From assembly GCA_922989275.2 (NCBI GenBank), contig OV277862.1:16411543-16475542 (forward strand): 64,000 nucleotides of DNA, in the 5' to 3' direction. Shown here piece after piece: positions 1 to 64,000 of this stretch; the first letter of the stretch is position 1, and each line of letters begins with the position of its first letter. The notes below the pieces were generated by a model. That model was not told the DNA's origin. It was given only the letters and a program-made list of their open reading frames with translations, and made no database searches. Made by a program: the position numbers and the translations under genes. The stretch is from Gari tellinella. Lineage: Eukaryota > Mollusca > Bivalvia > Cardiida > Psammobiidae.

Positions 1-68
1 ATTTAGTTATAGAACAGTAGCAGACGACTTAATTGCAGATGAAAAAAATACCCAGCATGCAAAGAGTT
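1..68 (-). mobile_element. F3 MITE, end fragment cut by window edge
   Basis: Ends with GCAGATGAAAAAAATACCCA and CAGCATGCAAAGAGTTA, the reverse complement of the F3 start. The rest of the copy lies outside the window. Confidence 0.75.
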
Positions 69-149
69 ATTACAATGAGGAATTTTAAAATAGTGAGTCG
101 ATCTTCCTTTTCTAATAACATTGTCATGACCAGTTAATAAAATGTCCAA

Positions 150-290
150 AATGTGTTTAAAACTATAGCAAACTGTAGTGCAGACCTTGATCAGAGGGCT
201 CTTGTTGACAGAAGCCCCTCTGATCTGGGTCTACATTGTTTGAAAAGGTTTTTACAATATACTCAGTCCCGCATTTTAAGGGTCTATAAC
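150..290 (+). mobile_element. F4 MITE, decayed copy
   Basis: Contains the F4 core (GTGCAGACCTTGATCAGAGG, then its inverted arm CCTCTGATCTGGGTCTACA) and the terminal motif AGTCCCGCAT. The outer ends have diverged, so the limits are approximate. Confidence 0.6.
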
Positions 291-491
291 ACATAAAACA
301 AGAAAATGTGCAGTATATATCTCTCTACAATCTTCAATAAGAAATATGTACTTCTTTATAGATATGTTCAAAGGAGTGATTTCAATGGGCTATTCTCCAG
401 GAGTCTTAAAGGCAATGGATCTACACAAGGAAAAACACTTTAGATGAGAACAGTCAATCTTATCCTTAACCACCATGGTGCACTCAAAGAA

Positions 492-760
492 CACATTATA
501 CTCTATAAATACATCTTTTTACTCCTTTAATTCATTCCTCCACAGAAGAAAGTAGTTACATTCTACGAAGTATTGGATGTGGAATATGAAATAATATTTT
601 CTATATCCTATCTGATGATAGCTTAAAGCAGGTTGAAAGTAAAGCAGAATACGCCTTAAGGCGTATTCTGCTTTACTTTCAACCTGCTTTATAATAAGTG
701 GTCACCTATTTTCAAAACTAGAGAACTATATAGAACTATGCTATGGGGTAAATGGTTTAA
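492..760 (-). mobile_element. F1 MITE, complete
   Basis: Reverse-orientation F1 with CTCTATAAATACATC at one end and GCTATGGGGTAAATGG at the other. The palindrome at about 630-692 has an unusual apex, ACGCCTTAAGGCGT, perfectly matched between arms. Confidence 0.8.
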
Positions 761-984
761 TTTATTCCTCCAATGAGGACAATAGTTCCACTTTATACAA
801 TCATGGATAAGGAACAGCAAATTATAAGTAATAAACTAATAAGGGAGATAATTCAATATCTGCAGATAAGACATTAGAGTTATGGTTATTGTCTGTTGTA
901 CTTCCTTAAATTACTTTCAACCTGCTTTAAAGTGGTCACCTATATTCAATACTAGAAACCAGCTATGGGGTAATTGTATGGGTT
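760..984 (-). mobile_element. F1 MITE, partial with replaced left arm
   Basis: Abuts the previous copy. It starts at the internal TTTATTCCTCC motif and ends with CTATGGGGTAATTGTATGGG-TTAA. The left arm of the palindrome is replaced by about 100 bp of unrelated sequence (about 815-905). Confidence 0.65.
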
Positions 985-1130
985 AATTAAACTATCATCT
1001 GCTATAGAATGTAATTAGGAATCTTTCTTATGGTGCTATTATTCTTGCACACATAAAGAGGAACTTTTTTCTACAGAGAAAGACTAAAGTAAATGCGTAA
1101 TAAGGCTAACTCTATTGGGCAATGGGTTAA
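985..1130 (+). mobile_element. F1 fragment, right half
   Basis: Carries CTATCATCTGCTATAGAATG through the terminus CAATGGGTTAA. The segment from GGAATCTTTCTTATGG onward recurs at 1365-1480, so this is part of a local duplication. Confidence 0.65.
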
Positions 1131-1364
1131 CCCATTAACCCATAAATACGCTTTTTACACTTTTAATTTATTCCTCCGTTTCAATTTATACAGGCGTGAA
1201 TAAATATTATAAGATAATTTTTCTATATTCTAGCAGATTATAGCTTAAAGCAGGCTGAAAGTAAAACAGAATGTGCCTTAAGGCACATTCTGCTTTACTT
1301 TCAACCTGCTTTAAGTGATCACATATCTTCAATACTAGAAACAGGCTATGGGGTAATAGGTTAA
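1127..1364 (-). mobile_element. F1 MITE, complete
   Basis: Begins TTAACCCATTAACCCATAAA and ends CTATGGGGTAATAGGTTAA. Shares its first TTAA with the preceding fragment. Apex is GTGCCTTAAGGCAC. Confidence 0.85.
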
Positions 1365-1480
1365 GGAATCTTTCTTATGGTTCTATTATTCTTGCACTCA
1401 TAGTTAAGAGGAACTATTTTCTACAGAGAAAGACTAAATTAAACACGTAATAAGGCACACTCTATGGGGCAATGGGTTAA
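1365..1480 (+). mobile_element. F1 fragment, duplicate of 1018-1130
   Basis: Starts GGAATCTTTCTTATGGTTCT and ends GGGGCAATGGGTTAA. Near-identical to the piece at 1018-1130, which points to a tandem duplication of about 350 bp. Confidence 0.7.
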
Positions 1481-1489
1481 ACACAGAAG

Positions 1490-1890
1490 AAAAGTTGTCT
1501 CAAGAGTTGTCATAAGAACAAGACATCGCTGTAGTTTACATCATATCGTACCGAGGTGAAAATCTCTCCATGAAAATCTTCAAAGGAAAACCGGGTCACC
1601 ACGCCACTATGGCTTTGGTTAAATTTGCATAAACTGACAACACTTAATTATTATGTAAGTGCATACTTAACTAGCAATAAAGCTCTCACACTTCAAAGTC
1701 GGTCACAACTTTTATCATGAAAACAAATTCTTCTCATAGTGACAATCTATGTCGTGTCACGTAATTCTGGCCCGTGTTACCTGATTTCTATAATCGTCTG
1801 TCCCAACTTGTCTATTACCGCCGCTACATTTTATGAATAAGAAGTTTTCAGCTTGGAAATGGTCTAACACATGGAAAGATGAATGAATAA
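1490..1890. other. Unassigned sequence
   Basis: About 400 bp with no hairpin, tandem repeat or convincing reading frame. Nothing recognised. Confidence 0.5.
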
Positions 1891-1897
1891 CATTTTT

Positions 1898-2155
1898 TTA
1901 ACCCATTTAACCCCATAGCCTATTTCTAGTTTAGATGAGAAGTGCATGACCACTTAAAACAGGTTGAAAGTAAAGCAGAATGTGCCTAAAGGCGCATTCT
2001 GCTTTACTTTTAGCCTGCTTTAAGCTATAATCTGCTAGAATATAGTAACTATTTCTCATTGTTCATATTCATAACTGTAAAAATTGGAACTATTTTTTTC
2101 AGAGGAGGAATAAAATAAAGGGGTACAAAGGCGTATTTATGGAAGAATGGGTTAA
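1898..2155 (+). mobile_element. F1 MITE, complete
   Basis: TTAA at both ends. Carries GCCTATTTCTAG, then the palindrome with apex GTGCCTAAAGGCGC (one arm mismatch), then AGAGGAGGAATAAA and TATTTATGG. Confidence 0.85.
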
Positions 2156-2339
2156 ATGACATCTGCTTTAATTCTGAAACTGACACACTTTCTCTCTTCG
2201 TTTGCAGACACACAAATTTAAATGAGTGACAAAAGTTTTGAATTTTTTTCAGATACTAAGATATTGATCAGGTGTATATAGCTATTGATCAGCTTTCCTA
2301 TATACTTTCAAAAAGCTAAATAACCCATTACTCCATAAA

Positions 2340-2524
2340 AGTGTGTTTTCGTTCTTTAAATATATTGCAAAATAACAAACAGTGCAGACCCTGATCAGAT
2401 GGCTCTCTATTAAAGGAGTCCTCTGATCTGGGTCAACACTGTTTGCATAGGACAAGTGTACTACTCACAGGTAAACATTTTGTAAATAACATCCATACGC
2501 ATGCCTTGGTGTTAATTGATTAAG
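2340..2524 (+). mobile_element. F4 MITE, partly decayed
   Basis: Core AACAGTGCAGACCCTGATCA and its inverted arm are followed by CATAGGACAAGTGTACTACT. The right end has drifted (CATACGCATGCC...TTAA). Confidence 0.65.
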
Positions 2525-2539
2525 TGTTCCAAAGTGACC

Positions 2540-2605
2540 AACAGTTTGGATCCTGACCAGATACAGATCTAGATATCTAGCACCTGATCTGGATACAATA
2601 TATGT
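2540..2605. mobile_element. F3-type hairpin remnant
   Basis: AACAGTTTGGATCCTGACCA is followed about 25 bp later by CCTGATCTGGATACAA. Only the core remains and no termini are visible. Confidence 0.45.
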
Positions 2606-2609
2606 GTAT

Positions 2610-2816
2610 ATGTATAGGAGTTTCAAGCTCAAATGTCAAGGTGAGATTCTGATCTACTTATCAGTTAGCTGATATTCTAAAGTCGGGCAACATTTGGCCA
2701 GATAAAAATATCAATGAAATTACACACTCCAACATCAACAATTTATCTCCACTAATTAGACGATAGTTTTTCAAGCTTACATGATTGTACAGTCACTCTA
2801 AAACAGGATAGATTAA
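2610..2816. other. Unassigned sequence
   Basis: AT-rich spacer between the F3 remnant and the next F2. Nothing recognised. Confidence 0.4.
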
Positions 2817-3009
2817 CAGGGCTCCAGAAAAGGGGAGTATTTCAAAAACTTAAATCTTTATTTCTACTTAAAACCCTATGGTGTCACTACTCATTTGAAT
2901 CGTCTCGAAGAGACGATTCTAATGAGTAGTAACACCATAGGTTTTATTGCTAAAACAAGTGAGAAACTGTTGGATTTGTGCAGTTCACTCCCCCTTGTCC
3001 GGAGCACTG
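2817..3009 (-). mobile_element. F2 MITE, complete
   Basis: Starts CAGGGCTCCAGAAAAGGGG and ends CCTTGTCCGGAGCACTG. The palindrome around GTCTCGAAGAGAC is nearly perfect. No clear target duplication is visible. Confidence 0.85.
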
Positions 3010-3024
3010 GCTTAATAGTATTTA

Positions 3025-3135
3025 TACAGGTGGCAGCTTAATGCAGGACAAAAGTATAAAGCAGAAAGCTATATATATAGCTCCTTTAGGAGTTTTCCAC
3101 TTTACTTGTGTCCTGCATTTAGTTGTCACCTGTTT
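3025..3135. mobile_element. F6 hairpin element
   Basis: ACAGGTGGCAGCTTAATGCA is mirrored by GCATTTAGTTGTCACCTGT. The apex is disturbed by an AT-rich insertion (TATATATATAG). No separate terminal repeats are seen beyond the ACAGGTG arms. Confidence 0.6.
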
Positions 3136-3230
3136 AACTCTATATTATAATTTGTATGCTGGGTAATTTTTTCGTCTGCAACAATTGTCGTCTGCTGATG
3201 TATATCCGCCGCTAGCGTTCAAAGAGTTAA
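3134..3230 (+). mobile_element. F3 MITE, core-deleted copy
   Basis: Only about 97 bp. F3 termini TTAACTC...TATGCTGGGTAATTT and CGCTAGCGTTCAAAGAGTTAA remain, and the whole palindromic core is gone. Its final TTAA is also the first TTAA of the following F1. Confidence 0.7.
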
Positions 3231-3480
3231 CCCATTACCCAATGGCCTGTTTCTAATATTGAAGATAGATAACCACTTAGGGCAGGTTAAAAGTAAAGCA
3301 GAATGCACCTTAAGGCGCATTCTACTTTACTTTCAGCCTGCTTTACGCTACCATCTACTAGAATATAGAAAATATTCCTTATGATACATATATTCATTAC
3401 TGTATAAATTGGAACTATTTTCTTCAGTGTGGGATTAAATTAGAGGCGTAAAAAGGTGTATTTATGGGGTAATGGGTTAA
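3227..3480 (+). mobile_element. F1 MITE, complete
   Basis: TTAACCCATTACCCAATGGC at the left and TATGGGGTAATGGGTTAA at the right. Shares its left TTAA with the core-deleted F3. Confidence 0.9.
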
Positions 3481-3484
3481 GAGA

Positions 3485-3945
3485 CATTAGTAATTCTTCA
3501 TAAACTTGCCAGGCCTCAAAATCCATGTTTGATTGTATTTTAACACAGCAAATATTGAAAACGTCCAAAAATATTTAGCGAAGAGGCCGTATAAAATAAG
3601 TCTTTTTAGTCGTAATAATGGTTATGTTACGCTTACAGTAATAACATTACAAATCAAAGAGATAAAGCAGATAATTTCCTCTTTGATATTTTCTATCATG
3701 GCACAAAAGATACCACTTCAAGTAGATAAACAGAAATAAGTTGAAAAGATTTCTAAACCTTTTCCCCCAATCACTGGCAAAAGTCCATACGTAAAGAACA
3801 CCTCATACAACCCTTGAGCACTAAGCCTATCTGTCTAAGACAAGCTGGCAGACCCTAGCTTGCAGACAATGTAGACCCTAAACCTCCAGCTGAAATTGCA
3901 ACCCTTTCTTATAATACAAGAGAATATAGAATAATGAATCCAATA
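3485..3945. other. Unassigned sequence
   Basis: About 460 bp without repeats or a defensible gene. The 68-codon frame at 3533-3739 has no recognisable domain. Confidence 0.45.
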
Positions 3946-3947
3946 CT

Positions 3948-4114
3948 TTAAGCTACAGTCTGCTAGAATTATTATTTTAGGAAATATTTCTTTGGCACAT
4001 ATTCATGGCTGTATAAATTGGAACTGTTTTCTGCTATATTCTGCTTTACTTTCAATCTGCTTTAAGTGGTCAGCTACCTTCAAACAAGAAACAGGCATCT
4101 GGGGTAATGGGTTA
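3948..4114. mobile_element. F1 chimera
   Basis: A '+' F1 right half (AAGCTACAGTCTGCTAGAAT ... TTGGAACTGTTTTC) joins directly to the right half of a '-' F1 (TATTCTGCTTTACTTTCAAT ... GGGGTAATGGGTTAA). The left palindrome arm and one half are lost. Confidence 0.65.
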
Positions 4115-4300
4115 AAATACTCATCTTATCGGGAGGTCTGAACACAATTGTGTCTGACAGTTTCATAATTACATTTGGCCATTGTTTGTAACACTTCATC
4201 TCTCTTTCTGACATGTGTGCCTATTCAGACAAATCAAAGAACTACTTGAGTTCATCCAGAAAGCTTATAACTTCATCAGCCACAGTCTCAATCAACTTCT

Positions 4301-4441
4301 CAGGGATCCAGATTTTGAGAGGGAGTAAACGGAACAAAACCATTTTCTCACTCATTTGTGCACCAAATCTGATACCATAGGGTTTAATGCAGAAATAAAG
4401 ATTTTTTTTTTTTTAAAATACTCCCCCTATCTGGTGCCCTG
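4301..4441 (+). mobile_element. F2 MITE, hairpin deleted
   Basis: CAGGGATCCAGATT at the left and CCCTATCTGGTGCCCTG at the right. Most of the central palindrome is missing between CAAATCTGAT and ACCATAGGGTTT. Contains a poly-T run. Confidence 0.75.
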
Positions 4442-4630
4442 TCTTCTAAATACTCTAAAGCTACTCATGTACTGGGCTGAATATAAACTGACACTGGGCT
4501 CGAGATCGATCTCTCTCTAGCACAACTGTTACATGTTTAGACTCTTTTCACATTCTAAGTATATAATTTTGTGACTGGTCACGATCTAATAATAAAAACG
4601 TTATTGTTAGAGATTCATATTGGTACGTCT

Positions 4631-4853
4631 TTAACTCTTTGCACGCTAGCGGCGGATAAACCTGCTATAATGATTACGTCTGCAAACAGATTGGATCCAG
4701 ATGAGACGCCGCGTAACACTTCATCTCATCAGGATCCAAACTGTTTGCTATTTTGACACTGAATTTAAAAGAAATTTTGAAAAATCTAATTTTAGAAGGA
4801 TAGCAGACGACAAATTGTTGCAGACGAAAAAAGTACCCAGCATGCAGAGTTAA
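4631..4853 (-). mobile_element. F3 MITE, complete
   Basis: TTAACTCTTTGCACGCTAGC at one end and CCCAGCATGCAGAGTTAA at the other. The core palindrome reads ATTGGATCCAGATGAGACGC with a partly decayed apex. Confidence 0.85.
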
Positions 4854-4939
4854 AGCAGATAAGATAAGCACAAGATATGTTACAAATTCTGAATAAATAT
4901 TATCTTCTCCAAATATCTATTAATTAAAATCAAATTATA

Positions 4940-5025
4940 CAAGCTTAAGTATATAATCTGCAAGTTTTGATCAATATCAACTACCCAATCATTTGATCTG
5001 GATCTGAACTATTTGCAAAGGTATA
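4940..5025. mobile_element. F3-type hairpin remnant
   Basis: AAGTTTTGATCAATATC and TTTGATCTGGATCTGAACTA are the two diverged core arms. No termini. Confidence 0.35.
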
Positions 5026-5107
5026 TAAATACAATGTCTAGCCATTAGAACCACCCCCCTCCCCCACCCCGTGCTTGTTTTAATTCAGTCTTCAGAGACG
5101 GATCAGG

Positions 5108-5250
5108 TTTCTTCAAGCATGCTGAAAGTAAAGCAGAATGTTCCTTTAGGAACATTCTGCTTTACTTTCAGCCTGCTTTAAACCATCTGCTAGGATATAG
5201 AAACTACTTTTTATATGGTGCATGTTCAGACGATATAAATAGATCATGAG
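5108..5250 (+). mobile_element. F1 MITE, left-truncated
   Basis: Perfect palindrome with apex GTTCCTTTAGGAAC, followed by CATCTGCTAGGATATAGAAA. The left terminus and the far right end are missing. Confidence 0.7.
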
Positions 5251-5356
5251 AAGCCGACAGCTAGTTTTCAGCAGACTATATTTATTTAGCGTTAAAAGGG
5301 TTTTCTTGTGAAGACATTGCGAACAGGTGCTAGTCTTTATGAGCTGCGCCAGACAA

Positions 5357-5470
5357 TTAACTCTTTCTACAAATCGCAACTGGACTGGTATTTGTGGACA
5401 GCTTGGACCCAGATCAGACGCCGCGTTACGCGGCATCTGATCTGGATCCAAACTTTTTGACACTTGTCTT
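5357..5470 (+). mobile_element. F3 MITE, partial
   Basis: TTAACTCTTTC at the left, then the core arm CAGCTTGGACCCAGATCAGA with apex GCCGCGTTACGCGGC. The right end cannot be traced past ACTTTTTGACA. Confidence 0.6.
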
Positions 5471-6054
5471 TAGGTTTCTTTAATTTGAAAATGTACTGAT
5501 CCTAATTTGACAATTTTTGCAGGTTACAATTTCAAAGAAACTGATATTACAGCAGGATAAGAGAAGACTTCTACTCAATGCCCCTCTCACTCTATCATGT
5601 TGGAATGCTTCCATTCTTTTATGAGTATTCTACTCGTCAAATGTCTGGAGGAGATCATAGCTATGTGCAAGCAGAGAAAGAGAGAAGAGAGCAGAGAAAG
5701 AGAAAAGATGGCAGTGAGAGAAACGAGGGTAGAGAATGACAGAAAGAACAGCAGAAAAAGGGACAAGAGTGCAGAAAAGGGACAATTAAGACAGAGAGCA
5801 GAAAACAAGAGAAAAGAACAAAGAAAGAGAGAAAAGAGGGCGGAGAAAAAAACAACAACATTTTTTCTCTATTTTTGCAGATCAAACCTTGATAACTCAC
5901 TCAAGGTGAACATACCAGTTTTTTCAAAATACAAAAACTTTGCTTACCCTGTTATTAACTTTGAAAAGTGGGCAATACTCTGGGCTGAAGTGTGTATTGA
6001 GTTATTATTTCAAAATACAGCTGAGGGATTTTTTTCCTGTCTGAAACTTCAAAT
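5471..6054. other. Unassigned sequence with a purine-rich tract
   Basis: Positions about 5670-5857 are almost all A and G on the plus strand (AGCAGAGAAAGAGAGAAGAG style). This keeps a 161-codon frame open at 5597-6082, but the predicted product is a low-complexity Lys/Arg/Glu stretch, so I do not call a gene. Pyrimidine-rich frames on the other strand are the same artefact. Confidence 0.5.
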
Positions 6055-6261
6055 TAATGGAGAATTCCAGTTTCCAATTTAGTCTAGTGCATGTTTAATT
6101 ATTTAATAAATTGTTGTATTGCAATATAACAACAGTGCAGACCCTGATCAGAACTCCCAAAGGAGCTCTGATCTGGCTCCTCAGTTTGCGTATGACAAGT
6201 GTACTCTTCACAGGTACACTGTTTGTTTAAGGACACATATATGCCGGATCTAAGGGTTTAA
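6055..6261 (+). mobile_element. F4 MITE, mostly complete
   Basis: GGAGAATTCCAGTTTCCAAT and TCTAGTGCATG match the F4 left part. The core is AACAGTGCAGACCCTGATCA with apex AACTCCCAAAGGAGCT. The right side is TATGCCGGATCTAAGGGTTTAA. Confidence 0.75.
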
Positions 6262-6299
6262 AGCCCGTGGTAAATTCATCCAAGTCTTACTGTGTAGAT

Positions 6300-6365
6300 A
6301 ATACACAGACAATAGATTTGGGATCCTTATCAGATGCCCGGCCAAATATATGACTGGATCCTGCC
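6300..6365. mobile_element. F3-type hairpin remnant
   Basis: TTTGGGATCCTTATCAGATG and ATGACTGGATCCTG are decayed inverted arms. Weak. Confidence 0.3.
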
Positions 6366-6482
6366 ATAATAATACACAATTTTTGTGAACTCCATCATTC
6401 TTATCTTTTAATTTGGGCTTTGATCATTATTTCTAGATATAAGTTGACCACACAGTGTACATGTATAAAATTCTACAGATGT

Positions 6483-6696
6483 TTAACCCTTAGCCCGCCA
6501 AATAAATTATCGTCTGCTATATTTCTCGTCTGCTTCAAGTTTCAAAGTGCTTCAAAATTGCTCAAAATTGCTGAAAATATTGTCCGAGTGTCAAACAGCT
6601 TGGATCCGGATGAGACGCCGAGTTACTCGGCGTCTCATCCGGATCCAAGCTGTTTGCATATGGAGATATAGTCGTGACTGGCAGGCTAAGGGTTAA
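6483..6696 (+). mobile_element. F3-related TTAA MITE, variant termini
   Basis: TTAACCCTTAGCCCGCCA at the left and TGGCAGGCTAAGGGTTAA at the right form matched ends unlike ordinary F3, yet the core is F3-type. The palindrome at about 6594-6658 is perfect, with apex GCCGAGTTACTCGGC and outer arms CAAACAGCTTGGATCCGG. Confidence 0.85.
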
Positions 6697-6820
6697 TGTT
6701 CAACCAACTTAATTAGTATTTATTAAAAGCTATTTACTTATAACATACATATAGAAAGTTTTATGTGCAGCATAGCAAATATGGTCTTTCCCAATAACCT
6801 GGTGGCTTATAGTCTAAATC

Positions 6821-9286
6821 TTAACCCTTTCGACTCATAGCTTGTTTTCAATATTGAAGACGGACAGTTGCTTACAGCAAGCTAAAAGTAAAGCAGAATA
6901 CTTTGTAAGGAACCTTCTGCTTTATACTTTCTGCCTGCCTTTAATTAATAACCTACCAATTTTGCTACAATGTAGGCTGTATTTCTATGACTGTAGAAAT
7001 AGACTGTAGACTGTAGGCTATTTCTATGACTGTAGAAATGGACTGTAGACTGTAGGCTATATCTATGACTGTAGAAATGGACTGTAGACTGTAGACTGAA
7101 GGCTATTTCTATGACTGTAGAAATGGACTGTAGACTGTAGACTGTAGGCTATATCTATGACTGTAGAAATGGACTGTAGACTGTAGACTGTAGGCTATAT
7201 CTATGACTGTAGAAATGGACTGTAGACTGTAGACTGTAGGCTATATCTATGACTGTAGAAATGGACTGTAGACTGTAGACTGTAGGCTATTTCTATGACT
7301 GTAGAAAGGCTATTTCTATGACTGTAGAAAGGCTATTTCTATGACTAGAAATAAACTGTAGACTGTAGGCTATTTCTATGACTGTAGAAATAGACTGCAG
7401 ACGGTAGGCTATTTCTATGACTGTAGAAATAGACTGTAGACTGTAGGCTATTTCTATGACTGTAAGAATAGACTGTAGACTGTAGGCTATTTCTATGACT
7501 GTAGAAATAGACTGTAGACTGTAGGCTATTTCTATGACTGTAGAAATAGACTAGACTGTAGGCTATTTCTATGACTGTAGGAATAGACTGTAGACTGTAG
7601 GCTATTTCTATGACTGTAGAAATAGACTGTAGACTGTAGGCTATTTCTATGACTGTAAGAATAGACTGTAGACTGTAGGCTATTTCTATGACTGTAAGAA
7701 TAGACTGTAGACTGTAGGCTACTTCTATGACTTTAAGAATAGACTGTAGACTGTAGGCTATTTCTATGACTGTAGAAATAGACTGTAGACTGTAGGCTAT
7801 TTCTATGACTGTAGAAATAGACTAGACTGTAGGCTATTTCTATGACTGTAGAAATAGACTGTAGACTGTAGGCTATTTCTATGACTGTAGAAATAGACTG
7901 TAGACTGTAGGCTATTTCTATGACTGTAGGAATAGACTGTAGACTGTAGGCTATTTCTATGACTGTAGAAATAGACTGTAGACTGTAGGCTATTTCTATG
8001 ACTGTAAGAATAGACTGTAGACTGTAGGCTATTTCTATGACTGTAAGAATAGACTGTAGACTGTAGGCTACTTCTATGACTTTAAGAATAGACTGTAGAC
8101 TGTAGGCTATTTCTATGACTGTAGAAATAGACTGTAGACTGTAGGCTATTTCTATGACTGTAGAAATAGACTGTAGACTGTAGGCTATTTCTATGACTGT
8201 AGAAATAGACTAGACTGTAGGCTATTTCTATGACTGTAGGAATAGACTGTAGACTGTAGGCTATTTCTATGACTGTAGAAATAGACTGTAGACTGTAGGC
8301 TATTTCTATGACTGTAGAAATAGACTGTAGACTGTAGGCTATTTCTATGACTGTAGAAATAGACTAGACTGTAGGCTATTTCTATGACTGTAGGAATAGA
8401 CTGTAGACTGTAGGCTATTTCTATGACTGTAGAAATAGACTGTAGACTGTAGGCTATTTCTATGACTGTAGAAATAGACTGTAGACTGTAGGCTATTTCT
8501 ATGACTGTAGAAATAGACTGTAGACTGTAGGCTATTTCTATGACTGTAGAAATAGACTGTAGACTGTAGGCTATTTCTATGACTGTAGAACTAGACTGTA
8601 GACTGTAGGCTATTTCTATGACTGTAGAACTAGACTGTAGACTGTAGGCTATTTCTATGACTGTAGAAATAGACTGTAGACGGTAGGCTATTTCTATGAC
8701 TGTAAGAATAGACTGTAGACTGTAGGCTATTTCTATGACTGTAGAAATAGACTGTAGACTGTAGGCTATTTCTATGACTGTAGAAATAGACTGTAGACTG
8801 TAGGCTATTTCTATGACTGTAAGAATAGACTGTAGACTGTAGGCTATTTCTACGACTGTAGAAATAGACTGTAGACTGTAGGCTATTTCGATGACTGTAG
8901 AAATAGACTGTAGACGGTAGGCTATTTCTATGACTGTAGAAATAGACTGTAGACTGTAGGCTATTTCTATGACTGTAGAAATAGACTGTAGACTGTAGGC
9001 TATTTCTATGACTGTAGAAATAGACTGTAGACTGTAGGCTATTTCTATGACTGTAGAAATAGACTGTAGACTGTAGGCTATTTCTATGACTGTAGGAATA
9101 GACTGTAGACTGTAGGCTATTTCTATGACTGTAGAAATAGACTGTAGACTGTAGGCTATGTCTATGACAGTAGAAATAGACTGTAGACTGTAGGCTATTT
9201 CTATGAATGTATTAAGTGGAACTCTTTTCTTTAGTGGCTTAATAAATCAAAGGCATACAAAGGTGTATCTATTGAGTCATGGGCAA
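6821..9286 (+). mobile_element. F1 MITE split by an internal minisatellite
   Basis: The left half (TTAACCCTTTCGACTCATAG, diverged palindrome to about 6945) lies before the minisatellite. The right half (TGTATTAAGTGGAACTCTTT, TTTAGTGGC, GGCATACAAAGGTGTATC, GTCATGGG) lies after it. Together they make one F1 copy. Confidence 0.75.
6971..9206. repeat. 39-bp minisatellite array
   Basis: About 2.24 kb of tandem TGTAGGCTATTTCTATGACT + GTAGAAATAGACTGTAGAC, a 39-bp unit and roughly 56 copies. Units in the first ~350 bp are longer because TGTAGAC is reiterated. Some later units lack TGTA (AATAGACTAGACTG). The unit itself is an imperfect inverted repeat (TATTTCTA / TAGAAATA). Confidence 0.97.
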
Positions 9287-9344
9287 CAACAGGCTGAAAG
9301 GAATGCAGAGTGTTCTTAAGTAATGGGTAAAGTGGAGGAAAGGG

Positions 9345-9587
9345 TTAACCCTTTACCCCATAGCCTGTAATTATGTTTCCAGTTTTGAACACTCATGTGA
9401 CCACTTAAAGCAGGTTGAAAGTAAATCAGAATGTGCCTTAATGCGCATTCTGCTTTACTTTCAGCCTGCTTTAAGCTACAACCTTCTAGCATATAGAAAA
9501 TATTTCTTATGATACTTATTCACAACTGTATAAATTTCTTCAGAGGAGGAATAAATTAAAGGCGTAAAAAAAGTATATATGGGTTAA
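9345..9587 (+). mobile_element. F1 MITE, complete
   Basis: TTAACCCTTTACCCCATAGC at the left. Palindrome apex GTGCCTTAATGCGC is mismatched between arms. Right end is TATATATGGGTTAA. Confidence 0.85.
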
Positions 9588-9712
9588 GAGATTGTGTACA
9601 ATGTCCAGAGAACGCAGAGGTTACTGTAAAGTAATCGGAAAGCTTGTCACACTCTGCGGGATGACATTTATCTCTGTTAATCCCCATACATCAAAGCAGC
9701 CTTCTATAGTTA

Positions 9713-9938
9713 TTAACACTTTGCATGCTAGCGGCGGATATAATCTGCCACAGGGATTACCTTTGCAAACAGTTTTGATCCAGATGAGACGCCGCGTAAC
9801 GCGGCGTCTCATCAGGATTCAAACTGTTCGACACTCTGACCCTGTTTTGAGAAGAAAATTAGAAAATTCTATTTTCAGAACAACAGCAGACGACAAATGT
9901 TGCAGACGAAAAAAATTACCCAGCATGCAAAGAGTTAA
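9713..9938 (-). mobile_element. F3 MITE, complete
   Basis: TTAACACTTTGCATGCTAGC at one end and CCCAGCATGCAAAGAGTTAA at the other. Apex GCCGCGTAACGCGGC. Reading frames on both strands here (9592-10035 and 9621-9812) only translate this element. Confidence 0.9.
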
Positions 9939-10077
9939 CACTAAAGAAAAGTGCACAATTCACCTACATACCCCAGTATCTAAAATCAACTTCCACAATA
10001 CCCTGGACTTGCTTCCTGTTGACACAGGACGATAAAACAATGTCCTTGTCTCCGTGAGGTAAACAGGCCGCAAGTTT

Positions 10078-10281
10078 TTAACTCTTTGCCCGCTTACGTT
10101 AAAACCATGATTTGTAACCTTTGCAAACAGTTTGGATCCAGATGAAATGCTGAGTCGCTCAACGTATCATCAGGATCAATATTGTTTGACATTCCAACTG
10201 TTTTTAAAAAGAAATTTAAAAGAAATTTTATACTTAGAATGGTAGCAGACGACAAATGTAGAACGTGAAACAAAGAGTTAT
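10078..10281 (-). mobile_element. F3 MITE, diverged
   Basis: TTAACTCTTTGCCCGCTTAC at the left, core CAGTTTGGATCCAGATGAAA with unmatched arms, right end AACAAAGAGTTA. Confidence 0.8.
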
Positions 10282-10325
10282 AAAGCTCTGTACGCAGCAA
10301 ATGGCTTTACTTATCGTACTATCAA

Positions 10326-10535
10326 TTAACTCTTTGCATGCTGGGTAATTCTATAGTCTGTAAAAATTGCCGTCTGCACCTGTTCTTACAATAGATTTCT
10401 CAAAATTTCTTTGCAAAACAGGTTCAGAATGTCAAACAGTTTGGACTCTGATGAGACGGCGTTTTACGCGGTGTCTCATCTGTTTGCAAAAGTAATCTCT
10501 GTGGCACATATTCATCGCTTAGCATGGTAATCTTA
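10326..10535 (+). mobile_element. F3 MITE, right end decayed
   Basis: Canonical TTAACTCTTTGCATGCTGGG start. Apex GGCGTTTTACGCGG. The right arm is shortened (GTCTCATCTGTTTGC) and the right terminus is lost. Confidence 0.8.
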
Positions 10536-10579
10536 TGAGTCAAGTCCTAATTTAACACTATAAACCATTGAAAAAGCCT

Positions 10580-10776
10580 TTTGCTAAAAGTTTGGATCCA
10601 GATCAGCTAGCTAGGTCACATTTAAATGTAAGCCTTTTGAGGGTCAAAACTTACTTTTGTCACTGATCTGTACCGTTTTTCTGAAAATGCAAAGTTCAAG
10701 ACCAAGAAAATTTTAGGAAGATTTTTTAAGAAATTCATAAGACAAGAGTTACTGTTATCCAGTGTTGAAAGAGTTA
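10580..10776 (-). mobile_element. F3-type remnant
   Basis: AAAAGTTTGGATCCAGATCA near the left and GTTGAAAGAGTTAA at the right. The middle is unrecognisable. Confidence 0.35.
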
Positions 10777-11006
10777 AGCCCTTACAGAATAACAAAACTG
10801 CCCCCCTGGGTTTAAGTCCCACACCAACCTATCACATTTAGCCCTTTTTCATTTTAGATATTTATCAAAATGTCTAAATCATTCTAAATCAATCTGGACA
10901 ATAAAACTATTTCTCACTTACATCAAACTAACAATCTGGGACTCACACTGTTTCCATCTCAGATCAGACTGTGTTGGGCCAAGAATTTTCCCAAACTATT
11001 CAGAAC

Positions 11007-11295
11007 TTAACCAATCACCCTTTACTCAATAGTCTGTTTAATTCTGTTTAAGTCCAGTTTTGAAAACAGTTTACTACTTACAGCTGCAGGTTAAAAGTAA
11101 AGCAGAATGTACCTAAAGGTACATTCTGCTTTACTTTCTGCCTGCTTAAAGTTACCATCTGTTACTAGGTAACAGAAAATATTTCTTAAATATGAGCATG
11201 CATCCATGACACATAATTATGAAGTGGAACTATTTTCTGTAGTGGAGAAATATATCAAAGGTGTAATAAGGTGTATCTGTGGGATAATGGGTTTA
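11007..11295 (+). mobile_element. F1 MITE, complete
   Basis: Starts TTAACCAATCACCC. Perfect apex GTACCTAAAGGTAC. Ends GGGATAATGGGTTTA. About 30 bp longer than the norm through small insertions. Confidence 0.8.
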
Positions 11296-11334
11296 TAGTG
11301 TACACCATATTGCAAATACTTCATTGCTTGCTTT

Positions 11335-11395
11335 TAATGTGCTAGAATGAATGAATAAAACACCATTCATTCATTCATTTTAATGTGCTAGAAAG
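11335..11395. repeat. Short (ATTC)n repeat
   Basis: GAATGAATGAATAAAACACC is followed by ATTCATTCATTCATTTTAAT, flanked on both sides by AATGTGCTAGAA. A small inverted simple repeat. Confidence 0.6.
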
Positions 11396-11613
11396 ATGGT
11401 TGCCCTAATTAAAGCAGGCTGAGAGTAAAACAGTCAATTTCTCGAAAAGCAATATTAGGTACAGCACTGCATATGACTTTGAGGGAACAGGGTAAATTTT
11501 AAGTGCTGCTGTAGACTCTGACCAGACTCTCAATGCAGCCGCTCATCTTGGACTACACTGTAACATCAGAAGATGTCTTGACATAGCCTGTGTGTTCTGT
11601 TGTTGTTGCTTAA

Positions 11614-11865
11614 TTAACCCTTTACCTTATAGAAGCGCCTTTTAGCACATTCCGTTTAATCCTCCGCTGAAGAAAATAATTCCAATTTATACAATCATGA
11701 ACATGTACCATCAGAAATATTTTCTATATCCTAGCACATGATACCTTAAAGCAGGTTGAAAGTAAAGCAGAATGCACCTTAAGGTGCATTCTGCTTTACT
11801 TTCAACCTGCTTTAAGTGGTCACCTATTTTCAAAACTAGAAACAGGCTATGGGGTAATGGGTTAA
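11614..11865 (-). mobile_element. F1 MITE, complete
   Basis: TTAACCCTTTACCTTATAGA to GGTAATGGGTTAA. Perfect apex GCACCTTAAGGTGC. A 'GAAGCGCCTTTTAGCACATT' start seen also at 20110, 50928, 52395 and 52849 marks a recognisable sub-branch of F1. Confidence 0.9.
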
Positions 11866-12166
11866 AGGTTTGCATTCTGCTGAAGGACACCATGTCTGTA
11901 TGTCACAATGGTCTTTACTACTAACATGCACATGCATGGGAACCAACTTCATCCAGTACCGAGTTCCACTCACAATGTGTGCATCTGGTTCATCATTTGA
12001 CCGAGCCAGACGGAGCTCTGTGGGGGGTAAATTACTCCCACAACCAATCAGGCCTGCTTTCAGCCCCATTAGCACTTGGGCAGCTAACTATTACAACATC
12101 AGCCAGCAGTCGGCTCACCCAGACTCCTAGCTTGTAATCTCACACTTAGCCCCTTTCAATGATTGT
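11866..12166 (-). other. GC-richer unassigned segment, possible short exon
   Basis: No hairpin or tandem repeat and visibly richer in G+C than its surroundings. On the minus strand a 44-nt interval at 11974-12017 lies between an acceptor-like TTTACCCCCCACAG and a donor-like GTGAGT. The open frame reads LRLARSNDEPDAHI through it. I do not recognise the peptide. The open frame continuing through the putative introns is equally consistent with chance. Confidence 0.2.
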
Positions 12167-12167
12167 A

Positions 12168-12330
12168 TAACCCTGGGTTACTCCATAGATACACGTTTTA
12201 TTGATGTTATTAAATTTATTCCTCCACTGAGGCAAATAGTTCTAATTATACACTCATAAACATGTACCAAAAGAAATATTTTCTTTATCCTAGTAGATGG
12301 TAGTTAAAAGCAGGCTGAAAGTAAAGCAGC
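12168..12330 (-). mobile_element. F1 MITE, left half only
   Basis: GGGTTACTCCATAGATACAC through AGCAGGCTGAAAGTAAAGCA, stopping in the left palindrome arm where the next F1 begins. Confidence 0.75.
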
Positions 12331-12710
12331 TTAACCCATAACCCCCATAGCCTGATCTTAGTTTTGAAGAATGGTGCATGACCACTTAAAGCAGGTTGAA
12401 AGTAAAGCAGAATGCGCCTTAAGGCGCATTCTGCTTTACTTTCAGACTGCTTTAAGCTACCATCTGCTATGATTTAGAAAATACTTCTTTAAGAAGTATA
12501 TTATCTTGCCTGATATTGTAATTATATGTAATAAATAGTAGGATCAGTTGTAATGCGTAATAGTATATTTATATTTTTGAGCTATATAAATGTTTTTGTA
12601 TCTGTATCTGAGACATATCCATGGCTGTATAAAATGGAACTATTTTCTTCAGTGGAGGAATAAATAAGAGGGTATGTGTAAACAGGCATATTTATGGGGT
12701 AATGGGTTAA
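12331..12710 (+). mobile_element. F1 MITE with about 110-bp AT-rich insertion
   Basis: TTAACCCATAACCCCCATAG to GGGGTAATGGGTTAA. Perfect apex GCGCCTTAAGGCGC. Positions about 12497-12605 replace the usual CTTATGGTACATA and are foreign AT-rich sequence containing TAATAAATAGTAGG. Confidence 0.85.
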
Positions 12711-12857
12711 ATAAACAATGAGAGAGACACTGCTGAGACACTTATAAACAGACTGGCGCAGAACACATGAGTTGCACTACTGGGGTAATCACATCATAAA
12801 CAATCCTACAACAACAGCTGACACTTATCTCCACAACTATCTTAGCTCCTGCTTTAG

Positions 12858-13109
12858 TTAACCCATTACCCCATAGCCTGTTTCTGGTATTGAAGATACA
12901 TGACCACTCAAAGCAGGTTGAAAGTAAAGCAGAATGTGCCTTTAGGCACATTCTGTTTTACTTTCAGCCTGCTTTAAGTTATCAAATGCTAGAATATAGA
13001 ATATATTTCTTATAATACATATTCATAGCTGTATAAATATGATCTCTTTTCTTTCGAGGAAGAATAAAATGAAAGGTGTAAAAAGGCATATTTATGGGGT
13101 AATGGGTTA
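12858..13109 (+). mobile_element. F1 MITE, complete
   Basis: TTAACCCATTACCCCATAGC to GGGGTAATGGGTTAA. Apex GTGCCTTTAGGCAC, perfectly matched. Confidence 0.92.
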
Positions 13110-13141
13110 AAGTATTGCCAACAGTATTCTCTATAATTCTA

Positions 13142-13308
13142 TTAACCCATTACCTCATAAATACGCTTTTTTACACCTTTAATTTATTCCTCCGCCGAAA
13201 ATAGTTCCAATTTATACTAAGTCATGAATTTGTATCATAAGCAATAGTTCCTATTTTCTAGCAGATGGTAGCTTAAGGCAGGCTGAAAGTAAAGCAGAAT
13301 GTGCCTTC
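13142..13308 (-). mobile_element. F1 MITE, broken at hairpin apex
   Basis: Starts TTAACCCATTACCTCATAAA and stops at GAATGTGCCTT, exactly at the centre of the palindrome. The second half is absent. Confidence 0.8.
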
Positions 13309-13309
13309 T

Positions 13310-13536
13310 GCAGAAATTTGGTGGTTTTAGAACCATTGTTCTAGAATTACAAAAGTTTTTGAACTCCTTTTGTAGAATTTTTAAAGTAATTCTTGAATCT
13401 CACAACAATTCTATAATTGCGGCCATTTAACGTTCATCAATATTCTAAAATTCTTGAACACTTACAGTGGGGATGTTGACTGTGATCAACAAGGATAAAA
13501 TTCAAAATCTATCAGATTTCTAAATATAGTCACTAT
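13310..13536. other. Unassigned AT-rich sequence
   Basis: Contains several AATTCT/AGAATT motifs (TTCTAGAATT, GTAGAATTTT, AATTCTTGAA) in both orientations, perhaps a decayed inverted repeat. Not classified. Confidence 0.35.
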
Positions 13537-13539
13537 ATA

Positions 13540-13652
13540 TAGCCAGGAGCACCTGCTAGCTGCTTAATATAGGACAGAAAGTAAAGCAGAACGTTCCCTA
13601 AGGGATTACTTTCTGTCCTATATTAAGCTCCAACCAGACAGCCTATACCCAT
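13540..13652. mobile_element. F6 hairpin element
   Basis: CTTAATATAGGACAGAAAGT and ATTACTTTCTGTCCTATATT are the arms. The apex GTTCCCTAAGGGAT is asymmetric, with one arm shortened. Confidence 0.65.
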
Positions 13653-13903
13653 GCATATTCATTTGAATAAACATTTTCACAATATTATGGAACAAAAATC
13701 CTCCGACCAATGTTTATTATAGGGATTCTTTGATCCTTGATTACCCTGGATCAGTCGAGCCATGGGTGGAGTTATTACAGGTGTGAAAGCTGCTTCAGTT
13801 GCTGCCGATTGATATATGTACAACAGGTTGCTTTCAAATGAGACTTACATGCAAAATGTGAAAAGGCTTAGAAGAGAAATTACCCCACTCCTTGCATATT
13901 AGC

Positions 13904-14181
13904 TTAAAAACCTTTATCCCATAGCGTGTTTGTAATTTTGAAGACATGTTCTCACTATTTGTAGTCTTAAAGCAGGTTGAAAGTAAAGCAGAATGCACCT
14001 TTGGGCGCAATCTGCTTTAAATTCAGCCTACTTGAAGATACAATCTGCTAACATGTAGAAAAATGTATTTAGGTACATGTCAATGCATGCAGCTATGACT
14101 ATAAATTTGAACTATTTCCTTCAGTGGAGGAATTAATAAATTAAATATGCTAAAAGGCGCTCCTATGGAGTAATGGGGTAA
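13904..14181 (+). mobile_element. F1 MITE, diverged
   Basis: CTTTATCCCATAGCGTGTTT at the left, apex CACCTTTGGGCGC with mismatches, CTTCAGTGGAGGAATTAATA, then CTATGGAGTAATGGGG. Confidence 0.75.
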
Positions 14182-14248
14182 AGTACCCGGCATAGCCTAG
14201 CTGTTCCTAGTTTTAAAGACACTATATAAGCTGCAGTTACAGATTAGT

Positions 14249-14501
14249 TTAACCCATTACCCCATGAATATGCCTTTTTATGCCTCTTATTTATTCCTCT
14301 ACTGAAGAAAATAGTTCCAATTTATACAGTAATAAAATATATATCATAAGAAATATTTTCAATAGTCTAGCAGATTGAAGCTTAAAGCAGGAGGAAAGTA
14401 AAGCAGAATGTGCCTTAAGGCACATTCTGCTATCCTTTTATTCTGATTTAAGTGGTCACTTATCTCCAGAACAAGAAACAGGCTATAGGGTAATGGTTTA
14501 A
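14249..14501 (-). mobile_element. F1 MITE, complete
   Basis: TTAACCCATTACCCCATGAA to CTATAGGGTAATGGTTTAA. Apex GTGCCTTAAGGCAC. The right arm outside the apex has diverged (TATCCTTTTATTCTG). Confidence 0.88.
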
Positions 14502-14740
14502 GCAGGTTGGAAGTATAGCAGAATGTGCTGTAGGTGACTGAATGAAGCATTGATATAACTTTAAAAGAATTGTGTACATGTACTTCCTTAAATAATGAAT
14601 GCTTTACACATTTAGTTAACTGTACTTCAATACCCGGTAAATCAAATTCTGTATTACACTGACACTTCAAAGTCACTATAATCTTGATCAGTGCATAAAG
14701 AAAATTTAACCCTTTCTCTGTGGCAAACCGGTATATACAT

Positions 14741-14931
14741 GAGTCCCAGATCAGATAAGAGGGAGTAAACTGAACAAATCCAACATTTTCTCACTTATTT
14801 CAAGACCAAATCCTATGGTGTTACTACTCATTAGAATCGTTTCGAGACGATTCTAATGAGTAGTGACACCATAGGGTTTAAAGCAGAAATAAAGATTTTA
14901 GTTTTTGAAATACTCCCCTTATCTGGAGCTC
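14741..14931 (+). mobile_element. F2 MITE, complete
   Basis: GAGTCCCAGATCAGATAAGA to TTATCTGGAGCT, flanked on both sides by TATATACAT (14732-14740 and 14932-14940). Ends have drifted from CAGGG. The palindrome apex TCGTTTCGAGACGA is shortened. Confidence 0.8.
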
Positions 14932-15095
14932 TATATACATCTTACATGAAAACAATGCAGACTTAGGAGTCCTTTGATCCTGGTCTGCCCTGTGTCATTT
15001 CTTAATAAATCTTGTGATACATTTTCACTATTAAATTGCCAATTCCCAAAAACGGAAGAGTTCATTTACATTGTAAAGGTTAAGAAACAAGCATT

Positions 15096-15283
15096 TTAAC
15101 TCTTTGCATGCTGGGTAATTTTTTCATCTGCAATAAATGTCTTCTGCTGCTAAAATTTCTTTCTTAAAACAGTGTCAGAGTGTCAAACAGCTTGGATCCT
15201 GATGAGATGCAGCGTGACGCGGCGTCTCATCAGGATCCAAACTGTTTGCAAAGGTTATCAAAGTTTCACTGCTAGCGCATACT
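15096..15283 (+). mobile_element. F3 MITE, right terminus lost
   Basis: TTAACTCTTTGCATGCTGGG start, core arms CAGCTTGGATCCTGATGAGA / CTCATCAGGATCCAAACTGT, then CACTGCTAGCGCATAC in place of the usual end. Confidence 0.85.
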
Positions 15284-15284
15284 G

Positions 15285-15546
15285 AAGATCAGTCTAAAGC
15301 ATTTTAAAGTATAATAATAACAACTGACTCATTTATTGCCTTATGACATTTTTATTCTGTCAAACAAAATTAGCTGACCCTGACCTAGCCCTCATTACAA
15401 ACAGCTTTTGGTTGACTCTGACCTTAGGTTCAACCAATACCTGTTGTGATCACTTGACAAAAATCTTTCATCTTCATCAGATTGAAACAATCTTTCCTTA
15501 CATAAGCACTGCGCCCAAGATACTGCATTATTGAATTGCCACTCGA
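15285..15546. other. Unassigned sequence
   Basis: About 260 bp with no repeat seen. A 63-codon frame at 15343-15534 has no recognisable feature. Confidence 0.35.
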
Positions 15547-15548
15547 GT

Positions 15549-15762
15549 TCAAAACCCTTTGAACGCTTCATAAATACTGTCTGCTCAAGAAATTATCTGC
15601 CAAAATTCGAAAAATCAATTTACTCTTTTTCAAAACTGCAAAATACGATCCAAAAAACAAACAGTTTGGATACAGATCAGACCCCACAAATGTGGGGTCT
15701 GATCTGGATCCAAACTGTTTGCATTGGTAATCTGAGTACTAATTTACGATGTTCAAAGGGTA
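15549..15762 (+). mobile_element. F3/F4-like MITE with CCCTTTGAAC ends
   Basis: Ends CCCTTTGAACGC and ATGTTCAAAGGGTAA match each other. The core is a perfect palindrome with apex CCCCACAAATGTGGGG and arms CAAACAGTTTGGATACAGAT. Confidence 0.75.
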
Positions 15763-15922
15763 AATTCGTTTGATGTCGGATTATCTGTACGGGGACTATT
15801 TGCTACAAGATAGGGTATCAGTATTCTTGTCACATAACACATCGGGCAGTCACCCACACTGGGCTACTGCAATGTGCTTATTATTTGCCACACAGGGCAG
15901 ATTTTATGTACTAGCAGAAGCT

Positions 15923-16170
15923 TTAACCCTAAGTTTACCCACATAGTGTGTTTATAGTTTTACAGATAGGTGCACCACTTAAAGCAGACTGAAAGTAAAG
16001 CAGAATGTGTCTTCAGACACATTCTGCTTTACTTTCAGCCTGCTTGAATCTACGATCTGATAGGATATAGAAAATATTACTTATGGTTGGTTACATATTC
16101 AAGACTGTATAAAGTTAAACAATTTTCTTCAATGGAGGAATAAATTAAATGGTGTGGGGTAATGGGTTAA
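15923..16170 (+). mobile_element. F1 MITE, complete
   Basis: TTAACCCTAAGTTTACCCAC to GTGGGGTAATGGGTTAA. Apex GTGTCTTCAGACAC is a matched variant. A short deletion removes the usual AAAAGGCGTATT. Confidence 0.88.
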
Positions 16171-16198
16171 TGTGTAACCTCAGTAAATATAATCATTA

Positions 16199-16235
16199 TG
16201 ATCATCATTATTATTATTATTACATTATATTATTT
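16199..16235. repeat. ATT-rich simple repeat
   Basis: ATCATCATTATTATTATTAT followed by TACATTATATTATT. Similar ATT runs at about 16446-16480 and 16764-16790. Confidence 0.7.
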
Positions 16236-16250
16236 TTTTATTACAATTAT

Positions 16251-16443
16251 CAAGGCTCCAGATAAGAGGGAGTAAACTGAATAAATTCAACATTTTCTCG
16301 CTTATTCTAGCACCAAATCCTATGGTGTCACTACTCATTAGAATCGTCTCAAAGAGACGATTCTAATGAGTAGTGACACCATAGGGTTTAATGCAGAAAT
16401 AAAGATTTTAGTTTTTGAAATACTCCCCTTATCTGGAGCTTTG
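16251..16443 (+). mobile_element. F2 MITE with 6-bp target duplication
   Basis: CAAGGCTCCAGATAAG to CCTTATCTGGAGCTTTG, flanked by AATTAT at 16245-16250 and 16444-16449. The central palindrome (about 16319-16386) reads from CCTATGGTGTCACTACTCAT to its complement with apex CTCAAAGAG. Confidence 0.92.
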
Positions 16444-16484
16444 AATTATTACATATATTATTATTATTATTATTATCATTACAT

Positions 16485-16670
16485 ATTCTAACACACCTCG
16501 CCCACACCCCTATATAAGCGAAGAAGGACCGTCTCAGTGTACGAATTTTCAGTAGAACACTCCCGCGCTAAACGTTCTAACGTGACGTCATTTGGTTTCG
16601 AAAATGCGTACGCCAAGAAATGTAGCACCGTTGCTTCGGTGCAAATTAAGGTTAAATTATGTGTTAGAAT
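16485..16670. mobile_element. 186-bp element with ATTCTAACACA inverted ends
   Basis: ATTCTAACACA (16485-16495) and TGTGTTAGAAT (16660-16670) are perfect inverted ends. The interior is CpG-richer than its neighbours and holds a small hairpin GCACCG-TTGCTT-CGGTGC at 16625-16642. Family unknown to me. Similar AACA/AATCGAA motifs continue to about 16720, so it may be part of a longer dispersed repeat. Confidence 0.6.
16511..16590 (+). promoter_or_regulatory. TATA-box and CRE-like motifs
   Basis: TATATAAG at 16511-16518 and a full palindromic TGACGTCA at 16583-16590, inside the ATTCTAACACA-ended element. Motif presence is direct; promoter activity is conjecture. Confidence 0.25.
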
Positions 16671-17057
16671 CGAAATAATAAATTAATACCAGTGTTTTAT
16701 CTAACAATCGAACACGGGTTGTCGTTGAGATGCTTGTAATTAAACCACTCGGCCTTTATATTTTATTATTTTATTATTATTATTTATTTTAATACTATTA
16801 ATGGTTACAGGCATGACCACAGTCAGACTTGTTACCTCGGTCTCCTTGCCCATCCCACAAAGCTTTTTAGTGGTGTGACCGATGTGTCCTGATTTTGAGA
16901 GATGGGCTAATACTGTGATTTGGTGATTGATAACTTCAACAATAATTGTCTGCCAATACAAAATTAATCTTGCATCCTACAGTGAATGATGCTGCTCTCT
17001 CTCATTTGTCGGAGTGTTAACAATCAGTCACCCTCATTTTATTAACCATTATTACCC
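16671..17057. other. Unassigned AT-rich sequence
   Basis: Contains ATCTAACAATCGAACACGGG just after the 186-bp element and TTATTATTTTATTATT runs. A 73-codon minus-strand frame (16740-16961) has no recognisable domain. Confidence 0.4.
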
Positions 17058-17063
17058 ATTATA

Positions 17064-17262
17064 CAGGGCTCAATCAGATAAGAGGGAGTAAACTGCACAT
17101 TATCCATCATTTTCTCACTTATTTTAGTACAAAATCCTATGATGTTACTACTCATTAGAATCGTCTCTTCGATGATTCTAATGAGTAGTAACACCATAAG
17201 GTTTAATGCAGAAATAAAGATTTTAGTTTTTGAAATACCCCCCATACCTGGATCGAGCCCTG
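17064..17262 (+). mobile_element. F2 MITE with 6-bp target duplication
   Basis: CAGGGCTCAATCAGATAAGA to CCTGGATCGAGCCCTG, flanked by ATTATA (17058-17063, 17263-17268). Apex TCGTCTCTTCGATGA. Confidence 0.92.
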
Positions 17263-17269
17263 ATTATAG

Positions 17270-17785
17270 GCACACATGTAACTAGTCAATACACTTCTTG
17301 AAATATTTATTGATCAAATTTATTTTAATATCGGACCTTTTTTCATGAAAATTGACAAGAGTAAAATACATAACAGATTCCATCTCAAGCTAAAGATGTT
17401 TTTTTACATTAACAGTCTAGTTAATAAAGCTTTCAACAACTTCGGACTTAAATCCAAGCTTCTTGACGACCAAGATCAAAGCTTTGACAGCTTTAAGAAG
17501 CAGCCTCAAATCAAAGCATCTCAATCACCTTGATTGAAATTAATCAGTTCAAATCTTAATGAAAGCTTGTTTCACCATACATCAAAGCCTGGGACAGCCT
17601 CAACATGAAAAGCCTTAGATTTATCAATTCTTTCACAAATCCTAAAGAAGGTGGCTTGTAATGTGGTCAATCTGTTTACTTGGCTTTGATCTCCAATGGA
17701 TATTTAATTACCCATTCCCCCAATAAGTAATTGCTTACATGCTGAAATCAATTGATTGGACAGTCAGCGAACACTTCCCGAACAC
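17270..17785. other. Unassigned sequence
   Basis: About 515 bp with no MITE core. AAGCTT and TCAAAGC motifs recur (17440-17560) but no clear period. The 62-codon frame at 17345-17533 is Lys/Asn-rich and unrecognised. Confidence 0.4.
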
Positions 17786-17788
17786 TGC

Positions 17789-17998
17789 CCGGGCTCCAGA
17801 TAAGAGGGAGTAAACTGCACAAATTCAACATTTACTCACTCATTTCAACATCAAATCCTATGGTGTTACTACTCATTAGAATCGTCTCAAAGAGACGATT
17901 CTAATGAGTAGTGACACCATAGGGTTTAAAGCAGAAATGAAGATTTTAGTTTTTGAAATACCCCCCCCCCCCCCCCACCCCCCTTACCTGCAGCCCTG
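17789..17998 (+). mobile_element. F2 MITE with poly-C expansion
   Basis: GGGCTCCAGATAAGAGGGAG to ACCTGCAGCCCTG. The usual run of Cs before CTTATCTGG has grown to about 20 bases near 17960-17985. Confidence 0.85.
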
Positions 17999-18166
17999 AC
18001 TAAATGTTTTTCACTTGTACAATGAAAAAACCCATTGATGGAAAAGAACAGAAACCATTCAAAGTTTCTCGAACTTTAAACCAACAATATTGTTTGGTGG
18101 ATTTGGTGTTTTATGTCTTTTTAACAACAATGAAATACTATCAGGACACCCCCAGTGGAGAGAAAT

Positions 18167-18345
18167 TTAACTCTTTGCATGCATGCATGCTGGATCATTT
18201 TTTGTCTGCAACAATTATTGTTGTCTACTACTGTTCTAAAAATAGAATTTTCAAAATTTCTTTTTTAAACGGGGTCAGAGTATCAAACAGTTGACACTGT
18301 GACACTATATATATATATGGCATAAATCTGCTGCAACCATGGTAT
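18167..18345 (+). mobile_element. F3 MITE, core replaced
   Basis: TTAACTCTTTGCATGCATGC start with extra GCAT repeats, normal left body to GTATCAAACAGT, then (TA)n instead of the palindrome. The right part ends near GGTATTAGCGTTATAA. Confidence 0.65.
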
Positions 18346-18360
18346 TAGCGTTATAATGTA

Positions 18361-18547
18361 CAATCAGATAAGTAAAGTTTTTCAAAAACTAAAATCTTTA
18401 TTTCTGCATTAAACCCTATGGTGTCACAACTCATTAGAATCGTCTCTTCGAGACGATTCTAATGAGTAGTAACACCATGGGAGTTGGTGCTGAAACGAGT
18501 GAGAAAATGTTGGATTTGTTCGGAAAACTCCCTCTTATCTGGAGCCT
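18361..18547 (-). mobile_element. F2 MITE, left tip missing
   Basis: CAATCAGATAAGTAAAG at the left in place of CAGGGCTCC. Right end CTTATCTGGAGCCTTG is normal. Apex GTCTCTTCGAGAC. Confidence 0.8.
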
Positions 18548-18613
18548 TGAGTACATACTCTGATATCCAATGGTTATTCACACATTTCCTCATACATATA
18601 ATGCATTCAGTGT

Positions 18614-18894
18614 TTAACCCATTACACGGCCAATAGCCTGTTTTCTAGTTTTGAATTAAGACAGGTGACCACTTTAAATAGCTTATTGACAGTAAAGCAG
18701 AATATGCCTTATGTGGATTCTGCTTTACTTTCGGACTGCTGTAAGTTTACCATCTACTTATATGATTATAAAATATATTTATTATGAGTGCAGAATTATA
18801 TCCAGGACTGTATCAAATGAAACTATTTCCTTCAGAGAGAGAATAAATGAGAGGCGTTACATATAAACGGCATATTTATGGAGTAATGGGTTAA
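18614..18894 (+). mobile_element. F1 MITE, complete
   Basis: TTAACCCATTACACGGCC to GGAGTAATGGGTTAA. The palindrome has lost its apex symmetry (ATGCCTTATGTGGATTC). Confidence 0.85.
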
Positions 18895-18913
18895 ACAGGA
18901 ATATATAAGCTGT

Positions 18914-19268
18914 AGAAATTCCTGTACATGCTATGGGGAATAGTTGACAGTGAGAGGAGCAAGGCAGGGCTGCCATTTCTCCGGATTTTTCCTAAATCTT
19001 CAGATTTTTTTCTAGACATGGTAGCTTAAACCAGGCTGAAAGAAAAGCAGAATGGGCCTTAGGGCGCATTCTGCTTTACTTTCAGCCAGCTTTTAGCAGC
19101 CACGTGTCAACAAAACTAGAAACAGGCTTTGGGGAAAAGGTACAATTCGTAAAATTGCACTTGAAAAATGCAAGTTTGGAAATCTTAGGATTTTTCATGT
19201 CAACTTATGGCAGCCCTGAAATTCCTGTACACGCTATGGGGAATAGTTGCAAGTGAGAGGAGCAAGGC
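18914..19268. repeat. About 50-bp direct repeats flanking an insert
   Basis: GAAATTCCTGTACATGCTAT...GAGGAGCAAGG occurs at about 18914-18965 and again at about 19217-19266 with three or four differences. Confidence 0.85.
18966..19216. mobile_element. Composite element, CAGGGCTGCCAT ends with an F1-type core
   Basis: CAGGGCTGCCAT and ATGGCAGCCCTG are perfect 12-bp inverted ends resembling hAT termini. Inside sits an F1 reverse core (GGTAGCTTAAACCAGGCTGA, apex GGGCCTTAGGGCGC, then CTAGAAACAGGCTTTGGGG). It sits precisely between the two direct repeats. Confidence 0.7.
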
Positions 19269-19509
19269 CACAATATGGATCCTATTAATTTTCTACCTAC
19301 CCTTGGCAATCCCACAACTACACATTAGAAAGCCATTAAAACCTACCAGAATGGACAATGGTGCATGTCCCTCTGCACAGAATAGCAAACAATAATTTCT
19401 CAGTGATTTATGCTACTGGCTTAATAAGACAGCTGCACTATAAACATTTCCTGACCACGGACTGACCTCTGTGCCGCCCAGCCTAAAATTGAAGCCAATA
19501 CAATCAATC

Positions 19510-19705
19510 CAGTGCTCCAGATAAGAGGGAGTTAACTGCACAAATTCAACATTTTCTCACTCATTTCAGCACCAAATCCTATGGTGATACTACTCATTAG
19601 AATAGTCTCGAAGAGACGATTTTAATGAGTAGTAACATCATAGGGTTTTTAAATGCAGAAATAAAGATTTTAGTCTTTGAAATACTCCCTTTATCTGGAG
19701 CCCTG
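19510..19705 (+). mobile_element. F2 MITE, complete
   Basis: CAGTGCTCCAGATAAG to TTATCTGGAGCCCTG. Arms differ at single positions (AGAATAGTC / GATTTTAAT). No target duplication visible. Confidence 0.88.
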
Positions 19706-19789
19706 GACTTATGACTAATGGAATCTGCCTGTCAAGCCTGTATTAAGTGAGCAATAGAAATGTGGGTATAAAATATATCTATAGTCTAT

Positions 19790-19898
19790 ATATAACAGGT
19801 CATAGCTTAATGCAGGACAAAAGTAATGCAGCAGGAGCTTTCTGCATTACTTTTGCCCTGCATTAAGTGGTCACCTGTCTTAGAAAGATTAACAGGCT
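19790..19898. mobile_element. F6 hairpin element
   Basis: AACAGGTCATAGCTTAATGC to GCATTAAGTGGTCACCTGT. Arms AATGCAGGACAAAAGTAATG and CATTACTTTTGCCCTGCATT. Apex shortened to CAGCAGGAGCTTTCTG. Confidence 0.7.
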
Positions 19899-19899
19899 A

Positions 19900-20108
19900 C
19901 TTTGGTTCAGTGATCGATCAAACCAGGTTTGACTGTTACACTTACTGACAATAGGACTGCAATCAACTAGTCTACAAATTGTAACAATGCTACAATAGGA
20001 AATATTTCAGGAATTTCTGAAACAATATTATTAATTAATCAAACAGGAGAAATATTCTAGCAGGAAATTGTGTTAAGATAAACTTTGCAGCTGGAGACTG
20101 CATGCAGA
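19900..20108. other. Unassigned sequence
   Basis: No repeat core seen. Weak local symmetry around AGGAAATATTTCAGGAATTT. Confidence 0.3.
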
Positions 20109-20109
20109 A

Positions 20110-20360
20110 TTATCCCTTTCCCCCCATAGGAGTGCTTTTAGCACATTTAATTCATTCCTCCACTGAAGAAAATAGTTCAAATTTATACAGTCATGAATAT
20201 ACGTATAAGATATAGGTTTTATATTCTAGAAGGTGGTAGCTTAAAATAAGCTGAAAGTAAACCAGAATGCGCCATAAGGCGCATTCTGCTTTACATTCAA
20301 CCTGCTTTTATTGATCACCTGTCGTCAAAATTAGAAACAGGCTTTTGGGTAAAGAGTTAA
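20110..20360 (-). mobile_element. F1 MITE, complete
   Basis: TATCCCTTTCCCCCCATAGG to TTTTGGGTAAAGAGTTAA. Apex GCGCCATAAGGCGC. Confidence 0.82.
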
Positions 20361-20469
20361 ACAATGATACCGAACAAATACTGTGTTGTTTTGGAATAAT
20401 GAGAAAATAGATCCATATCACACTGTATGTAGACTACAAGAATTGAATTTGGTATATTAAGTAATTTCT

Positions 20470-20743
20470 ATAACCCTTCACCCAGTAGCCTGTTTCTAGT
20501 TTTGAAGACTGGTGAACACTTAAAAGCTGTTTGAAAATAAAACACAATGCCCCTTATATATAGCACATTCTGCTTTACTTTCAACCTGCTTTGAACTACC
20601 ATCTGCTAGGATATAGAAATTAAGTATTAAATCTTATATGGTGCATATTCACAACTGAATAAAGTGTGACTATTTTCTTCAAGAGAGGTCTGAGAGGAAT
20701 ATATTCAATGCCTAAAAAAAAGTATCGTTTGAGTAATGGGTTC
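20470..20743 (+). mobile_element. F1 MITE, diverged
   Basis: ACCCTTCACCCAGTAGCCTG to GAGTAATGGGTTCA. Arms unmatched near the apex (GCCCCTTATATATAGCACA). Confidence 0.78.
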
Positions 20744-20744
20744 A

Positions 20745-21020
20745 AAAACTGTTCATCAAGTATTCTTGAAAATGTGAAAAAAAATGTTATTTAATTCATG
20801 CATTTTTTTCCCTTAAAAACTTGAATTTCCTTGGAAATCAAGAAGCGTAACTATTTTTCTAACCATGTAGAGAAAAATATATGAGCTTTCTGGGTCAAAG
20901 TAATCTACATGTACATATTTCATAAAGGTATTCCTTTGATGTGTACTACTACACCTGTTTGACATATTACAGTCAATACCTTGTTCACCCACCATTTAAA
21001 AGATGTCAAACCATGACCCA
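20745..21020. other. Unassigned sequence
   Basis: About 275 bp. The 60-codon minus-strand frame at 20813-20995 has no recognisable feature. Confidence 0.3.
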
Positions 21021-21024
21021 ATCC

Positions 21025-21138
21025 TTACAGCAGAGACAATTTAATGCAGAACAAAAGTAATGCAGAAAGCTCCTACAGGAGCTTTCTGCATTACTTTTAT
21101 TCTACATTAAGCAAGTCAACTGTCTTTTCAGAGAGTTA
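21025..21138. mobile_element. F6 hairpin element
   Basis: Perfect inner palindrome AAGTAATGCAGAAAGCTCCT / AGGAGCTTTCTGCATTACTT with outer arms TTTAATGCAGAAC and ATTCTACATTAAG. Confidence 0.72.
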
Positions 21139-21141
21139 AAA

Positions 21142-21413
21142 TTAACCGTTACGTACGTAACCCCATAGCATAATTAATGTTTCATGTTTTGAAGATACGT
21201 GACCTGCACTTAAAGCAGGTTGAAAGTAAAGCAGAATGCGCCTTAAGGCGCAATCTGCTTTACTTTCAGCCTGCTTTAAGCTATTCTCTGCTAAAATATA
21301 GAAAATATTTCTGATGATACATATTCATGACTGAATAAATTTGACATATTTTCTTCAGTGGAGGAATAAGTCAGAGGCGTAAAAAGGCATACTTATTGGG
21401 TTATGGGTATAAA
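21142..21413 (+). mobile_element. F1 MITE, complete
   Basis: TTAACCGTTACGTACGTAAC start with a small insertion, apex GCGCCTTAAGGCGC, end TTATTGGGTTATGGGTA. Confidence 0.82.
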
Positions 21414-21604
21414 GGTTGCTTTAACCAGAAGTTTGACATTTTAGCTTGTTTACTTTACCGTTGTGACCTACTAATGTCTACTCTATACCTTTTGACCATA
21501 AAACTTCAAATAACTACTGCCTGTCTACAGTCAGAGAGATGATAAATTACCAGTAGGCAAACAACATACAGCTAAAACCCCACTAATTAACCCGCTCCTA
21601 CACA

Positions 21605-22085
21605 ACCATTCGTACAAATCACCTCTACATGTCTGTGTTTAACCCACTGCACCACATGCAAGTGCCTTTTAGCTCATCCAATTTTTTCCTCCATTAGAAG
21701 AGTTTGAATTTATATAGTCATGAACATGTACGTACCATAAAAGTACCATTCGTACAAATCACCTCTACATGTCTGTCTGTGTTTAACCCACTCCACCACA
21801 GAAGCGCCTTTTAGCTCATTCAATTTATTCCTCCTCTGAAGAGAAGAGTTTGAATTTATGTAATCATGAACATGTACATACCATTAAAGTACCATTCCTA
21901 CAAATCACCTCTACATGTCTGTCTGTGTTTAACCCATTCCCCCACATAGAAGTGCCTTTTAGCTAATTCATTGAATTTATATTCCTCCACTGAAGAGAAG
22001 AGTTCTAATTTATATAATCATATACATGTACGTACCATACAAGTACCATTCATACAAATCACCTCTACATGTCTGTCTGTGTTTA
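21605..22085 (-). repeat. Tandem repeat of an F1 end plus flank
   Basis: Units start with ACCATT at 21605, 21745, 21891 and 22045 (periods 140, 146, 154 bp). Each has about 40 bp of flank (CAAATCACCTCTACATGTCT) followed by about 100 bp of the F1 reverse left end (TTTAACCCACT..., TTTTAGCTCAT, TTATTCCTCC, GTCATGAACATGTACGTACC). The fourth unit leads into a full F1. Confidence 0.9.
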
Positions 22086-22318
22086 ATCCATTTCCCCCGC
22101 ATAGAAGTGCCATTTAGCTCATCCAATTTATTCATCCACTGGAGAAAATAGTTCCAATTTATACAGTCATGAGTATGTGCCATAAGAAAATATTTCCTTA
22201 AAGCAGGTTGAAAGTAAAGCAGAATGCGCCATAAGGCGCATTCTGCTTTACTTTCAACCAGCTTTAAGTTAGTCACCTATCTTCAATACTAGAATCTGTC
22301 TATGGGGTAATGGGTTAA
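22083..22318 (-). mobile_element. F1 MITE, complete, end of tandem array
   Basis: TTTAATCCATTTCCCCCGCA to TATGGGGTAATGGGTTAA. Apex GCGCCATAAGGCGC. Its last TTAA begins the next copy. Confidence 0.85.
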
Positions 22319-22560
22319 CCTACTCATAACATAGAATTGACCTTTTACCCGATTCATTTTATTCCTCCACTGAAGAGAATAGTTCCAATTTATTATACAG
22401 TCATGAACATGATTGTATGTACCATAAGAGATATTTTCATTATCCGAGTAGATGGTAGCTTAAAGCAGGCTGTAAAAGGCACATTCTGCTATACTTTCAA
22501 CCTGCTTTAAGTAGTCACCTATCTTCAATAGTAGAAACAGGCTATGGGGTAATGGGTTAA
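22315..22560 (-). mobile_element. F1 MITE, left arm of hairpin deleted
   Basis: TTAACCTACTCATAACATAG to CTATGGGGTAATGGGTTAA. AAAGCAGGCTGTAAAAGGCA shows the loss of most of the left arm. Confidence 0.82.
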
Positions 22561-22576
22561 GCAGGGAAAAGGGAAA

Positions 22577-22715
22577 ACCCTCTCTCCCAATTAGCTTGTT
22601 TAATTACAACTTTTCAATATTGACAGATTGGTTGCTTAAAGCAGATTGCATGAAATTTTAGTAGGGAGTTTAAATTTAAGGCGTGAAAACATGTATAAAT
22701 TGAAGGTAAAGGACT
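22577..22715 (+). mobile_element. F1 remnant
   Basis: TTAGCTTGTTTAATTACAAC, GCTTAAAGCAGATTG and AAGGCGTGAAAACATGTATA mark a shortened, hairpin-less copy. Confidence 0.5.
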
Positions 22716-22734
22716 AATAACAGAACAGAATCAT

Positions 22735-23407
22735 TTAACCAATAACCCCATAAATATGCCTTTTACTGCCTTTAATTTAATTCTCAACTAAAGCAAATAG
22801 TTCCAGTTTATACATTCGTTAATATGTGTCATAAGAAATATTTTCTATATTCTAGCAGATGGTAACTTTCAGGCCCATTCAGCTTTACTTTCAGTCTGCT
22901 TTAAGTAGTCACCTGTATTCAAATCTAGAACAAGACTGCGCATTAAACAAACGCTTATGCCCCCGGTGGCAACCATGACAGTATATTTTGAATTTTTTTT
23001 AAGTCCAAATTAGGTCAAGGTCAAGGTCAAAATCAAGGTTGGGTGATATTGGTGGATAGGGAATGGTCCAAGGCAACAACTGTATAAGTATCCAAGCATT
23101 GGAGTAAGCGGTGTTGATGCTAGACGAAACGGTAAAATCTAGTTAACCAAGAAATAGCCCACTCAAAATATTCTAAGTCCAAATGAGGTCAAGGTCAAGG
23201 TCAAAATCAAGGTTGGGTATTATTGGTGGCTAGGGAATGGTCCAAGGCAACAACCGTATAAGTATCCAAGCATTTGAATAAGTGGTGTTGTTGCTAGACG
23301 AAACGGTAAAATCTACTTAACCTGGTTACGGACCGACGGGACGATTACTATATGCTCCTGCATCTGTCGATGCCGGGGGCATAAAAAGACTATGGAGTAA
23401 AGGGTTA
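22735..23407 (-). mobile_element. F1 MITE interrupted by another element
   Basis: TTAACCAATAACCCCATAAA at the left, TTCAAATCTAGAACAAGACT before the insertion and ATGGAGTAAAGGGTTAA after it. Left palindrome arm largely deleted. Confidence 0.85.
22938..23385. mobile_element. GCCCCCGG-ended element with ~174-bp tandem units
   Basis: Inside the F1 and flanked by AAGACT (22932-22937, 23386-23391). TTATGCCCCCGG (22955-22966) and CCGGGGGCATAA (23373-23384) are perfect inverted ends. Two internal units begin AAGTCCAAAT at 23001 and 23175, each rich in AAGGTCAAGG and containing GGTCCAAGGCAACAAC. Non-autonomous. The architecture resembles bivalve elements with short tandem cores. Confidence 0.85.
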
Positions 23408-23409
23408 AA

Positions 23410-23712
23410 TCTTTCCCAAGGCCCTTGCACACCTTACATGTATGGCTCGACATGCTACAGTCATTATCCAGATATAACTTGTGTCTTCCTTCACTAGTCA
23501 AGCACATTTTGTCATTAACAATCTAAAGTAACATCTAATTTTTCTTCTTCACATGTTGAATTTTGCATATGTTCTAGTCAAGTCCCAGATAACGGCTGAA
23601 ACAGTTCAATTTAGCTCATCTCTAACAGAATTACTAAGAAATGTAAGAGCTTTCACGTAGATGTGGAAATTTAAATCTTGATAATGTTCCTTTAGGCAGG
23701 GAATTTATATAA
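23410..23712. other. Unassigned sequence
   Basis: About 300 bp without a recognised repeat. A 64-codon minus-strand frame (23313-23507) partly lies in the preceding element. Confidence 0.35.
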
Positions 23713-23714
23713 TT

Positions 23715-23918
23715 CAGGGCTCCAGATAAGGGAAGTATTTCAAAAACTAAAATCTTTATTTCTGAATTAAACCCTATGGTGTCACTACTCATTTGAATCG
23801 TCTCTTCATCGTCTCTTCGAGACAATTCTAATGAGTAGTCACACTATAGGATTTGGTGCTAAAATAAGTGAAACATTGTTGGGTTTGTTCAATTTACTCC
23901 CTCTTATCTGGAGCCCAG
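23715..23918 (-). mobile_element. F2 MITE, apex duplicated
   Basis: CAGGGCTCCAGATAAGGG to CTTATCTGGAGCCCAG, flanked by TAATT on both sides. The apex carries CGTCTCTTCATCGTCTCTTC, a duplicated CGTCTCTTC. Confidence 0.88.
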
Positions 23919-23969
23919 TAATTTACAGGGATTGAGATAATAACAAATTAACTCCATATGCATTTCTAA

Positions 23970-24112
23970 TCTTGTCATCCTTTTTGTCTCATCAAAACAC
24001 TATGTCGCAACTATTATTTAGAATTGTCTCTTTGAGACGATTCTGAAAACAATTTTTTAACAAAAATAAGGATTCTAGTATTTTGAAATACCTTTGTTAT
24101 CAGGCGCTCTGA
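23970..24112 (+). mobile_element. F2 MITE, strongly decayed
   Basis: AACACTATGTCGCAACTATT, GTCTCTTTGAGACGATTCT, AATAAGGATTCTAGTATTTT and GAAATACC follow the F2 order. Ends unclear. Confidence 0.5.
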
Positions 24113-24114
24113 AA

Positions 24115-24555
24115 CTTGATGGGAGTCCCATAGGTGGTCAACTATTTATGCTACAAGCTAATTTGCCTCTCTCCGAGGCCTCATGATAGTAATTTACGTG
24201 ATTATTAAAGATTCATTTGTTCATCTAATGGTTGTCAATTTTAATCTGATCACAAAACGATGGCACAAACATCACAGACAAGAAAATTTAATATTTCATA
24301 GCCCCCAATAATTTCACTTTCGCTATCACATTATCGGGAATCACAAGGGAAATTCGCGTCTATCTGAAATCAAGTATAAACTTAACACGTAAATAGCAGA
24401 GTAGTTGAAAATTGCCTGGCTCAAGAATAGACACCACAATAACTTTAAGTAGAAAGCTTTCCCTCCTCTTTCTTCCAGACATAATTAATCTTCTAGAAAT
24501 TCTCACTCAAGGAATGAAGCTGATAGCTGTTTTAAAGCAGAATATAATCTTGTTA
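24115..24555. other. Unassigned sequence
   Basis: About 440 bp with no repeat core. The 62-codon frame at 24412-24600 runs into an F1 and is not a gene candidate. Confidence 0.4.
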
Positions 24556-24558
24556 ATA

Positions 24559-24822
24559 TATAACTCTTTACTCCATAGACATGCATTCTTACACATCTAA
24601 TTTATTCCTCGACTGAGCAAAATAGTTCCAATTTATATAGCCATGAATACGTATTATTAAGAAATATTTTCTATAAATTCTAACAGATGGTAGCTAAAAT
24701 AAAGCAGGCTGAAAGTAAAGCAAAATGCGCCTTAACGCGCATTCTGCTTTACTTTCAACCTGCTTTAAGTGGTCACATATCTTCAATACTAGAAACAAGC
24801 TAGGCCCTGGGTAATGGGTTAA
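24559..24822 (-). mobile_element. F1 MITE, complete
   Basis: TAACTCTTTACTCCATAGAC to GGGTAATGGGTTAA. Apex GCGCCTTAACGCGC. Confidence 0.85.
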
Positions 24823-24825
24823 GGT

Positions 24826-24900
24826 GGACTTTACTTTAAACCTACTTTAAGTGGTCACATATCTTCAATACTAGAAACAGGCTATGGGGTAATGGGTTAA
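24826..24900 (-). mobile_element. F1 end fragment, duplicated
   Basis: Repeats the last ~75 bp of the preceding copy (CTACTTTAAGTGGTCACATA to GGGGTAATGGGTTAA). Confidence 0.8.
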
Positions 24901-24904
24901 GTAC

Positions 24905-25160
24905 TTAAAAGCTGCTTTAATATAAAGGGTTAAACGAGTCCATAAAATTACGGTTCAGTGATCTAAAACTCGTAATCTGATACAGTGTAGTTGTGAAGCA
25001 TACCCAAATGCCTCGGCTTGCTATCACTCTCTCAGGTATTTTGGAGTTATTATGAAATGTGTTCACTGATTCATAATGTCATAATCCTTGTATGCAAGGG
25101 CAGCTTCACTCTGTAACCTGTCTTATCTGTATTATATAACCCTGACCATTTTTTCTGAAT
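24905..25160. other. Unassigned sequence
   Basis: About 255 bp with nothing recognised. Confidence 0.3.
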
Positions 25161-25161
25161 A

Positions 25162-25355
25162 CAAGGCTACAGATAAGAGGGGAGTTAACTGAACAAATCC
25201 AACATTTTCTCAATCATTTCAGCACCAAATCCTATGGTGTTACTACTCATTAAAATCACATTGAAGAGACGATTTTAATGAGTAGTGACACTATAGGGTT
25301 TAATGCAGAAATAAAGATTTTATTTTCTGAAATACTCCCCTAATCTGGAGCCCTG
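25162..25355 (+). mobile_element. F2 MITE with short target duplication
   Basis: CAAGGCTACAGATAAGAGG to CTAATCTGGAGCCCTG, flanked by GAATA on both sides. Confidence 0.88.
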
Positions 25356-25415
25356 GAATAACAGCTTTTAAGAGGTCCCCTATTATACCCTGATCCACAG
25401 AATTACTATACCATA

Positions 25416-25589
25416 TATGCAGTCGAAACTCAATACTTCAAACTCGTTTAAATCCACCTAACCAGTATTTCATAAGTTTGATTTTGATAACTCAATCTCG
25501 CTTAATTTGAAAATACCCATTATATTAACTTTGAAATATGGTTATATTCGAACTAACGCGAGTCCGAAGTATCAATTTCGACTGTTATA
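25416..25589. mobile_element. pogo/mariner-like MITE
   Basis: CAGTCGAAACTCAATACTTC at the left and the complement of TATAACAGTCGAAATTGATA at the right. Inverted ends of about 27 bp with TA at the outside. Ends starting CAGTCGAAA are typical of pogo-type elements. No transposase frame. Confidence 0.75.
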
Positions 25590-25629
25590 TACTTTTTTCC
25601 GTGCCTGATCTGATAAATTTTAAATGCAC

Positions 25630-25772
25630 TCAAAAGAAGATTTAATTTATCCCTCCGGAAATATATACTCTCAGTTTATATGGTTGTAAATATATGCACT
25701 ATCAGAATTAACTTTTATTATTTTCTATCTCCTAGAAGATGGTATTGCTAATAAGCAGGCTGAAAGTAATTT
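25630..25772 (-). mobile_element. F1 MITE, left half only
   Basis: TTAATTTATCCCTCCGGAAA to AGCAGGCTGAAAGTAA, broken in the left palindrome arm. Confidence 0.7.
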
Positions 25773-25777
25773 AACCT

Positions 25778-26031
25778 TTAACCCATTACCCCATAGCCTA
25801 TTTCTAGTTTTGAAGACATGTGACTACTTAAAATGGGTTGAAAGTAAAGCAGAATGCACCTTAAGGCGCATTTTGCTTTACTTTCAGCCTACTTTAAGCT
25901 ATCCTCTGCTATAGAATAAAGAAAATATTTCATATGGTACATATTCATGACTGAATAAATTGAAACTTTTTTCTTCAGTGGAGGAATAAATTAGAAGCAT
26001 AAAAAGGCCTATATATGGGGTAATGGGTTAA
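25778..26031 (+). mobile_element. F1 MITE, complete
   Basis: TTAACCCATTACCCCATAGC to GGGGTAATGGGTTAA. Apex GCACCTTAAGGCGC, one mismatch. Confidence 0.92.
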
Positions 26032-26034
26032 AGT

Positions 26035-26390
26035 AAATGTGCCTTGAAAGTTGAGCATTAAGACGCCTAAGGGGAGCTTTCTACTTTACTCTCAGCAAGC
26101 TTTCATCACTACTGTCAGATATCACCTGTCATATACACTGGAAATGGCTATAAGGGTAAGCAGGTAAAGGGGATAAAAAGTATTCATTTCTGCGGTGACA
26201 TTTATCATTCCAACTATCTGAAACATCTTGCACAACACTTCCACTGAACAACAGCAGAACAATATGGCCTTTGTGGAGTTGGCTTACCCTCAAACAAGTT
26301 TATTACATTTCCAGCAACAATATCAGACTATTTTATTACCAGGAAAACTTCTTCTATCCCTCCAACAGCTGCTTATAAGTATTATATAAG
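26035..26390. other. Unassigned, with decayed hairpin
   Basis: About 26040-26165 contains weak core-type matches (AGACGCCTAAGGGGAGCTTT, CTACTTTACTCTCAGCAAGC, ATCACCTGTC). The rest is unrecognised. Confidence 0.35.
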
Positions 26391-26568
26391 CACAGCTCCA
26401 GATAAGAGGAAGGAAACCGAACAAATACAACATTTTCTCACTCATTTCAGCACCAAATACTATGGTGTTACTACTCATTAGAATTGTCTCAAAGAGACGA
26501 TTCTAATGAGCAGTGACACCATAGGGTTTAATGCAGAAATAAAGATAACTGGTACTCCCCTTATCTGA
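26391..26568 (+). mobile_element. F2 MITE, right tip deleted
   Basis: CACAGCTCCAGATAAGAGGA to CTCCCCTTATCTGA. Flanked by TATAAG (26385-26390, 26569-26574), yet the terminal GGAGCCCTG is missing. Confidence 0.82.
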
Positions 26569-26569
26569 T

Positions 26570-26842
26570 ATAAGGTCTATCTCCTGATAGTCTTATAGAG
26601 TTACTTAACGTGACGTTTTTTTATTTAGCCCCCATCGCCTAAACAAAAAGAAGAGAATCCTTGAAAAGAGCTAGCTGACATTTACTCTTTAATTCCCTAA
26701 CAGAATCATTTAAACTTCCTAAGAAACAAATTAATGTCACCTTCATACAATGTAACATATATGTGAGACTGATATAAAGTCTCGTAGAAATTAGAATCAC
26801 CTTTTACTTATTCCTCAAGGCAACACTTTTTCATGTTTCTAT
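26570..26842. other. Unassigned sequence
   Basis: About 270 bp with nothing recognised. Confidence 0.3.
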
Positions 26843-26843
26843 A

Positions 26844-27060
26844 TACAGTAAAACCCCTCTATTACCACCACTAGATTATGTTAATTATTAGGTGCTTATA
26901 TATAGGACAGGTGACCGCTGAAAGCAAGGTGACAGTAAAACAGAAAGCTCCTAAAGGAGCTTTCTGTTTTACTGTCACCTTTCTTTAAGCTGTATCACCT
27001 GTTTTTTATACAATCAATTAGCCTTCATTTAAGTGGTCGTAATAGAGAGGTTCTACTGTA
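26844..27060. mobile_element. F5 MITE, complete
   Basis: TACAGTAAAACCCCTCTATT and its inverted end AATAGAGAGGTTCTACTGTA, with ACCACCACT / AGTGGTCGT inside. Core arms AAAGCAAGGTGACAGTAAAA with apex GCTCCTAAAGGAGC. TA-flanked ends suggest the Tc1/mariner group. Confidence 0.85.
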
Positions 27061-27064
27061 CCTA

Positions 27065-27525
27065 CAAATGGCCTTATCTCATAGTAACATTATTATGTTT
27101 TCACATTTTTATAACCCCTCTATTGTGTATATATGGCAACACTGCTTAAACTGAACCCATTCTACCAAGGCAAGCAAATTAAAGTGTATTGTAAAGTTTA
27201 AATCTTTTTCAAAGTGTATCAAAATCAAACGTACATATTCAGAATATTCCTCTAAAAATGAGTTTAAAGTCACATGATATGACTTGGTAGAGACTCTGAC
27301 ATATTAGAAAACTCCAGAAAAAATTCCTTCACCCCGTCTCTGGGGTATTATATATATTTGCAAAATCTCACAATACAGGGAAGCTTTTTCAGACAGATAA
27401 GAAGTATTTCTACATAAAACCTATAAAATATTGGCTCAGTCTGTTAAATCTCATCCACTGGAATGGCGTTCCCTTCAGTCTAATGATAGTCTTCATCTTC
27501 ACAAAACTGCTAGCTCACTGCTTTT
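27065..27525. other. Unassigned sequence
   Basis: About 460 bp, AT-rich, with no repeat core and no reading frame worth calling. Confidence 0.4.
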
Positions 27526-27779
27526 GCTGTAGCCAATGTTGAATTGATCACATATTGTTCAGGGCTCCAGATAAGAGGGAGTAAATTGAACAAATTGAAC
27601 ATTTTCGCACCGATTCAAGCACCAAAACCTATGGTGTTACTACTCATTAGAATCGTCTTGAAGAGACGATTCTAATGAGTAGTGACACCATTGGGTTTAA
27701 TGCAGTTATAAAGATTTTAGTTTCTGAAATACTCCCCTTATCTGAGCTGTTGCCAATGCTGAATTGATCACATATTGTT
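27526..27779. repeat. 34-bp direct repeats flanking an F2
   Basis: GCTGTAGCCAATGTTGAATT... (27526-27559) and GCTGTTGCCAATGCTGAATT... (27746-27779) bracket the F2 with two differences. Confidence 0.85.
27560..27748 (+). mobile_element. F2 MITE between direct repeats
   Basis: CAGGGCTCCAGATAAGAGGG to CCCCTTATCTGAGCTG. Apex GTCTTGAAGAGAC. The right tip lacks GGAGCCCTG. Confidence 0.85.
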
Positions 27780-28003
27780 TCTAATTTTGAAGACGGATAA
27801 CAACATAAAGCAAGCTGAAGGTAAAGCGGAATGCCCCTTGAGACGCATGCTGTTTTAATTTCAGCTTGCTTTACGCTACTTTTCTGCTCGATATTGAGAA
27901 AACATTTACGATGCGTATTCATGACTGTATAAATTGGAACTATTTTCTTCAGTGGAGGTAAAAAATGGTGTTAAAATGCATATCTATTAAGTAATTGGTT
28001 AAT
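27774..28003 (+). mobile_element. F1 MITE, left tip missing
   Basis: TTGTTTCTAATTTTGAAGAC through TATTAAGTAATTGGTTAA. Palindrome imperfect (GCCCCTTGAGACGC). Confidence 0.78.
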
Positions 28004-28172
28004 CAATACCCTGTATCTGTTTTCTAGTTTTGAAGAGAGGTCACACTACTTAAAGCAATTTAAAAGTAAAGCAGAATCAGCCTTTTTAAAGGCACACACA
28101 GACTGCTTTATTTTCAGACTTCTGTAAGCTACTATATATATCCGCTAGTATATGGAAAAAAATTTTCTGATG
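28000..28172 (+). mobile_element. F1 MITE, right-truncated
   Basis: TTAATCAATACCCTGTATCT to GGAAAAAAATTTTCTGATGA, then joins an F5. Shares TTAA with the previous copy. Confidence 0.7.
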
Positions 28173-28174
28173 AT

Positions 28175-28506
28175 GCAAGGTGGAAGTTAAACAGTGAGCT
28201 CTTAAATGAGCTTTCTGTCTTACATTCACCTTGCTTTAAGCAGCAACCTGCCTTAAACAACAAATAATTCAGGGCTCCAGATAAGAGGGAGTAAACTTAA
28301 CAAATCCACCATTTTCTTACTTATAATTTCAGCACCAAATCCTATGGTGTTACTACTCATTAGAATCGTCTCAAAGAGACGATTCTAATGAGTAGTGACA
28401 CCATAGGGTTTAATGCAGAAATAAAGATTTTAGTTATTAAAATACCCTTATCTGGAGACCTGTAATTAACATAATTTAGTGGTCATAATAGAGGGGTTTT
28501 ACTGTA
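28175..28506. mobile_element. F5 MITE with nested F2, left-truncated
   Basis: AAGGTGGAAGTTAAACAGTG core to the right end TAGAGGGGTTTTACTGTA. Interrupted at 28270 by an F2. Confidence 0.75.
28270..28462 (+). mobile_element. F2 MITE nested in F5
   Basis: CAGGGCTCCAGATAAGAGG to CCTTATCTGGAGACCTG, flanked by TAATT on each side. Perfect palindrome with apex CTCAAAGAG. Confidence 0.9.
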
Positions 28507-28509
28507 CCA

Positions 28510-28740
28510 GCCAGTTATAATGTAGATGATATAAACGATAATCTTCAAAGGGATCAGGGGATATTATTACCACTAAGCCTCCCTTTGAACACAAGATGGT
28601 AATCACATTAATTCAGATAATTACTATAAAAGTCTAAAGTGGCTTATCAGCACCCATTGTAGTGGTTGCCAATATATGCCTGGAGTTTTGGTAGTCAACT
28701 CGTGATATGAAACAGAAATGTCTCTTCTAATTACCGGTAT
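28510..28740. other. Unassigned sequence
   Basis: About 230 bp with nothing recognised. Confidence 0.3.
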
Positions 28741-28772
28741 ACACAGAGCTCCAGATAAGGGGAGTATTTCAA

Positions 28773-30332
28773 CAAGAGGGCCTGAAGGCCCTGATATCGC
28801 TCACCAATTGTAATGAAGCCTGATAGCTTTACCTTTGAATTTTACCTGTTTTATTCTAAATCCATTCAAGTTTGTAGATCTACTGTAGTATAGTAGAGTA
28901 CATCAAAGGCAGACAACTAGAGCCTAAACAATACTGAAATGAAGCCTATTTTTCTAGCACTTCAAGGGCAGGTAACTATTGCAACAATGATTACATTTCA
29001 ACAATAATTGCAGTATTGCACTCCTTCGAGAACGTATAGCTACATCCTTTGTGTACAAATATAATCAAAATCCATTGAAAACTGTAGTTGCAAGAGTGTA
29101 AACGCTGTTAAATATGGCAATTTCAGCAATTCAAAGGTAGATATCTCATGATCTATTTGTCCGATTCCAACCATAATCACCCTTTTTCGAACTCTTATGG
29201 TCATATTATACAATCTGAGCAAGTTTGAGAGAGCTTGGATAAATATTGTGGCCTCTAGAGCGTAAACACTGTTAAATATATCATTTTCAGCAATTCAAAG
29301 GTAGATAACTCTTGACCTATTGATGTGATTACAACCATAATTGAACTCATTCGAAGTCTTACGGTAATATACCATCTGAGTAAGTTTGAGAAAGAGTGGA
29401 TAAAATTTGTGGCCTCTAGAGTGTAAACATCGTTAAATATGGCATTTTCAGCAATTCAAAGGTAGATAACTCTCGACCTATATATAAGTCTGATTTCAAC
29501 CGTAATCACACTCATCTGAACTTTTATAGTCATATACAATCTTAGCAAAATCGAGATAGATTGGATAAAAATTGTGAACTCTAGAATGTAAACATTGTTA
29601 AATATGGCATTTTCAGCAATTCAAAGGTAGATAACTCTCGACCTATTGGTCCGATTTCAACCATAATCAAACTCATCTGAACTCTTATGGTCACATACAA
29701 TCTGAGCAAGTTTGAGAAAGATTGGATAAAAATTGTGGCCTCTAGCCTGTAAACTTCCTTAAATATGGCATTTTCAGCAATTCAAAGGTAGATAACTCTC
29801 GACCTGTTAGTCCGATTTCAACCATAATCATCCTCATCTGAACTCTTATAGTCATATACAATCTGAGCAAGATTGAGATAGATTGGATCAAAATTGTGGC
29901 CTCTAGAGTGTAAACACTGTTAAATATGGCATTTTCAGCAATTCAAAGGTAGATAACTCTTGATCTATTAGTCGGATTTCAACCATAATCGAACTCATTG
30001 GAACTCTTATGGTAATATACAATCTGGGCAAGTTTCAGAAAGATTGGATAAATATTGTGGCCTCTAGAGTGTAAACACTGTTAAATATGGCATTTTCAGC
30101 AATTCAAAGGTAGATAACTCTTGACCTATTGGCCTGATTTCAACCATAATCAAACTCATCCGAACTCTTATGGTAATATACAATCTGAGCAAGTTATAGA
30201 AAGATTGGATTAAAATTGTGGACTCTAGAGTGTAAACACTAAAATTGTTGACGACGAACGACTAACGACGAACGACGGACGCCGGACATTCAAGGATTGC
30301 AAAAGCTCACCCTGAGCTAGCTCAGGTGAGCT
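28773..30332. mobile_element. Pearl-like / Helitron-like non-autonomous element
   Basis: 1,560 bp. Left end CAAGAGGGCCTGAAGGCCCT with a GGGCC hairpin, then GATATCGCTCACC. Right end ACGACGAACGACGGACGCCG and a terminal palindrome CCTGAGCTAGCTCAGG in TGAGCT. Subterminal GCTCACC motifs at both ends. The A-rich junction hides any short target duplication. Bivalve pearl elements have this design; the assignment is from general knowledge of the family. Confidence 0.8.
29095..30225. repeat. ~161-bp tandem units in pearl-like element
   Basis: CTCTAGAGTGTAAACACTGT recurs at about 29253, 29414, 29577, 29740, 29901, 30062 and 30223, a period of about 161 bp and seven units. Each contains TTTTCAGCAATTCAAAGGTA and TGAACTCTTATGGTCATATA. 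An extra divergent unit lies upstream. Confidence 0.92.
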
Positions 30333-30479
30333 AAAAACTAAAATCTTTATTTCTTCTTTAAACCCTATGGTGTCACTACTCATTAGAATCGTCTCGAAGA
30401 GACCATAGGATTTGATGCTAAAATAAGTGAGAAAATGTTGGATTTGTGCAGTTTACTCCCTCTTATCTGGAGCCCTGTA

Positions 30480-30862
30480 ATTATGTAAAGTAAAAGGTAG
30501 ACAAGTGTTCATGGAATGTCTTTGAATCCAGTCAAGTGGTGCACACAAATGTATGTGCAGTGTTCATAAAGCTTACTGCAGTGGGACAATCATTACGAAC
30601 ACGATTCATAAATGTCACAACAAAAACTGCCCGCCAGCTCCGGCTAGAAATTTTGCAACTGGAATGCTTGACTTTTAATAGTAATGGGATGAATGGTCTG
30701 TGTCATATGCTCATAAAGTGCTACTTGCCATAAATTCCTGTAAAAACTATATAATTTACATTGCAATAAATTATGTAATAAGACGTGGGAGGGGGTTTAA
30801 TTAAAGTATAAAATATATCTTGTTTTCTACAGAACATGGAAATACAGACTTATGATCCTTTT
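30480..30862. other. Unassigned sequence
   Basis: About 380 bp with no repeat core. The 65-codon frame at 30536-30733 has mixed, non-repetitive composition but no domain I recognise. Confidence 0.4.
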
Positions 30863-30864
30863 AT

Positions 30865-30910
30865 TTAACTCGCTACTCAATATAGCCTGTTTTTCGGCGG
30901 AGCTGACTGT
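30865..30910 (+). mobile_element. F1 end remnant
   Basis: TTTAACTCGCTACTCAATAT then AGCCTGTTTTTC resembles an F1 left end only. Confidence 0.4.
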
Positions 30911-31014
30911 TTTCTATTTAGACACACTTAATTTATATTCAACCAATAATATTTGATCAGAAATTTAGAATTAAGAGCACCTGTTGAAACTGAATAGTCT
31001 GATTGGATAGTAGC

Positions 31015-31205
31015 CAGGGCTCCAGATAAGGGAATTGTTTCAAAACTTAAAATCTTTATTTGTGCATTAAACCCTGTGGTGTCACTATACATATGAATTG
31101 TCTCTTCGAGACAATCAAAATGAGTGGTAATACCATAGGGTTTGGTGCTAAAAGAGGTGGAAAAATGTGATTTGTTTAGTTTACTCACTCTTATCTGGAG
31201 CCCTG
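31015..31205 (-). mobile_element. F2 MITE, diverged
   Basis: CAGGGCTCCAGATAAGGGAA to CTTATCTGGAGCCCTG. Arms partly mismatched (ATACATATGAATTG / CAATCAAAATGAGTGG). Confidence 0.88.
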
Positions 31206-31664
31206 TAGGCTGGTTTATGTCCCATTACAGTTTTACATGATGTGGACTCTGGGTGTAAAATTTAGAGATACAGGCTGGCTTTTACTACACACTGGGCTGA
31301 TGAAATAGGCCACAGAAGTTAATTATGCTTCTATTTTAAGATATGATGATTGTTGTATCTGTACATTTGTGTATGCTATAGTTTGTTTCAAGAAACTCTA
31401 TGAATGGAACAATAGATTATTGTGAGGATCTCTTACCAGTAGCTAGGATATGAGTTAAATTATTGTTTTGTTTTGCATTTCTGTACATGATAGTTTTGCA
31501 TTTTAAATAAAAGTTACTGTTTCAATTGAATACTTGTATTTTTTGCTTTTCAATCCAAGATATTACAATTCTTTGAAAACCTCAATTTAATTCAATTTTG
31601 CACACCCATCTATATAGCCTTAGTTCAACCACTCATTCCGCCGAATATCTTTTTTAAAGATATT
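31206..31664. other. Unassigned; poly(A)-signal-like site
   Basis: About 460 bp, TG/T-rich on the plus strand. AATAAA at about 31508-31513 is followed by GTATTTTTTGC. This could be a transcript end, but no upstream coding sequence supports it. Confidence 0.3.
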
Positions 31665-31667
31665 TCT

Positions 31668-31897
31668 TGTTAGTTTTGATGACAAATGAGCACTAAAAGC
31701 AGGTTGAAAGTAAAGCAGAATGTGCCTTAAGGCACATTCTGCTTTACTTTCAGCCTACTTTAAGCCATTATCTGCTACGATATATAGAAAATATATGTTA
31801 TGATACATATTCATGATTGTATAAAAGAGAACTATTTTCTTCAGTGAAGGAATGAATTATAGGCGTAAAAAGGTGTATTTATGGGGGAATGGGTTAA
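31668..31897 (+). mobile_element. F1 MITE, left tip lost
   Basis: TTGTTAGTTTTGATGACAAA to TATGGGGGAATGGGTTAA. Perfect apex GTGCCTTAAGGCAC. Confidence 0.82.
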
Positions 31898-31977
31898 ATT
31901 GCAACATTTTTAAAGTTTGACAACCGAGCATATTGAGGGTGCCAGACATGCAAGAGGGATTCATTTCAATTTTATAT

Positions 31978-32012
31978 CTTAAAGCAGACTGAAAGTAAAG
32001 CAGAATGCACGG
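31978..32012 (-). mobile_element. F1 core fragment
   Basis: TTAAAGCAGACTGAAAGTAA then AGCAGAATGCAC, ending at the apex where the next F1 starts. Confidence 0.6.
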
Positions 32013-32289
32013 TAACCCATTACCCCATAGCCTGTTTCTTAAGTTTTGAAGATAGGTGACCACTTAAAGCAGGTTGAAAGTAAAGCAGAATGTGGCTTAA
32101 GAAGCATTCTGCTTTACTTTCAGCCAGCTTTATATATAAGCTACCATTAAATTTTGCTAGGTTATTGAAAATATTTATTCTGATACATATTCCTCACTGT
32201 AAAATTTTAAACTTAATTTTCTTCAGGGGAGGAATAAATTAAAGGCATAAAAAGCGGATGCGTATAATTAATATGGCGTAATGGGTTAA
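32012..32289 (+). mobile_element. F1 MITE, complete
   Basis: TAACCCATTACCCCATAGCC to GGCGTAATGGGTTAA. Apex GTGGCTTAAGAAGC, mismatched. Confidence 0.85.
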
Positions 32290-32334
32290 ACTATCTCTTT
32301 CAAATCTTATACAATTATATTCTGACTAACTATA

Positions 32335-32400
32335 TGAATAATCTCTTCAAGATAATTATTTTGATGAGAAGTCACACCATATGGAATGGATTTAATTTAA
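32335..32400. mobile_element. F2-like hairpin remnant
   Basis: ATAATCTCTTCAAGATAATT and TTGATGAGAAGTCACACCAT resemble the F2 apex and right arm. Ends absent. Confidence 0.35.
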
Positions 32401-32594
32401 GTGCTTATAATACTGCCTTTATATTCTTGAACTATGGCTCTCCTTATTAAAATTGCATTTCTGCATGTAGCAATGCTAATGAAGGTTAATTTATTTCATT
32501 GTCAGTAAGATAAGACAATGATAAATGGCTTCCAATTAATATGGGATTAATCACATGACTAGATGCTGCCACAGGTGTATTCATAGAGGTAAAC

Positions 32595-32812
32595 AGTGCC
32601 AAACTGTCTGCAAGAAGGTGGTGGTGGTGGAAGTCGGTGGGGTGCTTTAACCCATCACCCCATAAATACACTTTTTTACGCTTTTGATTTATTCCTCTAC
32701 TATAGTGCCAAACTGTCTGCAAGAAGGTGGTGGTAGTGGAAGTGGGTGGGGTGCTTTAACCCATTACCCCATAAATATGCCTTTTACGTCTCTAATTTAT
32801 TCATCCACTGAA
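32595..32812. repeat. 109-bp tandem duplication
   Basis: AGTGCCAAACTGTCTGCAAG starts at 32595 and 32704. Each unit holds (GGTGGT)n, GTGGGGTGCTTTAACCCAT and the first ~55 bp of an F1. The second unit continues into the full F1. Confidence 0.88.
32649..32703 (-). mobile_element. F1 end fragment in duplication
   Basis: TTAACCCATCACCCCATAAA to TTATTCCTCTACTA, then cut by the second duplication unit. Confidence 0.8.
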
Positions 32813-33004
32813 GAAAATAGTTCCAAATTATAGTCATGATTTTGTATCTTAAGAAATAGTTTCTATATTGTAGCAGATGGTAGCTTAAAGCAGGCTGAAA
32901 GTAAAGCAGAATGCGCCTTAAGGCGCATTCTGCTTTCCTTTCAATCTGCTTTAAGTGGTCACCTATCTTCAGAACAAGAAACAAGCTATGGGGTAATAGG
33001 TTAA
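32756..33004 (-). mobile_element. F1 MITE, complete
   Basis: TTAACCCATTACCCCATAAA to GGGGTAATAGGTTAA. Perfect apex GCGCCTTAAGGCGC. Confidence 0.92.
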
Positions 33005-33193
33005 GCTGCACACTGTTAAATTCACACAAAAAGTCCATAGTGATATTATCTGGGGTCTAGGCCAAAGTGCAGCCACGAGCCAAAGTGCGTGCAACCACAA
33101 TATGCCTGCCAAACTACACAGAACATTTCTGTTAAAACTATTTCTAATATTTATGTAAATGTATTAAGATTATTACAGTAATTAGTGCAATAA

Positions 33194-33440
33194 TTAACCC
33201 TTTAAATATGACTTATTATGCCTTTAATTTATTCCTCCACTTAAAGAAAATAGTTCCAATTTATACAGTCATGAACATGTATTATATATATTAAATATCT
33301 TCTATTATCCTAGCAGATAATAACTTAAAGAAGGCTGAAAGTAAAGCAGAATGTGCCTTAAGGTGCATTCTGCTTTACTTTCAACCTTTAACTCTTCACC
33401 TATCTTCGATACTAAAAATAGGCTATGGGATAAAGGATTT
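33194..33440 (-). mobile_element. F1 MITE, right end decayed
   Basis: TTAACCCTTTAAATATGACT start, apex GTGCCTTAAGGTGC, AAAAATAGGCTATGGGATAA end. Confidence 0.82.
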
Positions 33441-33494
33441 ATTATACTCTAACAGTGAAAACAAGCTGATGGTCTCAGAAAAGGTTTTGTGCAA

Positions 33495-33687
33495 CAGGGC
33501 TCCAGATAAGTGGGAGTAAACTGAACAAATCCAACATTTTCTCTCTTATTTTAGAACCAAATCCTATGGTGTAACTACTCTTTAGAATCGTCTCTTTGAG
33601 ACGATTCTAATGAGTAGTAACACCATAGGGTTTAATGCAGATATAAAGATATTAGATTTCGAAATACTCCCCTTATCTGGAGCTCTG
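33495..33687 (+). mobile_element. F2 MITE with 6-bp target duplication
   Basis: CAGGGCTCCAGATAAGTGGG to CTTATCTGGAGCTCTG, flanked by GTGCAA (33489-33494, 33688-33693). Confidence 0.94.
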
Positions 33688-33873
33688 GTGCAAGTAAGTG
33701 ATGACATTTTGAAGAGAACTAGCAAACCATTCAAGTGAAACCATAAATAAAATCTCCACTTTTGGATTATCAATTAAACAAAACCTGTCATAAAACAAAT
33801 TGATATAAACAAACAAACTAAACATTAGTGTCAAAAGTTACAACTATAGGGTTTAAGTACACTAAAACCTAGT

Positions 33874-34066
33874 CAGGACTCCAGATAAGAGGGAGTAAAC
33901 TGCACAAATCCAACATTTTCTCATTTATTTTGGCATCAAATCCTATAGTGTTACTACTCATTAGAATCGTCTCTTCGAGACGATTCTAATGAGTAGTAAC
34001 ACCATAGGGTTTTAAGCAGAAATAAAGATTTTAGTTTTTGAAATACCCCCCTTATCTGGAGCTCTG
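33874..34066 (+). mobile_element. F2 MITE with 6-bp target duplication
   Basis: CAGGACTCCAGATAAGAGGG to CTTATCTGGAGCTCTG, flanked by CCTAGT (33868-33873, 34067-34072). Confidence 0.94.
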
Positions 34067-34254
34067 CCTAGTGTTGATCAATATTCACTAATTATCCCAG
34101 ATATCATTCTCTGTCTCTCTCTTGTTTATATTGTCAACACCCAACACTAATTCTGATCATTCTGCTTCCATTATACAAATTCATCTGCAATTTCGTTAAC
34201 AAATTAATCTGTGGACCAGGTTTTTGTCTTATTGGAAGAAACCTGAAAATCTAT

Positions 34255-34330
34255 GAATGTCAAACAGTTTAGATCCTGTTAAGATCCTGAGTTACTCATC
34301 ATCTCATCTGGATCCAAACGGTTTGCAAAT
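34255..34330. mobile_element. F3 core, truncated copy
   Basis: GTCAAACAGTTTAGATCCTG and CTCATCTGGATCCAAACGGT are the arms. The left arm is shortened and reads CTGTTAAGATCCTGAGTTAC. Confidence 0.65.
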
Positions 34331-34728
34331 GCCAGTCAAGTTGCTCCCCCAGGCAGGATACAGGTTAATTCTTTGCATGCTGGGTAAATTTTTCATCTGC
34401 AACAATTGCAGTCTGCTTCTGTTCTAAAAACACCATTTTCTACTAAATTTCTTTTCAAAACAGGGTCATAGTGTCAAACAGTTAGGATCCTGATGAGACG
34501 CCTGTTAAGATCCTGAGTTACTCATCATCTCATCTGGATCCAAACGGTTTGCAAATGCCAGTCAAGTTGCTCCCCCAGGCAGGATACAGGTTAATTCTTT
34601 GCATGCTGGATAAATTTTTCATCTGCAGTCTGCTTCTGTTCTAAAAACACCATTTTCTACTAAATTTCTTTTCAAAACAGGGTCATAGTGTCAAACAGTT
34701 AGGATCCTGATGAGACGCCATGTACTGC
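34277..34728. repeat. 226-bp tandem duplication across F3
   Basis: TGTTAAGATCCTGAGTTACT begins at 34277 and again at 34503. Each unit runs from an F3 right arm through GCAGGATACAGGTTAATTCT to the next F3 left arm. A 9-bp deletion (AACAATTGC) separates the copies. Confidence 0.92.
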
Positions 34729-34799
34729 AGAGTCTCATCAGGATCCAAACTGTTTGCAAACATTACCATTGTTTCACCACTAGCATGCTAACAGTTAAC
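34365..34799 (+). mobile_element. F3 MITE containing the duplication
   Basis: TTAATTCTTTGCATGCTGGG to CACTAGCATGCTAACAGTTAA, stretched to 435 bp by the 226-bp duplication. The final TTAA is shared with the next F4. Confidence 0.8.
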
Positions 34800-35038
34800 T
34801 CCCTGAAACTTTAAATGGACAATTCCATTTTCCATCTTGGTCTAGTCCATTTCTGACTTTAAAGGGTTGTTTTTGTCAATATTTGGCATTGTGACAAACA
34901 GTAAAGACCCTGATCAGAGGGCTCCTTTCGGAGCCCTCTGATCTGGGTCTTCACTGTTTGCATAGGACATGTGTACTATTCACATGTACACTGTTTGAAA
35001 ATGACGCCTATATGCGGGACTAGGGTTCAAAGGGTTAA
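34796..35038 (+). mobile_element. F4 MITE, complete
   Basis: TTAACTCCCTGAAACTTTAA to GGGACTAGGGTTCAAAGGGTTAA (last 20: ACTAGGGTTCAAAGGGTTAA). Palindrome apex GGCTCCTTTCGGAGCC perfectly matched. A clean reference copy of F4. Confidence 0.92.
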
Positions 35039-35084
35039 GCCAATTGACACCACCTAAGAGCTAGGCCAATTTTTCCAGTCACAA

Positions 35085-35308
35085 TTAAGTCTTTCACTGC
35101 CCCTTTCATCAACTACTTAAAAATAATCATTTTAAATTTGTACCTCGTCTTCAGAAACTTCTGTAATTTGACTTGACTTACCGGTATGTTCATTATACAA
35201 ATGTCAAAAAGTTTGTACCCAGATCAGACGCCGAGTTTCTCGGCGTCTAATATGGGTACGAACTGTTTGCTAATGCAAGTCATATTGATACTGGCAGGGA
35301 AAGAGTAA
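35085..35308 (+). mobile_element. F3-related MITE, variant termini
   Basis: TTAAGTCTTTCACTGCCCC and CTGGCAGGGAAAGAGTAA. Same subgroup as the copy at 6483. Apex GCCGAGTTTCTCGGC with outer arm AAAAAGTTTGTACCCAGATC. Confidence 0.75.
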
Positions 35309-35309
35309 A

Positions 35310-35468
35310 TGTCAATACCATAGACCATTTCTCTATGCCATCTTGACACGGCTTCCTACCTCCGTGCTCCTGTATCAATAAAGATGCCAACCTTCGCTCC
35401 CAGTGGTCTCCTTGTTTGTGCCCAATTAAATCAGTCAGTTGCGTAATCACCTCACCCTCTTAAACTGC
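35310..35468. other. Unassigned sequence
   Basis: No repeat core and slightly GC-richer. Nothing recognised. Confidence 0.3.
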
Positions 35469-35470
35469 AA

Positions 35471-35686
35471 TTAACCCATTACCCAATAGCCTATTTCTAG
35501 TACTGCTTAGAACAGGTTGAAAGTAAAGCAGAATGCGCCTTAAGGCGCATTCTGCTTTACTTTCAGCCTGATTTAAATTGCTATCTTCAAGAATAAAGAA
35601 AATATTTCTTATGATGCATATTCATGACCTTTTAAATTGAATTTATTCTCTTCTATGGTGGAATAATTTAGAGGCTTGAAACACTA
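35471..35686 (+). mobile_element. F1 MITE, right-truncated
   Basis: TTAACCCATTACCCAATAGC to ATGGTGGAATAATTTAGAGG. Perfect apex GCGCCTTAAGGCGC. Confidence 0.85.
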
Positions 35687-35708
35687 AAAATTGTATCTAA
35701 ATGTATCA

Positions 35709-35890
35709 AGCTAAGGGGAGTATTTCAAAACCCAAAATCTTTATTTCTGTATCAAACCCTATGGTGTCACTTCTCATTAGAATCGTCTCTTCGAGACGAT
35801 TCTAATGAGTAGTAACACCAAAGACTTTGGTGCTGATATGAGTGAGAAAATGTTGAATTTGTTCAGTTTACTCCCTCTTATCTGAAGCCC
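35709..35890 (-). mobile_element. F2 MITE, left tip lost
   Basis: GCTAAGGGGAGTATTTCAAA to CCTCTTATCTGAAGCCCT. Perfect palindrome with apex CTCTTCGAGA. Confidence 0.85.
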
Positions 35891-35927
35891 TACTGTATTT
35901 ATTGGTACTCATATAATTGTACATAGC

Positions 35928-36147
35928 TGACTAACCTCTCTACGCACAAAGTTATATTGTCGGCGGCAACAATTGTCATCTGCTACTGTTCTAAAATTAG
36001 AAATTCCAAAATTTCTTTTCAAAGTAGGGCCAGCGTGTCAAACAGTTTGGATCCTGATGAGACGCCGAGTTACTCGGCGTCTCATCAGGATCCAAACTGT
36101 TTGCAAAGGTAATCCCAGTTTTGTCATTTAAGCGTGTAAAATTAACC
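35928..36147 (+). mobile_element. F3 MITE, ends decayed
   Basis: Perfect core CAAACAGTTTGGATCCTGAT with apex GCCGAGTTACTCGGC. Termini CTAACCTCTCTACGCAC and TTAAGCGTGTAAAATTAA are worn. Confidence 0.8.
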
Positions 36148-36149
36148 AG

Positions 36150-36410
36150 CAGGCTTTTATTTCCTCAATTTACAGCTCTCTTTCATAATGTGTTGACCCT
36201 GTAACATCAACATTAACAACTTATAAATATCAAGTTACTAATGGTAGGCAGTCCTGTTCAAACAATTTTTTTATTCCACAGTATTTATGAAATTTGTTGC
36301 AATAATGACTGCGTTTCCTGCAACAAGTGAATATAGCGCGACTGATCAAAGAGCTAGGCCACAGAAATTATGCAAAGCTGTACTCTTAAATCACATTATA
36401 ACAGGCTACA
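36150..36410. other. Unassigned sequence
   Basis: About 260 bp with nothing recognised. Confidence 0.3.
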
Positions 36411-36411
36411 G

Positions 36412-36600
36412 AGGGGCTTCAAGTTAAAGAGAGTATTTCAAAAACTGAAATCTTTATTACTGCATTAAACACTATAGTGTCACTTAACTCATTAGAATCG
36501 TCTCTTTGAGACAATTCTAATGAGTTGTAACACAATAGGATTTAGTGCTGAAATTAGTGAGAGCACGTTGGATTTTTCCCATTTAATCAGGACTTCACTG
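36412..36600 (-). mobile_element. F2 MITE, diverged
   Basis: GAGGGGCTTCAAGTTAAAGA to CCCATTTAATCAGGACTTCA. The palindrome is intact apart from single changes. Confidence 0.72.
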
Positions 36601-36660
36601 TTTTGACATTTCATTTCGCCTCAAGCCAAGCTGATTGTTCATTGTTAACAAGATATTTTC

Positions 36661-36876
36661 TTAACCCATTACCCAATAAATAAGTCTTTTAACACCTTTC
36701 ATCCATTTCTCCACTGAAGAAAATAGATCCACCTTATACAGTCATGAATATGCGCTATGTAAATGTAACGCAAGAAACATTTCCTAAAACATAGCAGATG
36801 GTGGCTTAAAGAAAGCTGCTTTACTTTAAGTCTGCTTTTAAGCAACCATTTGTTTTCAAAACTGAAAACAAGCTAG
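36661..36876 (-). mobile_element. F1 MITE ending in poly-G
   Basis: TTAACCCATTACCCAATAAA to AAACTGAAAACAAGCTAGTG. The hairpin is reduced to AAAGAAAGCTGCTTTACTTT. The terminal GGGGTAATGGG is replaced by a poly-G run. Confidence 0.78.

Positions 36877-36899
<23 letters not shown>
36877..36899 (+). repeat. Poly-G run
   Basis: About 23 consecutive Gs followed by AGAGAGAATT. Confidence 0.95.
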
Positions 36900-36907
<8 letters not shown>

Positions 36908-36975
36908 TTAATTAGAACTTCTGATTAATTTGTAACATGACAAATATTTCGAGTTCTAATCAATCTACTAAAGTT

Positions 36976-37045
36976 TTAACCTTTTCCCCAAGAAAGTGCC
37001 TTTTAATGAATGTAATTCATTCTGCTAATGAAAACCGGTAATCAA
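36976..37045 (-). mobile_element. F1 end fragment
   Basis: TTTTAACCTTTTCCCCAAGA then AAGTGCCTTTTAATGAATGT; left end only, cut by the following tandem repeat. Confidence 0.6.
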
Positions 37046-37074
37046 ATATTACGAAGCTCACCTCCTGCAAAGAA

Positions 37075-37510
37075 CAGACTTTAAAGCAAAACATTAACAT
37101 TGACTCTAGAGGTCAAGGTAAAGGGTCAAGGTCACCAAACTGTGGTGCTTCCTGGTCTATTCATTCAGGCGCATCAGCATATGATGCTTCATGACCGTAG
37201 GTGCAGTCGTTAGGTCAAAAAAGACTTTAACGCAAAACCTTAATGTTAACCCTAGATGTCAAGGTCAAAGATCAAAGTCACCAAATTGCGGTGCATTCTG
37301 GTCTACTAATTGAGGCGCATCAGTATATGAAGTTTCATACAGTAAGAGCAGTCGTTTGCTCAGAACAAACTTTAATGTAAAACCTTTAACATTTACCCTT
37401 GAGGTCAAGGTAAAAGGTCAAGGTCATCAAACTGGGATGCATCCTGGTCTACTCATTGAGGCGCATCAGCATATGAAGTTTCATGACTGTAGGTGCAGTT
37501 GTTTATTATT
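37075..37510. repeat. ~146-bp tandem units
   Basis: CTGGTCTA[CT]T...GAGGCGCATCAG recurs at 37152, 37298 and 37444. Units contain AGGTCAAGGTCACCAAACTG and CTTTAACGCAAAACCTTAA. Three units, 85-90% alike by eye. Similar in design to the tandem cores of pearl-like elements, but no element ends are seen. Confidence 0.88.
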
Positions 37511-37514
37511 TTTG

Positions 37515-37748
37515 TTAACCCATTCCCACATAAATATGCCTTTTCACGCCTCAAATTTATTCCTCCACAGAAGAACATAGTTCAAATTTATACAGTCATG
37601 AATATTTACTATAAAAAACAAATTGTAGCTTAAAGCAGGCTGAAAGTAAAGCAGAATACGCCTTAAGGCACATTCTGCTTTACTTTCAACTGCTTTAAGT
37701 GGTCATCTGTCTTCAAAACTAGAAACTGTCTATGGGGTAATGGGTTAA
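37515..37748 (-). mobile_element. F1 MITE, complete
   Basis: TTAACCCATTCCCACATAAA to ATGGGGTAATGGGTTAA. Apex ACGCCTTAAGGCAC, one mismatch. Confidence 0.88.
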
Positions 37749-37869
37749 GTTATTTTTCACAACTAGATACTCAAGCTTATCATCAAAGCTCCCTGCTGAC
37801 TTCTCTAAATAACAAGTTAGCCCTTATATCCCTGCAGGAAACATTATTTTACATTTAAAAAACACTTTA

Positions 37870-38037
37870 CAGGGATCCAGATAAGGGGAGTATTTCAAAA
37901 ATTAAAATCTTTATTTATGCATTAAACCCTATGGTGTCACTACTTATTAGAATCGTATCGTAACCATAGGATTTGGTTCAGAATGAGTGAGAAAATGTTG
38001 GATTTGTTCAGATTACTCCCTCTTATCTGGAACCCTG
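37870..38037 (-). mobile_element. F2 MITE with 6-bp target duplication, arm deleted
   Basis: CAGGGATCCAGATAAGGGGA to CTTATCTGGAACCCTG, flanked by ACTTTA (37864-37869, 38038-38043). The second palindrome arm is reduced to GTATCGTAACCATAGG. Confidence 0.9.
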
Positions 38038-38044
38038 ACTTTAG

Positions 38045-38305
38045 ATCCAGATCAGACACGAGAGTAAACAAAGCCAACTGATTAGGATCTAAATTTAGTA
38101 ACTTTTTTTCGTATATTTTTTCCTGCCATTAAAACCAATTTTGAACTTAATTGACATGTCTGACTGTGCTGGCAACGACCTCGATACTGACGACTTGCAG
38201 CACGTTAAAGGTCAACTCCCAAACCACCAAACATGAAAGATAGCCTCACTGTAAATTTATACAAGTATAAAGGAATAAAAAATATCTCCTTCTTTTGATA
38301 ATTCT
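38045..38305. other. Unassigned sequence
   Basis: About 260 bp with nothing recognised. Confidence 0.3.
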
Positions 38306-38308
38306 CTT

Positions 38309-38525
38309 TTAACTCTTTGCATGCTGGGTAATTTTTTCCGTCTGCAATAATTCTCGTCTGCTATTGTTCTAAAAATAGAATTTTCAAAATTTTCTTTTCA
38401 AAACAAGGTCAGAGTATCAAACAGTTTGGATCCTGATGAGACGCCGCGTTACGCGGCGTCTCATCTGGATCAAAACTGTTTGCATTAAGATAATTGTGAT
38501 TCAGTCGCTGGCATAGAAAGAGTTA
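38309..38525 (+). mobile_element. F3 MITE, near-complete
   Basis: TTAACTCTTTGCATGCTGGG start, core CAAACAGTTTGGATCCTGAT with apex GCCGCGTTACGCGGC, end GCATAGAAAGAGTTA. A good reference copy of F3. Confidence 0.9.
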
Positions 38526-38659
38526 GAGTCAGAGATACAAGAGTCGGGGCTTATCACAAACTTGATGAAATTACTTGTTGCGTTCTATGATAGGAAGATT
38601 TAGTATATTACAGGCAAACCTTTGTTAAACAAACATTTTAAGATTAATGAATTATTTGC

Positions 38660-38770
38660 AAGACATATGACACCTAAATGCAGGATAAAAGTAATGCAGA
38701 AAGCTCCTGAAGGAGCTTTCTGCATTACCTTTGTCCAACATTTAAGGAGTCATCTTTGTTTGGAAGATTA
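38660..38770. mobile_element. F6 hairpin element
   Basis: TGACACCTAAATGCAGGATA to CCAACATTTAAGGAGTCATC. Perfect inner apex AGCTCCTGAAGGAGCT. Confidence 0.7.
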
Positions 38771-38771
38771 T

Positions 38772-39213
38772 TAAGATTCTGTGTTTGTCTGTGCGATGAT
38801 CAGTAAATATGGTTTTGCCTATAGTCTCTTGTGGAATTAAAACCATATCATTTAGATGACTGCAAAGAGATGCCTGCTTCAATAATATTGTTTTCCTCAA
38901 TTAGTAATTAATTAAAGTCATATTTATAATCAGCAGTTCACCTTCCAGTCTGACAAAGAGAAATGAAGTGTCTGACAGATCTAGATCAAAAGACTTATTT
39001 GATTAGACCTTTTAAAGTTTGATTAAAGATACAAACAAGAAAATATACTCGACATAACACTTAAATTGTTTGTTGCCGTCTCAGATCTTGACATAAAAAA
39101 TTCATTAATTATTGTTCTAACTTCTGATTGAACTTTTTATAAATACTAAACAGCATGCAAACAAAAGTACATAAACAGAATGATTGCTATCATATGATAA
39201 TAATATAAACAGT
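38772..39213. other. Unassigned AT-rich sequence
   Basis: About 440 bp with no repeat core or credible frame. Confidence 0.4.
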
Positions 39214-39214
39214 T

Positions 39215-39465
39215 TTAACCCTTTGAACCCTAGTCCCGCATATAGGCGTCATTTTCAAACAGTATACATGTGAGTTTTACAATTGTCCTGTGCAAACAGT
39301 GAAGACCCAGATCAGAGGGCTCCGAAAGGAGCCCTCTGATCAGGGTCTTCACTGTTTGTCATTATGCCAAACATTGACAAAAACAACTCTTAAAAGTCAT
39401 AAATGGACTTGACTAAAATGGAAATTGGAATTTTCGATTTAAAGTTTCAGGGAGGAAAGAGTTAA
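39215..39465 (-). mobile_element. F4 MITE, complete
   Basis: TTAACCCTTTGAACCCTAGT to TCAGGGAGGAAAGAGTTAA. Apex GGCTCCGAAAGGAGCC. Very similar to the copy at 55241. Confidence 0.93.
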
Positions 39466-39629
39466 TAAGTGACCAAATTAGTTCAGCTGGTGTGTATTTC
39501 TAAATCTACAATACTTATTATTTTGCCATTTCCATGATTAGAGTTGTCTTGAACTTGAAGGGGTCCTAGCTTGATCCTAAACTAAGTCACAAAATACAGA
39601 CTGGTTAGACTGATTATGACAATTTTATG

Positions 39630-39895
39630 GACAAACAATGCAGACTCAGATCAGACGGCTCCTGTAGGGATCTCCTGATATGGATGCACAGTTTTCAGTC
39701 TTCGCCCTAACCAACTTGCCCGAAGCCCAGGGCTAGTGGCCCGTTTCTGATTCGGGCAAGTGATATTTGCAACAGAATTAGTGATATTTGCATCAGAATT
39801 TGGCATGCAAGTGGTCTTAAAAACGACAAAGACTGTGTTTTTATAGAACAAATGTACTCTTCACAGGTATATACTTTGTAAATGATACATGTCAC
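39630..39895 (+). mobile_element. F4 MITE with small insertion
   Basis: Core ACAATGCAGACTCAGATCAG with arm GATATGGATGCACAGTTTT, interrupted at about 39697, resuming TGTTTTTATAGAACAAATGT and ACTCTTCACAGGTATATAC. Confidence 0.65.
39697..39836. mobile_element. Small CAGTCTT-ended insertion
   Basis: CAGTCTTCGCC at the left and AAAGACTG at the right, inside an F4. An internal hairpin pairs CTTGCCCGAA with TTCGGGCAAG. About 140 bp. Family unknown. Confidence 0.5.
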
Positions 39896-39899
39896 GTTG

Positions 39900-40197
39900 T
39901 GTTAACAGATCAAATTAAATATTTTGTTCATAATGAAAGCTTAGGGTTCAGATCTTTAAAAGTTTATAAAATACTATTTTGGTCTGTGATTCCTGGCTTG
40001 TCTTCTACCTTTGTTATCCATATTTAAATGCACTTTAATAGACCTGTTGTTTTGTATTGTGTTGTTTTTTGATACATGTTCCCCCCTGGGTCACTGACAG
40101 GCCACAGAAGGTAATCTACAGCCAACAGCCCCTACAACAATAAACAAGATAAGATACTTCATTTTTATACTATAAATAAAACTACAGGTAAGATTAC
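39900..40197. other. Unassigned sequence
   Basis: About 300 bp with nothing recognised. Confidence 0.35.
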
Positions 40198-40199
40198 TG

Positions 40200-40330
40200 T
40201 TAACCCTTTACTCCATAGATACACATTTTAATGCCTTTAATTTATTCCACTGCTGAAGAAATATTCCAATTTATACAGGCATGAATATGTATCATATCAT
40301 ACTTTTAGAAATAGTTTCTATATATCATCT
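40200..40330 (-). mobile_element. F1 left half, outer copy
   Basis: TTAACCCTTTACTCCATAGA to TTTTAGAAATAGTTTCTATA, interrupted by the next complete F1. Its sequence is repeated at 40578-40745. Confidence 0.75.
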
Positions 40331-40577
40331 TAACCTATTACCCCATAAATATACCTCTTTACGCCAGAGTATAATGTATTCTTCCACTGAGGTAAATAGT
40401 TCACTTTTATACAGTGATGAATATGTATCATAAGAAATATTTTCTATATCCTAGCAGATAATAGCTTAAAGCAGGGCGAAAGAAAAGCAGAATGCGCCCT
40501 AAGGCGCATTCTGCTTTTCTTTCAACCTGCTTTAAGGGATCATCTTTCTTTAGAACTAGAAACAGGCTATAATGGGG
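40330..40577 (-). mobile_element. F1 MITE, complete, between two copies of another F1
   Basis: TTAACCTATTACCCCATAAA to GGCTATAATGGGG. Apex GCGCCCTAAGGCGC. Confidence 0.82.
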
Positions 40578-40745
40578 TTCATGCCTTTAATTTATTCCAC
40601 TACTGCAGAAATAGTTCCAATTTATACAGGCATGAAAATTAATATGATGTGTATCAAATAGTATCATACTTTTAGAAGTAGTTTCTATATATCCTAGAAA
40701 ATAATATCTAAAAGCAGGCTGAAAGTAAAGCAGAATACTCCCCTT
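40578..40745 (-). mobile_element. F1 partial, second outer copy
   Basis: ATGCCTTTAATTTATTCCAC to GCTGAAAGTAAAGCAGAATA. Shares the rare TATCATACTTTTAGAA with 40200-40330. Confidence 0.75.
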
Positions 40746-40800
40746 ATATCGCACTCTGTGATCAGGGTCTACATTATTTGTCACACTTATAAATATTTTG
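40746..40800. mobile_element. F4 right-arm remnant
   Basis: CTGTGATCAGGGTCTACATT then ATTTGTCACA, one core arm only, joined to the broken F1. Confidence 0.5.
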
Positions 40801-40873
40801 CGACAAACCCATCAATAGTGAATGTATACTATAGTGACTTATAGAAATGGAAAAGTCCATTTGAAAAGTGAGC

Positions 40874-41049
40874 CAGCTAGCTCTATATAAGGAGAGTATT
40901 TCAAAAACTAAAATCTTTATTTCTCCATTAAACCCTATGGTGTTACTACTCTTCGAGACGATTCAAATGAGTAGTTACACCATAGGATTTGGAGCTATAA
41001 TGAGCCAGAAACTGTTGAATGTGTTTACTCCCTCTTATCTGGAGCTCTG
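40874..41049 (-). mobile_element. F2 MITE with 6-bp target duplication
   Basis: CAGCTAGCTCTATATAAGGA to CTTATCTGGAGCTCTG, flanked by GTGAGC (40868-40873, 41050-41055). The first arm is shortened to TACTACTCTTCGAGACG. Confidence 0.88.
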
Positions 41050-41054
41050 GTGAG

Positions 41055-41276
41055 CAGTGTACGGGCTAATGTAGGACTTGAGCCGTATCAGAGGAATGCG
41101 ATAGAAGAATGTCCATCATCATACGGAGTGGGTTTTTTTCTTTTTTGTCAAGATACAGGTATCAACAAGAGATAGGCAGCGACTCCAAAATAAACACATG
41201 GATAGGTTTTGCAGGTTACAAGGCTACAGACATTTCTAGGAAAAGGTGGGAGGGTCTAAAGTAGCAAGGGTTCATT
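41055..41276. other. Unassigned sequence
   Basis: About 220 bp with nothing recognised. Confidence 0.3.
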
Positions 41277-41277
41277 C

Positions 41278-41438
41278 CAGGGCTCCAGATAAGGGGAGAA
41301 TTTCAAAAAATAAAATCTTTATTTCTGCATTAAACCCTAAGGTGTAACTACAGTACTAAGTAGTAACACAATAGGATTTGGTACTGTAATGAGCGAGAAA
41401 ATGTTGGATTTGTTCAGTTCCCTCTTATCTGGAGCTCT
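41278..41438 (-). mobile_element. F2 MITE, palindrome deleted
   Basis: CAGGGCTCCAGATAAGGGGA to CTTATCTGGAGCTCTC. The whole hairpin is reduced to CTACAGTACTAAGTAGT. Confidence 0.85.
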
Positions 41439-41526
41439 CAGGTTTCATTCTTCTTTGAAGGTTTGCATGTGTCTGTTCCTTTGCTCTATGAGAATGTACT
41501 TCAGGGGCTGAGATACCAGTAAATGG

Positions 41527-43128
41527 TACAGTGGAGGAAACGTTATTCTTTCCCATTTTAACGCAAACAAAACACAAACGCATAGCACTAAAACCAAGAA
41601 AAGTACAACTTTTGGACAATTCTGATAATTCATGTTTATCTTGGTGGCAAACAGTTTGGAGCCTGATCAGACCCGGGTTACCCGGCCTCTGATCTGGCTC
41701 CAAACTGTTTGCATCGGAAATAATAGTTTTACCCAGGCAAAATATGACCATGGTTGACCAAGACCAATCATGGTTCATCATGCTTTTTTTCAGGTTTAAC
41801 CATGGTTGAACATGAATTTCAATAATTTATGACCATGGTAGAACCATGGTTTGAAAAGAAACCTGGTCACAATATTGTTGACCTAGGTTGAACATGGTTC
41901 AAATGCTACAGACCTAAGGTTGACCATAGTTCAGCTTTTTTGACCATGGTTACAACAAACCATATTGTCAACCTTGAAGAACATGAATTTTAATTTATAA
42001 TTACCAACCATGTTCCTCTGATCAAGTTCATTCCATGCATGAAAGTTCATGTCCCTAGCATCAGTAGAATTGGAGATATCTTCTGGACAAAAAGTGTGAC
42101 AGATAGAATATCAGTAATATGTGCTACAATTGTAAGTTTCACAAAACAGTGAATATTATACATCACTCAGGGCACCTGCTGACAACATAATCACAAGGTC
42201 AGAGATTTGAAGTTGTCTGTTTATCTGTACTTTAAAATGTGAATGTGGCAAAAATTAAAGACTCCAAACCAGTTCAGACTCCTGCCAACAGGTTCATGGT
42301 AAGTTACATAACTTACATAAATACAGTTTTATAATGAGCATGATATATTTTGGATATTTACATGATACAAACAAAAGCATGTGGTACCCCACCCACTAGT
42401 AGTTTACTATGACACAAGACACATTATCTATATGCCTTTGCAAGCAAAGTACTTGTCAGTTGGAAAACAGTCAAAAGTATTTCTGTTACTGGAGCTTGTT
42501 AGATTTTAACTTAACTTTGTATTAATTTGAAAATATGATGTTGTTTGAAGGTGACCTAGTTGCAGCCATGAGGAGCTTAGTGATGTAAGTCACAGTGACT
42601 AAACCACCTGGCCACAATTCATAGATATTAATTCTAATTATAGCCTAAAAGGTTATGGTTAAGGTCATGAAAGCAAGAATGGTTAAAATATATTGTGATG
42701 AGTGAAGTGTCTCACATTTATAATTGCTGTTTGTCATTCTTATTCCAAATTCAGCCGGTTCTAACCATGGTTGCCCATGGTAATTCCTGGTTAACTATGG
42801 TCCGGGGAGCAGGTTTTTAACAATAAAAGTTAGTAGACCATGGTTGATGATCCTGGGTTCAAACATGGTCTAACCATGGTGCAACCATGTTTATTTGACC
42901 AAGGTCTAACCATGTATCAAACCATGGTTTCCCTTTGAACCAGGAATAACCATGGTTCAAACATGGTCGGCCAATTTGCCTTTTGTTAAAAGCATGGTTA
43001 ACCATGGTCAACAATAGGTCCCTGAACCAAAGGTAAACCTAAGGTTAACCATGGTTAAACTTGGTCAATTTTTGCCTGGGTAGCGTAAACGCGTTTATTG
43101 GGAAAGAATAACGTTTTCCCCACTGTAA
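41527..43128. mobile_element. Outer TACAGTGG-ended MITE with F3-type core
   Basis: TACAGTGGAGGAAACGTTAT (41527) and the complement of TTACAGTGGGGAAAACGTTA at the right (ending 43127) are inverted ends of about 35 bp with TA at the outside, as in Tc1/mariner elements. The core hairpin at about 41648-41712 has arms GCAAACAGTTTGGAGCCTGA and apex CCCGGGTTACCCGG. Interrupted at 41730. Confidence 0.8.
41732..43080. mobile_element. Inner CCCAGGCAAAA-ended element rich in ACCATGGTT
   Basis: 1,349 bp between TA dinucleotides (41730-41731, 43081-43082). CCCAGGCAAAA and TTTTTGCCTGGG are inverted ends. Both flanks (about 41740-42010 and 42755-43070) are packed with ACCATGGTT and variants (ACATGGTTC, CCATGGTAGAACCATGG). 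The middle 42010-42750 is non-repetitive with no frame I can support. Non-autonomous; mariner-like by its TA flanks. Confidence 0.85.
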
Positions 43129-43216
43129 CAAGGTGACATATCTGGTATTGGGTATGGCAATTTGATGCCAATATAAGGACAGGGTTCCAAAATTGAATAT
43201 ATAGCTAGGTGACAGC

Positions 43217-43400
43217 TTAACCCATTACTCTATAAATATGCCTTTTTAAGCCTTTAATATGTTCCTTCACAGCAGGAAATAGTTCCACTTTATACATTAC
43301 AGTGAGTAATGAATATGAAATATCAAGAAATATTCTCTTTAATCTAGCAGATTGACTATAAGCTTAACACAGGCTGAAAGTAAAGCGAAACTTTATGCAC
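43217..43400 (-). mobile_element. F1 MITE, left half only
   Basis: TTAACCCATTACTCTATAAA to GGCTGAAAGTAAAGCGAAAC, broken near the apex (ACTTTATGCACA). Confidence 0.75.
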
Positions 43401-43625
43401 ATTAAATTAACCCATTACCCCATAGCCTGTTTCTAGTATTGAAGAGAGATTACAAACCACTTAAAGCAGGTTGAAAGTAAAGCAGAATGTGCCTTAAGGC
43501 ACATTCTGCTTTACTTTCAGTCTACTTTTTTAAAAGCTTAAATCTGCTAGGATATAGAATGTGTTTCTTATGGTGCATATTCATGATAAATTGGCATTAT
43601 TTGCTTAAGTAAAGGTATACATTAA

Positions 43626-44161
43626 AGCGACTCGCAACCAGATGGTGCATTAAAAATAGTGATTTGTAAATATGTGTCAAACGCTTATATAAATGGTAAA
43701 GAATTAGTTTAAGATAAGAAATTCTGTTTAAAAAAATGTATTTCAATAAAAAAAATATTGGTCTCTGGTGGGATTCGAACCCGGGGCCCGGCATTGGCGG
43801 ACAGAAGGCAAAATAGGGGAAACCGCTTAGACCAATGGACCACGGAACTATCCGTTTATCTCGGATCGATTTAACGTATTTCAATGTGTAGCGATCGAAA
43901 GTGCATACAACTTCACAATTCGGCTCGGGTTTATGTCTGAGCCCGTGTAGAGAAGCAACAACAACAACTATACCGTCTACTAGTCGGTATAGAAAAACGA
44001 TGGAAAATATCTAAAAATCTAAGATTCGGTGACGATTCTTGAGACTTTTTTTGGACTGATCATATTTTTTTAATGTCAGAAGCCAAATAATGCCACAAAT
44101 TTGCTTTTATTTGAGTATTTTATTTTATTTTGACAAGTACACCATCCGGTTGCGAGTCCCT
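43626..44161. mobile_element. 536-bp TTAA-flanked element with tRNA-like interior
   Basis: AGCGACTCGCAACCAGATGG at the left and the complement of AGGGACTCGCAACCGGATGG at the right are inverted ends of about 23 bp. TTAA flanks at 43622-43625 and 44162-44165. TTAA targeting fits piggyBac-like or Kolobok-like elements. No transposase. Confidence 0.85.
43756..43853 (-). repeat. tRNA-like (SINE-type) pol III promoter sequence
   Basis: Read on the minus strand: A-box-like TGGTCCATTGGTCTAAGCGG (43823-43842) and a B-box GGTTCGAATCC (43771-43781) about 50 bp apart. The T-arm stem pairs only three bases (GGG/CCC) and no full acceptor stem forms, so it is not a working tRNA. A tRNA-derived SINE piece is likeliest. 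An A-rich stretch (AAAAAAAATATTGG) follows on the plus strand. Confidence 0.65.
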
Positions 44162-44204
44162 TTAAAGGTGTAAAAAGGCGTATTTATGAGGTAATGGGTT
44201 ATAA

Positions 44205-44575
44205 GGTGCAAGGCAACTTAGGCAAACCAATTTTATGATTTCAGCAGACGACATATTCAGTATTGAAAGAGATCACCAATCTGATACCTGGGCAAAAATC
44301 TCTTAGAATAAGTTCATTTCTAAGGAGAGCCTTTAGAGGGTTTATGGTTGTATTTTTAATGACCATGTTTTAGAAGTGATATGACAGAATTAAATCCACT
44401 CTAAAAACAACTTGTGTTTATCACTTGTACCATCTGAACTATCATTTCAGATAATAATTCCTGACAAGATCAAAGTGGTCTAAGTCCAGGGCTTTTCTCT
44501 ATAGGAACTCTCTTGAGGGTGGTCATAATTGCTTTTTTTGCTTCAAAGGTATCCAGAAAACACGAAAAAACATAT
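44205..44575. other. Unassigned sequence
   Basis: About 370 bp with nothing recognised. Confidence 0.4.
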
Positions 44576-44577
44576 CT

Positions 44578-44720
44578 CAACACTCCAGATAAGGGGAGTA
44601 TTTAAAAACCTAAAATCTTTATTTATGCATTAAACCCTATGGTGTCACTACTCATTAGAATCGTCTCTTCGAGACGATTCTAATGAGTAGTAACACCATA
44701 GGATTTGGTGGTGATAATAC
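44578..44720 (-). mobile_element. F2 MITE, right-truncated
   Basis: ACACTCCAGATAAGGGGAGT to ACCATAGGATTTGGTGGTGA. Perfect palindrome with apex CTCTTCGAGA; the remaining quarter is absent. Confidence 0.82.
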
Positions 44721-44842
44721 CTGTTGCTGCTGCTGAAGGGGAACAATACAGGTAATGGGAAAACCTGGATCCATATCACTTCATTGACTGTACAGAACAA
44801 ACGGTCATTATCAAGATGGCTAGAAGATGCACTCAATGACTG

Positions 44843-45070
44843 TTTAACCCCTTTACCCAATAAAGTACACTTTTTTACACCTTTTAAATACACAGAAGAA
44901 AATGGTTCCAATTTAAACAGTCATAGATAGCGCTAGGTTAAATAAGAAACATTTTCTATTTTTCTTGCAGATGGTAGCTTAAAGCAAAATGAAAGTATAG
45001 CAGAATGTGCCTTAAGAAGACAGGTGACCACTTAAAGCATGTTGAAAGTAAAGCAGAATGGCCCTTGTTT
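44843..45070. mobile_element. F1 chimera, two left halves joined
   Basis: A '-' left half (TTAACCCCTTTACCCAATAA to GCAGAATGTGCCTTAAG) is followed directly by a '+' left-half piece (AAGACAGGTGACCACTTAAA to GCAGAATGGCCCTTG). The junction is at the hairpin apex. Confidence 0.7.
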
Positions 45071-45248
45071 GATCTTTCAAAGAAAGACTCTCGAAAACAA
45101 TAAGTTCATGTGCTTATATAATCTTGTTAATAATCAAGCATTGAGTTAGTCCCATCCGAAAATCAAAATAGCAGTCATATGGACATAATTCGTCTAACCA
45201 GTGTCAAGTAAACAAATTATTGTAAAGGTGACTGTTCAGAAACAACAT

Positions 45249-45499
45249 TTAACCCTTTCCCACATAGCATATCTCTAGTATTGAATATAGGTGTCCACTT
45301 AAAACAGGTTGAAAGTAAAGCAGAATGCACTTTAAGCGCATTCTGCTTTACTTTCAGCCTGCTTTAAGCTATCATCTGCTAGAATATAGAAAATATTTTG
45401 TATTATACATATTTATGAATGTATATATTGGAACTATTTTCTTCAGGGCAAGAATAAACTGAATGCGCTAAAAGGCGCTTCTATGGGGGAAAGGATTAA
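45249..45499 (+). mobile_element. F1 MITE, complete
   Basis: TTAACCCTTTCCCACATAGC to ATGGGGGAAAGGATTAA. Apex GCACTTTAAGCGC. Confidence 0.88.
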
Positions 45500-45609
45500 A
45501 CCCCTTTTATGCCAAATGGATTCTTCCAGGCTGATAAGTTCACTTTTCATTTATGGTGTACCAGAGTGGTCTATTTTTTTTATTTTCATTTTATTTTTTA
45601 TAGTATTTC

Positions 45610-45690
45610 TTTGCAAACAGGGTAGACTATAATAAGACGCCGCATTATGTGGCATCTGATCAGAGTCTGTACTGTTTGATCAGAGTCTGC
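45610..45690. mobile_element. F3 core remnant, arm duplicated
   Basis: CAAACAGGGTAGACTATAAT and GCATCTGATCAGAGTCTGTA, then GATCAGAGTCTGCACTGTTT a second time. Confidence 0.55.
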
Positions 45691-45696
45691 ACTGTT

Positions 45697-45936
45697 TACC
45701 CATTACCCCATAGCCTGTTTCTAGTTTTGAAAATAGGGGACCACTTAAAGCAGGTTGAAAGTAAAGCAGAATGCGCATTCTGCTTTACTTTCAGCCTGCT
45801 TTAAGCTATTATCTGCTAGAATATAGAAAATATTTCCTATGATTCTTATTTGTAACACTATAAATTTGATTTATTTTCTTCAGTAGAGGAAATAATAAGA
45901 GGCGTAAAAAAGCGTATTTATGGGGTAATGGGTTAA
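45697..45936 (+). mobile_element. F1 MITE with shortened apex
   Basis: TTACCCATTACCCCATAGCC to GGGGTAATGGGTTAA. The hairpin is minimal, GCAGAATGCGCATTCTGC, a symmetric deletion of the apex. Confidence 0.88.
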
Positions 45937-45939
45937 TTG

Positions 45940-46405
45940 CCTATATATATATGTCCCTTTTATTGAAGGTTAACTTTTCACTAGACAATATTCAAATATA
46001 TAAAATTTACAGGACACCAGAAAAGATCAAGGGAAAAAGCTTATTATTTTGAGCATGTTCATTTTCTAAGGCCACACCACACCCTCCCATACACAAACAG
46101 TGAACACTATACATATAAGATATAGCTATATCTATAGCTGAAGGTTTTGAGATATTTTGCTAATTGTTCATGTTTTTATAATGATTGGATTACAGAATAC
46201 AAGGTCAAACAATTTAGATCACCCACAGTATAACAGTGTCACATTGCTGTACTTTGTGATATTTACAAGTGTTTTAAATGTCAAAAATTTACCTTAAATG
46301 AAGATACATTACTTATGCAAATGACAAATTGATTTAAACTGGATATGTTACAGTAAACACATACATCAGAATGACACCCAAAATAAAGTCTCAAATTGGT
46401 AGGTG
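45940..46405. other. Unassigned AT-rich sequence
   Basis: About 465 bp with TATA-rich stretches and nothing recognised. Confidence 0.4.
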
Positions 46406-46407
46406 TT

Positions 46408-46725
46408 TTTAACCCATGCATGCCTAATATGTCCTATAAAAGGGACATCTATGGCAAACAGGGTAGACTCTGATCAGACGCCACAAAATGCAGGAATCCA
46501 GATATGAGGGAGTAAACTGAACAAATCCAACATTTTCTCACTCATTGCAGCACCAAATCCTATGGTGTTACTACTCATTAGAATCATTTCAAAGAGCTAG
46601 AAGATTTAAGCTTAAAACAGGCTGAAAGTAATGCAGAATGTGCCTTAAGGTGCATTCTGTTTTACTTTTAACCTGCTTTACGTGGTCACCTGCCTTCAAA
46701 ACTATAGAAACAGGGTATTGGGTTA
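46408..46725. mobile_element. Three-part mosaic: F3-like / F2 left half / F1 right half
   Basis: TTAACCCATGCATGCCTAAT with core CAAACAGGGTAGACTCTGAT and CAGACGCCAC (46408-46490), then F2 CAGGAATCCAGATATGAGGG to GAATCATTTCAAAGAG (46491-46599), then F1 reverse from AGAAGATTTAAGCTTAAAAC to GGGTATTGGGTTAA (46600-46725). Confidence 0.75.
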
Positions 46726-46811
46726 ACTTTCAACCTCGAGCTGCTATAATTGCCACCTGTACTTTTCTCCACTGATTAGGTGGAGAAGCTACCTTAAGGG
46801 CTACTAAATTG

Positions 46812-47041
46812 CCGACTCTTTACTCCATAGCCCATTTCTAGGTTTGAAAACAGGTGACCACTTAAAGCAGATTGAAAACAGAATGTTCAGTCTGCTTTAA
46901 GCTAGGGCCCATCTGTTAGGATAAAGAAATCATTTCTTTTTGTTTGGTACATGTTCATGACTATATATATTGGAACTATTTTCTTCAGTGGAGGAATAAA
47001 CTAAATGCACTAAAAGGCATTTCTATGGGGAAAAGGGTTAA
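46812..47041 (+). mobile_element. F1 MITE, hairpin shortened
   Basis: GACTCTTTACTCCATAGCCC to TATGGGGAAAAGGGTTAA. The palindrome is reduced to GAAAACAGAATGTTCAGTCT. Confidence 0.82.
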
Positions 47042-47044
47042 GGA

Positions 47045-47430
47045 GGAATGGGTTAAAACCAACTCACTCCTCCTGCTACCGACAGTGTGTACCTGTTGAA
47101 ACAGTCATACAACCACAATCCCCGATGATGTTTATCCCGAGCCTAGGCTCAAAGAGATACAACTTCACACATAGATCATACATATTAATTACTCCCTTTT
47201 ATCTCGGCTAGTGTGCTACTTTGAAGTCGGGCAAGCTGTCAGTTAACTATCAATTGTCAGTTCTCGCTGATCACTGTCCTAACAAAATCACCGACAGTGA
47301 AAAGGCTTTTCAAATGACAGCTCGTTGAAGTCAGGGAGTGTTGTCACCTAGCCCAGCCAGGTAGAATGAAAACACGTACATGGCCACTGTTTCTTCATTA
47401 AACCATCTCCAATATCTAAACACTTTCCTC
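47045..47430. other. Unassigned, GC-richer sequence
   Basis: About 385 bp with mixed composition (ACCGACAGTG occurs near 47077 and 47289). No frame or repeat I recognise. Confidence 0.35.
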
Positions 47431-47870
47431 CATTAAGCCAAAAGTGCAAATCATCTATGTACAGTAAACTTAATGCAGGATACTGCTCAAAGCAAGGTGA
47501 AAGTAAAGCAGAAAGCTCAAGCTTTCTGCTTTACTTTCAGCTTGATTTAGCATTTTCCTCTATAGCTCAAGCTTTCTGCTTTACTTTCAACTTGCCTTAA
47601 CACTTTCCTCCATAGTCTAATGTGCAAATCATCAAGTATGTATAGAAAATTTAATGCAGAAAACTGCTCAAAGCAAAATGAAAGTAAAGCAGAAAGCTCA
47701 CGCTTTCTGCTTTACTTTCTGCTTGCATTAGCATTTTCCTCCATAGCCAAATGCGTAAATCATCTATGTATATAGTAAACTTAATGCAGGATACTGCCCC
47801 AAGCAAAATGAAAGTAAAGCACTTTCACGCTTTCTGCTTTACTTTCATCTTGCTTTAAGCTATCACCTGT
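47430..47870. repeat. Cluster of tandem F1/F6-type hairpins
   Basis: CTTAATGCAGGATACTGC[TC]C and GAAAGTAAAGCAGAAAGCTC recur at about 47470, 47652 and 47780, each followed by GCTTTCTGCTTTACTTTC. GTGCAAATCATCTATGTA and TTTTCCTCCATAGCC separate the units. Two extra right arms sit at about 47515-47600. Confidence 0.82.
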
Positions 47871-47919
47871 ATTCCGAAGCTTTTACCTACTCATCCACAG
47901 AAGCATCACAAATTACTTT

Positions 47920-48008
47920 AGGCGCATTCTACTTTACTTTCAACCTGCTTTAAGTGGTTACCTGTCTTTAAAACTAAAATAAGAAACAGACCATGTGGAA
48001 AGGGTTGA
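47920..48008 (-). mobile_element. F1 right-half fragment
   Basis: AGGCGCATTCTACTTTACTT to GTGGAAAGGGTTGAA, starting at the hairpin apex. Confidence 0.65.
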
Positions 48009-48009
48009 A

Positions 48010-48493
48010 GTCTTCACAGCAAATAACTAATTAGACCAACCCTTTGATCTTTCTTCTGTTCTGGTCATCTGATTTTGACCACAGATATATAGCCAATAAA
48101 TTGACCGGTCCTTTACAAAAGCCTTTACACCTGCCAGGAAAAAACTTGGACAATCCCACGGACATGAAAGACTGAGTGGTCATTAAATAAAGCTACAATG
48201 TTTACAATTAATGGTGTGACTGTTTGACAGAGAAGAAAACAATAAATCAAGGCCTCCTGAGTTCCCGTATTTATATGATAATGCCTTATTAGGACATTTC
48301 AACCAGTGAGTACATCTTTCCCAGCAAAACTGAACCTATCAAACTTAGTTTAGGTCTTAGTTTAAAGTAACATTCCTAAATTAGTTTATACCAGCATCAA
48401 TTGAAATAGTGGAAAAAAATAAGTCCAAATCTTTCATAAATGGATACTAATATATTCATAACAGAGAAAAACTCCATAAAATGAACATAAGTT
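48010..48493. other. Unassigned sequence
   Basis: About 480 bp with nothing recognised. Confidence 0.4.
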
Positions 48494-48540
48494 TCTTTTA
48501 TTTCTTACATGTTTCGGCCTGTGGCCTTCTTCAAAGATAA
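48494..48540 (-). ncRNA. Degenerate hammerhead-ribozyme-like motif
   Basis: Minus strand: TTATCTT-TGAAGA-AGGCCACAGGCC-GAAAC-ATGTA-AG. This follows the hammerhead order: stem I strand, CUGANGA-like box, GGCC/GGCC stem II with ACA loop, GAAA box, a minimal stem III (ACA/TGT), a GUA site and a returning stem I strand (AGA pairs with TCT). The conserved C of CUGANGA is T here, which should cripple it. Minimal hammerheads of this shape are known in Penelope-like and other retroelements. Confidence 0.35.
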
Positions 48541-48559
48541 AAAGTAAACAAATATATAT

Positions 48560-48770
48560 CTATAAATGGATACAAAACCTTCAGAGAATATTATGGTATT
48601 CCTTCTCTGTAGCATATAAAAAGATGCTTTTTGAAAACAATGTAGACAGATAAATTATGGTCTGCACTGTCATCTCATAACATCTGTCTGACATTATAAA
48701 GACTCCACTCTTCCTGGGGAAATGTTTCCTTACCCAAGTTCATCATGGGAAGGGTTTAAAGCAAATGGCT
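48560..48770. other. Unassigned sequence
   Basis: Contains a weak F4-like pair (GAAAACAATGTAGACAGATA / TATGGTCTGCACTGTC) at about 48633-48672. Otherwise unrecognised. Confidence 0.35.
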
Positions 48771-48772
48771 GC

Positions 48773-49314
48773 TTAATCCTTTACTCCATAGATACACATA
48801 TTTATATGCAATTTCATTTAATTCATACCCTTTTTTCTTGGAGCTGTCCACCTATGAAATATAGTAGTTCCAGTTTATACAGTCATGAAAAAGTGTCCTA
48901 TGAAGTATTTTCTATATTCTAGCAGATTGTTTAATTTTAGCAGGCTGGCAAACATGTATACTACAATCCATGACGACCATGAAGAAGTAAAGCAGGCTGG
49001 AAGTAGAGCAGAATGCGCCTTCAGGCACATTCAGCTTAATTTACTTTCAACATGCTTTAAGTGGTCACCTAATCTTCAAAACTAAAACAGGCTATGGAAT
49101 AAAGGGCAGGGTTCCAGATAAGGGGGGGTAAATCTGAATAATTCTAACATTTTCTCACTCATACTGCACCAAATCCTATGGTGTTACTACTCATTAGAAT
49201 CGTCTCTTTGAGACGATTCTAATGAGTAGTGACACCATAGGGTTTAATGCAGAAATAAAGATTTAAGTTTTTGAAATACTCCCCTTAAAGTATCTGGATC
49301 CCTGAAAGGGTTAA
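48773..49314 (-). mobile_element. F1 MITE with F2 nested in its right end
   Basis: TTAATCCTTTACTCCATAGA start, apex GCGCCTTCAGGCAC, GGCTATGGAATAAAGGG before the F2 and AAAGGGTTAA after it. A small duplication of the core (AAGTAAAGCAGGCTGGAAGT) is present. Confidence 0.85.
49107..49304 (+). mobile_element. F2 MITE nested in F1, 6-bp target duplication
   Basis: CAGGGTTCCAGATAAGGGGG to GTATCTGGATCCCTG. AAAGGG at 49101-49106 and 49305-49310. Removing the F2 and one AAAGGG restores a normal F1 end. Confidence 0.94.
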
Positions 49315-49608
49315 AGCAAAAGAATCTCTACCTATTTACTTTCATCCTTTTAACTTTCCTCGCATTATGCACCACCTGTCTTTTACCCAATCAATGAGTT
49401 TTCTTTCGAGTGGCCATAAACGCAAGATTTTACTATTTCTTCCAAATTCTATACATGTATAGCCAGCGGCAAAAAGGGATAGCCAAGGAGTCATAATATT
49501 TGAAATTCCTTTGAAAGAAAAAAATCAAAGGTAGAGACTTACATAACACTACAAAGTTCAAAGACGAATAGCCCATAAAACACCATACTATATCTGCCTC
49601 CAAATCTC
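49315..49608. other. Unassigned sequence
   Basis: About 295 bp with nothing recognised. Confidence 0.35.
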
Positions 49609-49611
49609 TTT

Positions 49612-49830
49612 AACCCTCAACCATGTTGAGGTTTCAAATGAAATCTTCCGTTTTGCAAATAAAGGACCAATCCAACATTGACTTTTAATTGGTTTATCCC
49701 TAAAAAAAATAATATGACAAACAGTGTATACCCAGATCAGAGGGCTCCTGAAGGAGCCCTCTGATCTGGGTCTGCACTGTTTGCAACGGATGTATCTACT
49801 CAGTCCTACTTAGATAAGAATTAATGGTAG
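49612..49830 (+). mobile_element. F4 MITE, outer parts decayed
   Basis: Perfect core at about 49716-49786 with arm CAAACAGTGTATACCCAGAT and apex GGCTCCTGAAGGAGCC. TTAACCCTCAACCATGTTGA and GAGGTTTCAAATG at the left are worn F4. Confidence 0.75.
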
Positions 49831-49847
49831 GTTTTGGCTTTACTAGT

Positions 49848-50063
49848 ACTGTAAAACCTTTCTAATACGACCACTCAAACCAAAGAATAATTAATTGTAT
49901 AAAAGACAGGCGACAGCTTAAAGCAAGGTGGCAGTAAAACAGAAAGCTCCTAAAGGAGCTTTCTGTTTTTACTGTCACCTTTCTTTAAGCATTCACCTGT
50001 CATAAACACCTAATAATTTACACAATTTAGTGGACGTAATATAGCGATTTTCCTACTACCGAG
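49848..50063. mobile_element. F5 MITE, complete
   Basis: TACTGTAAAACCTTTCTAAT to GTAATATAGCGATTTTCCTA. Core AAAGCAAGGTGGCAGTAAAA with apex GCTCCTAAAGGAGC. Confidence 0.85.
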
Positions 50064-50064
50064 T

Positions 50065-50420
50065 ACTGCTTACTCCCCTAGATACCCGTGTGTGTTGAAA
50101 TGCTTGTTAGTAGATTGAAATCGTAGATTGTCTGTGTGTTAATTACTGGCAGTGGTTGGAAAATGTTTCATGTGTCAAAGATCAAAGCCCGGATTTTTGA
50201 CACTCAGAGATCACCGAAACCAAGATCTCGGAATCTAGGTGGGGACCCAGACATTGGGCTAGACTCAACATAGCATTGCATGCTTATCAATGCGGCTGTA
50301 ACTGGTACAGAATGTGTCTCCTATGATAGTCCTATCTGATCAATGTCTTTTATTTGTTTATGTTTGGTAGTGTTTGCTGTGGCATAAAACAACAGACACA
50401 GCTAGTCAATCACTGGGGTT
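50065..50420. other. Unassigned sequence
   Basis: About 355 bp, moderately GC-rich around 50190-50270. No frame or repeat recognised. Confidence 0.35.
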
Positions 50421-50423
50421 ATA

Positions 50424-50615
50424 CAGGGTTCCAGATAAGGGGGAGTAAACCCAACAAATCCAACATTTTCTCACTCATTTCAGCACCAAACCCTATGATG
50501 TTCTACTCATTAGAATCGTCTCAAAGAGACGATTCTAATGAGTAGTGACACCATAGGATTTAAAACAGAAATAAATATTTTAGTTTTTGGAATACTCCCC
50601 TTATCTGGAGCTCTG
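50424..50615 (+). mobile_element. F2 MITE, complete
   Basis: CAGGGTTCCAGATAAGGGGG to CTTATCTGGAGCTCTG. Palindrome arms near-perfect (a 2-base loss in TGATGTTCTACTC). No target duplication seen. Confidence 0.9.
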
Positions 50616-50647
50616 CATGGATACGGGTTCTAAAATCAGTTGGCCAT

Positions 50648-50903
50648 TTAACCTATTACTCCATAGATACCAGTATATGCATATGCATTTTTATTTTTTA
50701 AGCCTTTAATTATTTATTTCTCTAATGAAGAAAATAGTTCCAATTTATACAATTATGAATTGTATCATAAGAAAAAGTTTTTATATTCCAGCCGATTCCA
50801 TAGCTTTTAAAGCAGGCTGAAAGGTAATTAAGTTCTGCTTGACTTTCACCCTGCTTTAAGTAGATACCTGTCTTCAGTAACAGGCTATTGGGTACAGGGT
50901 TAA
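50648..50903 (-). mobile_element. F1 MITE, hairpin eroded
   Basis: TTAACCTATTACTCCATAGA to TATTGGGTACAGGGTTAA. Core reduced to GCTGAAAGGTAATTAAGTTC. Confidence 0.82.
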
Positions 50904-50927
50904 TACTGTACCAAAGGAGATTTTGCA

Positions 50928-51177
50928 TTAACCCTTTCCCTCATAGAAGCGCCTATTAGCACATTTGATTTATTCCTCCACTGAAGAAAATAGTTCCAAA
51001 TTATAGTCTTGAAAATGAACCATAAGAAAACTTTTCTAAATCCTACCAGATGATAGCTTAAAGCAGTCTGAAAGTAAAGCAGAATGTGCCTTCAGGCACA
51101 TTCTGCTTTACTTTCAACCTGCTTTAAGTGGTCACATGTCTTCAAAACTAGAAACCGGCTATGTGGTAAAGGGTTAA
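50928..51177 (-). mobile_element. F1 MITE, complete
   Basis: TTAACCCTTTCCCTCATAGA to TATGTGGTAAAGGGTTAA. Perfect apex GTGCCTTCAGGCAC. Shares its last TTAA with the following F1. Confidence 0.92.
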
Positions 51178-51490
51178 CCCATTACCGGTACCCAACAGAC
51201 TGTTTCTAGTTTAAAAGATAGGTGGCTGCACCTGTAAACAAGCAAACTCTCTCTTTCTCTATCGCTTTCTATCTTTCTCTTTCCCTCTCCTCTCTCTCTC
51301 TCTCCCCCTCTCCAATAGTGATTGTATTATTTGTAAAACTGTAGGGGAAGGGCCGATTCTAAGTTGGTAGAAATTGTGGCCCAACCCCTTTTCCTGTACA
51401 ACAATTTGGAAATAAAATATGTTTAAACTAAACCTAAAGCAGATTGAAAGTTTTCAAGCAGATTGTGCATTTAGGCTTCTATAGACTAAG
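51174..51490 (+). mobile_element. F1 MITE interrupted by a retroelement-like tail
   Basis: TTAACCCATTACCGGTACCC to AAAGATAGGTGGCTGCACCT, then the insertion, then AAAGCAGATTGAAAGTTTTC and GTGCATTTAGGC. Right half missing. Confidence 0.75.
51236..51432 (+). mobile_element. Retroelement-like 3' tail
   Basis: A pyrimidine-rich stretch (CTCTCTCTTTCTCTATCGC ... CCCCCTCTCC) is followed by AGTTGGTAGAAATTGTGGCC, AACCCCTTTTCCTGTACAA and a terminal GGAAATAAAATATGTTTAAA. Possible short target repeat TAAAC on each side. No reverse-transcriptase sequence. Reads as a 5'-truncated non-LTR element or SINE tail. Confidence 0.5.
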
Positions 51491-51491
51491 A

Positions 51492-51800
51492 GTACATTAA
51501 TTTCTATATCTTGAATAATATTAACAAAAAGTTTCCAATTCTATAATGGACTTCGCTAAGAGAACAAATACACATAAACTATTTGCAAGCTGTTATATTT
51601 GATTAAATGTCTATAATAAAAGGAATCTTATAATGATGTATGCATTGTTTTTGTTTGTTGTGTGCTCACAAATCATACTGGCATCCCAATCTCTCATCTG
51701 ATCTTTCATAATACAAAACAAACCCAAGCAATCTGAATTATTATAGAATATACAGTATTTACATCTCTTGTCAGCCACCAAAATATTCAATTTTGCATTT
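51492..51800. other. Unassigned AT-rich sequence
   Basis: About 310 bp. The 96-codon minus-strand frame at 51611-51901 runs into an F6 hairpin and shows no domain. Confidence 0.4.
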
Positions 51801-51802
51801 AT

Positions 51803-51902
51803 GGCAGGTGAAAGCTTACTGTAGGAAAACAATAATGCAGAAAGCTCCATAGGAGCTTTCTGCATTATTGTATTTCCTGCATTTAAAACAGTCAGCTGCA
51901 TT
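51803..51902. mobile_element. F6 hairpin element
   Basis: GCTTACTGTAGGAAAACAAT / ATTGTATTTCCTGCATTTAA arms with apex AGCTCCATAGGAGCT. Confidence 0.68.
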
Positions 51903-51904
51903 AA

Positions 51905-52215
51905 AAGACCTCAATTTATCCTTTATGGTAGGCTGCTCAAAAGGGAATCTTCTGTACCATAACTCTAGCACTATCATAATATTAACTCACTTTTTCAAAT
52001 TAATTTTGTTTTTCATTTTATAAATTAATTCCTTAATGGATAAATCAAGTATTCATAGTCATATCATTATTAATCTTTAATAATTTCTCTATTATGATGG
52101 GTAGTCGGCAAACTCATTTATCTTTAACCCCTTTTCTCCATCAGCCATCTGTGAATATCACCTCAAAACTCATACTGAAATTAAATTCAATAAATAATGA
52201 GCAACACAGGTGAAT
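51905..52215. other. Unassigned AT-rich sequence
   Basis: About 310 bp with nothing recognised. Confidence 0.4.
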
Positions 52216-52218
52216 GCC

Positions 52219-52393
52219 TAACCCATTGCCCCATAACTACGCCTTTTAACATCTTTAAATTTATTCCTCCTCTATAGAAAAGAGTAATGAATATGAATCA
52301 TAAGAACTATTATCTATATCCTTGCAAACAGTAGCGAAAAGCAGGCAGAACCTATATTCAGTACTAGAAACAGGCTGTGGGGTAATGGGTTGA
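52219..52393 (-). mobile_element. F1 MITE, hairpin deleted
   Basis: CTAACCCATTGCCCCATAAC to GTGGGGTAATGGGTTGA. The core is reduced to AAAGCAGGCAGAACC. Confidence 0.8.
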
Positions 52394-52394
52394 C

Positions 52395-52648
52395 CATAAC
52401 CCCATAAATATATGAAATATATGCCTTAAGAAGCGCCTTTTAGCACATTCAGTTTAATCCTCCACTGAAGAAAACAGTTCCATTTCATACAGTCATGAAT
52501 AAGTATCAGAAGGAATATTTTCTTTATTCTAGCAGGTGGTAGCTTCAAGTAGGCTACCTTAAGGCACATTCTGCTTTACATTCAACCTGCTTTAAGTAGT
52601 CACCTTTTTTCAAAACAGGAAATAGGCTATGGGGTAAAGGGATTATAC
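52395..52648 (-). mobile_element. F1 MITE, left arm mostly lost
   Basis: ATAACCCCATAAATATATGA, then a second start-like GAAGCGCCTTTTAGCACATT, to TATGGGGTAAAGGGATTA. Core AAGTAGGCTACCTTAAGGCA. Confidence 0.78.
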
Positions 52649-52649
52649 G

Positions 52650-52853
52650 TCTTTAGTTTATTATGCAACTGAAAGAATAGTTCAACTTTATACAGTCAGG
52701 AAAATGTACAAAAGGAAAATGCTTACTATATCCTAGCAGATGGTAGTTTAAAGCAAGCTGAAAGTAAACTAGAATGCACCTCAACCTGCTGTAAGTGCAT
52801 GGTCACCTGTTTTCAAAACTAGAAACAAGCTACGGAATAATGCATGGTTTAAC
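52650..52853 (-). mobile_element. F1 MITE, decayed ends
   Basis: CGTCTTTAGTTTATTATGCA to CTACGGAATAATGCATGGTTTAA. Apex reduced to GCACCTCAACCTGC. Confidence 0.72.
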
Positions 52854-53101
52854 CCTTTCCCTTATAGAAACGACTTTTAGCACATTCATTTTATTCATCC
52901 GCTGAAAAAAATAGTTCCAAATTATACCGTAATGAATATGTGTCATATTTAATACTTTCCTTATTCTAGCAGTTAATAGCTTAAAGCAGGCTGAAAGTAA
53001 AGCAGAATGCGCCTTAGGGCGCATTCTGCTTTACTTTCAACCTGCTTTAAGTAGTCACATATCTTCAATATAAGAAACAAGGCTATCAGGTAAAGGGTTA
53101 A
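52849..53101 (-). mobile_element. F1 MITE, complete
   Basis: TTAACCCTTTCCCTTATAGA to TATCAGGTAAAGGGTTAA. Apex GCGCCTTAGGGCGC. Fourth in a head-to-tail run of same-strand copies. Confidence 0.9.
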
Positions 53102-53188
53102 AACAAGGAATAGGTAAGCTTCTGAATTACTTTCATGATGTTTTATTAAGCTGGCCCCTGTATTGAGCATCACATCAAGGAGTCTTCA

Positions 53189-53660
53189 TTTAACCCATTA
53201 TACTCCATAAATACATGTACACCTTTTTGCTTTCAATTTATTCCTCCACTGAAGAAACAAGATAGCCCCACAGTCATGAATTATATAATGTACAGTAAAA
53301 CCCCTCTATTACGACCACTAAAGTATTTTAATTATTAGGGTGTTTACAATAGGTAACCGCTCAAATCAAGTTGGCAGTGAAAAATAAGCTCCTTTAGGAG
53401 CTTTCTGTTTCACTGTCACCTTGCTTTAATCCGTCACCTGTCTATTGTTTAATCAATAAGACTTCGTTTTGTGGTCGTAATAGCGAGGTTTTACTGTACT
53501 ATAAGAAATATTGGCAATAGTAGCCTAGCAGATGGTAACTTAAAGCAGGCTGAAAGTAAAGCAGAATGTGCCTTGAGGCGCATTCTGCTTTCCTTTCTGC
53601 CTCCTTTAAGTGATCACTGTTTTCAAAACTAGAAACAGACTATGGGGTTAAATGGGCTAA
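53189..53660 (-). mobile_element. F1 MITE with nested F5
   Basis: TTAACCCATTATACTCCATA start, GTCATGAATTATATAATG before the F5 and CTATAAGAAATATTGGCAAT after it, apex GTGCCTTGAGGCGC, end ATGGGGTTAAATGGG. Confidence 0.85.
53291..53498. mobile_element. F5 MITE nested in F1
   Basis: TACAGTAAAACCCCTCTATT and GCGAGGTTTTACTGTA are inverted ends. Core AAATCAAGTTGGCAGTGAAA with apex GCTCCTTTAGGAGC. Confidence 0.9.
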
Positions 53661-53689
53661 AGAAACAAAACAAATAAGCAATCACCCTA

Positions 53690-53790
53690 AGGCACTTTTG
53701 TGGAGGTGTACGAAGAGGCGCCCTAAAGTGCTTATATGGTGGAGTAGTAATAGGCATGCGAAGGCACTTCTGTAGAGTAAAGGGTTAATA
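53690..53790 (+). mobile_element. F1 end fragments, repeated
   Basis: AAGGCACTTTTGTGGAGG, AGTGCTTATATGGTGGAG and GAAGGCACTTCTGTAGAGTA then AAGGGTTAA look like three worn copies of an F1 right end. Confidence 0.45.
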
Positions 53791-53794
53791 AAAA

Positions 53795-54105
53795 TGTTAA
53801 CTATGTCTAACAGAAACCACAAGACAAGCTGAACATAACTTTTCAAGGCCATAAGAAAAGTGATAAAACAAATTTCAACATAATAATCATCTCCCTGAAT
53901 CACAAGTAATATAAATATTTTGTACGCAAGTCAAGTTCTATGAATATAGCAACTCAAGCCAAGACCAAATTTAGTAACGCAGTCTTTAAACTGCAGAATC
54001 TTCTGCAAGACCAAAGTAAAGCAGAACTACAGAATCTTCTACCTTGCTTTCAGTATATGTCTGATTGTCTCAACCTTATTCTTTATACCCCAGAGTCCTC
54101 AGTGT
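53795..54105. other. Unassigned sequence
   Basis: About 310 bp. ACAGAATCTTCT occurs twice (about 53994 and 54030). No gene recognised. Confidence 0.35.
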
Positions 54106-54109
54106 ATAA

Positions 54110-54222
54110 GCACTCAGACAGGTTGCTGCTTAAAGCTGACTGGAAGTAAAGCAGAAAGCTCCTTCAGGAGCTTTCTGCTTTACTTCCAGTCTGCTTTAAG
54201 CAACAACCCATATTTAAAACTG
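54110..54222. mobile_element. F6/F1-type perfect hairpin
   Basis: GACTGGAAGTAAAGCAGAAA and its complement TTTCTGCTTTACTTCCAGTC with apex GCTCCTTCAGGAGC. Outer arms GGTTGCTGCTTAAAGC / GCTTTAAGCAACAACC. About 75 bp of symmetry with no obvious terminal repeats. Confidence 0.75.
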
Positions 54223-54224
54223 AA

Positions 54225-54625
54225 AAAGATTGTGAAAGAAATGATCGAATACCAAAATCAAGCCTTCAAATTAACGATGCTACAAATAAAAGGTTTCGAC
54301 TGTTCTTGCCTGTAGGCAAAATCACTCACACCCGCTCACATAAAACCCGAGCCGCTGTCGGGTACACTGCAACGACAGCTGCACCATTTCAAACAAACAT
54401 TTCCAAATACCTCTTATCTTTTCAAAGAATTGCCCCTGAAGAAATGCCAAAATACTTCACTCTGAGACGAGAATCGCAATCTTTCTTGCTAAGTGCAATC
54501 TTTTACTTTAGTTGTTGAACTGACTTTCTGTCGTATGATCTAACGCAGAAACAATTGATGATAACGACTGATCTAAATCCGGAAAAGTCTGAAAACACTT
54601 TTCCTCATATCTTGTTTTCTGTGAC
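54225..54625. other. Unassigned, GC-richer sequence
   Basis: About 400 bp with several CpGs (CCCGAGCCGCTGTCGGGT at about 54347-54364 forms a short hairpin). The 70-codon frame at 54306-54518 has mixed composition but no motif I recognise. Confidence 0.35.
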
Positions 54626-54639
54626 TATTGACAGATGGC

Positions 54640-54698
54640 TACCGTATACTTGAATAAGACTGAAAGTAAGGTAGATTTCTGCTTTACTTTCAGCCTGC
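54640..54698 (-). mobile_element. F1 core fragment
   Basis: AGACTGAAAGTAAGGTAGAT and TTTCTGCTTTACTTTCAGCC, ending where the next F1 begins. Confidence 0.6.
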
Positions 54699-54921
54699 TT
54701 TAACCCATTACCCCATAACCGAATTCTTCCTGTGAGCAATTAATGCAGGTTGAAAGTATAGTAGAATGCACACGTCTATAGGTACATTCTGCTCTATTTT
54801 CAGCCTGCTTGAAGCTATAATCTATTAAGATATAGGAAATATTTCTTATGGTTCATATTCGTGAATGTAGAAAGTGGAACTATTTTCTTTAGTGGAGAAA
54901 TAAACTTAATGGGAAATAGCA
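54699..54921 (+). mobile_element. F1 MITE, right tip lost
   Basis: TTAACCCATTACCCCATAAC to TTAGTGGAGAAATAAACTTA. Apex GCACACGTCTATAGGTAC, asymmetric. Confidence 0.82.
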
Positions 54922-55022
54922 TTACTTTGAAGTAAAGTGCTAACTGGCAGTCTGTTGTATGCCCTGAGACGGGAACAATTGACAAAATATCAACTGATCT
55001 GCATTGATTATTAAAAGTCTGT

Positions 55023-55507
55023 TAAACCCGCATGACCCCATAGTTTGTTTCTAGTTTTGAAGAGTGATCACTTAAAGCAGGTTGAAGGCGCATTCTGCTT
55101 TACTTTCAGCCTGCTTTAGCTGTAACAATCATTCTGCTGGGACATAGAAAATATGTTTAATGATACATATTTCATGGCTGTTTAAAGAGGAACTATTCTC
55201 CTCGGTGGAGGAATAAATTAAAGGCGTAAAAAAGACCCATTCAACCCTTTGAACCCTAGTCCCGCATATAGGCGTCCTTTTCAAACAGTGTACATGTGAA
55301 TATAACACTTGTCCTGTGCAAACAGTGAAGACCCAGATCAGAGGGCTCGGAAAGGAGCCCTCTGATCAGGGTCTTCACTGTTTGTCATAATGCCAAAAAT
55401 GGACAAAAACAACCCTTAAAAGCCAGAAATAGACTAGACTAAAATCGAAACTGGAATTGTCCATTTAAAGTTTCAGGGAGGAAAGAGTTAAGGGGTATAA
55501 TGGGTTA
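55023..55507 (+). mobile_element. F1 MITE with nested F4
   Basis: GTTAAACCCGCATGACCCCA start; core lacks the left half of the hairpin (GGTTGAAGGCGCATTC). AAAGGCGTAAAAAAGACCCA before the F4 and GGGGTATAATGGGTTAA after it. Confidence 0.8.
55241..55491 (-). mobile_element. F4 MITE nested in F1
   Basis: TCAACCCTTTGAACCCTAGT to TCAGGGAGGAAAGAGTTAA. Left target TTAA mutated to TCAA. Apex GGCTCGGAAAGGAGCC, with one mismatch against the perfect 39215 copy. Confidence 0.92.
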
Positions 55508-55618
55508 AACATTGAGCATGGGGAAGCTTCTTTTGGGTGGTCCTAATAGCACTTTTACTGCACTGGTCAAAGACTTGTGATATTTCCTACTTTTGTATTG
55601 CTTGGTGCTGGTGAATTG

Positions 55619-55845
55619 TTAACCCATTGCATGCTGGGTAATATTTGGCGGCCATTTTAAAATGGTGTCTGCAGCAGGTATAACTCAAATATTTGCAAAA
55701 GATTTTAGCAGTTTCTGATAGAATATTAACTTTGCTGCAAACAGTTTTGATCTCAGATCAGGCCCCACAATGTGGGGCCTGATCTGAGAATAAAACTGTT
55801 TGCCTAGATGTACACCTAAAAGTGTATCCCGCATAAAATGGGTTA
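55619..55845 (+). mobile_element. F7 TTAA MITE
   Basis: TTAACCCATTGCATGCTGGG at the left and CCCGCATAAAATGGGTTAA at the right. Core CAAACAGTTTTGATCTCAGA with apex GCCCCACAATGTGGGGC. Terminal CCCATT matches F1 and GCATGCTGGG matches F3, so it links the two families. Confidence 0.85.
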
Positions 55846-55849
55846 ATGT

Positions 55850-56340
55850 GTTTCGCATTGCACTGTATATTTGAATCTGCAATTTAAAATCATTTATGTA
55901 CACCAAAAATGATCTAAAACCTCAATGAAAAGATACAACTTTATTGAACATCACATTGTAATGAAAAAAGCAAATTTATGACCCCCATAAAATACCAGCA
56001 TTCCATGTACGTGTAAAGTAGGTTCTCCTTTCAGGGCCTTGAACACTTAAAGTTAGGCCCAACCCTATCGTCTCTTTCATCTATTGCTTTTCATTGCAAG
56101 GCCATCTTGTTTTCCACAACCCATTCATACCTGGGTGCTAATTAAAATTTGTCACATAGATTTTACCAGCCATAGTCCTACATCAAATGAAAATGCCTTT
56201 ACGCTTTTCCCTGGCTTATAACCAAACAGTACGAATCACCTATATCTGACCTAGACAACATAATTCTGTACCGACTGGTGTCTAGTTTTAATGACCACTG
56301 AAACAAACACTTCTTTATAGTGTGCAAGACAGATGACTTA
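55850..56340. other. Unassigned sequence
   Basis: About 490 bp with nothing recognised. Confidence 0.4.
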
Positions 56341-56344
56341 TGAC

Positions 56345-56380
56345 AGCCCTCTGATCTGGGTTTATGCTGTTTGCTTATTT
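56345..56380. mobile_element. F4 single-arm remnant
   Basis: AGCCCTCTGATCTGGGTTTA then TGCTGTTTGC is one F4 core arm without a partner. Confidence 0.5.
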
Positions 56381-56544
56381 AGACCAGTATTTATAAAACT
56401 ACCCAGAATTCCAAATAGACTGAATCATGTTTTGTTAATAAAAATGATCCACATAGGAACCTAATAACCCAAGAGTTCTTAAGTGTTGAAAAAGTTAACC
56501 CCAGGCTCGGCATCAGCCAATTTGAGTGCACTAATCATGTGCAT

Positions 56545-56605
56545 ACTGTTTGGATCCTGACCAAACACAATGTAAATTGGCATCTGATTAGAATCCAAAC
56601 ATTTC
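56545..56605. mobile_element. F3 core remnant
   Basis: ACTGTTTGGATCCTGACCAA and CATCTGATTAGAATCCAAAC are diverged arms. Confidence 0.4.
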
Positions 56606-56928
56606 ATATCAATCTTCAGTCAAAATGCCTCAAATCTAAAATTTAAGATATAATTTGAAGCAGATGGTAACTTAAAGCAGACACCATCCCTGGCATTGAA
56701 GGGGTTACCAGATTTCAAAGCCCAAGGTTTACAGGGTTCAAAAGCCCTGGGTTTTTACGGGCTCACTGTCATCTGATCCTATTTCCTTCAATAAAATGTT
56801 TCTGCCTGATCACAAGTTACCATAAACCCATTTCACACTGCTTTTCTAAGGGTTTGGGGTTACCATACCTGGCTATGAAAGTAACTCCATTTATCTCTTA
56901 CACAAAAAGGCCCCAGACATAAGAGTCA
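56606..56928. other. Unassigned sequence
   Basis: About 320 bp. AGGTTTACAGGGTTC and GGGTTTTTACGGGCTC are a loose local repeat near 56725-56765. Confidence 0.35.
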
Positions 56929-56929
56929 T

Positions 56930-56985
56930 TTACCCATTACAACTTTTTACGCCTTTAATTTATTCCTCCGCTGAAGAAAATAGTT
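56930..56985 (-). mobile_element. F1 end fragment
   Basis: TTTACCCATTACAACTTTTT to CCGCTGAAGAAAATAGTT, then F3/F2 sequence. Confidence 0.65.
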
Positions 56986-57002
56986 TGGATTTGTACACAT
57001 TC

Positions 57003-57301
57003 TGATGAGATGAAACACTAAAGGATTTGGTGATGGTATGAAGGAAAAAAAATGTTGGTTTAAATTTCAGAGCACCTGCAGATAAGGGTAGTTTTTCAAA
57101 AACTAAAATCTTTATTTCTGAAATAAACCCTATGGTGTCACTACTCATTAGAATCGTCTCTTCGAGACGATTCAAATGAGTAGTAACACCATAGGATTTG
57201 GTGCTAAAAAGAGTGAGAAAATGTTGGATTTGTTGAAATAACTACGTCTTATCTGGAGCCCTGGGTTTTGTTCCATTTACTCCCTTTCTTCTGGAGCCCT
57301 G
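57003..57301 (-). mobile_element. F2 right half split by another F2
   Basis: ACTAAAGGATTTGGTGATGG ... AAATGTTGGTTT before, TTTGTTCCATTTACTCCCTT then CTTCTGGAGCCCTG after the inner copy. Confidence 0.7.
57069..57262 (-). mobile_element. F2 MITE nested in F2
   Basis: CAGAGCACCTGCAGATAAGG to CTTATCTGGAGCCCTG. Palindrome with apex CTCTTCGAGA. Confidence 0.85.
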
Positions 57302-57381
57302 AGAACTGCATGAGTACCAGAATCATGGTTATCAAATGGGTTCTACCTTCTCTATGTGCATGAAATTTACTGCTTTTGATC

Positions 57382-57575
57382 CAGGGCTCCAGATAAGAGG
57401 GAGTACACTGCACAAATCCAACATTTTCTCACTTATTTTTAGCATCAAATCCTATGGTGTTACTACTCATTAGAATCGTCTCTTCGAGACGATTCTAATG
57501 AGTAGTGACACCATAGGGTTTTAAGCAGAAATAAAGATTTTAGTTTTTAAAATACCCCCCTTATCTGGAGCCCTG
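57382..57575 (+). mobile_element. F2 MITE with 6-bp target duplication
   Basis: CAGGGCTCCAGATAAGAGGG to CTTATCTGGAGCCCTG, flanked by TTGATC (57376-57381, 57576-57581). Termini match perfectly over 16 bp, so this is probably a young copy. Confidence 0.95.
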
Positions 57576-57637
57576 TTGATCAAACCACTGAAATCAAAAT
57601 AAATGGTTTCTAAACCCTTTCAGAACAGAATAAATAT

Positions 57638-57883
57638 TCACCCCTGAAACTTTTAATGGAAAATTCCAAGTTCAAAATAAGTCTATTCTATTTTTGACTA
57701 TTAAGTGTTGATTTTAACAATATATTTCAAAATGGCAAACAGTGTAGACCCTGATCAGAGGGCTCCCTAAGGAGCCCTCTGATCAGGGTCTACACTTTTT
57801 GCATAGGACAAGTGTAATCCTCACAGGTTTCCTGTTTGTAACAGATTATGTAATATACTCGTCGCTAGGGTTGAATGTGTTAA
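57638..57883 (+). mobile_element. F4 MITE, complete
   Basis: CACCCCTGAAACTTTTAATG to CGCTAGGGTTGAATGTGTTAA. Perfect apex GGCTCCCTAAGGAGCC. Confidence 0.85.
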
Positions 57884-57889
57884 GGAAAG

Positions 57890-57993
57890 AAGTTTGGATC
57901 CTGATCAGACATCCACTGACTCTGTATCTAATCTGGTTCTAAACTGTTTGCAACAGTAAAATCAACTTGGGTTTTCCACACTAAATGGGTTAA
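57890..57993. mobile_element. F3/F7 remnant
   Basis: GAAGTTTGGATCCTGATCAG and ATCTGGTTCTAAACTGTTTG arms, then ACTAAATGGGTTAA. Confidence 0.55.
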
Positions 57994-58079
57994 GCCCTTC
58001 AACTGAGGTCAACACTACAGAATAGAAATCTGGGCAAGGGATCAACCCAACCTTTGTTACAATCATATCAGTAGCTTCA

Positions 58080-58265
58080 AAAATCAATCTCAATTTTTCA
58101 CACAAATTTTGAAATATATTCCTGTTTTTTTAAAGGAAAAGACAAAAATGAATCCAAAATAGACGATTTATCGGGCACTCAGTATACTTAATTTGCATCC
58201 TGATCTGGATCCAAACTATTTGAAAATACCAGTTTCAAGTAATACTGGGTCGGGTAGGGGTTAAG
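58080..58265. mobile_element. F3 remnant
   Basis: One clear arm CTGATCTGGATCCAAACTAT and a GGGTAGGGGTTAA end. The left arm is not identifiable. Confidence 0.4.
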
Positions 58266-58426
58266 TTAGCCGTAACAGTTACAAATTCACTGTACAAACA
58301 TTCTATTCAATATGTCCCCTGTGTTATTCCTGCCGAGCATGATCCCTGTTAAATGTTGACTTTAAAAATAGTCTGATCTGCAGTTCCTGGTTCAACCCTG
58401 AGTGGCCTCATAGATTGGTTTTACAT

Positions 58427-58675
58427 TTAAAGCCATTACCCCATAACTATGCCTTTTTATGCCTTTAATTTATTCCTCCACTGAAGAAAATAGTTCCAAA
58501 TGATAGTCGATCATGAATAATGTACCATTTAGAAATATTTTCTATACTCGAAAGATGATATCTTAAAGCAGGCTGAATGTAAAGCAGGATGTGCCTTAGG
58601 GCACATTCTGCTTTACTTCCAACCTGCTTTAAGTGGTCTTCAAAACTGGAAACAATGTATGACGTAATAGGTTGC
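58427..58675 (-). mobile_element. F1 MITE, complete
   Basis: TTAAAGCCATTACCCCATAA to TATGACGTAATAGGTT. Apex GTGCCTTAGGGCAC. Confidence 0.86.
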
Positions 58676-58915
58676 TACTAACTTAAAGGCTGAAAGTTAA
58701 GCAGATATCTCCTTTTGGGAGATTTCTGCTTAACTTTTAGCCTACCTATTGGTAGCAAACCTATAGACTAAGCTGTCAGAATGTAGAAAGCATTTCTGAC
58801 AACTTTTTTAGGACAGACCATAGATCGAAACATTGAATTTGAGATGCATTTCCATGAGGGATAGATCAAGGCGTGAAAAGGTGAATACTGTGATCCTATA
58901 AGGGAAAGATTTAAA
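58676..58915 (+). mobile_element. F1-like MITE, divergent
   Basis: Core GGCTGAAAGTTAAGCAGATA with apex TCTCCTTTTGGGAGA, AGAATGTAGAAAGCATTTCT, ATCAAGGCGTGAAAAGGTGA and TATAAGGGAAAGATTTAA follow F1 order with many changes. Confidence 0.6.
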
Positions 58916-58919
58916 CTGC

Positions 58920-59230
58920 GCTTCACAAAAATAGGCTTACCTAGATACATTGTGTAAATATTGTTTGTCATGCGGTTTTTGAATCAATCAATATCAAACT
59001 ATTTGAACGATGTGGATTTTTAAGGTAAAATTTTAAAATTTCTTGCCTCAAGATTGTCAGTGCAGAAAGGTTGGACATGTGCGCCTACTAAACATAAACA
59101 TGGCGAAGCCCTGATTCAAACTTGTCTATTCAAATGCAGCAGATTTAAACCTTTGAACAATGAAGAAATGCAGTGGGTTGCCCGGTTCAAATGCTGTCAG
59201 CTCAAATTGGTAGTCTGTTATAATCAAATC
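58920..59230. other. Unassigned sequence
   Basis: About 310 bp. The 67-codon frame at 59054-59257 ends inside an F2 and is unrecognised. Confidence 0.35.
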
Positions 59231-59235
59231 TTTTA

Positions 59236-59428
59236 CAGGGCTCCAGATAAGAGGTAGTTATTTCAACAAATCAAACATTTTATCACTCATTTCAGCACCA
59301 AATCCTATGGTGTTACTACTCATTAGAATCGTCTTGAAGAGACGATTCTAATGAGTAGTGACACCATAGGGTTTAATTCAGAAATAAAGATTTAAAGTTT
59401 TGAAAAACTACCCTTATCTGTTGCTCTG
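59236..59428 (+). mobile_element. F2 MITE with 6-bp target duplication
   Basis: CAGGGCTCCAGATAAGAGGT to CCTTATCTGTTGCTCTG, flanked by CTTTTA (59230-59235, 59429-59434). Confidence 0.93.
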
Positions 59429-59590
59429 CTTTTATTAATCAATATATATTTAACACAGTCCAAGTTGAGTCCAATCAGGATCAAAGCTGTTTGAAAAAGT
59501 ATTTAAATTTTGTCTTTTGCTGTAGACGTTTTAAAAATAAAGTTACCTTAAACAAATTATATTTCTAAAATCAAGTTTCAGGATTGGGTC

Positions 59591-59761
59591 CATCATCCAG
59601 ATAAGATGGAGTGAGCTGAACAAATCCAACATTTGCTCACTCATTTCAGCATCAAAACCTATGGCGTTACTTGTAACTCATTACTACTCATTAGTAGTGA
59701 CACCATAGGTTTTAATCCAGTAATAAAGATTTTAGTTTTACTCCCCTTATCTGGAGCTCTG
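59591..59761 (+). mobile_element. F2 MITE, hairpin shortened
   Basis: CATCATCCAGATAAGATGGA to CTTATCTGGAGCTCTG. The apex is replaced by TTGTAACTCATTACTACTCA, leaving a short palindrome ACTACTCATTAGTAGT. Confidence 0.82.
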
Positions 59762-59789
59762 GATTCAACTTTTCCTTCCCTGCAGAAGC

Positions 59790-59870
59790 ACTCTGAGTAT
59801 CAAATAGTTTGAATCCATATGAAAACCCGAAACACTCTGCATTTCATCAGAATCTAAACTGTTAACCTAA
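59790..59870. mobile_element. F3 core remnant
   Basis: TCAAATAGTTTGAATCCATA and CATTTCATCAGAATCTAAAC, diverged arms. Confidence 0.45.
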
Positions 59871-59916
59871 GTTATCAATATTCGTAATTAGGCAGAGATG
59901 AAGTTATATCCATAGA

Positions 59917-60117
59917 CTAGGGCTCCAGATAAGAGTGAGTAAACTGAACCAATCACAAATCACAAATATTCTCACTTATTTCAGCACCAAATCTTATGGT
60001 GATACTACTCATTAGAATCGTCTCGAAGAGACGATTCTAATGAGTAGTAACACCATAGGGTTTAATGCAGAAATAAAGATTTTAGTTTCTGAAATATTCC
60101 CCTTATCTGAAGCCCTG
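59917..60117 (+). mobile_element. F2 MITE, complete
   Basis: CTAGGGCTCCAGATAAGAGT to CTTATCTGAAGCCCTG. Internal ATCACAA duplicated near 59950. Palindrome apex CTCGAAGAG. Confidence 0.88.
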
Positions 60118-60264
60118 TATTGCTTCAATTGAAGGGTTACGGATTAGCCGCGGCTCAGCATGAAGAGAGATAATTGGCCTGACACTAAGATGCAATGATA
60201 TTAAAATTGCAAAAACTAGTTTTGCTTGGTTTCACGCTATCTGCCTTTCCATTATTGTAATTAT

Positions 60265-60486
60265 ACAATAAAACCTCTCTTCCACAGTCACTCGGCCAGA
60301 AATCAGCAATAGTTTAAGGCAGATGGTTGCTTAATGCAGGACAAAAGTATTGCAGAAAGCTCCTATAGGAGCTTTCTGCAATACTATTGTCCTGCAATAC
60401 TATTGTCCTGCAATAAGTTGTCCCTTGCGTTAAAGACTATAAATACATCTTTATATGCAATGGTTGCTCATGAGAGATTTTACAGT
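60265..60486. mobile_element. F5 frame carrying an F6 core
   Basis: TACAATAAAACCTCTCTTCC at the left and GAGAGATTTTACAGTA at the right are F5 ends. The core is F6 (CTTAATGCAGGACAAAAGTA with apex AGCTCCTATAGGAGCT). AATACTATTGTCCTGC is duplicated on the right arm. This copy shows F5 and F6 are related. Confidence 0.75.
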
Positions 60487-60487
60487 A

Positions 60488-60718
60488 TCTTTCAGCTGGA
60501 TTGGGAAGTTCGAGACTGTTTCAAAGGCGAACTACATGAAGATGTTTTATGAGGAGACATGTCCTTAACAAAAGGATGAATCAAGCGGAACTGAGCCTTT
60601 TTCTTAAAATAGAAAGTTTTTTCAGCCGCTTCTCAAATCATCTCCTTCTACCAATAAACTCACAACTTAGTCACAAATTTTGCTTTTTACATGGCATATT
60701 TTGATTTCTTTCTCTTTT
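60488..60718. other. Unassigned sequence
   Basis: About 230 bp with nothing recognised. Confidence 0.3.
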
Positions 60719-60720
60719 TT

Positions 60721-60992
60721 TTAACCCATTACTCCATAATTATATAGATCTATACACATTTTTACGACTTTAAATATATTTCTCTACTGAAGAAAATAGT
60801 ACCACATAAACTACAGTAAAAAATATACACAGTAAGAAATATTGTATATATTCTGGCAGATGGTAGCATAAAGTAGGCTGAAAGTAAAGCAAAATGTGCC
60901 TTCGGGTGCATTCTGTTTTACTTTCAACCTGCTTTACGTGGTCATTTGTCTTCAAAACTAGAAACAGGCTATTGAGTTATAGTCTTAGTTAA
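60721..60992 (-). mobile_element. F1 MITE, complete
   Basis: TTAACCCATTACTCCATAAT to GTTATAGTCTTAGTTAA. Apex GTGCCTTCGGGTGC. Confidence 0.85.
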
Positions 60993-61080
60993 CCTAATCA
61001 GAAATGCACTTTTACAGATCAAGAATCTTGAACAGCACTTTATTCTGTCCTGAACCATAAAAGTACTTTATCATCAAAAC

Positions 61081-61286
61081 TACAGTAAAAATACAGACAC
61101 TCTCACCCAAAGTACTTTCATGTTGTCAAAGACAATGGTACCTTAAAGGAAGATGAAAGTAAAGCAAAAGCTCCTTTAGGAGCTTCTTGCTTTACTTTTA
61201 TCCTGCTTTAAGCAGCTACCTGCCTTAAAAAAACTGAAAATACAAGCTTTCATTACCCATGATCTAAGTAGTCAGACCTTACTGTA
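61081..61286. mobile_element. F5 MITE, complete
   Basis: TACAGTAAAAATACAGACAC to AGTCAGACCTTACTGTA. Core GGAAGATGAAAGTAAAGCAA with apex GCTCCTTTAGGAGC, intermediate between F5 and F1 cores. Confidence 0.8.
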
Positions 61287-61455
61287 AGCCTCAAAGGAAT
61301 CCTCACTCTAAAAGATTCAGTCGATAAGGCCAGTAAATGTAGTAACCTTGTTTTAACCAGGAAGGCATTAAAATGATTCTACACTATTATCCAATAATGC
61401 CTAAATTGATAAACACTAATCCAGGTACTTTTTACAGGAAGATATGATCAGTTGG

Positions 61456-61723
61456 TTAACCTTTTACTCCATAGCTTGTTTCTAGTTTAGGAGACTGTTG
61501 ACCGCTTAAAGCAGGTTGAAAGTAAAGCAGAATGTGCCTTAAGGCACATTCTGCTTTACTTTCAACATGCTTTAAGCTACCATCTGCTAGGATATACTCA
61601 TCATATAGAAAATGTTTCTTATGGTGTACATTCATGACTGTATAAATAGGATTCAACTATTTTCCTCTGGTGGATAAACAAATTAAAAGCGTAAAAAGGT
61701 GTTTTTATGGGGTAATAGGTTAA
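61456..61723 (+). mobile_element. F1 MITE, complete
   Basis: TTAACCTTTTACTCCATAGC to TATGGGGTAATAGGTTAA. Perfect apex GTGCCTTAAGGCAC. Confidence 0.92.
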
Positions 61724-61912
61724 ACAGGCACAGATCCTTCATTTACAGTTATACTCCACATCAGATCTGGCTATGTAATCAACACAAGACATGGAACCAT
61801 CTGTGGAATAATGATTACTACTGCAGAGACAAGGCATGAGATATCAAAACCTGAATGGCTTCATTAATATCTAGAAGATGTAGCCTTTCTTGTATGAAAC
61901 AATAAAGGTCTT

Positions 61913-62150
61913 GGGCCGGTCTTACAAAAAGTCGTACAACAAAAATGGTAGTAAGTCAAAACTAAAATACATCTAATTTCTCTATCTAATCCTGTCTTGT
62001 GACATGTCATAGGCATCATCTTTACAAGACAATTCCAAAGAGATGTCACAAGACAGGACAAGATGGAGAAATAAATAATAATTGAAATTTTGAGAATCTG
62101 ACTTACGACGTCACAATAATTGTCGAAAGACATTTCGTAAGACTAGCCCC
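61913..62150. mobile_element. Foldback MITE with GGGCCGGTCTTAC ends
   Basis: GGGCCGGTCTTACAAAAAGT at the left and the complement of GGGGCTAGTCTTACGAAATG at the right. A second inner palindrome pairs ATTTCTCTATCTAATCCTGT and CTTGTGACAT with GTCACAAGACAGGACAAGAT and GGAGAAAT. No transposase. Family unknown. Confidence 0.72.
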
Positions 62151-62265
62151 AGAGCTCTAGATAACTTATCATAAGGTGGGTATTTCAAATACTAATACTA
62201 TCATTCTTTTAAATGTTTTCATAGACGATTGTAATGAGTAGTCACAACATATGAATTCATATGAA
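62148..62265 (-). mobile_element. F2 MITE, decayed
   Basis: CCAGAGCTCTAGATAACTTA, GGTGGGTATTTCAAATACTA and AATGAGTAGTCACAACATAT keep F2 order. The right end is missing. Confidence 0.55.
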
Positions 62266-62397
62266 TTCCCTAATCTCTGAAAGCTTGAAACAAATTTTCT
62301 AGGTCTTGTCAGCTCGTCCTGCATGCTTTCCCCCATTGCCTATTGCACAGGGTGAGTGCATTTTGGGGTTTGCCTTCATTGTCTTTCATGCAAGACT

Positions 62398-62590
62398 CAG
62401 GGCTCCAGATAAGAGGGGGTAAACTGCACAAATCCAACATTTTCTCACTTATTTAAGCATCAAATCCTATGGTGTTACTACTCGTTAGAATCGTCTCGAA
62501 GAGACGATTCTAATGAGTAGTGACACCATAGGGTTTAAAGCAGAAATAAAGATTTTAGTTTTTGAAATACTCACCTTATCTGGAGCTCTG
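62398..62590 (+). mobile_element. F2 MITE with 6-bp target duplication
   Basis: CAGGGCTCCAGATAAGAGGG to CTTATCTGGAGCTCTG, flanked by AAGACT (62392-62397, 62591-62596). Perfect palindrome with apex CTCGAAGAG. Confidence 0.95.
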
Positions 62591-62650
62591 AAGACTATAG
62601 TGATAGAATTTTTGATGCCTGACTTTACAAACAGTTTGAATACATTGGAT

Positions 62651-62843
62651 CAGGGCTCCAGATAAGGTGAGTATTTCAAAAACTAAAATCTTTATTTCTA
62701 AATTAAACCCTATGGTGTCACTACTCATTAGAATCGTCTCGAAGAGACGATTCTAATGAGTAGTAACACAATAGGATTTGATGCTAAAATAAGTGAGAAA
62801 ATGTTGAATTTGTTCAGTTTACTCCCTCTTATCTGGAGCCCTG
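62651..62843 (-). mobile_element. F2 MITE with 7-bp target duplication
   Basis: CAGGGCTCCAGATAAGGTGA to CTTATCTGGAGCCCTG, flanked by ATTGGAT (62644-62650, 62844-62850). Confidence 0.94.
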
Positions 62844-62849
62844 ATTGGA

Positions 62850-63268
62850 TGCAGATTTTGTATTTGATCAGTATTCCCACTGTTTGTGACTCTAACCAGA
62901 TATCTGCAAATACTGAAGAGAGGGCTAATTCCAACAGATGACCGACATACATTCAGTGTTCTATACCTCTAAACAATAAGACCCATTATCTTCATTAATC
63001 TGGTCATTTTTCAAACATTTCCTATCTCCCCCAGAGGTGACACTGGTATCCGGAGTGTAAATCCATCATCCATGGTCTGATCAATATGAACATTTGTTTT
63101 CCTTTCTTATTATCTAATTGGTGCCGTCTTCTGTTGCCTTTTTCCTGCTTCAGATATACAACTTCAATTATCTCTTTCCAATAATGTACTTGGCAGCAAT
63201 GTACTGTACAACCAAGGCAGGATGTGTGAAACTGGTTTTTATTCAATATTTAATAATATTTGAGTCAA
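62850..63268. other. Unassigned sequence
   Basis: About 420 bp. The 74-codon minus-strand frame at 63022-63246 is unrecognised. Confidence 0.4.
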
Positions 63269-63271
63269 TAG

Positions 63272-63740
63272 TTTAGCCTTTTCCCCCATAGTCTACAGAT
63301 TAAGTACTGAAGACAAATATGGGTGCTTAAAGCAGGATGGAAGTAAAGCAGAAAGCTCCTGAAGGAGCTTTCTCAGTTTCCGCTGTAACTTTCATCTTGC
63401 TTTAACTCTTTCCTCCCTGAAACTTAAAATGGACAATTCCAGTTTCCATTTGAGTCTAGTCCATTTCTGACTTTTTAGGGTTGTTTTTGTCAATGTTTTG
63501 CATTATAACAAACAGTATTGACCCAGATCAGAGGGCTCCATAAGGAGCCCTCTGATCTGGGTTTTCACTGTTTGCATAGGACAAGTGCACTTTTCACATG
63601 TATACTGTTTGAAAAGGATGCCTATATGCGGGACTAGGGTTCAAAGGTTTAAGCTACCATCTTTGTTGTACACCATATTCAGGTAATATCTGATAATGTG
63701 GTGTAAAAGTTAAAGACATCATTGGAGGAACTTTTAAGTT
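63272..63740 (+). mobile_element. F1-like MITE split at TTAA by F4
   Basis: TTAGCCTTTTCCCCCATAGT start, core AAAGCAGGATGGAAGTAAAG with apex GCTCCTGAAGGAGC, right arm ending CATCTTGC-TTTAA at the insertion, then TTAAGCTACCATCTTTGTTG after it. The right end is unclear. Confidence 0.75.
63402..63652 (+). mobile_element. F4 MITE nested at an internal F1 TTAA
   Basis: TTAACTCTTTCCTCCCTGAA to ACTAGGGTTCAAAGGTTTAA. TTAA at both ends. Removing it restores the F1 sequence CTTGCTTTAAGCTACCATCT. Apex GGCTCCATAAGGAGCC. Confidence 0.95.
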
Positions 63741-63904
63741 TCCTTGCTTTGCTCAAGGGAAGCGGTTAACACTAATTTGGCTATAATATAATGATTGCCT
63801 GCAATTTAACCTCTAAATATTCAGCAGCTTTTTACTCTGCATAAACTGTATGTAATAAATTGAAGATGGAGGATTATAATATTGACAGCAGTAAGCAGCT
63901 AAAG

Positions 63905-64000
63905 CTGGGCTCCAGATAATAGAAAATAAACCAATTGTTTCCTTGTTTTCTCCTTAAAGTTAAACCTTCACCAAACCCTATGTTGTGCCTACTCATAAAT
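63905..64000 (+). mobile_element. F2 MITE cut by window end
   Basis: TGGGCTCCAGATAATAGAAA to TGTTGTGCCTACTCATAAAT, left half only. Confidence 0.75.

What the first reader, a model, noticed from the sequence alone, without database searches (positions are those of the whole stretch)
1..64000. The same hairpin cores sit inside different terminal repeats
Two core palindromes recur in elements with unrelated ends. Core A (AAAGCARGNTGAAAGTAAAG plus the outer ACAGGTGACC) occurs with TTAA-CCCATTACC ends (F1, e.g. 12858), TACAGTAAAACC ends (F5, e.g. 26844, 61081), CAGGGCTGCCAT ends (18966), and apparently without ends (F6, 54110). Core B (CAAACAGT-GATC) occurs with TTAA-CTCTTTGCATGC (F3), TTAA-CCCTTTGAACCC (F4), TTAA-CCCATTGCATGC (F7, 55619), and TACAGTGG (41527). 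Families mobilised by different transposases would not be expected to share interiors. Either the cores move between frames (template switching, gene conversion, nested capture) or they do something useful in any frame, such as hairpin extrusion or making double-stranded RNA.
Basis: partly seen in the sequence, partly recalled or inferred. Interest (0 to 1): 0.82.

Follow-up and report, generated by a model that had tools for sequence, protein, structure and literature searches.

The report
Shared hairpins inside unrelated mini-transposons
The same long DNA hairpins sit inside small mobile elements whose ends belong to different transposon classes, and they change more slowly than the sequence around them, which hints at a portable part that helps such elements multiply.

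Summary
In the window plus 200 kb of the same 1.6-Gb genome, hairpin A lies in elements with TTAA ends (F1), TA ends (F5) and CAGGG ends with 6-bp duplications (GCC). Hairpin B lies in several TTAA frames and two TA frames. Ten such frames cover 20.0% of the sample and 42.7% of the window. Two frames keep remains of the donor: GCC holds half an F1 element, TA2 the start of a TTAA element. I therefore read the sharing as nested insertion followed by re-amplification. Exchange is rare: cores group by frame. Cores diverge less than flanks, also when copies are picked by flank alone. Between frames the stems are kept by paired changes; within F1 that signal comes mostly from two CpG pairs. About 1% of exact-flank TA1 matches lack the core, and those listed look like deletions. 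Coral CMITEs are the closest precedent found (PMC2872659), within TTAA elements. Whether the hairpin aids spread in any frame, or is only a passenger, is not settled; the search for pre-capture empty frames did not complete.

The parts
12858..13110 (+). F1 element, TTAA ends, with core A at 12907-12978
   Evidence: flank and consensus analysis
26844..27060 (+). F5 element, TA ends (TACAGTAAAACC), with A3 core at 26917-26990; shared A unit about 26907-27002
49847..50057 (-). F5 copy with A3 core at 49916-49990, right end decayed
53291..53498 (+). F5 copy with A3 core at 53359-53431, inserted in an F1 copy
18965..19218 (-). GCC element, CAGGGCTGCC ends, with core A at 19025-19096 and F1 side 1 on one side
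41527..41737 (+). TA1 copy (TACAGTGGAG end), right end missing, core B at 41648-41711
   Evidence: family seen in the sample
4631..4853 (-). F3 element, TTAA ends, core B at 4683-4747
9713..9938 (-). F3 element, TTAA ends, core B at 9766-9830
6483..6696 (+). 6592-type element, TTAACCCTTAGC ends, core B at 6592-6656
   Evidence: ends resemble an autonomous piggyBac-like family
39215..39465 (+). F4 element, TTAA ends, core B2 at 39293-39358
55241..55491 (+). F4 element, core B2 at 55319-55384
63402..63652 (-). F4 element, core B2 at 63509-63574
55619..55846 (+). F7 element, TTAACCCATTGCATGC end, B-type hairpin at 55737-55803
   Evidence: sequence; hairpin scan
60264..60487 (+). F5-like ends around an A2 core at 60330-60401, strongly decayed
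54129..54200 (.). A-type core without a recognisable frame
62398..62590 (+). C element, CAGGGCTCCAGATAAG ends, with the unrelated core C at 62462-62536

Best explanation
The cores are long near-perfect hairpins (65-75 nt, stem about 31-36 bp, tiny loop) that belong to TTAA MITEs of the piggyBac kind and have been taken into MITEs of other classes. Step 1, shown by remnants in two frames: a TTAA element with its hairpin sits inside a TA or CAGGG element, and the part beyond the hairpin is missing. Step 2, shown: the composite has multiplied under the ends of the outer element. Step 3, inferred for TA1 and F5: in older composites the donor flanks have decayed, so only the hairpin (or the ACAGGTG unit) is left. 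Step 4, inferred: the hairpin is kept because it raises the spread of a MITE that holds it, for example by folding out and bringing the two ends together, so that the paired stem matters and not one transposase. Capture by nesting about 0.7; hairpin as a general aid about 0.38; the confidence given is for the whole, lowered from 0.45.
For: Core A in TTAA, TA and 6-bp-duplication frames, core B in TTAA and TA frames. GCC holds F1 from within 5 nt of its end up to the core, TA2 the start of a TTAA element (p 0.002 each, the floor of 500 shuffles). F1 and F5 match over 102 ungapped nt, the A unit only. Core divergence below flank divergence in copies picked by flank alone: window F1 36 of 44 and 36 of 40, C 23 of 30 and 24 of 30; sample F1 25 of 31 and 37 of 39, TA1 17 of 18 and 20 of 21. 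Between frames all 8 varying B pairs and 12 of 13 varying A pairs change on both sides. Of 141 end-paired frames 136 hold the core; TA1 exact-flank matches 21361 with and 268 without it. A further MITE found without the core probes, family D, also has a central hairpin.
Against: Frames were found through their cores, so hairpin-less MITEs are under-sampled. No empty pre-capture frame was seen. The ends are as well kept as or better kept than the core in GCC, F3, 6592 and c9 (n 3-5 each), and the core is not lower than the mid-flank in F3 and c9 (1 of 3 each). F4 in the sample is not significant (p 0.083-0.098). Within F1, compensated changes come mostly from two CpG pairs: without them 12 v 5.8 expected over 59 cores (11 of 1000 shuffles), and in the sample alone 5 v 3.6 (282 of 1000); in C no excess. 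Coreless TA1 copies exist (268). The ten autonomous TTAA elements examined hold no A, B or C core.
Confidence: 0.42

Rival explanations
1. Passenger by abundance: hairpin MITEs fill a fifth of the sampled genome, so a new MITE is likely to trap one by nesting, and the hairpin does nothing. The lower core divergence reflects more uniform sources or younger cores.
For: 20.0% of the sample is covered; remnants show nesting; cores group by frame as one-off captures would; shared variants in F1 are nearly unlinked, so sources are hard to define.
Against: The cores diverge less than the flanks of the same copies in several frames, and unrelated hairpins occupy other frames too (C; D).
Confidence: 0.3
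2. The palindrome itself is a small mobile element (for A, the unit ACAGGTG...CACCTGT) that inserted into several MITEs on its own.
For: F1 and F5 share one 102-nt unit; all 10 A2 cores lack an assigned frame; TA1 shares the B core only.
Against: No target duplication was recognised at the unit's edges on reading them; GCC and TA2 also keep donor flanks; lone A2 cores may have decayed frames.
Confidence: 0.12
3. Mutation alone: hairpins copy one arm from the other by template switching or are homogenised by conversion, which keeps stems perfect without use.
For: Compensated changes between frames and some within F1; recurrent deletion junctions at short repeats in TA1.
Against: Arm copying does not by itself lower divergence from the consensus; cores stay frame-specific (R 0.88 for B), against genome-wide homogenisation.
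Confidence: 0.1
4. RNA role: transcribed hairpins make double-stranded or small RNAs that benefit the elements or are tolerated.
For: Size and stem length only.
Against: No Rfam family matches in the window; no RNA data are held.
Confidence: 0.06

Closest known systems
CMITE of Acropora corals (PMC2872659; text parts 1-3 of 4 read)
   Same: TTAA MITEs of the piggyBac kind with different terminal repeats around a shared internal region of about 75 nt that is more conserved than the ends; a new element made by nested insertion (CMITE-IN); the authors suggest a role in transposition.
   Different: All CMITEs are TTAA elements. Here the core also crosses to TA and 6-bp-duplication elements, is a near-perfect hairpin, and three unrelated hairpins play the part. 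A hairpin is not described in the parts read.
piggyBac-like MITEs and autonomous elements of the same genome
   Same: TTAA and CCC(T/A)T ends; one autonomous family has ends like the 6592 frame.
   Different: The ten autonomous elements with paired ends hold no A, B or C core.
pogo-like MITEs (Emigrant/Lemi1 type; family name recalled)
   Same: TACAGT ends and TA target in F5, TA1, TA2; an element with a DDE_1 transposase and TACAGTAGAAC ends lies in the genome.
   Different: Their inner hairpins are homologous to those of the TTAA elements.
hATpin (title seen in a reference list; otherwise recalled)
   Same: MITE-like elements with a very stable secondary structure.
   Different: Nothing seen on a core shared with other superfamilies; the paper was not read.
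Pithovirus M1/M2 repeats (PMC10664404, passages)
   Same: High-copy palindromic MITE-like repeats with a putative TA duplication.
   Different: Viral genomes; the palindrome is the whole element; no core shared between frames in the passages seen.

Membership tests
CMITE-like piggyBac MITEs (F1, F3, F4, F7, 6592 type) | TTAA at both ends followed by CCC(T/A)T or close | tested here: met
   some copies have mutated ends
CMITE-like piggyBac MITEs (F1, F3, F4, F7, 6592 type) | inner region more conserved than the terminal repeats | tested here: inconclusive
   met in F1 (core 0.083, ends 0.150-0.160) and F4 (0.071 v 0.122); not met in F3 (0.082 v 0.027); equal in 6592 (0.015 v 0.014); F7 not tested
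CMITE-like piggyBac MITEs (F1, F3, F4, F7, 6592 type) | mobilised by a piggyBac transposase | not testable with these tools
   transposase genes are present (86 matches)
coral CMITE | the CMITE internal sequence itself | not tested
   the published 60-nt consensus was seen but not compared
pogo-like MITEs (F5, TA1, TA2) | TA target duplication and CAGT-type inverted ends | tested here: met
   the duplication is read as the TA within each end
pogo-like MITEs (F5, TA1, TA2) | terminal repeats shared with an autonomous element of the genome | tested here: inconclusive
   one of three fetched DDE_1 elements has similar but not the same ends
hAT MITEs (GCC, C) | 8-bp target duplication | tested here: not met
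   6 bp instead: 4 of 6 GCC and 8 of 34 C perfect at 6, none at 8; so not filed as hAT
Rfam RNA families | match at the gathering score | tested here: not met
   0 matches in the window

The most novel reading that the evidence does not exclude
A perfect hairpin of about 65-75 nt is a transposase-independent amplification module: whichever sequence forms it (A, B, C, D) and whichever ends surround it (TTAA, TA, 6-bp class), a MITE that holds one outcompetes those that do not, and nested capture passes the module between superfamilies.
Probability: 0.28. Interest if true: 0.85.

Novelty: new variant of a known kind. Interest (0 to 1): 0.6.

Why it matters
What makes a few MITE families explode in number is usually put down to their ends and a transposase. 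Here the common factor of the high-copy families found is an inner hairpin that crosses transposition classes and changes less than the sequence around it. At about 1.2 million copies by extrapolation it can be tested by simple excision assays, and it warns against sorting MITEs into families by inner sequence.

Tried and rejected
Patterns of A, B and C in other collections: viral contigs gave none. Genome contigs was scanned for one B pattern and gave one contig end in a spirochaete MAG that reads like animal contamination. That this MAG comes from a lucinid clam, and that the window is from a bivalve, is recall or inference; no call names the organism.

Proteins: an ORF across the 6592-type B element matches 57 proteins, most on contigs under 2 kb (18 of 57 read), so that element is widespread. 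An A-element ORF has 3 matches (read). No taxon is given.

Frequent exchange or conversion between frames: set aside because cores are frame-specific. A/B2 kinship through a shared inner stem: apex-anchored p 0.0012-0.0075 uncorrected, local score not significant (0.28-0.82), so not claimed. Preference of TTAA elements for hairpin tips: 3 cases seen, not tested formally. The reading of shared variants as source-level constraint was downgraded, since shared variants are nearly unlinked and can recur by chance. The copy-level compensation was recounted on clean rows: some rows had used one core twice or a false core, and most of the excess lies in two CpG pairs.

Literature: ten searches listed no paper that by title or abstract treats hairpin cores shared between MITE superfamilies; this covers open-licence PMC only. 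Passages seen: PMC10294476, PMC10664404, PMC8449440.
Full report
WHAT IS THERE. The window lies on contig 7 of a 1.6-Gb, 80-contig genome. A hairpin scan finds 94 hairpins in 64 kb. Similarity gives 114 full cores in six forms of three unrelated hairpins: A (A, A2, A3), B (B, B2) and C, plus 45 partial ones. Six examples fold as DNA at -31.8 to -39.1 kcal/mol (z -11.4 to -15.6). In 20 stretches of 10 kb at fixed round coordinates on contigs 1-8, a strong-hairpin scan finds 109 hairpins and none in a shuffled copy; 92 of 109 are A, B or C types. 146 full cores in 200 kb extrapolate to about 1.2 million copies; the placement was not random in the strict sense.

FRAMES. Core A: F1 with TTAA ends (58 copies with both flanks assigned) and GCC with CAGGGCTGCC ends (5). 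A3: F5 with TACAGTAAAACC ends (9). Core B: TA1, TACAGTGGAG (14); TA2, TACAGTGCTCCC (7); F3 (3), 6592 type (5) and c9-c16 (3), all TTAA or near it. B2: F4, TTAA (15). C: one frame (32). F7 was read in the window only. Cores with neither side assigned: 20 of 76 B, 9 of 27 B2, 8 of 95 A, 10 of 10 A2, 2 of 14 A3, 2 of 37 C. In most builds conservation stops at the ends. Duplications: GCC 6 bp (4 of 6 perfect), C 6 bp (8 of 34 perfect); the others show TTAA or TA within the ends. So cores A and B each cross transposition classes, while F1, F3, F4 and F7 share one.

WHERE THE ENDS COME FROM. The genome holds 86 piggyBac transposase matches. Of 20 cut loci, 10 show paired TTAA-CCC ends; one family's ends resemble the 6592 frame, and none of the 10 holds an A, B or C core. 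DDE_1 gives at least 150 matches; one of three fetched elements shows TACAGTAGAAC ends. The hAT dimer domain also gives at least 150, not tied to these frames.

HOW THE CORE CROSSED. GCC contains F1 from within 5 nt of its end (42-nt match before the core, p 0.002), then the core, and stops about 17 nt after it. TA2 contains the start of a TTAA element and the core (p 0.002) and also stops soon after. F1 and F5 match over 102 ungapped nt, the A unit only. TA1 shares the B core only: six flank comparisons, none significant. The simplest account is nested insertion, loss of the far half and re-amplification, with erosion of donor flanks in older cases. B cores group by frame (ANOSIM R 0.88, nearest in own frame 45 of 47), A cores too (R 0.62, 65 of 72), with GCC 0 of 5. 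Capture is therefore rare, and GCC looks recent.

THE CORE IS KEPT. Of 141 end-paired frames in 264 kb, 136 hold the core; the other 5 are deletions or mis-pairs. For TA1 an exact-flank pattern finds 21361 places with and 268 without the core. Of roughly the first 100 of those 268, which are listed, I found three without clear arm remnants; by eye four junctions recur at short repeats inside or beside the arms, which reads as deletion. In copies picked by flank alone core divergence is lower than that of the other flank: window F1 and C; sample F1 and TA1, with F4 the same way but not significant. Over eight frames the core is lower than the mid-flank in 49 of 61 copies (p 4e-7). The 12 F1 copies with the cleanest cores have core 0.019 and flank 0.145. 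Against: F3 and c9 are 1 of 3 each, GCC 3 of 5, and in GCC, F3, 6592 and c9 the 14-nt ends are as well kept as the core or better.

THE STEM IS KEPT. Between frames all 8 varying pairs of the outer 24 B pairs change on both sides in at least one frame, and 12 of 13 for A, with no pair varying on one side only (six and five rows). The apical B pairs were left out because F4 is one base longer there. Within F1 a first count gave 23 v 9.0 (window) and 25 v 9.8 (sample). On clean rows (59 of 80 F1-frame cores) it is 37 v 17.5, but without the two CpG pairs 12 v 5.8 (11 of 1000 shuffles), and in the sample alone 5 v 3.6, no excess. C shows none. Shuffles do not remove relatedness. So compensation is firm between frames and weak between copies of one frame.

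LIMITS. Frames were found through cores. Residual repeats with at least 7 copies look tandem or SINE-like by eye. At 4 or more copies a further MITE appears, family D, also with a central hairpin, plus a palindromic repeat and one uncharacterised repeat. Shared variants in F1 are almost unlinked over 250 bp, so the private/shared split is not used as proof. The organism was not identified by any search.

VERDICT. The likely route is nested capture from TTAA MITEs. That the hairpin helps spread in any frame is the boldest reading of its retention and of the compensation between frames, but it is inferred. CMITEs (PMC2872659) are the precedent for a core better conserved than the ends; the hairpin form and the crossing between classes go beyond the parts of that paper that I read.

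Noticed in passing
window 18916-18964 and 19219-19267: The window's GCC copy is flanked by 49-bp direct repeats (46 of 49 identical) instead of the 6-bp duplications of other copies.
   Followed up: partly
L003:4589-4838, L021:4716-4977, L021 near 600: TTAA elements sit in the tips of A3, B2 and A hairpins; 46 of 119 A-type cores have TTAA at or near the tip.
   Followed up: partly
L009:3029-3225, L006:2831-3028, window 25420-25585: A further TA-type MITE family with its own central hairpin (D); the window copy seems to have lost part of it.
   Followed up: partly
genome-wide, TA1 copies: Coreless TA1 copies show a few recurrent deletion junctions at short repeats, as if the hairpin were a deletion hot spot.
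   Followed up: partly
L001:1-110: A spirochaete MAG contig begins with half a B hairpin and a TTAA-type end, probably animal contamination.
   Followed up: partly
window, F1 copies: Distances between copies correlate for neighbouring segments of F1 but hardly across the element, as if copies were mosaics.
   Followed up: partly
window 6971-9211 and 29093-30240: Two long tandem arrays, unit 39 bp and about 161 bp; the second matches repeats elsewhere in the sample.
   Followed up: no
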